Shown here piece after piece: positions 1-64,000 of a stretch of DNA of 64,000 nucleotides. Every line of letters starts with the position of its first letter. The stretch's first letter is position 1. Location: assembly GCA_963575745.1 (NCBI GenBank), contig CAUYUJ010001392.1, positions 417,759 to 481,758 on the forward strand, written 5' to 3'. Both the position numbers and the translations under genes were made by a program. The notes beneath the pieces are model-generated. The model was given only the letters and a program-made list of their open reading frames with translations, searched no databases and was not told the origin of the DNA. This DNA is from Prorocentrum cordatum. Taxonomy: Eukaryota; Sar; Dinophyceae; Prorocentrales; Prorocentraceae.

Positions 1-684
1 AAAAGCTAGGCCGCAGCCCAAAATCAGACCAAGTAGTAGACGGCCGCCCCTTTGCCGAATTGCCTATACTTGTAAGAGGTCTGAGCTAATGGGGATACAC
101 GAAGCGTGAAGAATGTCCGATGTGTGCGGCGGATGCGGAGCATTCGCCGCGCTGATACAGCACTGCCGCTGTCACTCACAAGCTGGGCGGCGCTTGGGCG
201 AGGTCGGCATTTCGCCCGCTCCCGCGCGGCCTCGCTGCCGCTGCCGCTTTCATGCAATCCGGCGAACGAACCACGCACCGCGCCCGCACGCGAACGTCAC
301 TTCCGAGCGAAGTGCGCACGGAGCTTGGGCGAGGGCGACGCAGCGCTGACTCGCGCGGGCCCTCCCAACATCGGCGAGTGACAAATCTGCGCCGAGCCGA
401 GGCGGAAGCGCCACTTTCAGGCGAAATCTGCGCGGCGCTCTGGCGTCGACGGAGCTGCGCGGGAAAACTGTGCGCCACGCTCAAGCGGAAGCTCAATGTT
501 ATAGAAAAATGAGCGCGGCGCCTATACGAGAACAACATCTGGGCCTCCCACGCGGGATGCGCGTTGTTCCCATTCCCGCCGCGCATTCTGCAACTTGGAC
601 GTCATAACGTCCATGTTGAGACGAATGTCTTCCCAACATGATGCTTGGACTTAGTAGTTCTTATTCTGTTCTAAAGAACTAGAC
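1..684. other. unassigned GC-rich DNA
   Basis: No recognisable gene, RNA or mobile element. Open frames exist on both strands but are short, Arg/Ala/Pro-rich and without any motif, as expected by chance at this GC content. Confidence 0.6.
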
Positions 685-894
685 ATGCGCGTCGTTCTGG
701 CGGCTAAGTTCTCGCCGTCGCCGCCCCATCGCCGTGTCGTCGCCGACCGTCGTCTGGGCCTGCGGGTCGGTATAGCGATTATCTTCTCGCCGTGGCCGCC
801 CCGTCGCCACGTCGTCACCGACCGTTGTCTGGGCCTGCGCGTTTGTCTGCTGGTTATGTTCTCGCCGTCGCCGACCCGCACGCGCCTCGCGTAG
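685..894 (+). repeat. 75-bp tandem repeat, about 2.4 copies
   Basis: The start TTCTCGCCGT recurs at 709, 784 and 859, exactly 75 bases apart. The period is 25 codons, so one plus-strand frame reads a 25-residue repeat (FSPSPPHRR...). I see no support for expression. Confidence 0.75.
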
Positions 895-1257
895 ATTCTC
901 ACTTCCACACAGGATATATCTCCCCCCGAGACTACTGCTCCGCCCTGGGGCAATGCAATTGACATATGCTTATGCCCCATCGTGCGTTTCAACTATGAAG
1001 CCATACCATCTCAGGGAGTGCCGTTATCGCCCTCCTCGTCCATGTCAAATAGAAGTAGGCGCCCGCACTCTTTTAATCCCATGCAAAGCATCTCAAAATC
1101 GACACGCGCGCGTCGTCGCGCAAGCATGCCAAAATTCGGCAAAAGCCTTACAGGTGCTCAAGATGAAAGCTCCCGAAGACATATCGGTCACCGTGCCCTT
1201 CGGCACGGAGTGGGCGTGCCGTCAGGTCATTTGCTTAATCCCCAAAGCCCCAATCCT
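895..1257. other. unassigned sequence
   Basis: Less repetitive than its surroundings. No domain or RNA recognised in any frame. Confidence 0.5.
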
Positions 1258-1960
1258 CGCTCCTGAGGAGTCTCTTGGGGGCCCAGGCCCCAAATTCTCA
1301 AATCTCTTGGGGCGTCCCGCGGCTTGTCGGGGATCTGGCGCATCTTCTCGCGTGACTGCTTAGAGCCAAGAGGGCCCCAAGACGGGCCAAGAGGGCCTCA
1401 AGAGGCAAAACTGCCCAGGAGAGCTCCGATTACCCAACAGTCGCCCCAAGGCGCCCAAAATGACCCCAAGACGACCCAAGAAGCCTCCAGGGCGCCCCAA
1501 GAGGCCTCCTAAGAGTGCCCAAGACGCAGCTGTCATATCTCTTTTCTGGGAATTGAAAGAGCTGGGCCTTCTCGCCTTTTCGGCCCCCGACGCTCCGAGA
1601 CGGCCCGAGAGGTACCCAAGATCGCCCCAAGACGCCCCAAGACGGCCCCCAAGAGGGCCCCAAGACGGGCCAAGAGGGTTTCAAGACGGCTCAGATCACC
1701 AAAGCATCGCCCCAAGACGCCCAAGATGACCCCAAGACGGCCGAAAAGACTTCCAAGACGCCCCAAGAAGCCTCCTAAGGCTTTTTCGCCTTGTCGGCTT
1801 CCCGGCGCCCCAAAACAGCACAAGAAACCCCAAAGATCGCAAGAATACTGCCCCAACGGCCCCCATGCAAGAGCCCAAGAGGGCCCTAAGACGGCCTAAG
1901 AGGCGCCCAAGAAAGCCCCAGAGGGCCCAAACACAGCTCCAAGAGGGGCCCCAGATGGCT
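1258..1960 (-). repeat. TCTTGGG-type degenerate repeat block, inverted
   Basis: The plus strand reads CCCAAGACGGCC / CCAAGAGGCC over and over, the reverse complement of the blocks that fill 10-48 kb. A class A-like motif in reverse orientation (CTTCTCGCCTTTTCGG near 1570) is embedded. There is no PPR relic or hairpin next to it. Confidence 0.75.
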
Positions 1961-2149
1961 CTGACCCTCGGGCTCTAGACTAGTACCATCGGGTGGGAAG
2001 CGGCAGGTCACGGACCATCGGGAAGCCACAGTTGTGCAGGATCGAGCGCTCCACGCGGCGTCAGAAACCCGACGCGCAGGTCGTCACTGCGCGAACCTGT
2101 GGTGCCGATACCGACGCCCCTCCTTTGTCCTCGCCTTTGTAGGCCTCCC

Positions 2150-2315
2150 TTTGAAGAGGAGGAGGAGGAGGAAGAAAGGAGGAGGAGGAGGAGGAAAGGA
2201 GGAGGAGGAGGAAAGGAGGAGGAGGAGGAGGAAAGGAGGAGGAGGAGGAGGAGGAGGAGGAGGAAAGGAGGAGGAGGAGCAGGAAAGGAGGAGGAGGAAA
2301 AGGAGGATCAGTGGA
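2150..2315 (+). repeat. (GGA)n purine tract
   Basis: Runs of GGAGGAGGA with AAA interruptions. It precedes a dispersed unit exactly as the similar tract at 49.9 kb does, so tract and unit move together. Confidence 0.9.
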
Positions 2316-2324
2316 AACCAATGG

Positions 2325-2620
2325 AAGCCAAAGAGTCATCAACGATCAACGATTGTGGAATAAACCCTCTCTCCAAGCTTCTTCATAGGCCCCTACAATG
2401 GTTCATTTCCACTGGGGGAACTGCCTCGTTGGAAGACAACCATTTGAAGACCCTGAAACATGCCGCAACGCATTGCTCTCGGAATTCCAACCACAAATCA
2501 ACCTGACTGTTGCGTCTTGACGATCTTGAACCGTGCCAAAAACGCCATTCCTGGGGACTTCAACACCGCGAATCAACGAAACTGTTGCACCTCATAATCC
2601 GGAATCCTTCCCAAACACCA
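2325..2620. repeat. dispersed unit paired with 49985-50300
   Basis: Shares stretches such as GAGTCATCAACGAT and AACTGCCTCGTTGGAA, in the same order, with 49985-50300. Both copies sit between a GGA tract and the 82-bp satellite. No coding signal. Confidence 0.8.
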
Positions 2621-2916
2621 TTTCTGGTTTGTTGATTATGGGAACCCGTGAAACTCTTCCAATCTGTGAATGAAAAACCAATGCGCGCGGCGCCAAGGCG
2701 AGAACCACATGTTGAAAAGGAACAGCCCTCAATCCGTGAAACTCTTTCGAATTGTAAGAACGAGTGTGCGCGGCGCCAAGGCGAGAACCACATGTTGAAA
2801 AGTAGCCGCCCTCAATCCGTGAAACGCTTTCGAATTGTAAGAACGAGTGTGCGCAGCGCCAAGGCGAGAATCACATGTTGAAAACGACCCGCCCTTAATC
2901 CGTGAAATGACTCTAA
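2621..2916. repeat. 82-bp satellite, short array
   Basis: About three copies of a unit with CAATCCGTGAAAC, TGTGCGCGGCGCCAAGGCGA and ACATGTTGAAAA at roughly 82-84 base spacing. A longer array lies at 50300-50985. Confidence 0.85.
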
Positions 2917-3761
2917 TTACCCTGGCGACGTACCCAACCCCTGCGCAAAAGCGGGGCGCAAATAGTTTAGGATACGCGATGACGGAGCGAGGGGTCTGCA
3001 GACGGAATTCGGGAGACTCGCAGGACAGGCTACAGGAAGGGCTTGATAAAGCTGATGATTTACAATTCCTGAGCACTCCTAGCCACTTCGAAAACGGGGA
3101 TCACAGCAGGCCTCGAAAGTGGCGACAGTTTCACAGATCGCAGCCCCGCAGGGACGGCGAGGTCTCATTTGAATCTGCCCGTGGCCCTCACTGTGCTGGG
3201 CCCCCCAGCAGGCCTCGAAAATGGCGCAGTTTCGCAGATCGCAGCCCCCCAGGGATGGCGAGGTCTAATTTGAATCCGCGCGTGGCCCTCACTGTGCTGG
3301 GCCCCCCAGCAGGCCTCGAAAGTGGCGACAGTTTCACAGATCGCAGCCCCCCAGGGAGGGCGAGGTCTAATTTGGATCTGCCGCGATTACCCTCTATGCT
3401 GGACCCCCCAGCAGGCCTCGAAAGTGGCGACAGTTTCACAGATCGCAGCCCCCCCCCCCAGGGATGGCGAGGTCTAATTTGAATCTGCCGCGATTACCCT
3501 CTATGCTGAGCCCCCCAGCAGCCTCGAAAGTGGCGACAGTTTCACGATCGCAGCCCCCCAGGAATGGCGAGGTCTAATTTGGATCTGCCGCGATTACCCT
3601 CTATGCTGGACCCCCCAGCAGGCCTCGAAACTGGCGACAGTTTCACAGCCCCCCGCAGGCAAGACAGAAAGAGGCAGGAAAGAGGCGGGAGGCGGGAGGA
3701 GGAAGGACGCGACCACACTGCTCTATTCAAAACGAATACCCAACCAAGGAGGGTTGGGAAA
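2917..3761. repeat. 102-bp satellite element, copy A
   Basis: Starts with ATTACCCTGGCGACGTACCC and ends with CCAAGGAGGGTTGGG, the same two edges as the larger copy at 58608-60398. Between them are about six units of roughly 102 bases (CAGCAGGCCTCGAAA, TTTCACAGATCGCAGCCCC). The matching edges in different surroundings make this a discrete element rather than only a satellite. Open frames across it are the unit read in frame (34 codons). Confidence 0.85.
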
Positions 3762-4043
3762 AAACGAGGACGAGGAGGAGGAGGAGGAGGAGGAGGAGGA
3801 GGAGGATCTCGTCCCCCGAACCGCCGCCCACACTCACCAGCGCTCAAACCCTCGGGCCCAGGCCTGGTGCCCGCGGGCGGGGGCGGGCACCGCGGCGGCG
3901 CCTTCGGCGGCGGGTCCCCGCGCTCGGCCGCCCCCGCGGCGCCGCGCGCGCCCTCGCCGCCCTTCCTGGCGCGGGATCGGCGGCCGCGGCGGCGCCCCTC
4001 CTCGCGGGGGCTTGCGCAGGGCGTGCGCGCGCGCCCCAGCCCT
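3762..4043. other. GGA tract and GC-rich sequence
   Basis: A short (GGA)n run at about 3770-3808, then very GC-rich DNA with no recognised gene. Confidence 0.5.
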
Positions 4044-4177
4044 GACGACGACGACGACGATGATGACGACGACGACGACGAGCGACGACGACGAGCGACA
4101 GCCGACGACGACGACCAACACGACGACGACGACGACGACGACGGCGACGGCGACGACGACGACGACGGCGACGACGT

Positions 4178-4255
<78 letters not shown>

Positions 4256-4300
4256 ACGTCGACGTCGACGTGGTCGCCGACGACGACGCCGACGAGCGAC
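4044..4300 (+). repeat. (GAC)n microsatellite
   Basis: About 250 bases of nearly pure GAC. Depending on frame it reads poly-Asp, poly-Thr or poly-Arg; none is taken as protein. Confidence 0.95.
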
Positions 4301-4326
4301 GAGGAGGACGTGTGATCCTGACACCG

Positions 4327-4545
4327 GTACAGCTTTCGGCTGCGCGCAGGCAGCCCCACCCCCCCCAGGTAGTCAGGGGTGGCCTCGAAAGGACCCCCGA
4401 GTAGTCCCAGCTGGCCTCCAGTGTTGAGACCGCCCCGGACTACTCGGGGCCCTGTTGAGGCCAGCTGGGACTACTCGGGAGCCTGTTGAGGCCAGCGAGG
4501 ACTACCTGGGGCTGGGGGCTGTCTGCGCGCAGCTTTCACCTGGCA
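4327..4545. repeat. nested inverted repeat (foldback)
   Basis: A perfect 23-base inverted repeat (4396-4418 against 4457-4479, CCCGAGTAGTCCCAGC...) is nested inside weaker outer arms. The outermost arms share CTGCGCGCAG at about 4338 and 4525. The whole 220-base stretch could fold as a cruciform and may be a decayed miniature transposon. Confidence 0.75.
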
Positions 4546-5282
4546 CCCCGAGTTTCTCTCTTCAGCGCCGGCCTATCTGGGGCCGCTGGCCGAGCGATCT
4601 GACCTCCCTCTCTCCAGTCCCTCCCCACGCCCTACCCAGCACGGCTCCTGGCGTCGCACCTTTCTTGTTGTTACGCTCTGCGATGTCGGGCCCTGGGGTC
4701 CGCACGGATCGGCCCAAGCTCGAGACACGCCGCGCAACGGATGTGGCCTGGGGCTCTGGCCGTGACCCTTCGCACACGTTTTGTTTCGCGACGTCGGATC
4801 CTGCGGGTGGGGGGAACAGACATCCACTTGGGGGCTGTCTGAGGTGTGTGGCCCTGGCCCAGGGTGCCCCCGGCCTCTTGTGCCCTTCTGGAGCCCCCTG
4901 GGGCCCCGCCGGGCCTCGTGGGGGGGTGCCCTGGGGGTCCAGAAGTCCTGCATCCCCAGGGGGAGGGACTTTCACTTCCGCCAGCGCGCCCGGCCCCCTT
5001 CGCCGAGAGGAAGAGATGGCAACGTCTAGACCCCTCGAAGGCGAAGCCCTTTTTCTGGAGCGCCCCGTGCACCTTGAAGGACGCGTGGACTGGCTGCAAC
5101 GCGACGACACGAAGAAGCTGAGATCGGGCAACGACAACGCGGGATCTCCGAGAGAGCCGGCGGGTCTGGAGGATCTTGAAGGTGCCGCGGCCGACCCAGA
5201 GCGGTCTGGGACGCTCTGAGAGCGTGCTGGAACGCTCTGGACCGACATGTCTTTCTCCTGGGCCTGCCTAAGGTCGGCAAGG
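4546..5282. other. unassigned sequence with overlapping open frames
   Basis: Open frames of about 250 codons run on both strands over the same DNA (plus strand to 5219, minus strand from 5326). Neither shows a domain. At most one could be real and I cannot choose. Confidence 0.4.
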
Positions 5283-6508
5283 ACACGCATGGCTCCTACC
5301 AGCAGTCGCTGTGGTTGAACACTCACAAGGGCAGCGCCTGGAAATAATTACCTGCTGTGCAAGCGCCCATTGCTGCCGAGGGCGATTTCGTCGCCGCTTG
5401 GTAGCCCGGCTTCGCGCATTTCCATTGTAGACGCGCGCAGAAGAGGGGCGGGGAGAGGAAGCTGGGCCTCATGATAATGCGGCGGGGGGGGTCCCAAGGA
5501 GGGAGAGAGCGTGATCCACCGCCGCTTTACTGTGGAAAATTGCCAACCTTTTCCTCCTGAGCCCTGGGGTCTCCCCCCCCTCCGAAAATCCCCCCCCCCC
5601 CCCCTGCTGACCACCCCCCCCGCGCTCCCCTTCCCCCCCGGCAACCCCCCCCCCCTCCCCTAACACTCCCTTCCCCCCCTCCCCCTCGAAAACCGGGGGG
5701 GGTTCACTACCGGGTTTCCGAACCCCTTCGCGCCCCCCCCCCTTCAAGATCCGGGAAAACCGGGGGGTCACTACCGGTTGAACCCCCCCCCCGCCCCCCC
5801 CCCCCCCCTGCTCACCGCCGCAAACGACTCCCGGGCAAACGACTCCCGGTCCCCACCACCGTCCGCATCACATCCCCACTGGTGTTCCCAGCACCACTGT
5901 CCTCACCACCGCTGTCCCCACTGGTTCCACCACCGCCCCTACTGTCCCCACCAGTGGCCCCACCACTGTCGCACTGTCCCCGCTGTCCCCAGAACTGTTC
6001 CCACCACGGTTCCACTCTCCCCACTGTCTCCACGGCCCCAACCACTGCCCGACTATCCCCACTGTCTCCACTATCCCACTGACTCCTCCGCTGTCCCACT
6101 GAGCTGTCCCACTGTTCCCGCCACTGTCCCCACTGTCCCCACCACTGTCCCCACTGCACCTCTGTCCCATTGTCCCACCGCCGTCCTCGCCACCGCCTTC
6201 ACCACTGTCCCTACCACCATTGTACCCTCCACTGTCCCACTGTTTCCACCTCATTCCCATTGTCCCCACACCACTGTCCCCACCACCACCGTCACCACCA
6301 CTGTCCACTGTCCCCCCCTGTTCCCACCATTGTCCCCACCACTGTCCCCACCACTACCGTCCCCACTACTGTCCCACTCCCCACTGTTCCCACCACTGTT
6401 CCCACAACGGTTCCACTCTCCCCACTGTCTCCACGAACACAACCACTGCCTATCCCCACTGTCCCCACTGTCCCACTGACTCCTCCGCTGTCCCACTGAG
6501 CTGTCCCA
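5283..6508. repeat. segmental duplication, copy 1
   Basis: From CACGCATGGCTCCTACCAGC the sequence matches 55713 onward, essentially base for base for some 280 bases. It then runs through a C-rich tract and a CCCACCACTGTC minisatellite with few differences, until the assembly gap. The minus-strand start encodes MSVQPQRLLVGAMR in both copies before they diverge. Confidence 0.93.
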
Positions 6509-6608
6509 NNNNNNNNNNNNNNNNNNNNNNNNNNNNNNNNNNNNNNNNNNNNNNNNNNNNNNNNNNNNNNNNNNNNNNNNNNNNNNNNNNNNNNNNNNNN
6601 NNNNNNNN
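6509..6608. other. assembly gap (100 N)
   Basis: Exactly 100 unknown bases between the CCACTGTC minisatellite and a (CCT)n tract, so true length is unknown. Confidence 1.
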
Positions 6609-6657
6609 CCTCCTCCTCCTCCTCCTCCTCCTCCTCCTCCTCCTCCTCCTCCTCCCT
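6609..6657 (+). repeat. (CCT)n microsatellite
   Basis: Pure CCT units directly right of the gap. Confidence 0.95.
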
Positions 6658-7345
6658 CTTCTCTCCTCTCTCCCTGCGGAGCACCCCACGTGCAGCAGAA
6701 ACCAAAACGGGAGCGGCACAACAGAAGGAGGAGTTCTTGAGGGGAAGGCAGATGGGCAAGAGTCCCCGCCGAAGCCGCGCGCTCCCTGCGTGCGCGACGC
6801 AGGCACCCAGCCATGGAGAAGGAGGCACTTCTCCAGGACCTGGAGTTCCGAGGCGCCTGTGATTCGGGCGAGGAGCGAGGACGAGAGGCGCAGGGGAGGC
6901 AGAAAGCAGGCCAGCCCCAGCAGGACTAGCGCCTCCAGGAGGCAAGAGAGGGAGAAGAGAGACGGGAGGGGGAGGAGCTGCTTGAATCTCTCGGCAGGGT
7001 CGAAAAAGGCGCTTGAAGCCAGGAGCCCTCCGCCTACGCCGTCACGGTTGTACTGGCCGCGTGGCCGATGCGATGCTGCGCGCTGGCTGGACGACGAGGC
7101 CGCGCACCGCCCTACCCGTAATCGCTCGCTTCGAGCGCGCGAGTCTCTCTGTCCTGCCCGACGCGCACCGACCGGGGCGGCTCCTGAGGCGACCATGGCG
7201 GCTCCGAGGCCGCATCTGCAGGCGATCGTGGGAGCTCCGAGGGCCCACATGGAGCGGCCCAGGGGACTGGGTCAATGCCACTGGACGACACCTCCGCGGC
7301 TGCTGGCACGCGGCGGTCCCGGAATGGCAGCACAGACTGGGGCTG
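6658..7345. other. unassigned sequence
   Basis: GC-rich, no domain or RNA recognised on either strand. Confidence 0.5.
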
Positions 7346-7411
7346 AATTGTGGACATGCTGCCGAAAAGCTGACATGATGACGTGGGGATTGACCCTCGC
7401 TTTCCACGCAG
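7346..7411 (-). pseudogene. relic of PPR repeat end
   Basis: The minus strand reads VNPHVIMSAFRQHV. It matches the tail of a PPR repeat (LEPNVI) plus the short extension AFRQHV that recurs at 42.15 and 46.4 kb. The first half is missing and a CTG-rich tract follows on the plus strand, as at the other relics. Confidence 0.45.
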
Positions 7412-7593
7412 GCTACGGCGCACTGCTGCGTGCTACCGCTGCTGCGTGTTGTTGCTGACTGTGGCTGCAGAACGCCGCTGATGGCCAGTTTTGCGTGGTG
7501 CGTGGTGCGTGGTGCTACCCGCTGCCTGCTGCTGCTTCAGGTTGTTGTGCGCTGCCGCTGCTGCTGTCTGCTTCGTGCTGCGTTCTGCTGCCG

Positions 7594-7594
7594 T

Positions 7595-7663
<69 letters not shown>

Positions 7664-7664
7664 G
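7594..7664 (+). repeat. (CTG)n microsatellite
   Basis: About 23 CTG units inside a wider CTG-rich stretch (7430-7670) that resembles 42.19-42.43 kb. Confidence 0.95.
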
Positions 7665-7734
7665 GTGCTACCAGGTGTTGTTTCTCGCGACGCCCGCTCG
7701 TTGGCGCAGCTTGCTGGCAGGAGGGGCTCGAGGA

Positions 7735-7985
7735 GTTGGGATCGAGGAGATCGAGGAGGGAGGGGGAAAGCGAGGAGCGAGGAGATCGAGGAGGGAGGGG
7801 ATCGAGGAGCGAGGAGCGAAAAGATCGAGGAGGGAGTTGGGATCGAGGAGATGGGGGAGCGAGGGGGGAAAGCGAGGGGCGATCAGCGAAGCGCGAGAAG
7901 CGAGAAAGAACGCGGCTGGTGAGGAGAGAGGGGGGGGGGCGACGAGGGAGGAGGGAGCGCCGAGGAGGGGGGAGGCGAGAGGGGC
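7735..7985 (+). repeat. GA-rich GAGGAGCGAGGAG repeat
   Basis: Irregular repetition of GAGGAG(CG)AGGAGATC. Similar GA-rich tracts at 44.7-45.05 and 46.64-46.98 kb also follow a CTG-rich tract. Confidence 0.8.
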
Positions 7986-7989
7986 GAGG

Positions 7990-8600
7990 GACCAATGCCT
8001 TGTGGGTCTCTTAGAGCATCGTGAGGGGAGGCCTCTTGGTGTGTCTCTCGGGGGGCCCTTCTTGGGGAGGGGGGCTTCTTGGGGCATTCTTGGGGCCTTC
8101 TTTGAAGCTTCTTGGGGCCTTGTAGGGGCAGTCTTGCTCATTGGGGCCTTCTTGGGGCCTTCTTTGAGGCTTCTTTGGCTCCCATGCGGTGCTCCCAAAC
8201 CTCCGACAGCCATCTGGGCGGCCCTTGGGGCCACTGGGAGCTGTGTGAGTGGGGTGCGGGGACGTTCGGGGGCGGCCCTGGAGGCCACGTTAATGCGTTC
8301 ATGCGCCGCCCTGGCCCGTCTTGGGGCCGTCTTGGCGGCCTCTTCGACCGTCTCGGAGCCCTGCAAGACCGTTTGGGAGACCTGCTGGGCCGTCTGCGCC
8401 GCCGTCTGGGGTCGATCTCGGGGGCTCCTCGGGCCGATCTGGGCGTCCAGAGGCTCGAAAAAGCAAGCAAGCGTGCGGAGACCGTGCGAGAACCATCCGA
8501 AATGCACTGCTTCTGCGCCAGGGGTCCTCTTTTGGAGGCTTCTGGGGGGCGTGTGTGGGGCCTCCTTTGGGCCATCTTGGACAGCCTCGGGGCACTCCCC
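7990..8600 (+). repeat. TCTTGGG-type repeat block
   Basis: CTTCTTGGGGCC and variants at 10-15 base spacing, in the orientation that prevails from 10 kb on. No class A, B or C motif clearly seen. Confidence 0.75.
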
Positions 8601-8770
8601 TGACCTTCCAGAAAGCTATAGTTTAGCACTGGAGGCCTAAAAACCTAGAAAACTCAGCGAAACAGCCTAAAACCAAGGCGTAGAATCGCTTTGGGATAGG
8701 TTTTTACGTCGGGTGTTTTTTGTTAGCCCTCCTGGAAGGTCAGGGTCTTTGTCGGCCCTCTTGGGCGGCC

Positions 8771-9330
8771 CTCCTCCTCCTCCTCCTCCTCCTCCTCCTC
8801 TTCTTCTTCTTCTTCTTCTTCTTATTATTATTATTCTTATTGTTCTTCTTCTTGTTATCATTATTAGTATTAGTATTATTCTTATTGTTGTTATTATTAG
8901 TATGATTATTATTATTCTTAGTATTCTTATTATTATTAATATTATTATTTTGTTTAGTCTTACTATTCTCCTTCTTAGTATTATTATTCGTCTTATTGTT
9001 ATTAGTCTTCTTCTTATTCTGATTATTAATATTATCATTAGCATTATTATTAGTATTATTATTAGTATTATCATTCGTCTTCGTCTTCTTATTATTCTTC
9101 TTCTAATTAGTATTATTATTGATCTTATTCTTCATACTATGATTCGTCTTCTTATTATTATCATTCTTATTATTTTTCTTATTATTATGATTATTCTTCG
9201 TCTTCGTCTTCTTCTTCTTATTATTATTATTCTTCTTCTTCCTCCTCTTCCTCCTCCTCCTCCTCCTCCTCCTCCTCCTCCTCCTCCTCATCATCATCAT
9301 CCTCCTCCTCCTCCTCCTCGGGCGGTCGAG
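8771..9330 (+). repeat. CCT/CTT/TTA microsatellite mosaic
   Basis: Begins and ends with (CCT)n; the centre is TTATTATTC-type sequence, the most AT-rich stretch of the window. It looks like a CCT tract that drifted to CTT and TTA. Confidence 0.9.
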
Positions 9331-9334
9331 CGCC

Positions 9335-9745
9335 TCGCTTGACACGTCTTGGAGCTCTCTTTCGGCCCCCTTGGGGTCTCGCAGCGCCCCGGGGGGCGCC
9401 CGGGAGCGCGCCGGGGCCAGCTGGGCCGATCTTACACCACTTTTGAGGCCTCCAAGACGCCCCAAGAGGCCTCGACGAGGCCTCACAAGGAGGCCCCAAG
9501 AGGCCAAAATCGCTGCTTTTCCCGGGGTCTTTGAAGACTCCTAGCGTTCTCGCCTGCTCCGCATTCCGGCGCTCCAAGACGGCACATGGAGCCCCCCGTC
9601 CGCCCTGAGAAGCCACCAGGAGGCCCCAAGAGGCGCCCAGAATAGGCCCCCGAGAGGCCCCCAACAGGACCCTAAGAGGCCCAAAAAGACTCCCAAAAGA
9701 GGCCCCAAAACGGCCCGCTTGAGGCCTCCAAACTGCATCCAAGAG
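9335..9745 (-). repeat. TCTTGGG-type block, inverted
   Basis: Plus strand reads AGGCCCCAAGAGGCC repeats. A class A motif in reverse (TAGCGTTCTCGCCTGCTC near 9540) lies inside. Confidence 0.75.
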
Positions 9746-10010
9746 ACCTCAGAGAGAGGACTCCCACGAGACACTGACGAACATTCACTAGGCGTCACAC
9801 CCACGACCCAGACACAGTGGCAGGATGGGCCGAAGGCCGCTAGATAGATACAGTCATCGCATCAGGAACGCTGAGACAGGGACGAAGGAGTTTTCTGAAA
9901 ACGGCGAGCCTCGGACACGACGAGTCCCCGAGCTACATCTTGGCAACGGCCCTAAAACCAGAAGCTCCTGAACCAAGACTGGTCCTTATTCCAGCGTTTT
10001 GACTTTATGA

Positions 10011-10115
10011 TGATGTCGAGCTCCAGTTTCACCTCCCACATCTCAGTGAGCAGCGTCAGAGCCCACGGCCACTGCTCGCCCTTCTCGCACGCGCTGGTCC
10101 CAGCGCTGTAGCTGA
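10011..10115 (-). CDS. PPR repeat island, last of the chain
   Basis: Encodes one 35-residue pentatricopeptide repeat, SYSAGTSACEKGEQWPW then ALTLLTEMWEVKLELDII. PPR repeats are helical hairpins that read RNA base by base, usually in organelle RNA processing. The island is exactly 105 bases and starts at T just after CTAG. It ends at the A of an ATC codon, so flanking phases are 1 at both sides. If read on, the frame stops at about 9952. This is the least canonical of the ten repeats (LELDII for LEPNVI), so it may be decaying. Other islands of the same gene or gene relic lie upstream at 17.1, 23.9, 29.6, 38.0, 49.4, 52.6 and 55.5 kb. Confidence 0.7.
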
Positions 10116-10144
10116 CTAGGGCCGACCCGTGGACACCGTCCACG
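10116..10144 (-). other. hairpin plus CTAG terminus
   Basis: CGTGGAC-ACC-GTCCACG (10128-10144) is a 7-bp stem with a 3-base loop. On the minus strand nine bases and CTAG follow, then the PPR island. Same arrangement as at about 20 other loci. Confidence 0.8.
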
Positions 10145-10260
10145 ACATCTTTCAGGAATGGTTCTCGGAGGGACGGCTAATATTTTGCCGAAAACCTATA
10201 AGCACGGCGGCGGCGGGGGCGGCGGCAACGAGACCGCGCTTTCGTATGGCCTGTATGGCC
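10135..10260. repeat. 120-bp dispersed unit, copy 1
   Basis: GGAATGGTTCTCGGAGG, CGAAAACCTATAAGCACGG and GCGGCAACGAGACCGCGC recur in order at 38085-38215 and 40615-40770. In all three it abuts the hairpin, so it is the inner edge of one module type. Confidence 0.85.
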
Positions 10261-10339
10261 GCCGTGGGCACCGTGGACACGAGGAAAACGTATGTGTTCA
10301 AATTGTACGTCTTCCCACGCTTTGTGGCGAATTTTGCTT

Positions 10340-11559
10340 CTGGGAGCCCTCTTTTGGACGTCTCTTAGAAGGCTCGGAGGCCTCCTTTGATTTTTTTTGG
10401 GGGGGGGGCTCTTGGGGCCGTCTTGGGCGTTGGGCCTTCTTAGGCCGTTTGGGGGGGTCTTGGGCGCCTGTAGGGCTGCCTCGGGCCCGTCCTCTTCTAG
10501 CCCTCTTGGGCTGTCCTGGGCGCCTCTTGGGCTGTCCTGGGGCCGCCCGGGACCGTTCTGGGGCCCCCTGGAAGCTCTCATGGGGCGATCTTGGGGGCCA
10601 GTATGGCTGTCGTGGGCGCCGTGGACACGAGGAAAGCGAATATGTTAAAATTGTGCGGTTTCCCAAGGTTTGGGGCGCAGCACTCTTGGATGTCTCTTGG
10701 AAGGGCTTGGAAGCCTCCTTTGGGCCTCTTCGAGGCCTCTTGGGGCCGTCTTGGGCGCCTCGTGGGCCGTCTTAGGCCGTTTATGTAGGGCGGTCTCGGT
10801 CGCCTCTGGGGCTGCCTCGGGCCCGTCTTGCGCCGCTCTTCGAGCCCTCTTGGGCTGCCCTGGGCGCCTCTTGGGCTGTCCTGGGGCCGCCTTGAACCGT
10901 CCTGGGGCCCCTGGGAGCCCTCTTAGGGCGTCTTGGGGCGATCTATGTTAAAATTGTGCGTCTTCTCTCGGGATTGGGACGAATTTTGCTTCTGAGCCCT
11001 CTTGGACGTCTCTTGGAAGGAATTGGAGGCCTCCTTTGGGCCTCTTGGGTCCGTCTTGGGCGCCTCTTGGGCCGTGTCAAGCTGTTCAGGGTGGTCTTGG
11101 GCGCCTCTAGGGCTGTCTCGGGCCCGTCTTGTGCCGCTCTTCGAGCCCTCTTGGGCTGTCCTGGGCGCCTCTTGGGCTGTCCTGGGGCCGCCTGGGACCG
11201 TTCTGGGGCTCCCTGGAGGCCCTCTTGCGGCGTCTTGGGGCGATCTTTGGGGCCTGTATGGCCGTCTTGGACGCGTTGCGGACGCAAAGCGCAGGAATTG
11301 CAAAAATGCAAGTTTTCCCTAGGGATTGGGACGATTTTTCCTTGTTCGAGCTCTCTTGGGCCGTCGGGAGGCCATCTTGGACGTCGTGGAGCGCTCTTGG
11401 ACCTTTTCGGAGGCCCTCTTGGGCCGTCTGGGGCCGTCTTGGGGCCCTCGTGAAGGCCTCCAGGGGCGTCTCGGAGCGCTCTTGGGCCATCTTGGAGCGT
11501 CTCCGAGCGCGCCGGGGCCTGCTGGGGCTCGCAGGGGCCTGCTACGCCATTTTGGTCCG
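10340..11559 (+). repeat. TCTTGGG block with class C motifs
   Basis: Degenerate TCTTGGG repeats. The AT-richer class C motif appears at about 10265, 10610, 10940 and 11275 (GTGGACACGAGGAAA... GATTGGGACGAATTTTGC), roughly every 330 bases. The block is therefore a higher-order repeat of four units. Confidence 0.8.
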
Positions 11560-11632
11560 AATCGCCTCTCTCACACGCGCGGGGCCCTGCACTGTAGTAT
11601 AGACTAGGGCGAACCCGTGGACTTCGCCCACG
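11560..11632 (-). pseudogene. PPR-start relic and hairpin terminus
   Basis: After CTAG the minus strand reads TCTATACTACAGTGCAGGGC, which aligns with the first bases of a PPR island, then leaves PPR similarity. The hairpin CGTGG...CCACG keeps the outer pairs with one inner mismatch. Confidence 0.65.
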
Positions 11633-11639
11633 ACCTTCG

Positions 11640-12285
11640 GGTCCCCCACGGTGCGCCTCGCAGGCTCTGGAAACTTACTTCTGCTTGTCCTGTCGCAACC
11701 TGAGGGCGGGCGCTGCCTCCTCCGAGGGATAGTTCGGGAGCTCCTCGGAGCTTCCTTTCGGCAGCCTGGACGCCTCCGGCGGCGCCCCCGGGGCGTGGGC
11801 GCCGCTCGGCCTCCTGGGGGCCTCTTGGGGCTCTCTTGGGCCGTCTTGGGTGCCGCTGGGGCCGCCCAGGGCCGTCTTGGGCGCCTCTGCGGCCGTCTAA
11901 ATATCGTCTTGGCGCCGTCTTGGGCAGCTCTTGAGGCTGTCTTGGATGCCTCTTGGGTTGTCATGGGCGCCTCAGGAGCCGTCCGGATGCTGTGTTGGGC
12001 CCTCTTGGGGCCCTCATGTGGCTGCCCTGAGAGGTCTTGAGGCACTCTTGGGAGCCTGTATGGCCGCCGTGGAAACGTCGGAGACGAAAAGCACGGGAAT
12101 TACGAAAATGATGGTTTTCCCTAGGAGTTGTGACGATTTATTCATGTTCGGGCCCTCTCGGGGCCCTTCTCGGTGCCCCGTCGGGACGTTCTGGAGGCGT
12201 CTAAGCCATGTAGAAGGAACTTTGGGCGCCTTGGAGTCTCTCTTGGACGGCCTTGGGACCCCTTGGCTGTAAGGGCGCGAAGGGG
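11640..12285 (+). repeat. TCTTGGG block with one class C motif
   Basis: Class C motif at 12064-12150 (GAAAAGCACGGGAATTACG, CCCTAGGAGTTGTGACG). Confidence 0.75.
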
Positions 12286-12289
12286 TTAA

Positions 12290-12530
12290 ATGCCTTCACT
12301 TTGAAAGTGAGTTTCAAAGTTTCGTGACTTTGCATTACTGTAAAGTTTCGTTGGAAGTCAAAGTGAAAGTCGGGGCGACTTTGACTTTGGGTTCTAACAA
12401 AATTTTCAAAGTGGGTTTGAAAGTCAAAGTGGAAGTACTTTCGCTGTGACTTTCAAACCCAACGTAAAAGTCGACGTCTTCGACTTTAACCTTGACTTTC
12501 ACTAGACTCTGAAAGTGAAATAACAGATGA
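12290..12530. repeat. ACTTTGAAAGT-type repeat, left flank of TG tract
   Basis: Repeats of AAAGTC/GACTTTC in both orientations, so this stretch can fold on itself. The same words recur at 13405-13450 on the other side of the TG-rich tract. Confidence 0.8.
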
Positions 12531-12539
12531 AGATTACTA

Positions 12540-13404
12540 GGACCGTGGGTGCGGGAAGTGAGTGTGTGTGTGTGTTGTGTGTCGGGAGCTGTGGGGTGTG
12601 TCGGTGTGTGTGTGTCGGTGTGTGTGTGGGTGTTTGCGGCTGTGTGTGAGAGTTAGTAGAGGTGTGTGTGTGTGTGGCTGAGTTTCTGGGGTGCTTCTGG
12701 TATTTGTATCAGTGTGTCTGTGGTGTGTGCTTGTGTGTCTGTTGGTGTGTGTAGGTGTGTGGGTGTCTATGTTGGGGGGGTGTCTAGGGTGGGGAGCATG
12801 TATCTTCAACCGAGGTTACCGCTGGTGGACTCGTAGTGGCTCTTTCTCATGAAGTTCTCTCGTCAAGTTTGAGGTCTGTGTATGAGTGTGTTGGTGTGTG
12901 TGTGTTGGTGTGTGTGTGTGTGCGTCGGTGTCTGTGGGAGTGGTGCGGGTGTGTCTGAGGGGGTTGTTTGTCAAGGTGTGTGGGGGTGTGGGGGGGGGAG
13001 GGGCTGTCTTCGTGTGGTGGGTTTTCTGGGCCGTGGCGGGAACGTGGGGGTGTGTAGGGGGTTTATAGCTGTGTATGGGGTCTTTGTGGAGGTGTGTGAA
13101 GGTGTGTGTATGGCTCTGTGTGTGGGGGTGCATGCGAGTGTGGCTGTGTGTGAGGAAGTTGTTGTGCAGGTGTGTGTGTGTGGGTTGGTGTGTATAGGTG
13201 TGTGTGTGTGTCCGTGTATATGTGGGTGTGTGTGGTTCTGAGTGAGGGGCTGTCTGTGGGGGTCTAAGGGTGTGGGTGGAGGTGCGTGTCTCGGTGTGTG
13301 TGGTGTGTGTGTGGGTGTGTGAGTGAGTGTGTGTGGGTGGGTGGGTGAGTGTGTGGGTGGGTGTGTGGGTGTGCGGGTGGATGTATGGGTGTGGGTGTGT
13401 GGGT
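12540..13404 (+). repeat. TG-rich tract
   Basis: About 860 bases of GTGTGTG, GGGTGTG and TGTGGG. Long Cys/Val/Gly or His/Thr frames here are artefacts of the repeat. Confidence 0.95.
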
Positions 13405-13449
13405 CGTGCCACTTTGACTTTGGGTTTGAAAGTGGGTTTCAAAGTGGGT

Positions 13450-14389
13450 TTGTCTTGGGCCGCTCTTGGGGCTCTCCTGCCTGCCGTCGTGGGCCGTCGT
13501 GGGCGGCTCGGGAGCCGTGCTGGGGCCGCCGTGGGTCGTCCTGGGGCCGCCAAGTCCTCGGCCCGCCCGGCAGGGCCCGAGGCCCTCGCCCCAGGGTGTC
13601 TTCTTCGCCCGGGTCCGGCTTCCCCCGGGCTGCCCGGTGGGCTGCGGCGGCTGGGCTCGAGCTGCGCCCGCCGCCTGCGCAGGGCGCGTCGTCGGAGGTC
13701 CCTCGAACGTCGGAGCCTGTGCGGGGGGGGAGGAGCCGGTCGGTTCCAGGTGGCGTGATGGGGCGCGCCTGCGCCGCGCGACTCCGCGCAAGGCTCGCGG
13801 TGGCATGTGGGGGCGCGGGTGGGTGGGGGGCCGTCTGCCTGCGCTGCCGAAGCCTGACGGCGGGCACTGCCTTCTGCATGGGAACCGGTCGGGAGCCCTC
13901 GGGGGGCCTTCCTTTCGGCCTCCAGGGGGCCTCTTGGGGCCCTCTTGGGCCGTCTTGCGGCCTCCTGGGGGCCTCCGGGGGCCCTCTGGGGCCGTGTGGG
14001 GTGCCTCATGAGGCGTCTTGGGGCGATCTTGGGGGCCTGTGTTGGCGTCTCGGACGTCGAGAAAACGAAAACCACGGGAATCGTGAAAATGTCCTTTTCC
14101 CTCGGGGTTGAAGCGATTTTTCTTTGTTCGGGCTCTCTTGGGGCTGTTCTTGGAGCCCACTTGGAGCGTTTTGGGAGCCTCTTGGGCCGTCTGGAAGCTA
14201 TCTGGGGCGTCTGCGCGTGGTCTTGGCCTGTCTCGGAGGCTCTCTGGGACCGTCTTGGACTGTCCTGGGGCCTTCTTGGGGGCCTCCAGGGACGTCTCAG
14301 GGCGCTCTTGGGCCATCCTGGAAGCCCGCCGGGGCCTGCTGGGGCTCGCAGGGGCCGCTGGGGCGCAGGAGGGCAGAACCGTGCCGCCT
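13450..14389 (+). repeat. TCTTGGG block with one class C motif
   Basis: Class C motif at 14045-14130 (GAAAACCACGGGAATCG, GTTGAAGCGATTTTTC). Confidence 0.75.
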
Positions 14390-14460
14390 GCGCTTCTGGC
14401 ACGCGCGGGGCTCTGCAATGCAGCAGAGACTAGGGCCGGCCCGCGGCAGTCCGGGCGCGG
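14390..14460 (-). pseudogene. PPR-start relic with decayed hairpin
   Basis: CTAG at 14430-14433 is followed on the minus strand by TCTCTGCTGCATTGCAGAGC, matching the other relics. The stem has decayed to CCGCG/CGCGG. Confidence 0.5.
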
Positions 14461-14735
14461 AATCTGCCCGCCATGGCGTGGCCTCCGCACTGGGGCCGCT
14501 CAGGCGCCCAGAGCACCGCAGGATCACCGATAGGACGCTGGAGGAACTGTCCAGTTGGTCTACTTGGGATGCGTGTTAGGAGCCTTCTCGCCCTCCTCGT
14601 CTTCCCCTGGATCCTTCAGCCCGTCGATCTTCGTTAGGAGCCGTCTCGGTGTGTCTGGACCCTCTGGGGGCATCCTTCGGGTAATGCTCGGGACATGTCG
14701 GTGGGTCCTGTCGGCTTGTGGGGCAATTGTGGACG

Positions 14736-14809
14736 TCCTCCTCCTCCTCCTCCTCCTCCTCCTCCTCCTCCTCCTCCTCCTCCTCCTCCTCCTCCTCCTC
14801 CTCCTCCTC
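14736..14809 (+). repeat. (CTC)n microsatellite
   Basis: Pure CTC run of about 24 units. Confidence 0.95.
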
Positions 14810-14879
14810 GTCCCTCGATCCTTCATCCTGTCGATCTTCGATCGTCAGTCGTCGACGCTCCCCGAGAGAGAAGCATCGA

Positions 14880-15505
14880 AGGCCCCTTAGGGGCCGTTTG
14901 GGGGCCTCTTTTCCTCCTGGGGGTCTCTCGGGGCCTTCTTGGGCCGTCTGGAGTGCCCCTGGAGCCGTCTTGGGGCGATCTGGGGCCGTCTGGGGCGCCT
15001 CTCGGGCCATCTTGGGACCGTCTGGGGGCTAACTTGGGCCGTTATTGGGCACTCTTGGGGCTGTCTTGGGTACCTCTTGGGCCGTCCTGGGCGCCTCTGG
15101 AGCCGTCCCCAGAGCCGCCTCGGGCCGTTTGAGGGCCCTCCCAGGGGCGTCTTGGGGCGATCCTGGGGGCCTGTAAAGCCGTCTTGGAGACTGTGCACAC
15201 GGAAAGAACGAGCATATCAAAAGCAGACGTTTTCAGAAGGGAGTGGGACGAGGTTTGCCTCTTGGGGCCCTCGTGGGGTGCTTCCTGGGCCGTCTCGGGA
15301 GCCTCCAGGCCTGCCTTGGAGGCCCCTGGTGCCATCCTCGGGCTCGCCTGGGGTCCTCTTGCGGCGTCCAGGCGCCCTCTTGAGCGTCTCTGAGCCGCCT
15401 TGGGGCCGCCTCGGGGCACCTTGGGGCCCCCCGGAGCCGTTTCGGAGCGCCCGGGGGACTCGCGGGGCGCCCCGGAGGGCCCGGGGCGGCCTTTCGGGAC
15501 AGAGG
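14880..15505 (+). repeat. TCTTGGG block with one class C motif
   Basis: Class C variant at 15180-15255 (AACGAGCATATCAAAAGC, GGAGTGGGACGAGG). Confidence 0.7.
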
Positions 15506-15506
15506 A

Positions 15507-15575
15507 CCTTCTCGCACGCAAAGATCGCTGCATGGCAGAAGAGACGATTGCGAAACCGTGGATTACACCCACGGT
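15507..15575 (-). pseudogene. PPR-start relic and hairpin terminus
   Basis: Minus strand TTTGCGTGCGAGAAGG matches the ACEKG codons. The hairpin ACCGTGG/CCACGGT (555-561 with 569-575) keeps seven pairs around a longer loop, and CTAG has become a variant tetranucleotide. Confidence 0.55.
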
Positions 15576-15579
15576 GTTC

Positions 15580-17049
15580 TGAACCTGGGACTCGCACACC
15601 GTGAGTGAGCAGCTCGGTGAAGTTGAACAGCTCGGGCGTCCCTGGGGCCGTGTTGGAGGCATGTTGAGCTCTCCTGCGAGCCTGCCTGGGACGTCTTGAA
15701 GGCCTCTTGCGGTTGCTGGGCGCCTCTGGGGCCATTCCTGGGGTGTCCCCCAGAGCCTCGTCTGGGGGACAGCCCGGGAAACTGATTGTGCGTGCGTGCT
15801 GTGAGGTTGCCGTCAGAAGGTCCCCCCTGTCACCCCTGAGGTTGGCTGCAGGGTTTGCTGTAGGCTCTGGGAGCCAGGGCTGGAAGCTGTCTTCGAATAT
15901 CCTGGTGGGGTTGCGCCATCTCGGAGTGGTCCAGAGAGGGATCTCGTGGTCTTGGGGCTGTCCTGGGTACCACCGAGGGCTCTACTCGGCCGGAGGGGGG
16001 GAGCGAGATGCTGGTCACCGCAGCGTCTGATGGCCACCCCCCTGTCACCCCTAGTCGGCCGTCGAGGGGGAGGGACCGAAGTGGCTGCAGTTCCCACCTG
16101 CCTCCCCTAACAGGCGCAGTGGAGGCCCCAGAGCGGCCAGAGCCTCGACGAGGGGAGGAAGAAGAGATCAGAGGAGACGGCTCCGGGAGTCTCTTCCCGG
16201 GACCGCTCTTGGGAGCTCCGTGGGAACTGCCGGAGTCTCCTGGCAAGCGTCGGAGTCTCGTGGGCGACTCTGGGACATCTCGGAGTGGCCCTGGGGCCGA
16301 CCCTGGGAGCTCTGTGGAGAAAATCGGAGCCTCATGGGAGACTCTGGGGCATTTCCGAGTGGTCTGAGGCCTGTCTTTGGGCATCAGGGGCGATCTTTGG
16401 AGAGTTTGGGGTTCGAGAGACGGCGAAAGGGCGGCGTAGTTCGAGGCACTCTCCTTGGGAGCTCCTTGCGAACCATCGGAGTCTCTTGGGGGACTCTGGG
16501 GCATGTGGGAGCGGTCCTTGGAGGGTTCCTGGCCCACTGGGGGCTGTGGAAAGGGCGTCGTCTGGGCTCCCTTCGGCCCCTCTTCGAGACCTTGTGGGGA
16601 TCTCTCCGGATCCTCTGGGGGCCCTCTTAGCATATGTCGAAGCTTTCTTGGACCGTTTCGGGGGCCTCTTGGGCCGTCCTGGAGCCATGTACGGGGTCTC
16701 GGGCCGTCTTCGAGCTCGCTTTGGTATTTGTTGAGCAGCTCCTAGGGCCCTCTTGGGGCTGTTTTCAGACCACCAGGCGCTCTATGAGGCTGTCGTGGGC
16801 TTATCCTGGGCAAACCCTCTATGGCCGTCTTGGGCACTTGGCGGGGCCTCCTGGACCGTCTTGGGGCGATCTGGGGTGGCCCTGGAGCCGTCGGACGGAG
16901 CGTCTCGGAGCTGTCTTGGGACTGTCAGTGGCCGTCTTAGGGCCACCGAGGGACTCACTGGAGCAGTCTGAGAGCGCCGTGGCCTTCATGGACAGCTTTT
17001 TCACGACAGCCCATTTTCGCACGCGCAACGCCCAGAATGGTAGTCCAGA
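15580..17049 (+). repeat. module with class D sequence
   Basis: 15800-16640 shares TTTGCTG(T/C)AGGCTCTGGG and GGAGTCTCTTGGG(A/G)GACTCTGG with 29740-30860. The second word is itself a 7-bp hairpin repeated every 80-240 bases. Ordinary TCTTGGG sequence continues to 17.0 kb. No gene recognised. Confidence 0.65.
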
Positions 17050-17154
17050 TGACATCTGGCTCCAGCGTCGCCTCCCGCATCCCGCTCAGCAGCGACAGAG
17101 CCCGCTGCCACTGCTCGCCCTTCTCGCACGCACTCATCCCAGCGTTGTAAATGA
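17050..17154 (-). CDS. PPR repeat island
   Basis: One 35-residue PPR repeat, IYNAGMSACEKGEQWQR then ALSLLSGMREATLEPDVI. The island is 105 bases, begins right after CTAG (17155-17158) and ends GATGTC A|TC. The first residue is Ile instead of Ser. Downstream on the minus strand the DNA enters another weak PPR-start relic (TGCGCGTGCGAAAATGG near 17030) before the repeat block. Confidence 0.75.
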
Positions 17155-17183
17155 CTAGGGCAGACCTGTGGACTCCGTCCACG
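17155..17183 (-). other. hairpin plus CTAG terminus
   Basis: Stem TGTGGAC (17167-17173) with GTCCACG (17177-17183), loop TCC; the outermost pair is a T-G wobble. CTAG lies at 17155-17158. Confidence 0.8.
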
Positions 17184-17218
17184 ACATCAGCTCGACGTGG
17201 CGAGGGGTCTCTAGGCAA

Positions 17219-17296
17219 GCGCGGGGGGGTGCGGCTGCAGGGCCGAAAGGCAATCATGATGGCGTCGGGCTCCAGCTTGGCTTTCCACAACCACAT
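17219..17296 (-). pseudogene. relic of PPR repeat end
   Basis: Minus strand reads MWLWKAKLEPDAIMIAF. It matches the end of a PPR repeat (WEAKLEPNVI) with the first half missing. The frame is open from here through the hairpin region into the island at 17154. Confidence 0.6.
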
Positions 17297-17317
17297 CTCG
17301 CAGTGCAGCGCCAGGCC

Positions 17318-17400
17318 CCTCCTCCTCCTCCTCCTGCTCCTTCTCCTCCTCCTCTTCCACCTTCTCCTCCTCTTTCGCTCGATTCTCCATGCCCTCGGTC
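17318..17400 (+). repeat. (CTC)n-like tract
   Basis: CTCCTC units mixed with TTC. Confidence 0.85.
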
Positions 17401-17519
17401 GGCAATCGTCGATCCTACGACGACTCTCCCCAACAGAGAAACATCGAAGGCCCTCGGAGCGTCCAACATTGTTCTTTTGTGCCTTCGATATGCCGGTCGC
17501 CTCTCGTCCGCTCCCCCCC

Positions 17520-18299
17520 TCCTGGAAGCAATTCTGAGGCCACTTAGGGCTTCGTGGGGGCCGTTTGGGGATCTCTTGGGGCGTTTTTGCCTGCGATATG
17601 CCTGTCGCCTCTCGTCCGCTCCCCCGCTCCTGGAGGGAATTCTGAAGCCACTGAAGGCTTCGTGGGGGCCGTTTCGGAGCCTCTTCGGCCTTCTTTTGGG
17701 CCTCCCGGGGGGGCTCTTAGGGCCCTCTCGGGCCGTCTTGGGTGCCTCTTGGGCCGTCTTGGGGCCGTCTGAGGCCCGCCTCGGCGCCTCTTGGGCTGTC
17801 TTGGGCCGTCTTGGGCCGCTCCTGGGGCCGTCTTGGGTGCCTCTTGGGCCGTCTTGGGCGCCTCCTGGGCCGTCCTGGGGCCGTCCTGGGGCGTCTTGGG
17901 ACCGTCTTGGGGCCCTCCTGGCCCGTCTTGGGGCTCTCTTGGGGTCCTCTTCGGCCGTCTTGGAGCGGTCGGGGGGACTTCTTGGGCCGTCTTGGAGCGT
18001 CGGGAAGCCGAAGAGGCGAGGAGGCCGAAAACATCGAAAAACACAATAGAAATCGACGATTTCTGTCGCTCGGGGCCCTCTTGGGAGGCCTCTTGGGAGG
18101 CCTCTTCGGGCGTCTTGGACGCCTCTTGGGCCGTCTGGGGCGAATCTCGGGCGTCTTGGGCCCATCTTTAAGCGTGCCGGGGCTCTCCGGGGCCGTCTTG
18201 GGGGCTTCGGGGGGCCCTCTCGGCGTGTCCTGGAGCCTGCCTGGGCGGCCCGGGGCGGCCCGGGGCCAGCCCGGGGCGGTTTCGGTGCATTGGGGCCTG
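17520..18299 (+). repeat. TCTTGGG block with class A motif
   Basis: One of the purest stretches (17740-18000): GGCCGTCTTGGG units mostly 10-11 bases apart. Class A motif at 18000-18065 (GGAAGCCGAAGAGGCGAG, ATAGAAATCGACGATTTC). Confidence 0.8.
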
Positions 18300-18347
18300 C
18301 GCCCTTCTGGCACGCACTGGGCCCTGCAATGTAGTAGAGATGACTAG
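18300..18347 (-). pseudogene. PPR-start relic without hairpin
   Basis: CTAG at 18344-18347, then TCATCTCTACTACATTGCAG on the minus strand. The hairpin position holds an unpaired sequence. Confidence 0.5.
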
Positions 18348-18517
18348 GGCTGACCCCTGAAATGACGCCCACGAGTGCCAATGGTCAGAATACCACTGCT
18401 GCTGCTCACTGCTTCAGGGTACGCCGTTTGCTTGGTGATTCTGAAGTCTGCCAGAGCAGCGCTAGCAGGATCAGCGGTGGCAGATCTTGGGGCATGGATA
18501 GTAGCAACAGCAGCAGC

Positions 18518-19232
18518 TCCACCTCCTCCTCCTCCTTTTCCTCCTCCTCCTCCTCCTCATCATCCTCCTCCTCCTCCTCCTCCCTCCTCCTCCTCCTCCT
18601 CCTCCTCCTCCTCCTCCTCCTCCTCCCTCCCTCCTCCTCCTCCTCACTCCTCCTCCTCCTCCTCCTCCTCCTCCTCCTCCTCCTTCTCCTCTACCTCCTC
18701 TACCTCCTCTACCTCCTCCTCTCCTCCCTCCTCTCCTCCTCCCTCCTCCGCCTCCTCCTCCTCCTCCTCCTCCTCCTCCTCCTCTCCTCCCTTCCTCCTC
18801 CTCCCTCCTCCTCCTCCCTCCTCCTCTCCTCCTCCTCCTCCTCCTCTCCTCCTCCTCCTCCTCCTTACCTCCTCCCTCCTCTACTCCTCTATCTCCTCCT
18901 CCTCCTCCTCTCCTCTCCTCCTCCTCCTCCTCCTCCTCCTCCTCCTCCTCCTCCTCCTCCTCCTCCTCCTCCTCCTCCTCCTCCTCCCTCCTCCTCCTCC
19001 TCCTCCTCCTCCTCCTCCTCCTCCTCCTCCTCCTCCTCTCCTCCTCCTCCTCCTCCTCCCTCCTCCTCCTCCTCCTCCTCCTCCTCCTCCTCCTCCTCCT
19101 CCTCCTCCTCCTCCTCCTCCTCCTCCTCCTCCTCCTCCTCCTCCTCCTCCTCCTCCTCCTCCTCCTCCTCCTCCTCCTCCTCCTCCTCCTCCACCTCCTC
19201 CTCCTCCTCCTCCTCCTCCTCCTCCTCCTCCT
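18518..19232 (+). repeat. (CTC)n tract of about 700 bases
   Basis: Almost pure CTC with a few TAC, CCC and CAT interruptions. Poly-Ser, poly-Pro and poly-Leu frames over it are artefacts. Its length makes it prone to assembly collapse. Confidence 0.97.
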
Positions 19233-19242
19233 TCCTTTTCTC

Positions 19243-19263
19243 CCGTAGCCATTTTGGCTCAAG
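19243..19263 (+). other. spliced-leader (DinoSL) relic
   Basis: CCGTAGCCATTTTGGCTC plus AAG matches 21 bases of the 22-base dinoflagellate spliced leader. Only the variable first base differs (C here). Known biology: this leader is joined to mRNAs by trans-splicing from a separate SL RNA, so finding it in front of a reading frame in genomic DNA marks a reverse-transcribed mRNA. An SL RNA gene is not indicated, because no GT donor follows the leader (AAG is followed by TTCG). Confidence 0.9.
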
Positions 19264-19421
19264 TTCGAAACCTTGCCGCGAGGCTTCGAGCTTGTCCGCA
19301 GCTGTGCGGCAGGCTCGAGTCGCTGGCTGTGGCCACAGGGGATTTTGCAACCACGGCACTCCTGCAAGGGGTGTGTCTGCTGTTTCTCGTTCTTCCAGTT
19401 GTGTGCGCTCCCGCCGCCGCG

Positions 19422-20861
19422 ATGTCGTGGCGCCAGCGCGCCCCCTGGCGTGGTGGCGGGCGCCGCAAGAACTCCCAGGGCCAGGGCAAGCAGCCGTATG
19501 TCTGCGGGGATTGCGGCCACTGGGAGTACAAGTCCTTCGGCAACTTCTGCTGCTCGAAGTGCGGGGGGAAATATCTCACGGCGAGCGTGCAGCACCCGCA
19601 TGCGCCAATGATGACAATGCTGAGCTACGTGCCGCCGCCGCCCTTCTGCTCGCTGCGAAGCCCGAACTTCGAGATGGATTTGCTCTATCTGTTCAAGGTG
19701 AAGCCCCAGTTCAGCCTGAATGGTCTGCGGCACGCTTGCAAAATGCAGCCAGTGCTGAGCGCACCCGCCTCACCCGAGTTGTTGAAGATGCGGCGAAGGC
19801 AGTGCGCTTGGCATCCCAAGATGTACATCATCGCAAGACGAAGGTGCAGAAGCTCGAGGAACAGCTGGTCGAGGCGAGGGAGTTCCTGGCCACGGACACG
19901 GCTGCCCACGAGAAGGCTGCACAATGCAAACGCGACGCTGATGAGGCGCTCCAGAGCTTCAACAAGGAGGTTTGGATGGAGGAGAAGCGCAAGGATCAAC
20001 GTCGTGCTCGAGAAGAAGCTCTTCTCTTGTGCTCGCGAAGAAGCTGAAGCTGCTCGAGGGCCTCCACAGGGAGCTGAGGTACATGGAGGGGGTTGCGAAC
20101 ATCGTGGTGGTCGTGAAGAGCCTTCTCCTGCTGGCGCTCGCGTGGATCCTGAGAGCATTCCCAACCTGGGCGACATGGACGAGGCCGCCATCCGTGCCTA
20201 TGCCGTGGAGAAGGGCCTTCCTCTGGAACCCCTGCTACAGTTCCAGAAGATGTCCACGAAGCTTGCTCAGGACGTCGAGATGGATGCTGAAAGGGAGGCC
20301 AGTGCTTCACCGCGGGCTCCGCGTCCGTCATGGCGCGGCGGGCGGCACGCCTGGGCGTCGCCACGAGCGGCAGGGCGGACATGCCCCACTCCTTCGGGCG
20401 CAGACGCTTTCCTCCGCCTCCTCCTCCTCCTCATCCTCCTCCTCCTCCTCCTCCTCCTCCTCCTCCTCCTCCTCCTTCTCCTCCTCGTCGTCGTGATTGG
20501 CCTGTCCTCGTCCTCCGCCTCCTCCTGCTCCTCCTCCTCCTCCTCCTCCTCCTCCTCCTCCTCCCTCCTCCTCCTCCTCCTCCTCCTCCTCCTCCACCCT
20601 CCTCCTCCTTCTCCTTCTCCTCCTCCTCCTCCCTCCTCCCCTCCTCCTCCTCCTCCTCCTCCTCCTCCTCCTCCTCCTCCTCCTCCTCCTCCTCCTCCTA
20701 CTTGTCCTCCTCCTCTTCGCCCTCCTCTTCCCCCTCCCGGAAGTCGTACGGTTCCGACTCCACCAGCAGGAGCGCCTGTGGCGGAGAAGAGCGACGACGG
20801 GGAGGAGACGGAGGAAGCCCAATGTGATTGGAATAAGCAGACCAAACAAAACCAAACATAG
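19422..20861 (+). pseudogene. retrocopied zinc-ribbon/coiled-coil protein, frameshifted
   Basis: The first ATG lies about 160 bases after the leader and starts MSWRQRAPWRGG. A CxxC pair (YVCGDCGHWEYKSFG) followed by NFCCSKCGGK gives a four-cysteine zinc ribbon within the first 50 residues. From about 19600 to 20040 the coding signal moves to another frame with a clear coiled coil (KVQKLEEQLVEAREFL). It then passes through the third frame (AKKLKLLEGLHREL) and returns to the first (LGDMDEAAIRAYAVEKGLPL). At least three frame changes make this non-functional as it stands. The first frame stays open through a (CTC)n tract (20410-20705) to a stop at 20859-20861. Zinc ribbon plus coiled coil recalls the first ORF of dinoflagellate LINEs; that identity is inference, and a cellular gene is possible. 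Confidence 0.6.
20410..20705 (+). repeat. (CTC)n tract inside the retrocopy
   Basis: CTC repeat with short interruptions. It either expanded inside the inserted cDNA or marks its 3' edge, in which case the copy would have landed inside a larger CTC array. Confidence 0.9.
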
Positions 20862-20869
20862 TCAAAACA

Positions 20870-21031
20870 CCCCCCCCCCTCAAAAAAAACAACAAACAAA
20901 CAAACAAACAGACAAACAAACAAACAAACAAACAAACAAACAAACAACAACAGCAGCAACAACAACAACGACAACAGCAGCAGCAACAACAACAACGCCA
21001 ACAGCAACAACCACAACAGCAACAACAGCAA

Positions 21032-21100
<69 letters not shown>

Positions 21101-21130
21101 CCACAACAACAACAACAGCAAAAAAAAAAA
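20870..21130 (+). repeat. A-rich tail: (AAAC)n, (AAC)n, A10
   Basis: Just after the stop of the retrocopied frame: an AAAC run, then AAC units, ending in a run of ten A. Poly(A) tails of LINE-made copies commonly decay into such microsatellites, so this probably marks the 3' end of the insertion. Confidence 0.8.
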
Positions 21131-21559
21131 CTGGGACACGCTCAGCGCGGGAGGTTTCCGTGGCTGGATCGGACGACAGCTATTTTCTGCAACCCCTCAC
21201 GCGCGAGAGGTGTCCCAAGAGGTTTGGTGTGTGTGTGGCTCTTTCCGATCACCTCGTGCTTTCTTGGAGCCTATCGGAGCCACTTGAAGGAAGCTACTGG
21301 AGGCCTTCCGGTAGCCTGTGGGTGCTGTTTTTTTCCATTCAACGAGGGCCTTCTGGGAGCATGCGAGGGCCGCTGCTGAAGGCTTTCCAGGACCCTCTGT
21401 TGAGGGATGAAAAAACGACCCTACCCTGGGTTACAAGTGCGTGGTCTGTAAACCTCCTGGGAAACCCCAAAGCCTAGAGCCGCCAGGACGCGGCACATCA
21501 TGCAAGGTTTACCCTGTCAGCCCACAAGAGTTTCAGCGCACAGCGCCTCGTAAACCAGG
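21131..21559. other. unassigned sequence
   Basis: No gene recognised. TACCCTGG(G/T)TTAC occurs at 21422 and inverted near 21553, a weak inverted pair about 130 bases apart. Confidence 0.45.
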
Positions 21560-22269
21560 GTAGGGGCGTTTTTTATGCCCTTGACTCTGGGGAGTGTCCT
21601 GGAGGCCCTCTGTGAGCCTGGGGAACTTCTTCAGGGCTTGCTGGCCGTGGGAGGGGGCGAGACGGGGACGGAAGGGGGGCCCCTCTTGGACCAGTTTGGA
21701 CCGTCTTGGGGGCCTGGGCCGTCTTGGGGCCATGTTGGGGGTCTCGAGCCGTCTTGGAGCCCGCTTGGGGCTCTCGTGGGCAGCTCTTGGGGCCCTTGGG
21801 GCTGTCTTGGGAGGCACTTGGGGCTCTACTGGGCCGTCTGGAAGCTGTCTTGGGCCGTCCCGGGCCGCTCTTGGGCTGTCTTGGGGGCTCTCTCCGAGGC
21901 TTCTTGGGCCGTGTTGGAGCGATCTGGGAGAGCCATGGAGCCGTCTCGGGCTGTTCTGGGCCCGATATGGGGAGAACCCGAAAATTGCTCAAAACATCCA
22001 GAAGGTCTATGAGTTTGAACTCGCTGGGCCGTCATCGGAAGCTTCTGGGGCCGTCTTGGGAGCCTCCTGGCTTGCTCTAGGGCCGCCCTGAACTGCTGCA
22101 GGGCTCGCTTGGGGTCCTCTTGGGCCGTCTGGGTGCCCTCTTGAGCGGCTCTAAACTGTCTTGGACCGCCTTGGAGCCTGGTCACGGCCGTCCGGGGCCG
22201 TCCGACCGGTTGCCCCGGGAGCGCCAGCGACCGTCTAGGACCGCCCTGGGAGCGCTGAGAGCCGCCCTG
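21560..22269 (+). repeat. TCTTGGG block
   Basis: Dense GCCGTCTTGGG repeats with one short AT-richer insert near 21970-22020 (GAGAACCCGAAAATTGC). Confidence 0.8.
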
Positions 22270-22320
22270 GGCCGAGTTCCGCCGGTGCCATCTCGCACGC
22301 GCTGATCCCGTCAGCCATCG
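22270..22320 (-). pseudogene. PPR-start relic
   Basis: Minus strand reads ADGISACEMAP, matching NAGISACEKG. No CTAG or hairpin is left beside it. Confidence 0.5.
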
Positions 22321-22339
22321 TGTCCGGCCTTTGCTTCTT

Positions 22340-22523
22340 GCTGCTTTCTTCTCTAGACTGCCTGCTGCTGCTGCTGCTTGTGAACAGTGCGCCTGCTTGG
22401 ATTGGCTTGCTGCTTGCTCATTGCTTGCTTGCTGGCTTGATTGGTGCTTGCTGCTTGCTGCTTGCTTACTTGCTTGCTTACTTGCTTGCTTACTGGCTTA
22501 CTGGATTGTTGCTTACTTTTTGC

Positions 22524-22588
<65 letters not shown>

Positions 22589-22620
22589 ATTGCTTGCTTG
22601 CTTGCTTGCTGCTGCTGCTT
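22340..22620 (+). repeat. (CTTG)n tract
   Basis: GCTTGCTTGC units; the same kind of tract lies at 28.43 and 48.06 kb in front of related modules. Confidence 0.92.
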
Positions 22621-22739
22621 GATGCCGAAAATTATACTGGTGCTCTCATGGGCTGAATCTGGGCCTTCTCATGCTCTCTGTGGGGCTTCTTGGTCTACCT
22701 TGGAGCCTGGCTGGGCCTTCGCGGGGTAAGGGGCGTCTT

Positions 22740-23090
22740 GGGCCGCCCTGGAACGAGGTTGAGCCGCCTTGGGGCCGCATTCGAGCCAAGGCTGGACATC
22801 ACGAAGTGCATGTGCGCCTTATCTTCCAAGGATGTTCCATGGTGGCTCTGGCCGCCCGAGGAGGTCAGAGGATGCGCGCGAGCTGCGTAGGCTCGGAAGA
22901 AGCTCGAAGGTACTGCGGAGCATGCCCCCAATGGCTGGCCTGGCCAGAGCACCCTCAGGCAGAACTACCCGACGACTCGCCCACTCAGACCGGAGCCGAT
23001 CCGCAGAAGGGGAAAATGAAGAAGCGCATAGGCGCCTTATGATCCTGGGCGGCTGGCGCGGTCCCAGAGCTCTCTGAGGGATCTTCCCTC
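22740..23090. repeat. 350-bp dispersed repeat, copy 1
   Basis: AAGGATGTTCCATGGTGGC, GAGGTCAGAGGATGCGCGCG and CGGAGCATGCCCCCAATGGC recur in this order at 28610-28975 and, more diverged, at 32510-32865. It ends with GGTCCCAGAGCTCTCTGAGG, an end also seen alone at 45110 and 47065. Confidence 0.88.
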
Positions 23091-23099
23091 GGCAGACTC

Positions 23100-23560
23100 T
23101 TGGATACGGTTTTCGGCGTGTCTGAAAGCTCTTGGGGACCTCCTCTTGAGGCCTGCTTCGGGTCTCCTGGGGAGTCTGAAAGCCCCATGGGGGCCTGCTG
23201 GAGGTCTCAAGGATCCTCTTGGGGCCGTCTTGGGGCCGTCTTGGGGCCCTCTTGTGGCCGTCTTGATCCGTCTTCGGGGCCTCTTCGGCCGTCTTGGGGC
23301 CTTCTTGAACTGTCTGGGGGCCCTAGGGGGAACCTGTTGGGCCGTCTTGAGGCGATACTGGGGGCCTCTCGGGCCGTCTTGGAGTGTCGGAAGCCCGAAA
23401 AGGCGAGAACGCTAAAATCCCTCAAAAACCGAATGGAAACCAATTACGTTGGCCTTTCGGGGGCCTCTTGGGGGGCCTCTTGGAGCCCTCTTGGAGCCCT
23501 CTTGGGCCGTCTAGGGGAAGTGTTGGGCCGTCTGGAGGCTACGGCGGGCTGAAAAAAATT
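23100..23560 (+). repeat. TCTTGGG block with class A motif
   Basis: Class A motif at 23384-23455 in its clearest form: CGGAAGCCCGAAAAGGCGAG, AACGCTAAAATCC, CAAAAACCGAATGGAAACC. Confidence 0.85.
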
Positions 23561-23888
23561 GAAACAAAAATCCTTGCCATCTCTTGGGAAGCCGATTTCT
23601 ACTTCCGCCGGATTCCGCTTGCCTTCCGCCGGCTCCCGCCGGCGGAGGTGGCCGCGTTTTATTTCCGCCGCCTTCCGCCGACATTCGATTCTCGAAGGCG
23701 GGGCCCTTTCTTGAATGCCTTGTACTGGCGACCTTTTGGACAGTCTGTAAGCGTCTCGATCCATCTTGCACCGTCTTGCGGCCTTCTTCGGCCATCTTGG
23801 AGCGCGCCGGGGCCTGCGGGGCCGATTTGTACCCACTTGAGCACCATGCATTCTGGCACATGCTGCCCCCAGCGATAGATTGTATCAA
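23561..23888. other. CCGCCGG-rich spacer
   Basis: TTCCGCCGGATTCCGCTTGCC-type words repeat over 23600-23695 and can pair with each other. On the minus strand a weak PPR-start relic (CGCTGGGGGCAGCATGTGCC) follows the island at 23889. Confidence 0.5.
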
Positions 23889-24203
23889 TGACGTTGGGCT
23901 CCAGCTTCGCCTCCCACATCTCGCTTAGCAGCGCCAGAGCCCGCTGCCACTGCTCGCCCTTCTCGCACGCGCTGATCCCAGCGCTGTAGCTGACGACGTT
24001 GGGCTCCACCTTCGCCTCCCGCATCTCGGTCAGAAGCACCAGGGCCCGCGGCCACTGCTCGCTCTTCTCACACGCGCTGATCCCGGCGTTGCAGCTGATG
24101 ACATTGGGCTCCAGCTTCGCCTCCCGCATCTCGCTTAGCAGCGCCAGAGCCCGCTGCCACTGCTCGCCCTTCTCGCACGCGCTGATCCCGGCATTGTAGC
24201 TGA
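23889..24203 (-). CDS. three consecutive PPR repeats, uninterrupted
   Basis: Three 35-residue PPR repeats in one 315-base frame. Repeat one starts SYNAGISACEKGEQW, two is SCNAGISACEKSEQW, three is SYSAGISACEKGEQW. Each continues (Q/P)RAL(A/V)LL(S/T)EM and ends EPNVI or EPNVV. Joins at 24098/24099 (GTC A|TC AGC) and 23993/23994 (GTC G|TC AGC) lie at the point where all other islands are cut, so they show the uninterrupted state. The frame is open upstream to about 24381. This is the best-preserved PPR coding stretch in the window. Function is presumably sequence-specific RNA binding; target unknown. Confidence 0.85.
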
Positions 24204-24232
24204 CACGGGCTGACCCGTGGCCTTCGGCCACG
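24204..24232 (-). other. hairpin terminus, covariant stem
   Basis: CGTGGCC-TTC-GGCCACG (24216-24232). Compared with the common CGTGGAC/GTCCACG stem, the sixth pair is C-G instead of A-T, changed on both sides. The tetranucleotide next to the PPR island is changed too (CGTG on the minus strand). Confidence 0.8.
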
Positions 24233-24835
24233 ACCAGCGCACAGGCGGCTGTTCGACGGCGTTCTGGAACACACGCGGCCACACTTCGATGCGACTCGTG
24301 ACCTGCGGGCTCCCACTCACGCATTTCCCATGCTCTCTCGCGCTTAGCCGCCGTACGATCGCCACAAACAGATGGCCTCAATTACGTGCGACTCGTGGCT
24401 ACCGAGCTCCCGCATGTGGCTCTTCCTTCTCCCTCCCACTTGCAGCACACAAGTGGCCACACTTCGTTGCGACACACGCTCTGCCAGCTTCCTCGTTCCT
24501 CTCCCCATGACCTCGACCTTTTGCATCACCTCCACATCTCCAGAGCTCTGGGAGCCTTCCCTCCCTGACATGCTAGGCTTAAGTCGGGCATGACATCCTG
24601 CAGGCGGAGATCGGACCAAAAAATGTAAACGACAGAAACTGCAAATAGTCAAACAAACAAACATACTTTTTGTTAATACTCCTCCTGTAGAGGGACAGGC
24701 CCAACTTAATGCTAGGCCACATTTCGAGCACACGTCGGCCCTGCAGCTGCCAATGGCCAAGACAACTCCAGGGGCGTGCATGCCCTCGAGGCAAGCGGGG
24801 GAGAAGCAGGATGCGGAGCACGACGTAGACTGCGA
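24233..24835. other. unassigned sequence
   Basis: CACACTTCG(A/T)TGCGAC occurs at about 24280 and 24460, with GTGCGACTCGTGGC between, suggesting an old 90-180 base repeat. No gene recognised. Confidence 0.45.
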
Positions 24836-24838
24836 CGC

Positions 24839-24882
<44 letters not shown>
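24836..24882 (+). repeat. (GAC)n microsatellite
   Basis: About 15 GAC units. Confidence 0.95.
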
Positions 24883-24883
<1 letters not shown>

Positions 24884-25089
24884 CGCCAGGCCCCCGCCTT
24901 CTCGCATTCGCCCAGCCCCCCTGCAGCACCGCGTGAGGTTGTCTCACGCGCGCGGTAGGGCAGGGAGGCGGGGGCTTGCTGCTTGCTTGCTTTGTGCTTG
25001 CTTGCTGCTGGCGGTAAGAGCTCCTTTGCGCCAGCGTTAGCCCTGGGGAGCCTTGGCATCTAGAGCTTGTGCTGCGTCACGGGTCGCCC

Positions 25090-25759
25090 TTGGAAGCCTT
25101 GGCCTTCGGAGCTTCCTGTGCCACGTGGCCCCTCTTGGGACCCGCTTCGGAGCCTTCTGGGGGTCTCTCCAAGGCCTCTTGGCGCACTCTTGGGCGATTT
25201 GGGGGCTCTCTTCGGCCGTCCTGGGGGCGTCTTGGGCCGTCGTGGGGCTATGTTGAGAGTCTTGAGCCGTCTTGGAGCCCGCTTGGGGCCTCTCGGGGAA
25301 CTCTTGGGGCTCTCCTGGGGCCAACTTGAGGGCCACTTGGAACTCTGTTGGGCCGTCTTGGGGCTATCCTGGCCGTCTTGGGGCCCTCTTGGGCCATCTT
25401 GAGGCCCTCTTGAGGACCTCTTGGGCCAACTTGGAGCGATCTGGCAAGGTCCTGGAGCCGTCTTGAGCCATTCTTGGGGCCAGAGTGCGAGAGCGTGAAA
25501 ATCTAAAGGAAAATCCATGGTTATGGCAGCCTCGGGCCATCATGGGTGACTTCCTGGACCGTCTTGGGGGCTCCTGGCCTGTCTTCGGGCACTCTTGGGA
25601 CCCCCTGGGGCTTGCTGGGGGTCCTCTTGAGCGTCTCGGAGCGGTCTTGGAGCCTTCGGGGCGCCCTCTTGAACATCTCCAGGCCGTCTGGGGGCCTCTG
25701 CGAGCGCTCCCGGAGGCTCGGGCCGCGCCCGGGAGCCGTCTGGCAGCCGCTCGATGCAG
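25090..25759 (+). repeat. TCTTGGG block with class B motif
   Basis: Class B motif at about 25485-25555 (GAGCGTGAAAATC, GGAAAATCCATGGTTATGG). The right part (GGCTCGGGCCGCGCCCGGGA) is shared with 31.9 kb. Confidence 0.75.
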
Positions 25760-25825
25760 AAAGCCCGCGCGCGCTCGCCCCTGCGCTGCAGGAGAGGCTA
25801 GTGCTGACCCGTGGACTGCGTCCAC
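25760..25825 (-). pseudogene. PPR-start relic and hairpin terminus
   Basis: CTAG at 25798-25801. Hairpin GTGGAC-TGC-GTCCAC at 25811-25825 is perfect. The relic (CCTCTCCTGCAGCGCAGGGG) has drifted. Confidence 0.6.
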
Positions 25826-25892
25826 CTGGCAGGGGAAATCAGCGGCGCCGCCAGGCGCACTGGACAGAAGCTGGGCCCCCTGCTCGACTACA

Positions 25893-26058
25893 CGCAAGAG
25901 TGACCCTGGGTAAGAGTGACCTTTGGTGCGCGGCTTTTGGGCGCCGCGGGGGGACCAAACACAGGCGCGCAGGACGCTACTATCGCGTCGAGTTCGGCGA
26001 TCGGGGGACCCCAATGGGCTCGCACCAAAGGTCACTCCGGCGAAAGGTCACTCTTACG
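25893..26058. mobile_element. 166-bp terminal-inverted-repeat element
   Basis: Left arm 25893-25930 and right arm 26021-26058 are imperfect 38-base inverted repeats, each holding two AGAGTGACC sub-repeats. No coding capacity. A diverged relative lies at 27333-27671. Confidence 0.75.
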
Positions 26059-26226
26059 TGCGGTCGACCTGCTCGCTTTCCACAGCTCGCTGGGCAGCGG
26101 GAGCTGCCCGGCGGCACCGGCGCTGTGCCCCTCGCCGCCGCGCGCGCGGGGGAAATCGCCAGCCACGGGCGCTGCGTGAGAGAGCGGGGAGGCAGTGTAG
26201 CCGGTGCTGCCGGTGGTCCAAGCACA

Positions 26227-26296
26227 ATTATGTTGTGTGTTTTTGTGTGTTTTGTGTGTGTTTTGTGTGTGTGTGCTTTGTGTGTGTGTGTCTGTG

Positions 26297-26328
<32 letters not shown>

Positions 26329-26812
26329 TGTGTGTGTGAGAGTGTGTGTGTGTGTGTGGTGTGGTGTGTGGTGTGTGATGTGTGGTGTGTGGTGTGTGGT
26401 GTGTGGTGTGTGGTGTGTGGTGTGTGGTGTGTGGTGTGTGGTGTGTGGTGTGTGGTGTGTGGTGTGTGGTGTGTGGTGTGTGGTGTGTGTGTGGTGTGTG
26501 TGTGTGTGTGCGTGTGCGTGTGCGTGTGCGTGTGCGTGTGCGTTGTGCGTTGTGCGTTGTGCGTTGTGCGTGTGCGTGTGCTTGTGCGTGTGCGTGTGCG
26601 TGTGCGTGTGCGTGTGCGTGTGCGTGTGCGTGTGCGTGTGCGTGTGCGTGTGCGTGTGCGTGTGCGTGTGCGTGTGCGTGTGCGTGTGCGTGTGCGTGTG
26701 CGTGTGCGTGTGCGTGTGCGTGTGCGTGTGTGTGTGCGTGCGTGCGTGCGTGCGTGTGTGTGTGTGTTGTTTGTGTGCTTTTGTGTGTTGTGCGCTTTTA
26801 TGTGCGCTTTGT
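26227..26812 (+). repeat. TG/CGTG-rich tract
   Basis: GTGTGC, GTGTG and GTGCGTGC runs for nearly 600 bases with sub-blocks of distinct period (GGTGTGT near 26380-26480, GCGTGT near 26510-26730). Confidence 0.96.
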
Positions 26813-27332
26813 TAGCAGGGCTGGACCCCAGTATTGTTTTTCCCCTCGCTGTCGTCTTGCTTCTTGTTCTGCTCTGCCTGCTGTCCTGTGCACCTGCCGC
26901 CCAGGACGAAAAGCACAAGGCACAGGCCGAGGCCCAGCAGAGCGGCGTCCATGCCCAGCCCCGGGTGTCTCGAGCGTCGCGCGCAAGAAGCTCCGGGTCG
27001 GCGCGCGCCCCTGCCCAGAGGGCGAGCGACATACAGTCGGGGCGTTGACCTAAGGAACCCTAAATAAGGAACGGGGCCCCTTTCTCCCATAAGTTGAGCT
27101 TCGATTCCCCATGGAAAACCACTGGAAAACAGAAGGCAGACTGTAGAACAATCAAGGAACACCGAGCCCCTCCCCAACGAAAAGGGTTCCTTCTGCAGGG
27201 CCCCGGCTGTACGCCGTGCGCTGGGGCGGCGCGTGCGAGACGCGGCCCGCGGCCGGCGCGCCGCGGCCTCGGCGCCCCACGTGCGGGCCGCGGGCACGCC
27301 TCGGCACGGCCCGCGGCACGGGCTCGGCTGCA

Positions 27333-27671
27333 CGCAGGAGCGACCCTGGGCAAGAGCGGCCCTTGGTGCGCGGCCCGACGGGTAGGGGGCCACAAGAACC
27401 CTACCCCTACCCCCCACGATTTCTGAGGGGGAGGGTGGGGTTCACTTCGCTCGTGCCCTCCCGAAAGAAGTGAACCCCACCCTCCCCCTCAGAAATCGTG
27501 GGGGGTAGGGGTAGGGTTCGCTTGTGGCCCCCTAACGGGGGACGCGCGGGGGAGGGGGGGGGGGGGGCAGACATGGGCGCGCGGGCCGCTGCCATCGCAC
27601 CGCCTTCGGCGACTGGGGCACCCCGGTGGGCCCGCACCGAGGGTCGCTCCGGCGAGAGGCCGCTCTTGCGT
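27333..27671. mobile_element. diverged relative of the 25.9-kb element
   Basis: Outer arms at about 27333-27373 and 27633-27671 align with those at 25.9 kb. Where that copy has AGAGTGACC/GGTCACTCT, this one has AGAGCGGCC/GGCCGCTCT, so both arms changed together. It is lengthened by the foldback element at 27383-27534. Confidence 0.7.
27383..27534. mobile_element. 152-bp foldback element with target duplication
   Basis: Arms of 66 bases (27383-27448) and 68 bases (27467-27534) are perfect inverted repeats apart from a 2-base indel, around an 18-base loop. Termini are TAGGGGGCC and GGCCCCCTA. ACGGG flanks both sides (27378-27382 and 27535-27539), a 5-base target-site duplication. It codes for nothing and is nested in another inverted-repeat element. 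A recent non-autonomous DNA transposon (MITE) fits best; the near-perfect arms imply youth. Confidence 0.88.
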
Positions 27672-27679
27672 CTAGTCGC

Positions 27680-28269
27680 ACTCGGCGCGGTCCGCGGCAG
27701 GGTGCGGGGGCCGCAGCGCCCGAGCCCCGAGGCGCCAGGCAGAGCGTGGCACGCCGCCCTCGCGCGGCATGTCGCCCTCGGCTCCGCGAGGGCTCAGACG
27801 CCGCCCCGCCGCCGACAGGAGGTCCCGCCCTCGCTCCCGGAGCTGTCGTGGAGCGCTCCCGGGCGGCGTCGAGGCTCCGATCGGGGCCTTTTGGGGGGAG
27901 TCTTGGGGCGTCTTGGGAAGATCTGGGAGCTGTCTTGGGCTGTCGTCGGGCGAAGTGAGGAGAACCCGGGAGTCCTTAAAAAATCGAGCAGGAACTCAGT
28001 GATGTCTGCCTCCTCGGGCGGTCTGCGTTGTGCTCCTGGGCCCTCCTGGGAGCTTCCTGGGAGCATTCTCTTGGCCCCTGGGGCGGTCTTCAGGAGATCT
28101 TGGGCATTTTGGAGCGCTCGCAAGCCGTCACGGAGGCGTCCTGGACTAGCTTGGGGACCGCGGACAGAATTCAGCACGGCAACTTCTCCGTGTGGGATTT
28201 CGTCCGCACCTCGCCGAGGACGCCGGAGCCGCAACGCAACGTTTTTGGACCCTCTTAGTTCCAAGGCCC
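27680..28269 (+). repeat. GC-rich sequence and TCTTGGG block
   Basis: Weak TCTTGGG repeats with one AT-richer insert near 27955-28010 (GGAGAACCCGGGAGTCC) comparable in position to class A or B motifs. Confidence 0.6.
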
Positions 28270-28332
28270 TTTTCGCAAGCACATAAGCTTGCAATGTTGG
28301 TAAGACGAGGGCTGACCCGTGGACTCCGCCCA
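28270..28332 (-). pseudogene. PPR-start relic and hairpin terminus
   Basis: Minus strand TATGTGCTTGCGAAAAGGG matches ACEKG codons. GTGGAC/GCCCAC stem has one mismatch; CTAG is CTCG. Confidence 0.55.
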
Positions 28333-28369
28333 CATCAGCCAGCGAGTGGTTGTCACTGTCCGCTTATTT

Positions 28370-28500
28370 CGGCTGCTTGCTGCTAGTGCTGCTTACGATC
28401 AGACTGCCTGCTTGTACGGGCTTATTGATTGCTTGCTGCTTGCCTGCTTGCTGGTTGCTGCTTGCCTGCTTGCTTTTTTGCTGCTGATTGCTGCCGAAAA
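28370..28500 (+). repeat. CTTG/CTG-rich tract
   Basis: Related in sequence and position to 22.34 and 47.95 kb; all three end with TGCCGAAAA or TGCTGAAAA. Confidence 0.8.
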
Positions 28501-28609
28501 CTGAAATGGGGTTCTGCTGGGCCGCATCTGGACCGTCTCGCGCCTTCGTTGGGACGCCTTGGGCTACCTTGGAGGCCGGCTGGGCCCTCGGGGGGTAATG
28601 GAGGCGTCT

Positions 28610-28975
28610 TGGCCCACCCCAGAATAATCTCGAGCCGCGTTGAGGCCGTATTTAAGCCAAGGCTGGACACTGCGAAGCCCGAATGTGTGGGACTTCTTTT
28701 CCAAGGATGTTCCATGGTGGCCGTGGCCACCCGAGGAGGTCAGAGGATGCGCGCGGGCTGTGCAGGCTCGGACGAAGTTCGTAGGCACTGCGGAGCATGC
28801 CCCCAATGGCCCGCACAATCTGGAGCACTCCCAGGAAGCACTACCCAACGACTCGCCCATTCAGACCAGAGCCTATCCAAAGAGGGGGAGGAAATCGAAA
28901 GCGCATGGGCGCCGAATCTGAACGGGTGGCTGGCGCGGTCCCAGAGCTATGAGGGATCGTCCCTCGGAAGCCTCT
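28610..28975. repeat. 350-bp dispersed repeat, copy 2
   Basis: Aligns with 22740-23090 throughout, including CCAAGGATGTTCCATGGTGG and CGGAGCATGCCCCCAATGGC. Confidence 0.88.
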
Positions 28976-28979
28976 TGCA

Positions 28980-29592
28980 GGCGGTTCTGAGCGTGCCTCG
29001 GGGCCTCTCGGAGGCCTCTCGGAGGCCGGATTTGGCCTCCTGCGGGCCTCCTGGGGCTTCTGGGGGGCCCCTTGGTGGCCTGCTGGCGGTTTCTGTGATC
29101 ATCTTGGAGCGGAAGGCGCGACCCGTGGGTTCGAGTTCCCCCTCTTGGGGCCCTCATTTAGGCCGTCTTGGGCGTTATTGGGGACCTCATGGGCCGTGAT
29201 GGGGCCCTCTTGGGCCATCTGGGAGCCCTCTTGGGAGCCTCCTGGGCCGTTTTTGGGCGATCTTGGGGGGCCTCTTGGGCCGTCTTGCAGCGTCGAGAAT
29301 CAGAAAACGCGAGAACGCTAAAATCCTTCAAATACCTAATGGAAATCAATGATTTTGACCTCTCGGTGCCCTTCTGGGGAGCCTCTTGGAACCCTCTTGG
29401 GCCGTCTTGCGACCCTTTTGGGCCGCGTTTCGGGGCCCTCTCTGGCCATCTTGGAGCCCCCGGGGGGAGCCTGGAGCGCGCCAGGGCCGACCGGGGCCGG
29501 GTTTGGCTCTTTTGATAAGTTTTCCTTCTGGCACCTGGTCCCCGGGCGTTGTTTTCCTTCTGGCACCTGGTCCCCGGGCGTTGTCGTTTAGA
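28980..29592 (+). repeat. TCTTGGG block with class A motif
   Basis: Class A motif at 29280-29365 (GCGAGAACGCTAAAATCC, AATGGAAATCAATGATTTTG). Near the PPR island, TTTTCCTTCTGGCACCTGGT occurs twice in tandem (29520-29585); on the minus strand these are two PPR-start relics. Confidence 0.8.
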
Positions 29593-29697
29593 TGACATTG
29601 GGTTCCAGCTTCGCCTCCCACATCTCGCTCAGCAGCGCCAGAGCCCGCGGCCACTGCTCGCCTTTCTCGCACGCGCTGATGCCAGCGCTGTAGCTGA
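29593..29697 (-). CDS. PPR repeat island
   Basis: One 35-residue PPR repeat: SYSAGISACEKGEQWPR, ALALLSEMWEAKLEPNVI. Exactly 105 bases, ending GTC A|TC. Unlike most islands it has no CTAG or hairpin directly upstream; the minus strand there reads CTTGACCTGCCAGC. Reading on past the end meets TAA at once, so the island must be spliced or is a relic. Confidence 0.75.
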
Positions 29698-29739
29698 GCT
29701 GGCAGGTCAAGGTGTCGGTCCCAAACGAGCATGTGTCGC

Positions 29740-30860
29740 CGACGCCTGCGGGTGTGCTCTGGGGTTTGCTGCAGGCTCTGGGCTCTGGGGCTGGTGGCTG
29801 TCTTCGAGTGTCTTGGGAGGGTCTGGGCTATCTCGGAGGGGTCCCTGGAGAGTTCTTGTGGCATCGAAGGCTTCCCGCAGTCCCGTCTCGCTGCAGCCTC
29901 TTGCAGGAGGAGGCGGAGGAGGAGGAGGAGGAGAGCGGTACTGGAGATAGGGGGGAGTGCTGGCTCCCAGGGGAGGAAGGCCGAGGCAGAAAAAATAGGA
30001 GAAGGTCTCCTCGGCCACCCCTAAGCAGAAGGGGGGTAGGAGAGGAAGAGAGCAGTCCAGAGAGAGGGAGGTGCAGGCTCGCAGACGAGGAAGCCAGGGC
30101 TTTTTGTTTTTGCTTTCTTTTTTAACAATATATATATATATATATATATATCCAAAAAAACCTTGTCACCCCTAATCGCTGGGAGGGGGGGAGCGAAACG
30201 TGCTGGGGTGTGCGGGGGCAGAGGGGGAGGGAGTGAGACGCATGAGAGCGAGCAGGAGGCCGAGGAGGAAGAGAGTAGTAGTGGCTCTGGAGCGAGGGCG
30301 GTCTTCGGACTCTCGTGGAAGCCGTCGGAGACAGCAGAGGGTGCGGGTGCTGCCGCAGGGGCTCCGAGGGAGCTCCAAGGAAGGGGAGCCACGGAGGAGG
30401 ATAATCAGGAGGCGGAGGAGGAGGAGGAAGAGGAGGAGGAAAAGGAAGGAGGATGAATGAGAGAAGAGAGCTGAACGGGGAGAGGAGGCTCGCTGGGCCT
30501 TGTTATGGGTAAGAGGCTGTGTTGAAGGCTGCCAGGGAGGCACAAGGGCGGGAGGCTCTCTTGGGAGCTCCATCGGAATCATCGGAATCTCTTGGGAGGG
30601 TCTGGGGCACCTCGGAGTGGTCCACGGCGTTCTGCTGGGCTTCTGGGGTTTCGAAGACGGCGAAAGGGTGCCGTGGAAGATGGCGCTCTGCTCAAGGCTC
30701 CTTGGCAAGTGTCGGAGTCTCTTGGGAGACTCTGGGGCATCGGAGTGGTCCTGGGAAGGTGTGGTCGCGACAAGGCTCTTGGCCCAGTGGGAGCTGCGGA
30801 AGGCCCGTCGTCTGGAATATCTTCGGACCCTCTGGGAGGCCTTGTGGGGGTCTTTCTGAA
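29740..30860. repeat. module with class D sequence, copy 2
   Basis: Shares TTTGCTGCAGGCTCTGGG and GGAGTCTCTTGGGAGACTC with 15.8-16.6 kb. Includes GGA tracts (29905, 30415) and an (AT)n run at 30126-30151. No gene recognised. Confidence 0.65.
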
Positions 30861-31329
30861 GCATCCCGGGCGCTTCTGGGGCCATCTTGCAGCGCCCTTT
30901 GGCCGTCGTGGGGGCTTGTAAGGACGTCCTTGGGCCATCTGGGGGGGCTGTTGATGTTAGGATTCTAGGGGCGTCTGGGGGCCATGTTGGATGATTCGGG
31001 CCGTTTGGGAGCCCGTTTTGAACCCTCTTCGGCAGCTCTTGAAGCCTTCTTGGGCCATTTGGGGGATCTCCTGAGCCGTCTCGGGGGCCTCTCGGGCTGT
31101 CCTGGGGCAGTGTTGGCGGTCTCGGGCCGTCTTGGATCCCGCTTTGGGACCTGTTGGGCAATGGGCTCTCTGGGGCCGTTTCGGAGGCACCTGGCCCGTC
31201 GTCGGGCCGTCCTGAGCTGCCATGGAGCTCCGTTCGGACTCTCTTGGGACGCCCTCGCGCCCTCCGGAGCGTCTTGGAGAGATGTTCGGGCTGCCTGAGT
31301 CCGTGTTGGAGCCACCCGGGGTGGTGCGA
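30861..31329 (+). repeat. TCTTGGG block
   Basis: GGGCCGTCTTGGA / GGGCCATCTGGGGG repeats, weaker than at 17.7 kb. Confidence 0.7.
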
Positions 31330-31393
31330 CTCGCACGCGCAACGACCAGAACTGAAGCACAGACTAGTGATAACCCGTGGACTCCGTCCACGG
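31330..31393 (-). pseudogene. PPR-start relic and 8-bp hairpin terminus
   Basis: CTAG at 31364-31367. CCGTGGAC-TCC-GTCCACGG (31375-31393) is a perfect 8-bp stem. The relic keeps GCGCGTGCGAG only. Confidence 0.65.
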
Positions 31394-31957
31394 AATCTTT
31401 CTGGAATGGTTCCCCGGGAAGCGGCGGGGATGCTGCCCAAAGGCACCCCCAGGGGACTCCAGGGGAACTCTGGGGCCCTCTTGGGGCCGACTCGGGGGGC
31501 ACTTGGAACTCCATTGGGCCGTCTTGGGGCTCTGCTGGGGCGTCTCGGGGCCCTCCTGGGGGCATTTTGGGCCAGCTTGGAGCGATCCGGCAGGGTCCTC
31601 GAGCCGTCTTGAGCCGTTGTTGGTGCCAGGTGGCGAGGGCGCGAAAATCCTGGGGCCAGAGTGCGAGAGCGTGCAAATCGAAAGGAAAACCAATGATTAT
31701 GGCCGCCTCGGGCCATCACGGGGGTACTCCGAAGCGCTTTCAAGCTCCTGGCCTGTCTTCGGGCGCTCGCCGGCCGCCCTGGGGCTCGCCGGGGGTCCTG
31801 CTGGGCAGTCGGGGGCGCCCTCCCGAGCGTCTCGGAGCGGTCGGTGGAGCCCTCGAGGCGCCCTGGGGAGCGCCTCCGGGCCGACTCTGGCCTCTGCGAG
31901 CGATCGATCCCCGAGGCTCGGGCCGCGCCCGGGAGCCGTCTGGCAGCCGCTCGATGC
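31394..31957 (+). repeat. TCTTGGG block with class B motif
   Basis: Class B motif at about 31660-31735 (GAGCGTGCAAATC, GGAAAACCAATGATTATGG), matching 25.5 kb; the flank GGGAGCCGTCTGGCAGCCGC also matches. Confidence 0.75.
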
Positions 31958-32029
31958 AGAGGCCCTTCTCGCACGCACGTGCTCCTGCGTTGTAAGAGAG
32001 ACCAGGGGTGACCCGCGGACTGCGTCCGC
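31958..32029 (-). pseudogene. PPR-start relic and covariant hairpin
   Basis: Minus strand reads SYNAGARACEKGL after CTGG, one of the best-kept relics, then loses PPR similarity. Hairpin GCGGAC-TGC-GTCCGC (32015-32029): the second pair is C-G where others have T-A. Confidence 0.7.
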
Positions 32030-32062
32030 TTGCGGGGACAACAGTGCCGCCAGGCGCGCTCG

Positions 32063-32110
32063 ATAAACTTGGGCCACGTGGCCAGTTTGCACATCTCGCT
32101 GAGCAGTGGG
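32063..32110 (-). pseudogene. relic of PPR repeat end
   Basis: Minus strand reads FPLLSEMCKLATWPKFI, matching ALALLSEM...LEPNVI. It lies between the hairpin and a (CTG)n tract, so this repeat seems split by the tract. Confidence 0.55.
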
Positions 32111-32118
32111 AACGCCTG

Positions 32119-32376
<258 letters not shown>

Positions 32377-32509
32377 GCTGTTGCTGTGTGCTGCCGCTGC
32401 TGCTGCTGCTGCTTGCTGTTGCTGTGTGCTGCCGCTGCTGCTGCCTGCTTCGTGTTTCGCGCTGCTGCCGCTCGGGTAATGGGGACGCATTGGCCCGCCA
32501 CAGGATAAT

Positions 32510-32865
32510 CTTGAGCCGCCTTGAGGCCGTATTAGGGCCAAGGCTGGAAATTAAGAAGCATCAGCATTGAGGGCTTATGTTCCAACGATGTTCCATGATG
32601 GCTGTGGCCGCTCGGCGAGGTCAGAGGATGCCCGCGGACTGCGTAGGCTCGGACGAAGTTCGAAGCCACTGCGCAGCATGCTCCCCGTGGCCGGTATAAC
32701 CCGGGGTGCTCTCACAGAGAACTCTCCGACGAGTCGCCCATTCAGACCAGACGGAGCCGATCTTAAGGAGGGGGAGAAATTGAAGGCGCATGAGCGCTTG
32801 ATCTTAATGGGTGGACGGCGCGGTTCCAGAGCTATATGAGGGATCTTCCCTCGGAAGCCTCTTGC
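32510..32865. repeat. 350-bp dispersed repeat, copy 3
   Basis: Diverged from the copies at 22.7 and 28.6 kb but colinear (CGATGTTCCATGATGGCTG, GAGGTCAGAGGATGCCCGCG). Confidence 0.8.
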
Positions 32866-32869
32866 AGAC

Positions 32870-33920
32870 TGTGTCTTGCAGCCTCTCGGGGGCCCCTTGG
32901 GGCCTAATTTGGGCCTCTTGAGAGCCTCATTGGGCGTCTGTGAAGCCTCTTGGGGTCCTGCGATCTTAAAGGGCCCCTTGGGGCGTCGGAAGCCCGAGAC
33001 GGCGAGAACGCTGAAATCACTCAAAAACCGATGGGATTATCAATGACTTGGGCCTCGCAGGAACCTCTTCGGGGGCCGCTTGGAGCCCTCTGGGGCCATC
33101 TTGGGGCCCTGTTGGACCGTCCGCCAGCCATATTGGCGACCTCTTGGGCCGTCAGGAGGCGTCTCGGGCCATCCTTGTTTTTTCTCTGGTCATCCTGGTC
33201 AGTCTTAGGTCGGGCGTGTCCCCCTACAGACGGATTCTGTAGGAAAAATAAGAGAAATGGTCGAAAAATATACAAAAAATGTTCCAAAATACTACAAAAA
33301 GTCGCCCCCAGACTATGATTTAACTATTGTGGAATTCTCCCCCTGTAGAAGAACATGCCCGACGTAAGGTCAGTCTCGAAGCCCGCTGGGGCCCGCCGGG
33401 GTCCGCCTCCGCTTGGGCGGTCTGGGAGCCCTCTTGGAAGCCTGCTGGGCCGCGCTGGGGCGATCTTGGGGGCCTCTTGGGCCGCCGTGGAGCATCGGGC
33501 GCCCGAGAAAGCGAGAACGCTAAATGCCTCGAAAACCGAATGGAAATCGATGACGTTCTAGAATTCCAAATCTGTTCTGGCCTCTCGGGGCCCTCGTGGA
33601 GGGCCTCGCGGAGCCCTCCTGGGCCGTCTCGGGGCCCCGTTGGGCCGTCCGAAACCATATTGGCGATCTTTGGGCTGCCTGGAGGCGTCTCGTGCCATCT
33701 TCGGCCGTCCCGGAGCCCGCCGGGGACAGCCTCGGAGGCCGCTTGGGCAGACTCGGGGCACTCATTGGGCAGTCCGGGGGCCTGCCTGGAGGCCCGGTGG
33801 GCCGTGCTGGGGCGATCTTGGGAGCCTCTTGGGCCGTCTTGGAGCCTCGGGGCCCCCCAAGAGCAAAAACGTCGAAGTCAGCGAGAGACCTAAGGAAGAT
33901 CCATAATTTGAGCCTCTCGG
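32870..33920 (+). repeat. TCTTGGG block with three class A motifs
   Basis: Class A motifs at about 32985, 33490 and 33845, spaced about 500 and 355 bases (CCCGAGACGGCGAGAACGC; CCCGAGAAAGCGAGAACGC). A higher-order repeat. Confidence 0.8.
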
Positions 33921-34083
33921 GTTCTGTTGCTCCCATCGTACTTAAGGACCGCATCCAAAAAATTACTCCGGCGGAAGGACCCCACATGATAATCTGTTTA
34001 GCTTGCCCTTACCCTTTTCTTCCTCCCCCTGACGGACACTCTCCTCTCGCCCGCCGTTCTGCCCTCACTTACTCAAGAGTAAT

Positions 34084-34505
34084 TACAGGTTGCCGATGAC
34101 CCGCTCGGATTACCAACATGAAGTGCGGGACCCATAGGGAGGGGGCTCCTGCCTGAGACTTCCTCACAATTCACTCACAGACGAGGCTCCCGCTTGATAC
34201 TTCCTCCAAATTCAGGCCTGAGGAGCCCAAAAGTGACGACAGTAGTTACAGGGTGCCGATGACCCGCCCGGATTACCAACATGAAATGCGGGACCCATAG
34301 GGAGGGGGCTCCCGCCTCAGACTTCCTCACAATTCACTCACAGACGAGGCTCCCGCTTGATACTTCCTCCAAATTCAGGCCTGAGGAGCCCAAAAGTGAC
34401 GACAGTTACAGGTTGTCGATGACCCGCTCGGATTACCAACATGAAGCGCGGGACCCATAGGGAGGGGGCTCCCGCCTCAGACTTCCTCACAATTTACTCA
34501 CAGAC
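34084..34505. repeat. 161-bp tandem repeat, about 2.6 copies
   Basis: TTACAGG(T/G)TG(C/T)CGATGACCCG starts copies near 34085, 34247 and 34408. Units are nearly identical, so the duplication is recent. Confidence 0.9.
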
Positions 34506-34780
34506 GAGTGAGTGCTGACGAAGTGATGAGTGAGTGATGATGATGAGTGAGTGAGCGATGATGATAATGATGAGTGAGTCAGTGAGTGAGTGATCGAGTG
34601 ATGATGATGGTGATGATGATGAGGAGTGATGATGATGAGTGATCGTGCGATGCTGATGGTGACTGGTGGTGACTGGTGGTGACTGGTGGTGATGATGATG
34701 ATGATGATGACGAAGTGATGAGTGAGCGTGTAGTGATGATGATGATGATGATGATGATGAAGTGATGAGTGAGCGTGTAG

Positions 34781-34836
<56 letters not shown>

Positions 34837-35040
34837 GTGATCGTGCGATGCTGATGATGATGAGTGATCGTGCGATGCTCATGGTGATGCTGATGGTGAT
34901 GATGATAATGATGATAATGAGTGGGGAGTGATGGTGATGGTGATGGTGATGGTGATGGTGATGGTGATGATGATGATGAGGAGGAGGAGGAGGAGGAAGC
35001 AAGGAGGAGGAGAGGAGAGGGAGGAGGAGGAGGAGGAGGA
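34506..35040 (+). repeat. GAT/GAGT-rich microsatellite
   Basis: TGATGATGAGTGAGTG and pure GAT runs, ending in (GGA)n at about 34978-35040. Confidence 0.95.
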
Positions 35041-35480
35041 GAGATCCTGCGCGAGAGTGTGCAGAGAAAACAAGAACACCACTTAGGATGTGGGGAACAA
35101 TTTCGAGCACCCGGAAAAGTGTCGAAACAGTGTCGGACGAGTGTCTCCCAGGGCCCGCCGCGTGAAAACTCTCGAGCTTCGGTACTTTCCTGGTGCTCGA
35201 AATTCTTTCTCGCGATCGAGGCTAAAGTAGGCTGGAACATCATGACTCGCGGGACCCTTGCGGGACACCTCTCGGAGCGTCTTCCTCCCGCCCCCATGGG
35301 GCCGTCTTGGCCTCGGGAGCCGCCTCGGCGCCCTCTGGCAGCGGCTCGGAGCCGTCTCGGGGCCGTCCGAGGCCGCCTGGGGACCCTCCGAGGCCGTCGC
35401 ACGGCGCCCCGCGGGCTCCAGGGCCGCCCCGGAGGGCCGCGGGGCCTCAATCGGGCGCCACGACACGGATGTAGGAGAGA
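35041..35480. other. unassigned with a fragment shared with 48.25 kb
   Basis: GGTGCTCGAAATTCTTTC followed by AGGCTGGAACATCATGA (35190-35245) matches 48270-48325. Otherwise a weak GGGCCGTC-type block. Confidence 0.55.
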
Positions 35481-35510
35481 CTATGGGGCTGACACGTAGA
35501 CTGCGTTCAC
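35481..35510 (-). other. decayed hairpin terminus
   Basis: CTAT, nine bases, then GTAGAC-TGC-GTTCAC: four pairs, one wobble and one mismatch of the usual six. The PPR-start relic beside it is barely recognisable (TCTCTCCTACATCC on the minus strand). Confidence 0.5.
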
Positions 35511-35519
35511 AACATCTGC

Positions 35520-35990
35520 CCGAGTTGGCATGTGGTTGCGCGTTCCTGGGCCGCATCGGCCCCGTCTCGGGGCCCTCAGGGCGGCCTCTGGGGCCACGTC
35601 AGAGGCCCTGTTGGGCCGTCTTGGGCCCTGCCGGGCGGACTTGGGGCCCCCTCGGAGGTCTATTGGGCCGTCTTGGGTCGATCTCGTCGGCTTCTTGGGT
35701 CGCCCTGGGAATGCGGAAATGATCCGAAAACCATTTGAGAATCAATGGTTCTGCTGGTGGAAGCCCTTTCATAAGTCCGCTTAAATGAGTCTGGGGGCGT
35801 GTTTGGGGGTCCCACGGGCCATCTTGGGCCCCCTTGGGACGTTCTGCGGCTGTGTTGGAGCTCTCTGGGGCCATCTTTGAGCTCCCGTGGGCGGTCTGGC
35901 GCCGTTCTCGGAACATCTTGGAGATCTCTTGAGGCAGTTCTGGGCCGCTACGGGCGCCTCAGGGGGGGGCGTGCGCGCGCTGGGGCCAGT
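35520..35990 (+). repeat. TCTTGGG block
   Basis: Includes a class B-like insert near 35715 (GCGGAAATGATCC, CATTTGAGAATCAATGG). Confidence 0.7.
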
Positions 35991-36236
35991 CAGGCCGATT
36001 TTTTATATTCTGTAGCGCCCAGCATTCCTGCCCACACTGCTCCACCTGAAAACAAGTGGCACGCGTGCTCTGGCTGTTGCACATATGAGGAGAGAAGGAG
36101 GAGGAGACGCAGATGGGGGATCGAGGAAACAAGGAGGAGGACGAGGAGGAGGAGGAGGACGAGGAGAAGGGGCAGGTAGGGCCAGGGCGCCCCAGTGCTG
36201 AATCAGCGGTTGTCGATTGGGACCTGCTAATTAGGT

Positions 36237-37030
36237 CTTGCGCCAGGTGCCGTGCCGACGCGGAGGGGGCGCGTTGGCTGGTGGGGCCGGCGCCGTGCCA
36301 AAATCAAGCTGTCAGGACGGAGGAGGTGCGCTGGCTGGTGGGGCCGGCGCCGAGGGGGCACTCTGGCTGGCGGGCTGGCTGCGCTGGCTGGTGAAGGAAG
36401 GATGCGGAGGGCCGGGGGGCTGCTTCGGCATGGCTGCTTTAGAAAGTGGATGCGAAGGGGGCGCGCTGTGAGGCGCGGGCCGAGGGGCTGCATCGACTGG
36501 TGCCGTGCCGAAATACAATCGTCGGAGCTCTTAGAGACCCTGTGCAAGAAAATGACAGAGTCGGGGCGGAGGGAGCGAGCTGGCTGGTGTTTGGGGCGGA
36601 TGCGGAGGGGGCGCGCGGGATGGGGGAACAGGGTGCCGTGCCGAAATGAAAGGGTTGGGGCGGAGGGGGCGCGGTGGCAGGCGGGGTACCTACGGAAGGG
36701 GGCGCATGGGATGGGGGGAGGGGCGTGGCGAAATAAAAGGGTCGGGGCGGAGGGGGAGCGCTGGCTGGCGGGAAGGGGGATGGTGGTGTGGGTGCGGGGA
36801 GAGGGGTGGGAGTGCCGTGCCGAAATGAAAGGATCGGGGCGGAGGGGCACGCTGGCTGGCGAGTGGGAGGACGCGGGGGGGGGTGCCGCCCGGTAATGAA
36901 TGGGGGGAGTGCCGTGCGAAATAACGGGGTCCGGGCGGAAGGGGGCGCGCTGGCCCCCCCCCCCCTGGGGTGGGTGGGGGGGGATGCGGAGAGGGTGTGC
37001 GGCGCCGAAATAAAAGGGTCGGGGCGCAAG
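36237..37030 (+). repeat. GGGGCGGAGGGG minisatellite, left part
   Basis: Irregular units of 30-90 bases built of GTCGGGGCGGAGGGG, GCGCTGGCTGGTGGG and GTGCCGTGCCGAAATA. Long open frames are artefacts. Confidence 0.9.
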
Positions 37031-37130
37031 NNNNNNNNNNNNNNNNNNNNNNNNNNNNNNNNNNNNNNNNNNNNNNNNNNNNNNNNNNNNNNNNNNNNNN
37101 NNNNNNNNNNNNNNNNNNNNNNNNNNNNNN
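37031..37130. other. assembly gap (100 N)
   Basis: Exactly 100 unknown bases inside the minisatellite; the array length is therefore unreliable. Confidence 1.
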
Positions 37131-37960
37131 GGGGATGGGGAAGTGGGTGTGCCGTACTGGAATAAAGGGGTCGGGGCGGAGGGGTGCGCCGTGCCGAAAT
37201 TAAAGGGGTCCGGGCGGAGGGGCGTGCTGGCTGGTGGGTGGGGGGATGCGGAGGGGGTGTGCCGTGCCGAAATAAAAGGGGTCGGGGCGGAGGGGGCGTT
37301 TGGCTGGTGGGTGGGGGGGATATGTGGGTGGAGGCGGGTGCCGTTGCCGAAATACAAAGGGGTCGGGGCGGAGGGGTGTGCCGTGCCGACATAGAGTGGT
37401 CGGGGCGGAGGGGCGCGCTGGCTGGTGGGCGGGGGGGGCGGAGGTGTGTGCTGTGCCGAAATACAAATGGGTCGGGGCGGAGGGGTGTGCCGTGCCGAAA
37501 TAATGGGGTCGGGGCGGAGGGGCGCGTTGGCTGGTGGGTGGGAGCATGCGGAGGGGGTGTGCCGTGCCGAAATACAAAGGGGTCGGGGCGGAGGGGCGTG
37601 CTGTGCTGAAATAATGGAGTCAGGGCGGAGGGGCGCGCTGGCTGGTGGGGGGGGATGCGGAGGGTGTGTGCTGTGACGAAATAAAAGGGTCGGGGCGGAG
37701 GGGTGTGCCGTGCCGAAATAGAGTGGTCTGGGCGGAGGGGCGGATGCGGAGGAGGTGTTGAGGGGGATGCGGAGGAGGTGTTGAGGGGGAATGCCGTGCC
37801 GAAATACAAGGGTTGGGGCGGAGGTTCGCGCCGTACCGAAGTGAAAGGGGTCGGAGCGGAGGGGCGCGCTGGCTGGCGGAATATGCGGGCGATGGAGGGG
37901 GTGCCGTGCCGAAATAAAGTGGTCGGAGCTCTAGACACCCTGTGCAAGAGAATGAACAGA
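37131..37960 (+). repeat. GGGGCGGAGGGG minisatellite, right part
   Basis: Continues the left part. The unit edge GTGGTCGGAGCTCTAGA(C)ACC occurs at 37919, next to the PPR island, and a near copy (CGTCGGAGCTCTTAGAGACC) at 36521, so the array is bounded by the same word. Confidence 0.9.
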
Positions 37961-38065
37961 TAACGTCGAGCTCCAGGTTCACCTCCCGCATCTCGCTCAG
38001 CAGCGCCAGGGCCCGCTGCCACTGCTCACCCTTCTCGCAAGCGCTGATCCCAGCGTTGTAGCTGA
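37961..38065 (-). CDS. PPR repeat island
   Basis: One 35-residue PPR repeat: SYNAGISACEKGEQWQR, ALALLSEMREVNLELDVI. 105 bases, starting right after CTAG at 38066-38069 and ending GTT A|TC. The frame is open upstream through the hairpin (reads DGIHGPALV). LELDVI differs from LEPNVI at two positions. Confidence 0.78.
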
Positions 38066-38094
38066 CTAGGGCTGGCCCGTGGATTCCGTCCACG
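38066..38094 (-). other. hairpin plus CTAG terminus
   Basis: CGTGGAT-TCC-GTCCACG (38078-38094), innermost pair a T-G wobble. CTAG at 38066-38069. Confidence 0.8.
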
Positions 38095-38215
38095 ACATCT
38101 TTCTGGAATGGTTCTCGGAGGAACGGCGGAGATTTTGCCGAAAACCTATAAGCACGGCGGCGGCCGTGACGGCGGCAGCGAGACCGCGCCTTCGTGTCCG
38201 AGCTCTAGCAGCGCT
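38085..38215. repeat. 120-bp dispersed unit, copy 2
   Basis: Closest match to 10135-10260 (GGAATGGTTCTCGGAGGAAC, CGAAAACCTATAAGCACGG). A GTC-rich stretch follows to 38350, and a broken second hairpin (GGGGACTCCGTCC) lies near 38397. Confidence 0.85.
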
Positions 38216-38415
38216 CCGACAGCTGGGCCGTCGCGGGGCCGTCGTCGTCGCCGTCATCGTCGGAGTTGTTGTTGTCGCCGCCGCGAGGCCGCCGTCGTAC
38301 CCGTCGTAGACGGCGTCGTTGTCGTGGTGGTGGTTGTCGTCGTCGTCGTGGGTTGTGGGCACCTGAAGGAGGCTGGCGAAGTCGGTAGGACTGACCCGGG
38401 GACTCCGTCCAAGAG

Positions 38416-38974
38416 GCCCCCAGGAAGGCTGCAGGAGCGAGACACGTCAGGGCCCCAAGAGGCCCGGGAGAGGGCTCGTGACCGACCAGAAATAAGATGG
38501 ATTTTGGGCCAAATCCGGCAGGGAGCGCCGAGCAAGCGTCAAGAGGGCCGAAGAGCCCCATGCAGAGCTGTCGGAATCGTGGCCCGGGCCCTCCCCCACT
38601 GTCGAAGCGCACCAGTGTTGCCTGCTGCGTCCAGCCGTGGCGGCGAGGAGCCCTCCTGAAGGCGAACTGTCTGTGTCTGAACTCGGCCTCCGCCGATTTC
38701 GTCTGGCCCGAGCCTGGGCAAAGGCTGGCATCCTCTCTGCGTCCATCGCCTGGGCCGCCTCTCGGAAGCACGCTCAAATCCTGTGCCACCCAAACACCTC
38801 GCGGCGCTGCGCCGCGCGAGGCTCGGTAACCTTCGCGCCCTTGTGCCCGCACCCTCGGAGACGGGCAGCGCTCCATATGCAGCCACGAGCCGTGTGAGGG
38901 GTGCGCCGAGCTGAAGGGTAGAACCGCTGCGTGTCCTTCTCTGACACAATATTGGTTTCTCCTCCACCCTCCAT
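38416..38974. other. unassigned sequence
   Basis: Low repeat content for this window; open on the minus strand for about 220 codons from 38876, with no recognised domain. A diverged exon cannot be excluded. Confidence 0.4.
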
Positions 38975-39884
38975 CTCCAGAGAAACGAAACCCAGAACCC
39001 CACAGTAAGCGCCGAAGCGCAGGTTTGCGAAAGACGTCTCGCCAGAACCCTGGAGCCCACCTGGGACCTCGCAGAATAAACCTCGAGCGTGGTGTTTATT
39101 TTCCGTCGACGTGGCGGGCCGAGGGATGGTGTTGGGGAGCATTTTCTCGGCCGACCGCGGGACCCTGGAGAATGGCCTTCGAGGTTACGGAGTCTCTTTC
39201 GTGGGCGTCGTTGGTCCACGAACGATCCGGGCGAGACGTCTGTGCCCCATTTGGAGCCTGGTAGGAAACCTTCAGAGTTGGTACTGGCATTCTGTGGACG
39301 TGGCGAGTCGACGAACGTCAAGGGCGAGGGTTAAGTGCTCCGCCCCAGGGCGTCGCGGAAAACAAACCTCCAAGTCTGGGTTTATTTTCCGTGGGTGTGG
39401 CCGCGCCCCGGGTCATGCATTGGAAGGGTAGAGACGGAACACCGCAGAAACAAAACCCGGAACTCCAGAGTAAGCGCCAAAGCGCAGGCTGACGAAAGAC
39501 GTCTCTCCAGAACCCTGGAGCCCACCTGGGACCTCGCAGAATAAACCTCGAGCGTGGTGTTTATTTTCCGTCGACGTGGCGGGCCGAGGAGTGGTCTTGG
39601 GGTGCTTTTGGGGGGCCGACCGCGGAACCATGGACCATGGAGAATGGCCTCGAGGTTACGGAGTATTTTTCGTGGGCGTCGTTGATCCACGAACGATCCA
39701 GGCGAGACGTCTGCGCCCCATCTGGAGCCTGGGGGGGAACCTTCAGAGTTGGTACTGGCATTCCGTGGACGTGGCGAGTCGACGAACGTCCTGGGCGAGG
39801 GTTGATTGCTCCGCCCCAGGGCGTCAGAAAATAAACCTCGAAATCGGGGTTTATTTTCCGTGGGTGTGGCCGCGCCCCGGTGCT
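38975..39884. repeat. 465-bp tandem duplication with hairpins
   Basis: AGTAAGCGCC(G/A)AAGCGCAGG through GCCGCGCCCCGG occurs twice, about 465 bases apart. Each half has two hairpins with AAATAAACC/GGTTTATTT-type arms (near 39075, 39360, 39540, 39830). The last is a perfect 11-bp stem. Confidence 0.85.
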
Positions 39885-39889
39885 TCTGT

Positions 39890-40558
39890 TCCGCCTTGTA
39901 AGAACCTCTTGGGGCCCTGTTGGGCCGTCTGGCGACCTCCTGGGAGCCTCTTGGGGTCCTCTTGGGCCGTCTTGGGTGCGCCTGGGCCGTCTTGGGGCCG
40001 TCTGGGACCGTCTTGGGCGGCTCCGGGGCTGTCCCGCCATGGGGCTCTCTTGGGTCGTCTTTGGCCCCGCTTAGGCCTGTCATGGGAGCCTCTTGGGTCG
40101 TCATGGGCGCCTCAGGAGCCGTCCTGGGACCGCCTTGGGCCGTCTTGGGGCCCTCCCGGGGGCCTCCTGGGCCCTATTATGACGATCTTGGGAGGCAGTA
40201 TTGTCGTCTTGGGCGCTTTGAAAGACGAAAAGCACGGGAATTGCCAAAATGAACGTTTTCCTTGAGGATGGAAAGGATTTTTCCTCGTTAGGGCTCTCTC
40301 GGGGCTCTTCTTGGAGCCCACTTGGAGCAATTTGAGCGCCTCTTGGGCCGTCTGGAGGCTATCTTGGGCGTCTTCGAGCGCTCTTGGACCATCTCGGAGG
40401 CCCTCTTGTACCGTTTCGGGGCGTCTTGGGGTCCTCTCGGGGAGATCCGCTACAGGGTCTCGGAGCGCTCTTGGGCCTTCCTGGAAGCACGCCAAGCCAG
40501 CTGGGGCTCGCGGGGGCCCGCAGGGCCCGAAGGGGTCGCCGGAGGAATGTGTCCGACC
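39890..40558 (+). repeat. TCTTGGG block with class C motif
   Basis: Class C motif at 40205-40300 (GAAAAGCACGGGAATTGCC). Confidence 0.8.
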
Positions 40559-40629
40559 CCCGCCCTTCTCGCACGCGCGGGGCCCTGCAATGTAGTAGAG
40601 ACTAGGGCTGAACCGTGGACTCCATCCAC
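40559..40629 (-). pseudogene. PPR-start relic and hairpin terminus
   Basis: CTAG at 40602-40605, then minus-strand LYYIAGPRACEKGG. It keeps the start of the PPR repeat and then turns into the repeat block. Hairpin GTGGA/TCCAC has an inner C-A mismatch. Confidence 0.65.
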
Positions 40630-40770
40630 AACATCTTTCTGGAATGGTTCTCGGTGGAACGGCGGAGATTTGCCAGAAACCTATAAGCACGGCAGCGGCC
40701 GGAGCGGCAGCAGCGAGAACGCGCCTTGGTGTCCGAGCTCTTGCAGCACTCCAGCAGCTGGGCCCTGGCG
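40615..40770. repeat. 120-bp dispersed unit, copy 3
   Basis: GGAATGGTTCTCGGTGGAAC, CCTATAAGCACGGCAGCGG; shares GTGTCCGAGCTCT with copy 2. Confidence 0.85.
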
Positions 40771-40789
40771 CCCGGCTCGCTCGCCCCCC

Positions 40790-41286
40790 TCCTAGTGGGG
40801 GCAGTTTTGAAGTCTCTCGGGGAGGTGCGTCAAAGTCGAAGCCCATCTGAGGCGTCTCAGGAGCGCCCGGGGAAGGACTCGGGAGGCCCTCGGGGAAAGC
40901 CACCAGGAGCGCAGGGGAGGCTCGCAAGGATCTCCAGGGAGGGCCCATGAGAGCTTGAAGAGGGTGTGAAGCTCAATTGGACCTTAGCAGAAACCGCTGT
41001 TGGGTCGGACGCGCTTCGCTACGTTGGGGAGGCCGTTTTGTTGGAGTTCTGTGGAAGGCGAAGCTCTCTCGGGCGTGTCAGGAGCGCCTGGCCCGCAGAT
41101 TCGAAGCCTCCTTGGGCCTCTGCGGGGGCTGAGGACCTCTCTGATCCTCTTGTAGGCCTCTTCGGGACCTTTAGGGACCCTCTTGGGCCGTCTGGGCTCC
41201 TCTTGGGCCATCTTGGGGCGACGTTCAGGGCTCCGCACGTCATCTGGACCCTCATCAGGCTCTCTTCTGGGCCTTCTCGCGTTTCC
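40790..41286. other. weak TCTTGGG block
   Basis: Scattered CTCTTGGGCC words; no gene recognised. Confidence 0.5.
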
Positions 41287-41299
41287 TCATCATCATCAA

Positions 41300-41375
<76 letters not shown>

Positions 41376-41376
41376 G

Positions 41377-41412
<36 letters not shown>

Positions 41413-41690
41413 GCATCATCATCATCAGCATCATCATCATCAGCACCATCATCATCATCCTCTTCCTCCTCCTCTTCCTCCTCCTCCTGCTGCTCCTCTT
41501 CCTCCTCCTCCTGCTGCTCCTCCTGCTCCACCTCCTCCTCCTCCTGCTCCTCCTCCTCCTCCTGCTCCTCCTGCTCCTCCTGCTCCTCCTGGTCCTCATA
41601 CTCCTCATGCTCCTCTGCCTCCGCCTCCGCCTCCTCCTCCTCCCCCTCCTCCTCCTCCTCTTCCTCCTCCTCCTCCTTCTTGCCTCTATC
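41287..41690 (+). repeat. (ATC)n followed by CTC/CTG-rich tract
   Basis: ATC units to about 41460, then CTCCTCCTGCTCC-type sequence. Confidence 0.95.
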
Positions 41691-41699
41691 CTGCATGCC

Positions 41700-42032
41700 C
41701 CGGATCTTGGATCGTCAATCGAAGGGAATGGGACGATGTTTGCGCCTCGGGGCTGTCCTGGGGAATCCTCGAGGGCAGTCTTCGGAGGCTCCTGGCCTGC
41801 CCTGGGGGCCCTTGGGGTCGTCGGAGCGGCCTCTTGAGCGGCTCGGAGCGCCCCTGGAACCGTCGGGGTGGCCCCTGGAGCAGCTCGGAGCCGTCTTGGG
41901 GTCGCGGGGGGCGCCCTCCAGAGCAGTTCGGAGCCGTCTGTGGGCCGTCGGGGCGGCCTCGTCTCGGAGCCGTCGTGGGGCCGTTGGGGCGCGCTCTTCA
42001 GCGGCTCGGAGCCGCCGGAAGCCACTCTGTCC
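41700..42032 (+). repeat. GGAGCCGTC repeat block
   Basis: Variant of the TCTTGGG block dominated by GGCTCGGAGCCGTC. Confidence 0.65.
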
Positions 42033-42104
42033 AGAGACCCTTCTCGCACGCACTGTTCCCAGTATTGTAAGAGAGATAGGGCTGACCCGTTGACTACGTC
42101 CACG
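42033..42104 (-). pseudogene. PPR-start relic and hairpin terminus
   Basis: Minus strand reads SYNTGNSACEKGL, well kept. Hairpin CGTTGAC-TAC-GTCCACG has one mismatch; CTAG has become CTAT. Confidence 0.62.
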
Positions 42105-42129
42105 AAATCTACACGACCTGGCATGTGGT

Positions 42130-42185
42130 GATGGACATGCTGCCGAAAGGCTGGCATGATGACGTGGGGTTCGAACTTCGCAGTC
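42130..42185 (-). pseudogene. relic of PPR repeat end
   Basis: Minus strand reads TAKFEPHVIMPAFRQHVHH, matching EAKLEPNVI plus the AFRQHV extension seen at 7.35 kb. Confidence 0.6.
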
Positions 42186-42189
42186 CGCC

Positions 42190-42430
42190 CATGCTACTGC
42201 GTGCTGTTGCTTGCTGCCGCTGCTGCCGCTGCTGCCTGCTGCTGGTAATGCGTACCGCTGCTGCGTGTTGTTGTTGCTTGTAGCTGCAGAGAGCTGCTGA
42301 TTGCCAGTTCTGTTTTGCGCGCGCTGCTGCCCGCTGCCTGCTGCTGCTGTCTGCTGTCGCTGTGCGCTCCCGCTGCTGCTGCCAGCTTCGCGCTGCTGCC
42401 GTTCGCTGATGTTTCCTGATGCTGCAGGGT
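42190..42430 (+). repeat. CTG-rich tract
   Basis: Irregular GCTGCTGCC; resembles 7.43-7.60 and 44.50-44.64 kb. Confidence 0.85.
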
Positions 42431-42539
42431 GATGCTCCTCGCTACTTCAACGTTCTGGCGCAACCTGCTATCCAGAGAGGATCGAACAGCGAGAAGTTCT
42501 CGGGCTCCTGTGCCGTCTTCCTGCACTGTGGGGCCTTTT

Positions 42540-43367
42540 ATGGCATCTGGAGGGATTCTTGGAAGCCAGCTGGCAGTTTCTGAGATCATCCTGGATCGGA
42601 ATGTCAGTTCGAGTTCCCCCTCGTGATGCCCTCTTGGCCGTCTTGGGCCGTCTTGGGGGCTTCTTGGGCCGTCTTCGGGCCCTCTTGGGCTGTCTGGGGG
42701 GCCTCTTGGGCCATCGTGGCGCGATCTTGGGGGTCGAGACTCCGAAAAGACGAGACCGCTGCATCTTGTCAAAAACCGATGGAGAAATCAATGATTTTGG
42801 CCTCAAGGGGCCCGTCTTGAGGGCTTCTTGGAGCCCCTCCTTGGCCGTCTTCTGGCACTGTGGCGCCTTCTGGGGCGTCTGGGGGGCCTCTTGCGGGCCA
42901 GCTGGCAATTTCTGAAATCATCCTGGAGCGGAGGGCGCGAAATGTCAGTTCGAGTTCCCCGTCGCGGGGCCCTCTTGGGGCCGCCTTGGAGGCCTCTTGG
43001 GCGATCTTGTGGCCCTCTTAGGCTGTCTGGGAGCTCTCTTGGAGGCCTGTTGGGCCATCTTGACGCGATCTCGGGGGCCCTGGAATCTGGAGTCCGGTTG
43101 CAGCATCGAGGCTGCGAAAAGGCGAGAACGGTAAAACCCATCAAAACCCCGAAGGGAGAGCAATGACGTTGCCCTCTCGGGGCCCGTCTCGGGGGCCTCT
43201 TGGAGCCCTCTTGGGCCATCTTCCAGCACTGCGGGGCCGTCCGAAAGCCATATTGGCGACCTCTTGGAGCGTCTGGAGGCGTCTCGGGTCATCCTGGGCC
43301 GTCTTGGGGCCCTCAGAAGCCGTCCTGGAGCCCCCGGGGGCCGGACAGGGCGGGTTTTGACCACGTC
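42540..43367 (+). repeat. TCTTGGG block with two class A motifs
   Basis: Class A motifs at about 42735 and 43100, 365 bases apart; each is preceded about 150 bases earlier by GATCATCCTGGA or AAATCATCCTGGAGC, so the repeat unit is about 350 bases. Confidence 0.8.
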
Positions 43368-43415
43368 GATGCCCCGACCTTCTGGCATGCGGTTCCCCCT
43401 GGCGTTGTAGACACC
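43368..43415 (-). pseudogene. PPR-start relic
   Basis: Minus strand GTCTACAACGCCAGGGGG then CGCATGCCAGAAGG: reads VYNARGN and, after a frame change, ACQK. No hairpin. Confidence 0.5.
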
Positions 43416-43429
43416 GGCTGGTGCAGCAC

Positions 43430-43745
43430 CTGGCCGTCTTGGCGCCCTCTTGCGCCGTCGGGGGCGCCTCTTCGGCCGTCTTGGGGGGTTACTTGGAGCC
43501 GCCTTGGCCGCTTGGAGCGCCTCGTGGGCCGTCTTCGGGCGGCTGGGGCCCTCTTCAGCGGTCTGGGGCCGTCTTTGCCCGTCTCTGGGCCGCTCTGGAA
43601 GCGAAGCCCTTCTGGGATCCTCTTGGGCCGTCGTGGGCGCCTCTTGGGCCGTCCTGGGGCCGTCTTGAAGTCCTCTTGGGGGGCCTCTTGGGGGCCACCC
43701 CGGAGACGTCTCGGGGCAGTCTTGGGGAGCGGTGGGTGCGTGCTG
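43430..43745 (+). repeat. TCTTGGG block
   Basis: GGGCCGTCTTGGGGGG-type repeats. Confidence 0.7.
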
Positions 43746-43950
43746 GACGCCGCGAAGATGATCAGGGCGAGCAAATACAGGGCAGTTTTGAATACATACG
43801 ATTTGCAAGAATATGGGATTTTTTTTAATACGTGACTAATTTATATGAATAAATGTATGCATGAACTCATCGTCGTTTTTAGTACTAAATCCCTGCATGT
43901 TTCATACATGATCCGCACGCGGAGCATGTATTAAAAATGGCACTGCATGC
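43746..43950. other. AT-rich island
   Basis: About 200 bases of clearly lower GC (TTTTTTTTAATACGTGAC, ATGAATAAATGTATGCATG) between GC-rich blocks. No open frame or RNA recognised. Confidence 0.6.
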
Positions 43951-44165
43951 CGAAGAGGCACGCTCTCCCCAGGGGACCAGGGCGACGTCTGCCTCCCGGG
44001 GCCCTCTGCGGGGCCCCTCGCGGAGCCCTCGCTTGGGGGCGCCCCTGGGGGGGGGCCTCAGCCGGGGCGGCACGCGGCCCCCCGGGAGCGCCAGGGAGCC
44101 GCCTCGGGGCCTGCGGGGGGCTGGCGTATTAAGCCGTCTCGGAGCGCCCTGGGGCGTCCCAGAGG

Positions 44166-44305
44166 CCGCCCAAGTGCTTTTCCTTGTATCACACCTGTTT
44201 TTGTTGTATCACACTGGCTCGTTTGTTTCATCACTCTTGTTTTTGCCACGCTTGCTGTTTTTATCACACCTGTTTTTGTTATCGCACCTGTTTCTTATAT
44301 GACAC
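44166..44305 (+). repeat. ATCACACCTGTTTTT minisatellite
   Basis: Seven or so units of 15-20 bases, each TTATCACACCTGTTTTTG or a variant. Confidence 0.85.
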
Positions 44306-44359
44306 CTCTTCGGGGCGCGCTGGGGCCAGCCAGCACCACTCTGACCTCCTGGATCCCCC

Positions 44360-44417
44360 GCCCTTTCTGGCACGCGGTGCTCCCGCCGTTGCAGTGGCCC
44401 GTGGCCTGCCGGCCACG
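44360..44417 (-). pseudogene. PPR-start relic and covariant hairpin
   Basis: Hairpin CGTGGCC-TGCC-GGCCACG (44400-44417): sixth pair C-G on both sides, loop four bases, which would shift a reading frame running through it. The relic reads NGGSTACQKG on the minus strand. Confidence 0.65.
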
Positions 44418-44439
44418 CAGTCTGCCCGAGAGGGAGCGT

Positions 44440-44500
44440 CGGGCCAGGGAAGAGATGTTGCCGAGAGAGACTTCCGTGACGGCGTTGGGCCCGAACTTCG
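44440..44500 (-). pseudogene. relic of PPR repeat end
   Basis: Minus strand reads GAKFGPNAVTEVSLGNI, matching EAKLEPNVI. Confidence 0.5.
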
Positions 44501-44689
44501 CCCCTGCTGCTGCTGCCTGCAGCTGCAGGACGCTGCTGCCTGCGGCACGTTGCTGCCTCTGCGAACTTTGGCTGTGTGCTGCTGCCGCTGCTTGCTGCGG
44601 ACTGCTGCTGTTCGCTGTTGCTACTTGAGGCTGCAGAGTGCTGTTTCGTGATACCCTTGCAAGCTGACGCAACCTGGAGTTCGTGAGTG

Positions 44690-45050
44690 GACCGAGGACC
44701 GAGGAACGAGGAGTCAGGGTCGAGACGAGGGAGAAAGCGAGGAGCGACCAGCGAGGAGCAAGGAGCAAGGAGCGAGGAGGAAAGCAACGGTCGAAAAGAG
44801 AATAGAGAGAGAGAGAGACAGAGAGAGAGAGAGGCGAGGAGGGATGAGGGAGAGCCGAACGAGGGGGGAGGCAGACGCCAGTAATCAAGAGGAGAAAGGA
44901 GAGGCCAGGAGAGATGAGAGGAGCGAGGAGGCGTAAGAGCAGAGGAGCCAGGAGCGAGGAGAGAGGCGAGGAGCAACAAAAAAGCGGCGAGGAGCGAGGA
45001 GCGTGGAGCAGGGAGGGAGAAAAGAGGCACGAGAAGAGGCCAGCACACGA
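44690..45050 (+). repeat. GA-rich GAGGAGCGAGGAG repeat
   Basis: Same type as 7.74 and 46.64 kb; contains a (GA)n run near 44805-44835. Confidence 0.85.
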
Positions 45051-45603
45051 ATGCGTGGCCGAACATCTGGTCTCCCCCTGGGTCGCCGACGGGGCTCTCT
45101 TGGGTGGCCAGCGCGGCCCCAGAGCTCTCTAAGGGATTTTCCCTCGGGAGCCTCTGTGAGGCGGTTTATGGGGCGTCTTGGGGGGAGGAGGAGGAGGAGG
45201 AGGAGGAGGAGGAGGAGGAGGAGGAGGAGGAGGAGGAGGAGGAGGAGGGCCTCCTGGGGCCCTCGTGGGCTCGGTTTGGGCCTCGTGCAGGCCTCCTGGG
45301 GCTTCTCGGGGGGATTCGTGGGGGTCTGCCGGCAGTTTCGGGGGCCATCATGGGGCGGAGGGTGCGACCTGCAAGCAGCTCCCCCCTCTTGAGGCCCTCT
45401 TGGGTCCCTCTTGAGGCCGTGATGGGCCGTCTTGGGTCCCTCTTCGGCCGCCTTCAAAGCCCTCTTGGGCTGCCTGGGGGGCCTCTTGGGGGCCTGTTGA
45501 GCCGCCTCCTGGGCCACCATGTAGCATCGGAAGCGCAGACAGGCGAGAACCTCGAAACCATTCAAAAACTCATGGGAAATCTATGATCCTGACTTCACTG
45601 ACT
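45051..45603 (+). repeat. module with (GGA)n and class A motif
   Basis: Tail of the 350-bp dispersed repeat near 45110-45160 (CCCAGAGCTCTCTAAGGG), (GGA)n at 45185-45248, TCTTGGG block, and class A motif at 45527-45595. Confidence 0.75.
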
Positions 45604-45760
45604 ACCTCCCAGACCACCCCAACCCAACCCGAAGACCCGAATTTCAGGTTGGGGGGGTAAGGGTTCCACACGTGTTTTTTCGATGGTTCCCGACCCCCCC
45701 CCCACTGGAAATCGAGGATAAATTTGGGCCTTCGGGTTGGGTTGGGGTGGTTTGGTGGGT
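45604..45760. mobile_element. 157-bp terminal-inverted-repeat element, copy 1
   Basis: Arms ACCACCCCAACCCAACCCGA and its complement at 45613-45634 and 45730-45751, extended less perfectly outward. A second copy of equal length is at 47277-47433 in a different context, so it moved as a unit. No coding capacity. Confidence 0.82.
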
Positions 45761-45947
45761 GGAGATTCACTGGGCCCTCTTGGAGGGCCTCTTGGGACTC
45801 TCCTGGGCAGTCTTGGAGGCCTCCGGGGCCGTCGTGGGGCCACCGTGGGCGCCTCTGCGGCCGTCCTTGGGCCCCGCTGGGCCGTGTAGGGGGCGTGGCC
45901 CCAGGCACGCAAGGCGGTCGGAGCTGCCCCAGGGGCGCTCCTCGGCC

Positions 45948-46260
45948 TCCTCCTCCTCCTCCTCCTCCTCCTCCTCCTCCTCCTCCTCCTCCTCCTCCTC
46001 CTCCTCCTCCTCCTCCTCCTCCTCCCTCCTCCTCCTCCTCTTTCTCCTCATTTCTCATTTCTCGCTATGCACCTCCTCCTCCTCCTCCTCCTCCTCCTCC
46101 TCCTCCTCCTCCTCCTCCTCCTCCTCTTCTTTCCCCTGTTCCCCCCCCATCCGCCTCCTCCCTCCTCCTCCCGCTCTTCTCCCCCTCCTCTCCTCCTCCT
46201 CCCTCCTTCGCCCCCTCTCCTCCTCGTCCCTTCTCTCTCCCCCCTCGTGCTCCCCCCGAA
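45948..46260 (+). repeat. CTC-rich tract
   Basis: Two (CTC)n runs (45948-46035 and 46070-46128) and a decayed tail. Long Ser/Pro/Glu frames are artefacts. Confidence 0.95.
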
Positions 46261-46294
46261 ACCTCTCGTAGCTCGAAAATCGCGATTGACGCAC

Positions 46295-46367
46295 AGTGCC
46301 TTCTCGTACGCAGAGGTTCCAGCAGTGTAGAAGAGACCAGCGCTGATCCGTGGCCTACCGGCCACGG
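46295..46367 (-). pseudogene. PPR-start relic and covariant 8-bp hairpin
   Basis: Hairpin CCGTGGCC-TACC-GGCCACGG (46348-46367), eight pairs, sixth core pair changed to C-G on both sides. Minus strand after CTGG reads FYTAGTSAYEKA. A PPR-end relic (GKLGPSAITKAFRQHS) lies at about 46400-46450. Confidence 0.68.
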
Positions 46368-46639
46368 GAACCGTCCGAGGTGGCACGTTGGACCAGGGCA
46401 GGAATGTTGCCGAAAGGCTTTCGTGATGGCACTGGGCCCGAGCTTCCCTCCACTGCTGTTGCTACCTGCAGCTGCAGGGTGCTACTGTCTGAGGCATGCT
46501 GTTGCTGCTGCATACTTTTGCTGTGCTGCCGTTGCCTGCTACGGACTGCTGGTATTCGCTGTTGCTGCTTGGGGCTGCAGAACGCTGCTCCTTGATGCCC
46601 TTGCCAGATGGCGGAATCTTCAGCTCGTGAGCGGAGCGA

Positions 46640-46980
46640 GCAGCGAGGAGCAAAGAGCGAGGAGTCAGGGCCGAAGAGGGAGGTGGGGGAAGCGAGAAGC
46701 GGTCAGCGAGGAGCACGAAGCGAGAAGGGAGGAGCGACGGCCGAGGAGAGAGAGAGGCAAGGAAGAATGAGGCAGAGCCGAAGATGAGAGGGGAGGCAGA
46801 CGCCAGCAGCAAGAAGGGAGAAGCAAAGGGCAAGTGCAGAGGTGGAAGGAGCGCGGTGGAGTGAAAAGAGAGGAACTGGGAACGAGATAATGGAGGCAAG
46901 GGGCGAGGAGAAGCTGGGAGGGGAGCGAGGCGCGTGGAACGAGGGGAACGAGAAGCGAGGCATGAGAAGAGGACAGCACA
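46640..46980 (+). repeat. GA-rich repeat
   Basis: GCGAGGAGCAAAGAGCGAGG-type sequence. Confidence 0.8.
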
Positions 46981-47059
46981 CGAATGTCTCAATGGCCTCG
47001 GCGCGCGCGTGGCCGCACAGCTGGTCTCCTCCAGCGCCGCCGATAGGGCTCTCTTGAGT

Positions 47060-47276
47060 GGCTGGCGCGGTCCCAGAGCGCCCGAAGAGATCCTCCCTCG
47101 GAGCCCCCGTGACTCTGTGGGGCGGTCTGTGGGGTGTCCTGGGCCTCTCGGGGCCCTCTCTGGCCCGACCTGGGCCTCTCGCGGGCCCCCTGGGGCCTTT
47201 GGGAGGCTTCTCGGGGGTCGGTTGGCGGTCTCGGGGGCCATCTTGGGGCGGAGGGTGCGACATGCTTGTTCTGACT
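47060..47276 (+). repeat. tail of 350-bp repeat and TCTTGGG block
   Basis: GGCGCGGTCCCAGAGCGCCC then CGGGGCCCTCTC-type repeats. Confidence 0.65.
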
Positions 47277-47433
47277 ACCTACCAGACCACCCCAACCTAA
47301 CCCGAAGACCCAAGCTTCGGGTAGGGGGGATACGGGTTCCACGTGTGTTTTTCAATGTTCCCTGATCCCCCCCCACGCTGGAAATCGAGGGTAAATTTGG
47401 GCCTTCGGGTTGGGTCGGGGTGGTTTGGTAGGT
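47277..47433. mobile_element. 157-bp terminal-inverted-repeat element, copy 2
   Basis: Arms of 31 bases with three mismatches (left 47277-47307, right 47403-47433); interior (GGGTTCCACGTGTG, CTGGAAATCGAGGG) matches copy 1. The left flank CTGACT is the same in both copies, so either the edge lies six bases further out or the target was similar. Confidence 0.82.
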
Positions 47434-47439
47434 GATGAT

Positions 47440-47862
47440 GTTCCAGCTGCCCCTCCTTGGGACCCTCTTGGGTCCCTGTCGGGGCCGTCATAGGCCGTCT
47501 CGGGTCCCTCTTGGGCCGCCTTGAGGCCCTCTTGGGCTGCCTGGGGGCCCTCATGGGGGCATATTGGGCCGTCCTCGGGCGATATCGGAGGCCCCTTGGG
47601 CCATCATGTAGCATCGGACTCCCGAAAACGCGAGAACGTCGAAATCCTTCAAAAACCAATCGGAGATCAATGGTTTGGGCTTCTCTGGGCCCTCTTGGGG
47701 GGCCTCTGGGGACTTTCTTAAGCAGTCTTGGGGGCCTCCTGGGTCATTAGGGCCGTCATGAGCGCCTCGCCTTGCGGCCACGCTTGGCCGTGTAGGGGGC
47801 GTGGCACGAGGCTCGCCTGCGCTGGGAACGCTTTTCGGCCTCCCGGATCGGTGTGCACAGTA
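47440..47862 (+). repeat. TCTTGGG block with class A motif
   Basis: Class A motif at 47610-47680 (CGAAAACGCGAGAACGTCG, CAATCGGAGATCAATGG). Confidence 0.8.
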
Positions 47863-47933
47863 ATTACCTTCTCGCACGCTGAGGCTCTGGCATTGTACAA
47901 GAGACTAGGGCTGCCCCGTGGACCCCGTCTGCG
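47863..47933 (-). pseudogene. PPR-start relic and hairpin terminus
   Basis: CTAG at 47905-47908, then minus-strand LYNARASACEKV. Stem GTGGAC/GTCTGC is damaged. Confidence 0.62.
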
Positions 47934-47949
47934 TCGACCAGCGTGTCCA

Positions 47950-48215
47950 GCGTGCGTTTGTTGTTGCTTGTTTATTTAGATTGTTGCTGCGACTACTGCT
48001 TGCGAACCATTGGCCTGCTTGGTGTGGCTTGTTGCTTGCCTGCTGCATGCTGGCTAGCGTGCTGGCTTGCTTGCTTGCTTGCTTGCTTGCGTGCCTGCCT
48101 GCCTGCCTGCCTGCCTGCCTGCTTGCTTGCTTGCTTGCTGTTTTGCTGGCGTGCTCCCTGCCTGCTGTTACTGGTTGCCGCTGGCTGCTGCCTGCTGAAA
48201 ACTGCGACGGGGCCC
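47950..48215 (+). repeat. CTTG/CCTG-rich tract
   Basis: GCTTGCTTGC passing into GCCTGCCTGC and back. Confidence 0.92.
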
Positions 48216-48249
48216 TGCTGGACTGAACCTAGACCTCCTCGTGGTGAAA

Positions 48250-48420
48250 GCCCTCCAGATTCGGTACCTTCCCGGTGCTCCAAATTCTTTCCAGTGGTCA
48301 AGGCCAAAGCAGGTTGGAACATCACGAGCCAAGACTGCAAAATCGAGGAGCGCATGTGCACCACCTGCTCGGACGATGCTGCGTCACAGCGGTGGCAGCC
48401 CAGAGGCGGAGGAGCCGCGC
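48250..48420. repeat. fragment shared with 35.2 kb
   Basis: GGTGCTCCAAATTCTTTCC and CAGGTTGGAACATCACGA. Probably a distant relative of the 350-bp repeat, which carries AAGGCTGGACATCACGA at the same place. Confidence 0.65.
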
Positions 48421-48532
48421 GGGCGCCGCAGGCATCGGAAGGAAAAGCAGACCCCGACATGCGACGCCCCGACTTTGTCCACGCGGGGCCCCTCTGGAAG
48501 TCCCGACCCTCTTCGGCGGCGCGCACAAGGGC

Positions 48533-49393
48533 TCCTCCTCCTCCTCCTCCTCCTCCTCCTCCTCCTCCTCCTCCTCCTCCTGGAGGGCGCAGGGAGGGCT
48601 TCTCAGAAGGAGGCTGCTTCTCAGAAGGTGCCGGCCTCACATCTGTAGAGCAGGCCCGCGCCCTGTGTAAGAAGCAGGGGTGCTGCTCAGAAGCCCTCCC
48701 CCCAGGCCCCCCCCCCCTCTGCGCGTGGCTGACCCTTCCCCCGGACCGGCTCTTCCCCCTGAGTCGTGCTTTGACGCCCCCGAGGCCGGGCCAGGGCACC
48801 CCGAGGCCGAAGACTCGCAAGAGCCTCCCGTCCTGATTTTTCGTTGCGGCGCGACCAGGTGGAAGGGGCCCCAGGACACACACATAAATACACACAAATA
48901 AAAAGATTCCCCATAGTTTCCCATATTGTTGGCCTTTGGTCTCCCCCCCACTTCCCATATGTTTGCATCTTTTCCTGGGAGGCGACGATGAATTGTGTCT
49001 GCTTGTTTCTTCCCCTCCTGACAGGTGTCTGGGGAGGCCACTGCGGAGCATGCCCCCGGTGGCCCGGAGCGCCCTCGAGGGAAAGCTCCCCGCCGGGTCG
49101 CCCGGGCAGGCCCGGGAGCAGCTGCAGAGGGGTGGGGAGACAGGGGTCCGCCTGTGCTCTGCTGGCCTCGGAGGTGCTCGCAGAGACGATTCGCTCCACA
49201 GGCGGGGCCCAGACGACTCCGGAAGCGTCGGGCGGATGAGTGGCCGAGAAGCCCAGTCACGAAGGCCCAAACGGGAGCGCCTTCTCCCCGCGGGGCATGG
49301 AGGCGGGGGCCTTGGGGCCATCTCGGCGCGTTCCTGGGCAGCCCTGGGCCCCTTGGAGCCCGTCCTGGGGGCCCCGCCCTAGAATAGATATCA
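48533..49393. other. (CTC)n run and unassigned sequence
   Basis: CTC units at 48533-48582, then sequence without a recognised gene. ACTGCGGAGCATGCCCCCGG near 49040 matches the 350-bp repeat. Confidence 0.5.
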
Positions 49394-49498
49394 TGACGTT
49401 GGGCTCCAGCTTCGCCTCCCACGTCTCGCTGAGCAGCGCCAGACCCTGCTGCCACTGCTTGCCCTTCTCGCACGCGCTGATCCCAGCGCTGTAGCTGA
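49394..49498 (-). CDS. PPR repeat island
   Basis: One 35-residue PPR repeat: SYSAGISACEKGKQWQQ, GLALLSETWEAKLEPNVM. 105 bases, ending GTC A|TG. Here CTAG (49523-49526) is separated from the island by 24 bases that look like a second, shorter PPR start (TCTCTCCCACACTGCCCC on the minus strand). Confidence 0.75.
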
Positions 49499-49522
49499 AG
49501 CGCTGGGGCAGTGTGGGAGAGA

Positions 49523-49550
49523 CTAGTGTGCACCCGTGGAAAACCCACGG
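49523..49550 (-). other. hairpin plus CTAG terminus
   Basis: CCGTGG-AAAAC-CCACGG (534-539 with 545-550). Six pairs are kept although the inner sequence differs from the common form and the loop is five bases. Confidence 0.7.
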
Positions 49551-49775
49551 CATCGAAGTGTGGGCCCCGAACGCGCTGATGTCGCCGACGCGAGCAGAGG
49601 GAGGAGAGGGAGAGCGGCACCAGAGAGAGGGGGTGGAGGCTCCCAGAGGCAGAGGAGGAAGAGGAAGAGAAGAGAGAACGCGGAAGAGGGAGGGTAGCTT
49701 TCTGGGGCCTCGTTCGGGGTCTGGGGTGCTTTTCGGGGTGCCGTGGAGGTGTCCCCTGGCACCCCCATCGCCCGA

Positions 49776-49980
49776 AGGGGGGGGGGGGGGGGGGGGGCGA
49801 GGCTTGCTGGTGTGTGCAGGGAAGAGAGGTGGAGACGGCGAGGGAAGGAACGCGAGCAGAAGAAGGACAACGACACCAGAGAGAGGGGTGCAGAGGCACC
49901 AAAGAGGCGGAGGAGGAGGAGGAGGAGGAGGAGGAGGAGGAGGGGGAGGAAGAGGAGGAGGAGGAGGAGGACCAGTGTAA
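49776..49980 (+). repeat. poly(G) and (GGA)n tracts
   Basis: A run of about 20 G at 49776 and GGA units from 49905. Confidence 0.9.
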
Positions 49981-49984
49981 AACC

Positions 49985-50300
49985 AAGAGTCATCAACGAT
50001 GTTGGAATTAGCCCTCCCTCCAAGCTCCCTTTTCATAGGCCCCCACATCGGTTCATTTCCATGAAAAGAACTGCCTCGTTGGAAAACAACCGTTTGAAGA
50101 TCCTGAAGCATGCCAAAACATTGTTTTCGGGATTTCAACGCCACGTATCAACCTGACTGCTGCGTCTTTGACGATCCGGAATCGTGCCAGAGCGCCATTT
50201 TCGGGACTTCAACCTCGCGAATAAACATAACTGTAGCACCCGCATAATCCTGAATCCTTCCAAAACACCATGTCTGGTACGCTGATCACGGGAATCCGTG
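49985..50300. repeat. dispersed unit paired with 2325-2620
   Basis: Colinear with the unit at 2.3 kb (GGTTCATTTCCA, AACTGCCTCGTTGGAAAAC, AACCTGACTGCTGCGTC). Confidence 0.8.
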
Positions 50301-50985
50301 AAACGGCTGCAAATGCTTAAAAACGAATGTGCGCGGCGCTGAGGCGAAAGTTACATTTTGAAAAGAAACCGCCCTCAATCCTTGAAACGCTTGCAAACTT
50401 TTAAAACGAATGTGCGCGGCGCTAAGGCGAGAGCCACATTTCGAAAACGGCCCGCCCCCAATCCGTGAAACTATTGCAGTGTTTGAAGAAATGCCCGCGG
50501 CGCTAAAATGAGACCCACAATTTGAAACCCACCCACTCTCAATCCGTGAAAATCTTGCAAACGCTTAAAACGAATGTGCGCGGCACTAAAGCGAAAGCCA
50601 CATTTTGAAAACCACCCGCCCTCAATCCGTGAACCTCTTGCAATTTGTTGAAACGGATGTGCGCGGCGCAGGCGAGAGCCACAGTTTGAAATCGACTCGC
50701 CCTCAATCCGTGAAATTTCTGCAAAATGTTGAAACGAATATGCGCGGCGCTGAATCCAAAGCCACATGTTGAAAACAACCCGCCCTCAATCCGTGAAATT
50801 TGTGCAACTGTTTTGGACGAATGTGCGCGGCGCTAAGGCGAGAGCCACATGTTGAAAACGACCCGCTCCGAACCCGCGAAACTCTTCCAATTTGTCAAAG
50901 CGAATGTGCGCGGCGCTAAGGCGAGAGCCACATTTTGAAAACCGCCCGCCCTCCATCTGTGAAGCTGCTGCCACTTCTTAAGCTT
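50300..50985. repeat. 82-bp satellite, eight copies
   Basis: GTGCGCGGCGCT recurs near 50330, 50412, 50493, 50576, 50658, 50740, 50822 and 50906, spacing 81-84. Each unit also has CTCAATCCGTGAAA and GAGAGCCACATTTTGAAAA. Confidence 0.92.
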
Positions 50986-51244
50986 CAGAATCATAAATAA
51001 TGAAGAAGTCTCATGCGAAACGCCCGGCCCGCCCTAAAAAAATTGGCCTCGGGGTGCAACAAAGAGGAGTTATCTATAAGGAGAAGGAATGGAAGACGAG
51101 GAGGAGGCGGAGGAGGAGGAGGAGGAGAAGTACGAGGAAGAGGACGAAGAAGAAAAGAGAGAATAACAAAGGCTTCCTGAAACGCTCATGGAGTTCAAGA
51201 TTTATTCGGGGCTTGGGTAATCCCGAAACAGCAAACGGCGCCAG
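50986..51244. other. unassigned with short GGA tract
   Basis: A basic 83-codon open frame (MKKSHAKRPARPKK start at 51000) lies partly over a GAGGAGGCG tract. No recognised family. Confidence 0.4.
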
Positions 51245-51900
51245 GGTTTGAGGCTCGCCAGTGGCAGGGTTCGCACGCCGCCACCCCGACCATATCGGCG
51301 CAGACCTCATACGTTTCGTGGCCCCCTTGGGAGCTCCACCGAAGGCCCGAATGGCAGGGTTCACATGCCGCCGCCCCGATCATATCAGTACACCCCTCAC
51401 ACGTTCCGTGGCCCCTTAGGGAGCTCCACCGAAGGCCTCATTGGCAAGATTCACGTGCCGCCGCCCCTACACAAGTCGGCACACCCCTCACACGTTTCGT
51501 GGACCCCCTAGGGAGCTCCACCGAAGGCCCGAATGGCAGGGTTCACATGCCGCCGCCCCTACCATTTCGGCACACCCCTCGCACGTTTCGCGGTCCACTG
51601 GGGAACTCCACCGAAAGCCCCAGTGAGAGGATTCACACGCCGCCGCCCCGACCATCTCGGAGCAGCCCTCACAAGTGTCGTGGCCCCCTGAGGGAGCTCC
51701 ACCGAAGGCCTCATTGGCACGATTCACGTGCCGCCGTCCCGACCATTCCGGCGCAGCCCTCACACGTTTTGTGGCCCCCTGAGAAACTCCACCGATGGCC
51801 CGAATGGCAGGATTCACATGCTGCCGCCCCGACCATTTCGGCGCAGCCCTCGCACGCTTCGTGGCCCCCAGAGGAGCTCGTCAGAAAGGCCCCAGTGGCC
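51245..51900. repeat. 90-91 bp satellite, about seven copies
   Basis: GGGAGCTCCACCGAAGGCC or a variant recurs near 51329, 51419, 51510, 51601, 51691, 51781 and 51872. On the minus strand the unit reads a 30-residue repeat, TCEGCAEMVGAAACEPCHSG, with CxxC pairs eight residues apart. The spacing alternates 90 and 91, so the frame breaks repeatedly. Confidence 0.9.
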
Positions 51901-52586
51901 GGTTCCCCGAAAAGTTGGGCTCGCCGATTGGGCCGGTTTCCGCCCAGTTCCCCGATCTGCCCAGCTCCCAGACATGCCCAATTCCCCGATCTAGCCATGT
52001 TTTCCCTGGACTGGCCCAGCGACCGCGGGCGCTGTTAGGCAGCCATGGACCGTCCCTGAGCTCCTGGCGTCTTCTTTCGAGCCAGGCATGCTCGCCCAGA
52101 TTCGGGCCCCAAGACCCTCGCGGATCGATGCGGCTCGAAACATGGCGCAGGAAGATCGAGCCCAGTGCTCGAGCCGTGATTTCTCGCGACGTCTGAAATT
52201 TTAAAGCGTCGGATCTTAGGCGCCCCCTGCCCCGTGGAGGCCTCTCCGAAGGCAACCTAGGCGGCCCAAAGTCCCGCCTGGACATCTGAGGGCCTGGCTG
52301 GAAGGGCCCGGGGGGGGTCACGTTGCCAATGAGAACCCACTGCCACGCGCAGGCCCCGGCACTGCACAGCTAAGGGTATGATTAATTAAAAGGCGGGCCT
52401 CCGGAGATATCTAGGCAAATGTTCGATTCAAATCTTGAGTGAACGCTGGGCCAGCCTCGCAAACGCTGGCCCATGAATTGGCAAGGGGAAATTCAGATGG
52501 GCCAGATGAACCGAAGCCGCCGAAGAACCGTTGGGCCAAGGCGAAGACGGTAGGTTTCTCAACGAGCGGCGCAATCGCAATACAGA
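51901..52586. other. unassigned sequence
   Basis: CCCCGATCT and CCCAG(C/A)TCCC words repeat near 51940-52000; no gene recognised. Confidence 0.45.
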
Positions 52587-52691
52587 TGACGTTTGGCTCC
52601 AGCCTCGCCTCCCGCAGCTCGCTGAGCAGCGCCAGGGCCCGCTGCCACTGCTCGCCCTTCTGGCACGAGCTGATCCCAGCGTTGTAGCTGA
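52587..52691 (-). CDS. PPR repeat island
   Basis: One 35-residue PPR repeat: SYNAGISSCQKGEQWQR, ALALLSELREARLEPNVI. 105 bases, directly after CTAG (52692-52695) and ending GTC A|TC. Joined to the next island upstream (55446) it would continue the PPR register without a gap. Confidence 0.8.
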
Positions 52692-52719
52692 CTAGGGTGT
52701 ACCCGTGGACTACGTCCAC
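52692..52719 (-). other. hairpin plus CTAG terminus
   Basis: GTGGAC-TAC-GTCCAC (52705-52719), perfect six pairs. Confidence 0.8.
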
Positions 52720-52734
52720 TTGCGAAGTGATGGG

Positions 52735-52812
52735 GCGCTGCCGTCAGGCGATCACGATGGATGGCGTCAGGTTCGTCTTCCACATGTCGCCGAGCAGCTT
52801 GAGCGCCGCCTG
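52735..52812 (-). pseudogene. relic of PPR repeat end
   Basis: Minus strand reads AALKLLGDMWKTNLTPSIVI, aligning with RALALLSEMREAKLEPNVI. The first half is absent; a stop lies between it and the hairpin. Confidence 0.65.
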
Positions 52813-52964
52813 ATTGGGGAGCATGGGAGATGAGGAGGCTCGATCGGGCCATGCGCAAAACGCACTGGGAACGGAGGCGCGATGGAGCAGCCGGGGGAGA
52901 AGAACATGGATATCTTCCCATCCACCTCATTATCCTTATGTTGCTCCTGTTCCTCCTCCTCCTC

Positions 52965-53126
52965 CATTTCCGTCTCCTCCTCCTCCTCCTCCTCCTCCTC
53001 CTCCTCCTCCTCTCCTCCTCCTCCTCCTCCTCCTCCTCCTCCTCCTCCTCCTCCTCCTCCTCCTCCTCCTCCTCCTCCTCCTCCTCCTCCTCCTCCTCCT
53101 CCTCCTCCTCCTCCTCCTCCTCCTCC
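52965..53126 (+). repeat. (CTC)n tract
   Basis: Nearly pure CTC with one TCC slip. Confidence 0.96.
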
Positions 53127-53329
53127 CCCTGACTCCCTCATCCTTCTCAGTGCCCTCCTGATCATCCTCGTCCTCCTCATCCTGTCCATCATCCTCTTCA
53201 TGCTCCTCTCCTTCGGGTTCTCCCGCCTGATCTTCTGCAGCGTTGGAACGCAGCGCGACAGCACCCTTCGGCAAGGCGTCAAAAAATGCGGTTGCGTCGA
53301 AGGCGTCGGCAGGGCCCAGTCTCGCGGCG

Positions 53330-54360
53330 TCTTCCTAGGCCTCTCTTGGGGCTCTCTTCGAAGTTCCTGAGATCTTCTTGGGCTCCTTTCGGGGGTTCCT
53401 CGCGGTTTCAAGGCCGTCTCGGGAGGGGCCGCGAGGGCGCAAGGACGGAACAAAACAGAGCTTCGAGGTGTTCGTTTTGAGGAGCGCTCAAAACGGACAG
53501 TGCCCAGCCACTGGTGGGGTTTTCCCAGGCCTCTCTCGGGGCTCCCTTCGAAGCGTCTGAGATCTTCTTCGGCTCCTTTGGGAAGGTCCTCCCGGCTTCA
53601 AGGCCGTCTTGGTAGGGGCCTCGAGGGCGCCAGGACGGAACCAAAATGAGCTTCGAGGTGTTCGTTTTGAGGGGCGCTCAAAACGAACAGTGCGTGGCCT
53701 CTCGCGGGATCTTCCTAGGCCTCTCTCGGAGCTCTCTTCGAAGTTCCTGAGATTTCCTTGGGCTCCTTTGGGTGGCTCCTCGCGGCTTCAAGGCCCTCTC
53801 GGTAGGGGCCTCCGGGGCGCCAGGACGGAACCAAAAAGAGCTTCGTGGTGTTCGTCTTGAGGGGCGCTCAAAACGACCAGAGCGCGGCCTCTCGCGGGGC
53901 CTTCCTACGCCTCTGGGGGGGCTCTCTTCGAGGCTCCTGAGATCTTCTTGGGCTCCTTTGGGAAGCTCCTCGCGGCTTCAAGGCCGTCTCGGGAGGGGCC
54001 TCGAGGGCGCCAGGACGGAACCAAAATGAGCTTCGAGGTGTTCGTTATGAGGAGCGCTCAAAACGAACAGTGCCCAGCCCCTGGTGGGGATTTCCCAGGC
54101 CTCTCTCGGGGCTCTCTTCGAAGCGTCTGAAATCTTCTTCGGCTCGTTTGGGGGGGTCGTCGCGGCTTCAAGGCCCTCTTGGAAGGGGCCTCGAGGGCGC
54201 AAGGACGAAAACAAACAGGGCTTCGAGGTGTTCGTTTTGAGGGGCGCTCAAAACGAACAGTGCCCAGCCCCTGGTGGGGCCTTCCCAGGCCTCTCTCGGG
54301 CTCTCTTCGAAGCGTCTCGCGGCCTTCGGGGGCTCCTCGCGGTTTCAAGGCCGTCTCGGG
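53330..54360. repeat. 190-bp satellite with internal hairpin
   Basis: CTTCGAGGTGTTCG recurs at 53459, 53647, 53838, 54028 and 54221, spacing 188-193. Each unit carries the inverted repeat TGTTCGTTTTGAG / CTCAAAACGAACA around a 5-base loop. Sub-unit words GGCCTCTCTCGGGGCTC and CTTCAAGGCCGTC link it to the TCTTGGG blocks. Confidence 0.92.
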
Positions 54361-55400
54361 AGTGGCTCGTTTTCCCGAGGAAACGCTTCTTTTTCCCCTC
54401 CTCAGACGCTCCTGCCGTCGCGTGTTGGAGTGTCTTGGGCCATCGTGGGCGCGAGGGGGAGGCTGCTGAGCTTCCAGGGCGCCTCCGGGGAGGCGTCTCG
54501 GAGCGGCCTGCAGGCAGCCTCGGAGCCGTGCTGGAGTCGACCAGAGCTTCCAGGTGTTCGTTTTGAAGGGGCACTCAAAACGAACAGCACCCAGCCCCCT
54601 GGTGGGGCCGCAAAGAACGCGAGGGCGCGGGGAGAAGCACGCAGCGGGAGCTCGCAGGGAGCCTCGTCGGCAGGAACGTCGAAGTGGCTGGCTTCCCCGA
54701 GAAAATGTGTCTATTTTTCCCTCCTCAGGCGCTCCTGCGGGCGCGTGTTAGACCGCTCTGGGGCCATTGTGGGCGCGCGGGGGAGGCTGCTGAGCTTGCA
54801 GGGCGCCTCCAGGGAGCGTCTCGGAGCGCCCGAAGAGATCCCAAGAGAGCCCGGAGGAGGCCGCGGAGGGCCGGAAGAGGGCCCCGAGGCGCCAGAAGGG
54901 CCGGACAGGGGGCCCGAGGCAACCGAAAAGAACGCGAGGGCGCGGGGAGAAGCACGCACCGGGAGCTGGCAGGGAACCTCGTCAGCAGGAAGTTGAAAGT
55001 GGCTCGTTTTCCAAAGGAAACGCCTCTTTTTCCCCTCCTCAGACGCTCCTGCCAGCGCGTGTTGGAGTGTCTTGGGCCATCGTGGGCGCGAGGGGGAGGC
55101 TGCTGAGCTTCCAGGGCGCCTCCGGGGAGGCATCTCGGAGCGTCTCGGAGAGGCCTGGGGCAGCCTCGGAGCCGCGCTGGAGTCAACCAGAGCTTGCTGG
55201 GGCGCCCGGGGAGGGCTCCGGAGGGGCCGGCCCGGCCATCGTGGGCGCGAGGGGGAGGCTGCTGAGCTTCCAGAGCGCCTCCAGGGAGGCATCTCGGAGC
55301 GTCTCGGAGCGGCCTGAGGCAGCCTCGGAGCCGCGCTGGAGTCGACCAGAGCTTGCCGGGACGCCCGGGGAGGGCTCCAGAGAGGCCGGCCCGCGGCCAC
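54361..55400. repeat. about 315-bp tandem repeat
   Basis: CCCTCCTCAGACGCTCCTGCC near 54400 recurs near 54720 and 55035; GGGGGAGGCTGCTGAGCTTC near 54455, 54780, 55093 and 55252. Derived in part from the neighbouring 190-bp unit (TGTTCGTTTTGAAGGGGC at 54550). Confidence 0.85.
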
Positions 55401-55445
55401 TGCGTTACAATTTGGCGAGCGGTGAACGCTGCATTGTAGTAGAGA

Positions 55446-55550
55446 TGACGTCGGGCTCCAGCGTTGCCTCCCGCATCTCGCTCAGCAGCGCCAGAGCCCG
55501 CGGCCACTGCTCGCCCTTCTCGCACGCGCTGATCCCAGCGCTGTAGCTGA
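55446..55550 (-). CDS. PPR repeat island, first of the chain
   Basis: One 35-residue PPR repeat: SYSAGISACEKGEQWPR, ALALLSEMREATLEPDVI. 105 bases, ending GTC A|TC. The following minus-strand bases (TCTCTACTACAATGCAGCG) again look like a PPR start that fades out. The upstream tetranucleotide is CAAG rather than CTAG. The frame is open upstream through the hairpin to 55755. Confidence 0.8.
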
Positions 55551-55578
55551 CTTGGGCGACCCCGTGGACTTCGTCCAC
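55551..55578 (-). other. hairpin terminus
   Basis: GTGGAC-TTC-GTCCAC (55564-55578), perfect six pairs; CAAG instead of CTAG. Confidence 0.75.
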
Positions 55579-55755
55579 AAGCTTCTCGAGGTGGTGCTTG
55601 AGGAGCACCTGGTCCTCCTGGGTCATCAGCGGGATCTTGTGCTGAAAAATATACGTCCCGAGATGGCTCATGGCGCCCATCGCTTTTGAGAGCCCCTGTA
55701 TGAAGGGCTGATCACGCATGGCTCCTACCAGCAGTCGCTGTGGTTGAACACTCAC
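55579..55755 (-). CDS. possible upstream coding segment
   Basis: Continuous minus-strand frame with MSVQPQRLLVGAMR at its start, then MSHLGTYIFQHKIPL and LLKHHLEKLVDEVHG. Composition is protein-like and unlike the repeat frames nearby. No family recognised. Only the first 14 residues are shared with the duplicate at 5283-5326, so the duplication edge cuts it there. Confidence 0.4.
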
Positions 55756-56087
55756 AAGGGCAGCGCCTGGAAATAATTACCTGCTGTGCAAGCGCCCATT
55801 GCTGCCGAGGGCGATTTCGTCGCCGCTTGGTAGCCCGGCTTCGCGCATTTCCATTGTAGACGCGCGCAGAAGAGGGGCGGGGAGAGGAAGCTGGGCCTCA
55901 TGATAATGCGGCGGGGGGGGTCCCAAGGAGGGAGAGAGCGTGATCCACCGCCGCTTTACTGTGGAAAATTGCCAACCTTTTCCTCCTGAGCCCTGGGGTC
56001 TCCCCCCCCTCCGAAAAAATCCCCCCCCCCCCCCCCCCCCCCCCCCACCCCCCCCCCCCCCCCCCGCCCCCCCCCCCCCCCCCCCCC

Positions 56088-56118
<31 letters not shown>

Positions 56119-57545
56119 TGCTGGACCACCCCCCCCCCCCCCACCCCCCCCCCCCCCCCCCCCTTTTCCCCCCCCGGCAACCCCCCCACTCCCCTAACCC
56201 CTCCCTTCCCCCCCCTTTCCCACTCGAAAACGGGGGGGTCACTACGGTTTCGAACCCCTCCCCCCCCCCTCCGATACGGAAAAAAAACTGGTGGGGGCCA
56301 CTACCGGTTCGCACCCCCCCTTCCCCTTTCCCCCCCCCCCCCCTACTCACCGCCAGCAAACGACTCCCGGTCCCCACCACCGTCCGCATCACATCCCCCA
56401 CTGGTGTTCCCAGCACCACTGTCCTCACCACCACTGTCCCCACTGGTTCCACCACCGTCCCTACTGTCCCCACCAGTGCCCCCACCACTGTCGCACTGTC
56501 CCCACTGTCCCCACCACTGTTCCCACCACGGTTCCACTCTCCCCACTGTCTCCACGGCCCCAACCACTGCCCGACTATCCCCACTGTCTCCACTATCCCA
56601 CTGACTCCTCCGCTGTCCCACTGAGCTGTCCCACTGTTCCCACCACTGTCCCCACTGTCCCCACCACTGTCCCCACTGTACCTCTGTCCCATTGTCCCAC
56701 CGCCGTCCTCGCCACCGCCTTCACCACTGTCCCCACCACCATTGTACCCTCCACTGTCCCACTGTTTCCACCTCATTCCCATTGTCCCCACACCACTGTT
56801 CCCACCACCACCGTCACCACCACTGTCCACTGTCCCCCCCTGTTCCCACCATTGTCCCCACCACTGTCCCCACCACTACCGTCCCCACTACTGTCCCACT
56901 CCCCACTGTTCCCACCACTGTTCCCACAACGGTTCCACTCTCCCCACTGTCTCCACGAACACAACCACTGCCTATCCCCACTGTCCCCACTGTCCCACTG
57001 ACTCCTCCGCTGTCCCACTGAGCTGTCCCACTGTTCCCACCACTGTCCCCACTGTCCCCACCACTGTCCCCACTGTGCCTCTGTCCCATTGTCCCACCGC
57101 CGTCCTCGCCACCGCCTTTACCACTGTCCCCACCACCATTGTACCCTCCACTATCCCACTGTTTCCACCTCATTCCCACTGTCCTCACCACCACTGTCCC
57201 CACCACCACCGTCCCCACCACTGTCCACTGTCCCCCCTGTTACCACCATTGTCCCCACCACTGTCCCCACCACTACCGTCCCCACCACTGTCCCCCTGTC
57301 CCACTGTCCCCACCACTGTCCCACTGTCCCCTCGCCACTGTCCCCGCCAACACCGTCCCCACCACTGTCCGCACCCCCACTCGATTTCCGAAGGGGGTGG
57401 GGGGGGGGTTCGAACCGGTAGTGACCACCCCCCCCCTTTTCATGATGAACTGGGGGGGGGGGGAGGGGTTCGAACCGGTAGTGACCCCCCCCCGGTTTTC
57501 CGGAGGGGGGGGGGGGAGGGGTTCGAACCGGTAGTGACCCCTCCC
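55713..57545. repeat. segmental duplication, copy 2, with minisatellite
   Basis: Matches 5283-6508. The CCCACCACTGTC minisatellite (56343-57370) shows a higher-order unit of about 400 bases (56632 and 57028). On its left GTCACTAC(C)GGTTTCGAACC words occur, on its right three copies of GGTTCGAACCGGTAGTGACC in the opposite sense. AGAGCGTGATCCACCGC on the left also faces its inverse near 57560-57590, so the island has inverted ends. Confidence 0.88.
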
Positions 57546-57599
57546 GGTTTTCCGCCAGCAGCGGTAGAACACGCTCTTTCCAAGGAGGGCACATCCAGA

Positions 57600-58386
57600 T
57601 TAGGAGAGCGGGAGGGATCCAAGGACCCCCCCCCCGCTAGACAACTCCCAAATGGGGTCCGAGTAGATGGGATTGGAAGATTGCACCCCTCGCGGATGCA
57701 TCGGCGACGTCGGCGTGGAGACAATCGGGCCTCACGTCGAGCCGCATCGCCGATGCACCAGCGATGCGGCGCGATACATCAGCGATGCGGCGCGATCCTC
57801 CGACCACATCTACTCAGGCCCAAGTTGGAAGACCTGGACCTGCACTCTCAGACGCCCCCCCTCGCTTTCCTCTTCTTCTCACTCGCCTGCGCGCCGCTGA
57901 GCAGAGATGCGAGAGCCCCCCCCACAGGTCGTCCGTGCCAAGGCCCTCGACGTCTCGCCTGCTGCCCGAGGGTGTGCCGACACAGTCCGGGGGATTAGCG
58001 GCGGCTGCCCCCTGGCAGAGAGGTGCTCCGTCGCTGCGCGGATGTCGACCACGCTGCCTCGGATACTCCAGCAGCCGAGCGGGGCGAGGGACAAGGAGGA
58101 GGAGGGAGAAGGGAGGAGAAGTGGGAGGATGAGGAGAAGGAGGAAGGGGAGCAGGAGAAGGAAGGGCGAAGTACCTCCCCACCTACTGGAGCCAATGTAA
58201 CGGCCACGCGGAGCATGTTTGGCCGCAACCCTCGACGGTACGCGGCGAGAGCACGCCCAGGGGCCTCTCCTTCTTCCCGGCCGGCGACTCGCCGTCGCAG
58301 TCGCTGTCGTCCATTGTGTCGTCCAGGCCTGGCAGGTGCGCGGGGGCGCTGGGAGCTGCTGGAAAAGAGGAGAGTGGCTCGTGCTC
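57600..58386. other. unassigned sequence
   Basis: CAGCGATGCGGCGCGAT is repeated in tandem near 57760-57795. Otherwise no gene recognised. Confidence 0.45.
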
Positions 58387-58585
58387 CTCCTCCTCCTCTT
58401 CCTCCTCCTCCTCCTCCTCCTCCTCCTCCCCCTCCTCCTCCTGCTCCTGCTCACAATAACCACCACCATCACCATCACCACCATCATTCATTATCGTCAT
58501 CGTCATCGTCATCATCATCTTCATCGCCATCATCACCATCATCGCCATTATTATCAACATCATCATCACCAGCATCATCATAAAC
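58387..58585 (+). repeat. CTC then ATC microsatellite
   Basis: CTC units to about 58450, then CATCACCATC-type units. Confidence 0.93.
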
Positions 58586-58607
58586 ACCAGAATAATAATA
58601 GTAAAAA

Positions 58608-60398
58608 TTACCCTGGCGACGTACCCAACCCCTGCGCAAAAGCGGGGCGCAAATAGTTTAGGATACTTTATAAGGGGGCGATGACGGAGCGAGGGTTACA
58701 TATGTCTGCAGACGGAATTCGGGAGACTCGCGGGACACTGGCTACAGGAAAAGGGCTTGATAAAGCTGATGATTTACAATTCCTGAGCACTCCTAGCCAC
58801 TTCGAAAACGGGGATCACAGCAGGCCTCGAAAGTGGCGGAAGGTTCACAGATCGCAGCCCCGCAGGATGGCGAGGTATAATTGAATCTGCCCGTGGCCCT
58901 CACTGGCTCGGGCCCCCCAGCAGGCCTCGAAAATGGCGGCAGTTTTCGCAGATCGCAGCCCCCCAGGGATGGCGAGGTCATTTGAATCCGCCGGTGGCCC
59001 TCACTGTTGACTGGGCCCCCCAGCAGCCTCGCATAATGGCGACAGTTTCGCAGATCGGCAGCCCACTCAGGATGGCGATGTCTATTTGAATCCGCGCGTG
59101 CCCTCACTGTGCCTGGGCCCCCACGAGGCTCCAAAGTGGCGACAGGTTCACAGATCGCAGCCCCGCAGGGATGGCGAGGTCTCATTTGAATCTGCCCGTG
59201 GCCCGCACTGTGCTGGGCCCCCCAGCAGGCCTCGAAAATGGCGGCAGTTTCGCAGATCGCAGCCCCCCAGGGACGGCGAGGTCTAATTTGAATCCGCGCG
59301 TGGCCCTCACTGTGCTGGGCCCCCCAGAAGGCCTCGAAAATGGCGACAGTTTCGCAGATCGCAGCCCCCCAGGGATGGCGAGGTCTAATTTGAATCTGCC
59401 CGTGGCCCTCACTGTGGTGGGCCCCCCAGCAGGCCTCCTCGAAAATGGCGACAGTTTCACAGATCGCAGCCCCCCAGGGATGGCTAGGTCTAATTTGAAT
59501 CTGCGCGTCGCCCTCACTGTGCTGGGCCCCCCAGCAGGCCTCGAAAATGGCGACAGTTTCACAGATCGCAGCCCCCCAGGGATGGCGAGGTCTAATTTGA
59601 ATCTGCGCGTGGCCCTCACTGTGCTGGGCCCCCCAGCAGGCCTCGAAAATGGCGACAGTTTCACAGATCGCAGCCCCCCCAGGGATGGCGAGGTCTCATT
59701 TGAATCTGCCCGTGGCCCTCACTGTGCTGGGCCCCCCAGCAGGCCTCAAAAATGGCGGCAGTTTCGCAGATCGCAGCCCCCCAGGGATGGCGAGGTCTAA
59801 TTTGAATCCGCGCGTGGCCCTCATTGTGCTGGGCCCCCCAGCAGGCCTCGAAAGTGGCGACAGTTTCACAGATCGCAGCCCCCCAGGGAGGGCGAGGTCT
59901 AATTTGGATCTGCCGCGATTACCCTCTATGCTGGACCCCCCAGCAGGCCTCGAAAGTGGCGACAGTTTCACAGATCGCAGCCCCCCAGGGAGGGCGAGGT
60001 CTAATTTGGATCTGCCGCGATTACCCTCTATGCTGGACCCCCCAGCAGGCCTCGAAAGTGGCCACAATTTCACAGATCGCAGCCCCCCCCCCCAGGGATG
60101 GCGAGGTCTGATTTGAATCTGCCGCGATTACCCTCTATGCTGAGCCCCCCAGCAGGCCTCGAAAGTGGCGACAGTTTCACAGATCGCAGCCCCCCAGGAA
60201 TGGCGAGGTCTAATTTGGATCTGCCGCGATTACCCTCTATGCTGGACCCCCCAGCAGGCCTCGAAAGTGGCGACAGTTTCACAGATCGCAGCCCCCCGCG
60301 GGCAAGACAGGAAGAGGCGGGAGGCGGGAGGCGGGAGAAGGGACGCGACCACACTGCTCTATTCAAAACGAAAACCCAACCAAGGAGGGTTGGGAATA
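58608..60398. repeat. 102-bp satellite element, copy B
   Basis: About 15 units of 101-104 bases between the same edges as copy A at 2917-3761. Units on the left carry small deletions, units on the right are nearly identical to copy A. The right edge contains the hairpin CCCAACC-AAGGA-GGGTTGGG. In-frame readings of the 34-codon unit are artefacts. Confidence 0.92.
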
Positions 60399-60408
60399 AT
60401 AATAATAA

Positions 60409-61745
60409 CTGGCGCCGAGCCTTTGGTGCATAGACGCCAACGGTCGACTAGGTTCGCTTGAGTCCAGCTCGGTCGGCTGTGACGGTTGGGCCCAAGAAGA
60501 AGATTCCAATGGCAGTGAGTTGCACAGGTTTGCTGTCGCAGCAGAGCTGGCGGTAGTCAACAATTTCGGAGATGGAGCAGGAGATGGCTTCACATGGGTA
60601 AGTGTACCAGGGCATCAACATCGCATTGCTTATGTTGTGGCAGGTGCCCAGTGGAATGAATGCATCCAGGAGCACGGCGCGCGGGCTGACGTTGATTTCA
60701 CGACAGCCGCTAAAGACAAGATGAAGAGAAGGTGCACCGCTGGGAAGGGAGAGGATGAGAAGGAGGAGGACAATCACTTTCCAATGTATTGCCTAATGAG
60801 CTGGAGGGCTGAGCCAGGGGCAAAAAGGGTCGGGGGTGGTCCTGGTTACGACAGGGCTAGGACGTTTGACGAAGACCATAAAAAGCCCTTTGTTGAACAG
60901 CTCAAAGACTTCCCCGCCCCCCACTGGAACGAAGATGTGAACGATCAGACTTGGAGGCTACAATCAGCTATGATTGGAGCTGCCCGCGAGTGCTTCCCCC
61001 TTTCCTCACAGCGCGCCCGTCAGCCGTACGTTCGAGCGCAGAACCTTGAGTTTATTGCGCTCCGTCAGAGAGTACGGGAGGCTTTGAGAGTTGGAGGGGC
61101 TGGCCAGGCCCAACGAGTTTTCAACGTCGAAGCGAATATTCACATGAAACCAGACATGTTGAAGGTCATCGAAGACCGGCCAGCCGCAAAGACAATCATG
61201 CTGCCGGCTCGGATGTCCTTGGAAGGTAAATCTGGGATCAAGGCTTGGACTAAGAGCCTGGTGGAGTGTATCCGCGGCAAGTCGCAGGTCCTCAGAGCCA
61301 TGCTGGACGCAGATCGACATGCTTCTATGGAGGGTCTTGCCGACAAGCTCGGGAGATCCATCTCAGAGGGAAATAACAATGAGGGCTGGGCTGTGCTGCA
61401 TGCCCTCAGGCGGTTCGGTGGGGGTGGGGGCAAAAAGAACACGGCCCTCAACAGTGCTTCCCCCCTCAGAATCGACGCAAAAGGAAATGCGTTGGCAACG
61501 AAGCAAGACATGGCAAGAGATGTTGCGAAGCACTTCAGCGAACTCGAGCATGCTGAACGGATCTCACAGCAGGCCCACGTCGAGACATATGGTTCAGGCA
61601 TGCCCAACACGGAGTATGAGAAGGTCGATCACGCCAATGTTATCACCTCAAGAGAAACTGAGCTAATGTTGAGCAGACTTGACACTGGCAAAGCGGCTGG
61701 ACCCGACAGGATTTTCAACGAAGTGCTGCGATGCGCCCCCCCAGG
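60409..61745 (+). pseudogene. LINE fragment: endonuclease end and RT start
   Basis: After four TAA units a frame opens in the middle of an AP-type endonuclease: IDANGRLGS stands where GDFNA is expected, then ELAVVNNF, FTW, HRIAYVV (60622-) and DNHFPMYC (60769-). The family's catalytic Asp in RIDY is Ala here, and the residue before the His of the DH pair is Asn. Then comes a linker of about 250 residues and the start of the reverse transcriptase (LDTGKAAGPDRI near 61680). The N-terminal half of the endonuclease is missing, as expected of a 5'-truncated insertion. The frame shifts near 61745. Confidence 0.85.
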
Positions 61746-62257
61746 AGATGGCAAGGCGCATTCACCCGATCCCGGTGAAAGCAACCTTGCACGCGCGCGA
61801 TCCTGCTGCATTTGAAGGAGGGATTACGTTTGACCTGTTACAAAATGAACGGCAAGCCCTCGCTTACAGCCAGTTACAGACAGATCTTGCTTATGAGGAC
61901 TATAGCGAAATGCCATCACGCGTTTCTCAGAACTAGACTGTCTACGGTTGTGAAGTATATTTTGAGGACCTCGCAATGCGGAGGCGCCCAAGGAAAAGGG
62001 AAGGACACGGCCTCACACATGGTTCGTGCGGCGATGGAGTTGGCCAGGGCCCAAAAGCACAACTTGTTGGTCGCATTCACCGACCTGAGGGCCGCTTTCT
62101 ACAGGGTGGTTCGGGAGTTGGTCTTTGGGGGACTCGTTAGACGTGAAGAATCGGATGATATCGCTGGTTCAATTGACCTTCTTCTTATCGTGTAGCCGAG
62201 CATGGACAAACTTACCAATGGGCCAGGAGTGTTAGAAAAATATGTGAAGGATTCCAT
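61746..62257 (+). pseudogene. LINE fragment: RT fingers and motif A
   Basis: IHPIPVKATLHARDP continues in a second frame. From about 61840 the third frame carries SYRQILLMRTIAK and motif A as AFTDLRAAFYRVV (catalytic Asp codon 62082-62084). An in-frame TAG at 62193-62195 interrupts; the same frame goes on to a TGA just before 62258. Two frameshifts and one stop in 500 bases. Confidence 0.85.
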
Positions 62258-62758
62258 ATGATTTATGCTCTCCAGGACGTTCACCTGGACGCCTGGTTCG
62301 CGGTCCGCGGGGATGACAAAATCGCCAGGACCCTCATGGGAACCCGCCCTGGAAGCAACATGGAGGACATGGTTTTCAATGTATCGTTCGCGCCGATACT
62401 TGAAGAATGTCACCGCAAGATGAAGAGAGCCCAGCTTGCCATTGAGTTGCCCGAAACTGTCGGACCGTTTGCAGGCGAGCAAACCAGAGATCACAGAACA
62501 ATATCAGCCGCAACCTATGCTGGAGATTTAACTGCGCTTGCCTTCTGGAAAGACAACGAGTCTCTACGCCCTACAGCCTGTCGTCTTTGTACCATTCTGC
62601 ATGAGGCCACCGCATCCAAAGGGATGCAGCTCAATTACGGAAAAGGCGAAACAGGGTTCTCTGCAGGTATATATGGGGAAAGTAGTACAAGTGCCATGCA
62701 AGAGTGGTCTGCGAAAGGGGACGGGTATGGGGATCTGCGAAAGGGGACGGGTATTTGA
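62258..62758 (+). pseudogene. LINE fragment: RT motifs B to D
   Basis: Motif B reads MGTRPGSNMEDMVF. Motif C reads TYAGDL (62516-62527): the first Asp of the catalytic YADD is Gly. Motif D region MQLNYGKGETGF follows. With the wrong residue in motif C the enzyme would be inactive. The frame is lost at a 26-bp tandem duplication. Confidence 0.88.
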
Positions 62759-62760
62759 AG
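62709..62760 (+). repeat. 26-bp tandem duplication in the LINE
   Basis: TCTGCGAAAGGGGACGGGTA followed by TGGGGA, then the same start again at 62735. Twenty-six bases is not a multiple of three, and the frames before and after share SAKGDGY, so this duplication caused the frameshift. Confidence 0.9.
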
Positions 62761-63669
62761 ATTGGCACATACGATGTTTCGGCTGAAATATGCAGCACGC
62801 ACAAGCATTCAGGAAGCGAGCTCCACGTAGAAGGCCTATTTGGCCCTGAATTACAAGCCCGAGCGGCGTCAAAGAACGAGGGCCTGGGACCATTAAAAAA
62901 ATCTCTTTTCAGGATGCGTGGAGTAGAAACAGAGACCAAGCTTAGGTTTTGCCACCCCTTGTGCACCACCAAACTGTTGTTCCATGGGTGCGTTTGGGGA
63001 CCGTTGGGGGCCAAGGATGCCGAGAAACTCAGGATGGAGTTTTTGAAGCCATATCGAGAAGCCACCGGTGAGGCAGCCTGGAGGGCTAACCACGATGGTG
63101 CGCGCAGGCACACGGACGACGTGCTGTTGGAGGCACAGCAATTTGACATCGAGATTGTGCTGCGCATTCTTCGCCTCCGCTATCTGTCGCGCGTGCTCTC
63201 TAAGGCCCCCCCCCCCGAGCTGAGACTCCTCTTGGATGCCCTGTGGGAGTTCGAAGACGGTTGGTGCGCTATGTTGCGTAGGGACTCAGAGTGGTTAGAG
63301 GCTCATGCTAGCCCCGTTGTAGGGAACGATGGGGTCACAATTGGGAGTTGGTTCGGGGTCGCCCGCGAGGCCCCCAAAGAATGTGCCTGCATGGTCCGCA
63401 AGGCTGTCGCCAATCACACTTACTGGAGCCGGGACCAGTTAAGTCTTTCGAGGTGGAGGAGGAAAATGTACGACGTGTGTGCTGCGAGTGGCATTAAGCC
63501 TCCACCTACTGTGCCGACCCCCCCCCAGGAGATTGGGTATCCCTGCCAGGACTGTGGGGCGGTTTTGGGATCAAAAGGCAGTTGGCGACTCCATCGAGTG
63601 AGGGATCACCCAGACCAAGATCCTGCAGCGAGGCATGCGAGGGGAGGGACGTGCCACGTCTGTCTACAG
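62757..63669 (+). pseudogene. LINE fragment: C-terminal region with zinc finger
   Basis: About 300 codons in one frame: a helical region (AEKLRMEFLKPYREATG, LRILRLRYLSRVL) and, at 63544-63609, CQDCGAVLGSKGSWRLH then RVRDH, a C-x2-C-x12-H-x4-H finger. A second CxxC (CHVC) sits right before a TGA. Such fingers after the RT are typical of dinoflagellate non-LTR elements and are thought to bind target DNA or element RNA. Confidence 0.8.
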
Positions 63670-64000
63670 TGATTCACCACTCGCGCGCGTCTGCTCCAGC
63701 ACTTGAGAAGGGGAAGCAGGTGGCGTCTGGCGGGCTGGGTTTCTCACACTCCACCGATGGAAGCAGACGAGAGAAAAAGAGAGAGAGAGAGAGAGCGAAA
63801 AAAAATGTGCGAAGAGCAAGCCGAGACTCAGCGTCTCAAGGCTAGGGGCCTCTACTATGCCAAAGCTGAGGTGTCAGTTTACCCAGTCTACGGGCCAGCT
63901 GTTCCTCCTCCCTCACCTGAGATGGTTTCCACAACCAGTCCCATTGCAGTGCCCGAGCAGTTTCCACAACCAGTCCCATTGCAAGCTGTGCAGTTGTTTG
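63670..64000 (+). pseudogene. LINE fragment continuing past an in-frame TGA
   Basis: After TGA (63670-63672) the same frame stays open for 109 codons to the window edge. It reads FTTRARLLQHLRRG at once, which completes the CHVC pair into a second zinc finger, then MCEEQAETQRLKARG. TGA probably replaced TGG (Trp). The element's 3' end lies outside the window. Confidence 0.75.

What the first reader, a model, noticed from the sequence alone, without database searches (positions are those of the whole stretch)
10011..55550. PPR repeats isolated as exact 105-base islands over 45 kb
Eight loci on the minus strand hold PPR repeats. Seven are single repeats of exactly 105 bases (10011, 17050, 29593, 37961, 49394, 52587, 55446) and one is a triple of 315 bases (23889). 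All are cut at the same codon position (GTC A|TC AGC), so any order of joining keeps frame and repeat register. One exon per repeat, separated by 3-11 kb of satellite DNA, is an unusual gene architecture. No standard GT/GC/GA donor is visible at the 3' edge of the islands, so ordinary splicing is not obvious.
Basis: partly seen in the sequence, partly recalled or inferred. Interest (0 to 1): 0.9.

Follow-up and report, generated by a model that had tools for sequence, protein, structure and literature searches.

The report
Duplicated PPR cassettes in dinoflagellate DNA
A stretch of dinoflagellate DNA carries about two dozen copies of one duplicated unit, some holding zero, one or three copies of an RNA-binding protein repeat, so the sharp 105-base islands most likely reflect shared ancestry plus the natural repeat length and are not proven to be a new kind of gene splicing.

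Summary
The eight islands are real. The source is Prorocentrum cordatum or a close dinoflagellate; the repeats are SACEK-type P-class PPR units. The flanks are not featureless satellite. Before 6 of 8 islands lies a covarying hairpin (GTGGAC-NNN-GTCCAC), followed in four by CCCTAG. At least 12 further minus-strand loci carry the hairpin element joined directly to a 38-base PPR-head-like stretch with no full repeat. So the unit is hairpin linker, then n full repeats: n = 0, 1 or 3 here, and 1, 2, 3 or 5 in other short contigs. Modules are mostly same-strand duplications. Identical edges then follow from common descent plus a 105-base period. Islands are better conserved than flanks and lack indels, so coding constraint or homogenisation is likely. 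Splicing of single 105-base exons at A|TC is unproven: AG at the left edge is no commoner at islands (5/8) than at empty sites (9/14), and no GT/GC/GA sits at the right edge. Public gene models carry off-frame PPR text in 85 of 172 proteins. The rest of the genome could not be searched.

The parts
10011..10115 (-). PPR island, n=1
   Evidence: hairpin and CCCTAG upstream
17050..17154 (-). PPR island, n=1, with hairpin and CCCTAG upstream, tail-like sequence downstream, and a PPR second half 105 bases upstream of the island
23889..24203 (-). PPR island, n=3; hairpin GTGGCC/GGCCAC upstream, but CCCGTG instead of CCCTAG
   Evidence: Pfam PPR_2 E 2.6e-18
29593..29697 (-). PPR island, n=1, no hairpin found upstream
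37961..38065 (-). PPR island, n=1; flank about 84% identical to the empty site at 40601
49394..49498 (-). PPR island, n=1; a hairpin/CACTAG element ends 24 bases upstream with a tail-like remnant between
52587..52691 (-). PPR island, n=1
55446..55550 (-). PPR island, n=1, with tail-like sequence downstream; CCCAAG at the left edge
10127..10143 (-). hairpin upstream of island 10011
17168..17182 (-). hairpin upstream of island 17050
24215..24231 (-). hairpin upstream of the triple island
38077..38093 (-). hairpin upstream of island 37961
52703..52719 (-). hairpin upstream of island 52587
55562..55578 (-). hairpin upstream of island 55446
11568..11633 (-). empty (n=0) cassette: hairpin, CCCTAG, 38-base tail
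   Evidence: leave-one-out E 5.4e-15
14393..14459 (-). empty (n=0) cassette, hairpin in a different register
   Evidence: leave-one-out E 2.9e-8
15507..15574 (-). empty (n=0) cassette; 41 upstream codons match protein P0174, where the same flank leads into a PPR repeat
   Evidence: leave-one-out E 9.3e-11
18302..18374 (-). empty (n=0) cassette (CCCTAGTCATCTCTACTAC, three bases more at the join; hairpin broken)
   Evidence: E 1.1e-13, not a seed of the model
25770..25825 (-). empty (n=0) cassette
   Evidence: E 1.4e-10, not a seed
28267..28335 (-). empty (n=0) cassette
   Evidence: leave-one-out E 6.4e-12
31330..31393 (-). empty (n=0) cassette
   Evidence: E 3.9e-11, not a seed
31964..32030 (-). 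empty (n=0) cassette
   Evidence: leave-one-out E 1.7e-14
35469..35512 (-). probable empty cassette, degraded
   Evidence: E 3.5e-5
40564..40631 (-). empty (n=0) cassette, best preserved
   Evidence: leave-one-out E 2.1e-20
42038..42105 (-). empty (n=0) cassette
   Evidence: leave-one-out E 2.5e-13
46299..46367 (-). empty (n=0) cassette
   Evidence: leave-one-out E 6e-13
47867..47934 (-). empty (n=0) cassette
   Evidence: leave-one-out E 6.4e-13

Best explanation
[quoted passage not shown] A module carries a short hairpin linker ending in CCCTAG|TC or a variant, followed by PPR sequence: zero, one or three full 105-base repeats, in some followed by a partial repeat head, then a long intron-like spacer rich in simple repeats. 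Repeat number changes in whole units because the repeats are tandem with period 105 and bounded by TC on both sides, so unequal exchange or short-homology deletion adds or removes 105n bases. The shared edges are inherited from the common module. Full repeats stay well conserved either because some are still coding or because they are homogenised. If translated, each repeat would be one helical-hairpin unit of an RNA-binding solenoid. SHOWN: coordinates, flanks, empty sites, module duplication, hairpin covariation, species affinity. INFERRED: the exchange mechanism, coding constraint, decay, and any splicing.
For: Empty-cassette model: leave-one-out E 2.9e-8 to 2.1e-20 for 9 of 9 seeds, 3 more non-seed empty sites at E <= 1.4e-10, 31 of 31 matches at E <= 1 on the minus strand; of 10 first-order Markov controls 8 gave no match at E <= 1 and the best was 0.22. 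Similar flank with and without a full repeat: 40601 (n=0) against 38065 (n=1), 209 aligned bases at 84%; 15544 (n=0) against protein P0174 (PPR present, cut short), 68% over 41 codons. Long module duplications, e.g. 40632-39985 with 11634-11028 and 29409-28425 with 23504-22558. Of 66 short-contig or EukProt proteins 42 carry linker-like and 22 tail-like text by my patterns; unit numbers there are 1 or 2 in 64 of 66, and 3 and 5 in P0284 and P0211. Hairpin covariation score 0.250 against 0.140 in shuffles (0 of 500 reach it) and at most 0.059 in slid versions. First repeats of the islands: 369 pairwise substitutions and 0 indels over 28 pairs, against 419 and 97 in the upstream 60 bases and 862 and 206 in the downstream 100.
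Against: Coding constraint on the islands is only weakly supported: 50 distinct changes, 20 synonymous against 16.0 expected, 0 stops against 2.2; separately P 0.08 and 0.06, jointly 0.0098, and repeats are not independent. The tail conserved at empty sites is lost or weak downstream of at least 4 of 8 islands. Hairpin or CCCTAG is missing, changed or displaced at 3 of 8 islands (23889, 29593, 49394). Two of five hairpin measures were reached by more than 4% of shuffles: pairs with double change 23 of 500, further pair types 91 of 500. 4 of the 90 self-match rows shown are inverted. Seven pieces of N- and C-terminal ends of P. cordatum PPR models gave no match outside the islands better than E 0.017 among the six best rows per piece. 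The rest of the genome could not be searched: the genome search did not complete.
Confidence: 0.66

Rival explanations
1. One reading: each island is an exon, joined by non-standard introns (TC...CCCTAG) at A|TC, giving one long PPR protein; the hairpin just upstream of AG helps define the 3' splice site.
For: All ten units are open and in one register. Conservation drops sharply at both island edges. A covarying hairpin lies just upstream of the edge. Annotators recognised GT, GC and GA donors (passages of PMC10666404), and many of their models switch frame at this boundary, as expected if the true donor were not among those.
Against: AG at the left edge in 5 of 8 islands but also in 9 of 14 empty sites, so it is not kept for islands (one of the 14, 49522, adjoins island 49394). 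The right edge shows no consensus beyond the repeat itself. Short contigs show arrays read straight through both flanks, though these are only predicted ORFs. Mis-framed models are equally expected for pseudo-exons.
Confidence: 0.14
2. Ordinary splicing at other sites: exons run from an AG in a PPR second half, through the linker (translated in frame), through the full repeats to a GT/GC/GA donor inside the next repeat head (GAGAAG|G).
For: A PPR second half lies upstream of 7 of 23 linkers tested (scores 11-20; null maximum 10 in 300 shuffles); the insert to the next repeat is a multiple of three in 4 of these 7. At empty-type sites the tail is conserved to GAGAAG and then diverges; 11 of 16 such rows continue GGC, GGT, GT or GC. 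P. cordatum donors are GC 51.4, GT 24.7, GA 23.8%.
Against: At most sites the tail is out of the PPR frame by two bases (44401 is an exception), so successive modules would not keep frame. GGC is also what an ordinary repeat has at that point. Three of the 7 inserts are not multiples of three. One upstream second half runs into a stop (52691).
Confidence: 0.22
3. The linker is an introner-like mobile element that inserted at the PPR repeat boundary with a 2-base TC repeat on each side.
For: TC on both sides; hairpin; linker text at the same point in 42 of 66 other short proteins. P. cordatum introns are reported to be enriched in introner elements.
Against: The published definition (8-20 base inverted repeats near both intron ends, 3-5 base direct repeats) is not met by the 7 inter-island spacers: longest exact inverted match between the end 30 bases is 4-7, direct repeat 1-2 bases. 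Module duplication explains the copies without mobility. The linker varies in length: inserts of 53 to 105 bases.
Confidence: 0.1
4. Assembly artefact: collapsed or misjoined repeats.
For: Two runs of 100 N (6509-6608, 37031-37130). A duplicate with about 290 identical bases lies near one of them.
Against: Island repeats differ by about 12% on average and matched modules by about 12-33%, too much for assembly duplication. The same linker-PPR arrangement occurs in many other contigs.
Confidence: 0.03

Closest known systems
SACEK-type P-class PPR proteins of core dinoflagellates (passages of PMC12787238)
   Same: 35-residue repeat with SACEK at positions 9-13, downstream Trp, several consecutive repeats; P. 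cordatum named as rich in them
   Different: The passages read do not describe single-repeat islands, the hairpin linker, empty cassettes, or repeat number 0/1/3 at fixed edges
Introner elements of dinoflagellates (passages of PMC7789003 and PMC10666404)
   Same: Hairpin near a possible exon edge, non-standard edges; introners reported as enriched in P. cordatum introns
   Different: Local hairpin at one end only, 1-2 base instead of 3-5 base direct repeat, no exact inverted repeat of 8 or more between the two ends
Unidirectional tandem gene blocks in the dinoflagellate Polarella (passages of PMC7245778)
   Same: Tandem, mostly one-strand duplication; PPR among the over-represented domains of that genome
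   Different: There single-exon genes; here modules with mostly degraded coding content
Tandem protein-repeat genes with repeat-number change by unequal exchange (general knowledge, no call)
   Same: Whole-unit copy number differences with fixed flanks
   Different: Here the copies are spread over 45 kb and many have no full unit left

Membership tests
P-class PPR repeat | Tandem 35-residue units matching the PPR profiles | tested here: met
   Triple island: PPR_2 66.3 bits (cut-off 30), PPR 39.6 (25); the single island 17050 alone reaches only 17.4 bits, below cut-off. Solved PPR structures match the triple over its whole length
SACEK-type dinoflagellate PPR | SACEK at positions 9-13 and a downstream Trp | tested here: met
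   SACEK in 9 of 10 units (52587 reads SSCQK), Trp in 10 of 10; definition
Functional multi-exon PPR gene | Spliced transcript with a continuous PPR frame | not testable with these tools
   No transcript reads held; predicted proteins only
Functional multi-exon PPR gene | Standard dinoflagellate splice sites at the island edges | tested here: not met
   AG at left edge 5 of 8; GT/GC/GA at right edge 0 of 8
Introner element | 8-20 base inverted repeat shared between the two intron ends, with 3-5 base direct repeats at the boundaries | tested here: not met
   7 of 7 inter-island spacers: longest exact inverted match 4-7, direct repeat 1-2 (exact matches in the end 30 bases only); definition
Conserved nucleic-acid hairpin | Pairs kept through changes on both sides | tested here: met
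   20 hand-picked sites: 91.7% of cells paired, 3 of 6 pairs with double changes (5 cells); score 0.250 against 0.140 shuffled and 0.059 at best when slid; but 23 and 91 of 500 shuffles reach two of the five measures. Sites 14429, 49522, 43416 and 22323 were left out beforehand (other register or no stem)

The most novel reading that the evidence does not exclude
The hairpin-CCCTAG linker marks a genome-wide joint at the PPR unit boundary at which single PPR units are treated as exchangeable cassettes, in DNA and perhaps in RNA through non-standard TC...TAG introns, so that the alga assembles PPR proteins with new RNA-recognition codes from scattered single-unit exons. In support only as far as it goes: residues 5 and 35, which set nucleotide choice, are nearly two-state (S/N in 196 and D/N in 197 of 234 units), and the ten units here carry S/D, N/N, S/N and N/D in mixed order. 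Against it: a position outside the code (R/W) is just as two-state.
Probability: 0.08. Interest if true: 0.88.

Novelty: new variant of a known kind. Interest (0 to 1): 0.4.

Why it matters
It explains a striking genome pattern without new splicing chemistry and suggests that many public PPR gene models of this alga are mis-framed at these boundaries (off-frame PPR text in 85 of 172). The matched empty and filled cassettes offer a direct way to study how repeat proteins gain and lose whole units. If transcripts did join the islands, it would be a modular exon system for RNA-binding proteins.

Tried and rejected
Known RNA families: no Rfam match at gathering thresholds in the window; no tRNA or tmRNA. 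Relatives in the virus and prokaryote collections: none confirmed (the tools say records of the window's own genome may be left out). N- and C-terminal ends of P. cordatum PPR models in the window: matches were to the islands, so no evidence for a complete gene here. Recent clean insertion of PPR units into empty sites: disfavoured because the tail conserved at empty sites is mostly gone downstream of islands. The 91-94% duplicate 5284-6508 / 55713-57030 as an occupied/empty comparison for island 55446: useless, homology stops about 160 bases before the island. Joining whole cassettes (105n + 37 bases) as exons: rejected because the frame would shift each time. Selection on AG at occupied sites: not seen. 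In 40601 against 38065 the 38-base tail aligns with the first bases of the island with a 2-base gap, so 'n=0' may equally be a repeat cut off after SACEK; I keep n=0 as a label for 'no full repeat'. Pfam on nine ORFs found PPR above cut-off in the triple only.
Full report
OBSERVATION. Profile search with the ten repeats returns these units and then only partial, weaker matches, the best at E 6.6e-6. Mean pairwise identity is 0.876, no unit has a stop in the PPR frame, and the 76 differences from consensus are 29 synonymous, 47 non-synonymous and 0 stops. Pfam calls the triple island PPR; the single island 17050 alone stays below cut-off. Solved PPR structures match the whole triple.

SOURCE. 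Of the 120 proteins listed (236 hits in all), 99 bear the name Prorocentrum cordatum and 21 are unnamed ENA entries; longer queries also find other dinoflagellates. The window has 61.7% G+C; P. cordatum is reported at 59.7%, with a mean intron of 4,709 bases and donors GC 51.4, GT 24.7, GA 23.8% (PMC10666404, passages). An exact dinoflagellate spliced leader lies at 19243-19263.

FLANKS. Before islands 10011, 17050, 23889, 37961, 52587 and 55446 lies a hairpin of the form GTGGAC-NNN-GTCCAC or a compensated variant, then, in four of them, CCCTAG. CCCTAGTC occurs 10 times in the window against 1.55 expected; nine are on the minus strand, and those nine sit at cassettes (compared). On 20 hand-picked sites the six-pair stem has 91.7% paired cells, five cells with compensating changes, and a covariation score that no shuffle reached; two of the five measures are less striking (23 and 91 of 500 shuffles reach them), and related sequences can exceed shuffles without structure.

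EMPTY SITES. The same hairpin element, joined directly to TCTCTACTACATTGC...GCGTGCGAGAAG or a variant, occurs without any full repeat. A model from nine such sites recovers each when that one is left out (E 2.9e-8 to 2.1e-20), adds three more at E <= 1.4e-10, and finds the six hairpin-bearing islands; 31 of 31 matches at E <= 1 are on the minus strand; in 10 Markov controls the best was 0.22. Counting doubtful ones, my list has 26 entries, 24 bases to 5.9 kb apart. The tail resembles the first bases of the repeat with two extra bases. Where an empty site (40601) and a filled one (38065) are compared, 209 bases align at 84%, running through the tail into the island with a 2-base gap. The empty site 15544 matches protein P0174 over 41 codons, where the same flank leads into a PPR repeat that is cut short.

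MODULES. Self-comparison gives long duplications that include cassette and spacer at 67-75% identity. Of the 90 rows shown (558 in all), 86 are same-strand and 4 (two matches, each listed twice) are inverted, involving 1373-1955. Outside the 30 bases before the edge and the 38-base tail, identity between empty sites is near shuffled background on average, though particular pairs share hundreds of bases. The first repeat of each island shows 369 substitutions and 0 indels over 28 pairs, against 419 and 97 in the upstream 60 bases and 862 and 206 in the downstream 100. This fits constraint on the repeats or homogenisation among them. A stricter test on 50 distinct changes is only suggestive: synonymous excess P 0.08, no stops P 0.06, jointly 0.0098.

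ELSEWHERE. Of 66 short-contig or EukProt proteins, 64 carry one or two full units by my scoring; 42 have linker-like text (VDxVHGSALV and variants) and 22 tail-like text (ISTTLQGPARAR and variants) by pattern. P0284 has three and P0211 five units after such linkers. These are predicted ORFs of unknown kind and say nothing about splicing. In 172 P. cordatum models, frame-B segments begin at the unit boundary in 50 of 77 cases and end within four residues of it in 61 of 72; PPR-frame segments start near it in 137 of 203 and end near it in 129 of 253; lengths of internal PPR-frame segments fall at 33-38 residues in 31 of 177, 67-73 in 28, and 102-106 in 12. 85 of 172 models contain off-frame PPR text, and 27 VIFSY-type joints occur in 25 models.

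SPLICING. At the left edge AG is present in 5 of 8 islands and in 9 of 14 empty sites, so it is not preferentially kept. At the right edge there is no GT/GC/GA; two islands have an in-frame GT three bases on. A PPR second half precedes the linker at 7 of 23 sites, with inserts of 63, 90, 78, 83, 62, 105 and 53 bases, a multiple of three in four of seven; this is compatible with a linker once read in frame but is no proof. The spacers do not meet the published introner definition. I cannot tell which exon model, if any, is true. No transcript was available.

MECHANISM. The most economical account is duplication of a module, then loss and gain of whole units by exchange between tandem 105-base repeats bounded by TC. 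Identical edges then need no precise cutting machinery. This step is inferred.

LITERATURE. Seven searches, judged from titles and starts of abstracts in partial listings, showed no paper on single-unit PPR islands, this linker or these empty cassettes. I read passages of PMC10666404, PMC12787238, PMC7789003 and PMC7245778 only. PMC11453091 was seen only in listings.

VERDICT. Real and sharply defined, best explained by common descent and repeat period; a new variant of a known kind. The bold reading stays open but unlikely until cDNA is checked.

Noticed in passing
19243-20410, plus strand: Exact 21-base dinoflagellate spliced leader followed by an open frame beginning MSWRQRAPW..., inside the largest gap between cassettes (18343 to 24203): looks like a retro-inserted mRNA on the opposite strand. 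No Pfam match.
   Followed up: partly
5284-6508 and 55713-57030: A 1.2-1.3 kb duplicate (91-94% in two pieces), identical over about 290 bases at 5284-5570 and 55713-55999, ending abruptly on the island side; one copy adjoins a run of N at 6509-6608.
   Followed up: partly
3104-3648 and 58818-60297: Related satellite with a period near 102 bases at both sides of the array, up to 94% identical.
   Followed up: no
55781-55854 and its duplicate 5352-5425, minus strand: Possible short exon starting ATGGAAATGCGCGAAGCC and ending CACAGCAG before GTAATT, with an EMREAGLPSGDEI text like a PPR unit end.
   Followed up: no
proteins P0134, P0142, P0146, P0148, P0153, P0160, P0164, P0174, P0175, P0178: EukProt entries labelled Pyramimonas sp. 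(a green alga by name) carry SACEK-type repeats (exact SACEK in 8 of 10) and, in 5 of 10, the dinoflagellate linker text; contamination is likely.
   Followed up: no
172 P. cordatum models among P0001-P0299: Many public PPR models of this species change reading frame at the repeat boundary and look mis-spliced.
   Followed up: partly
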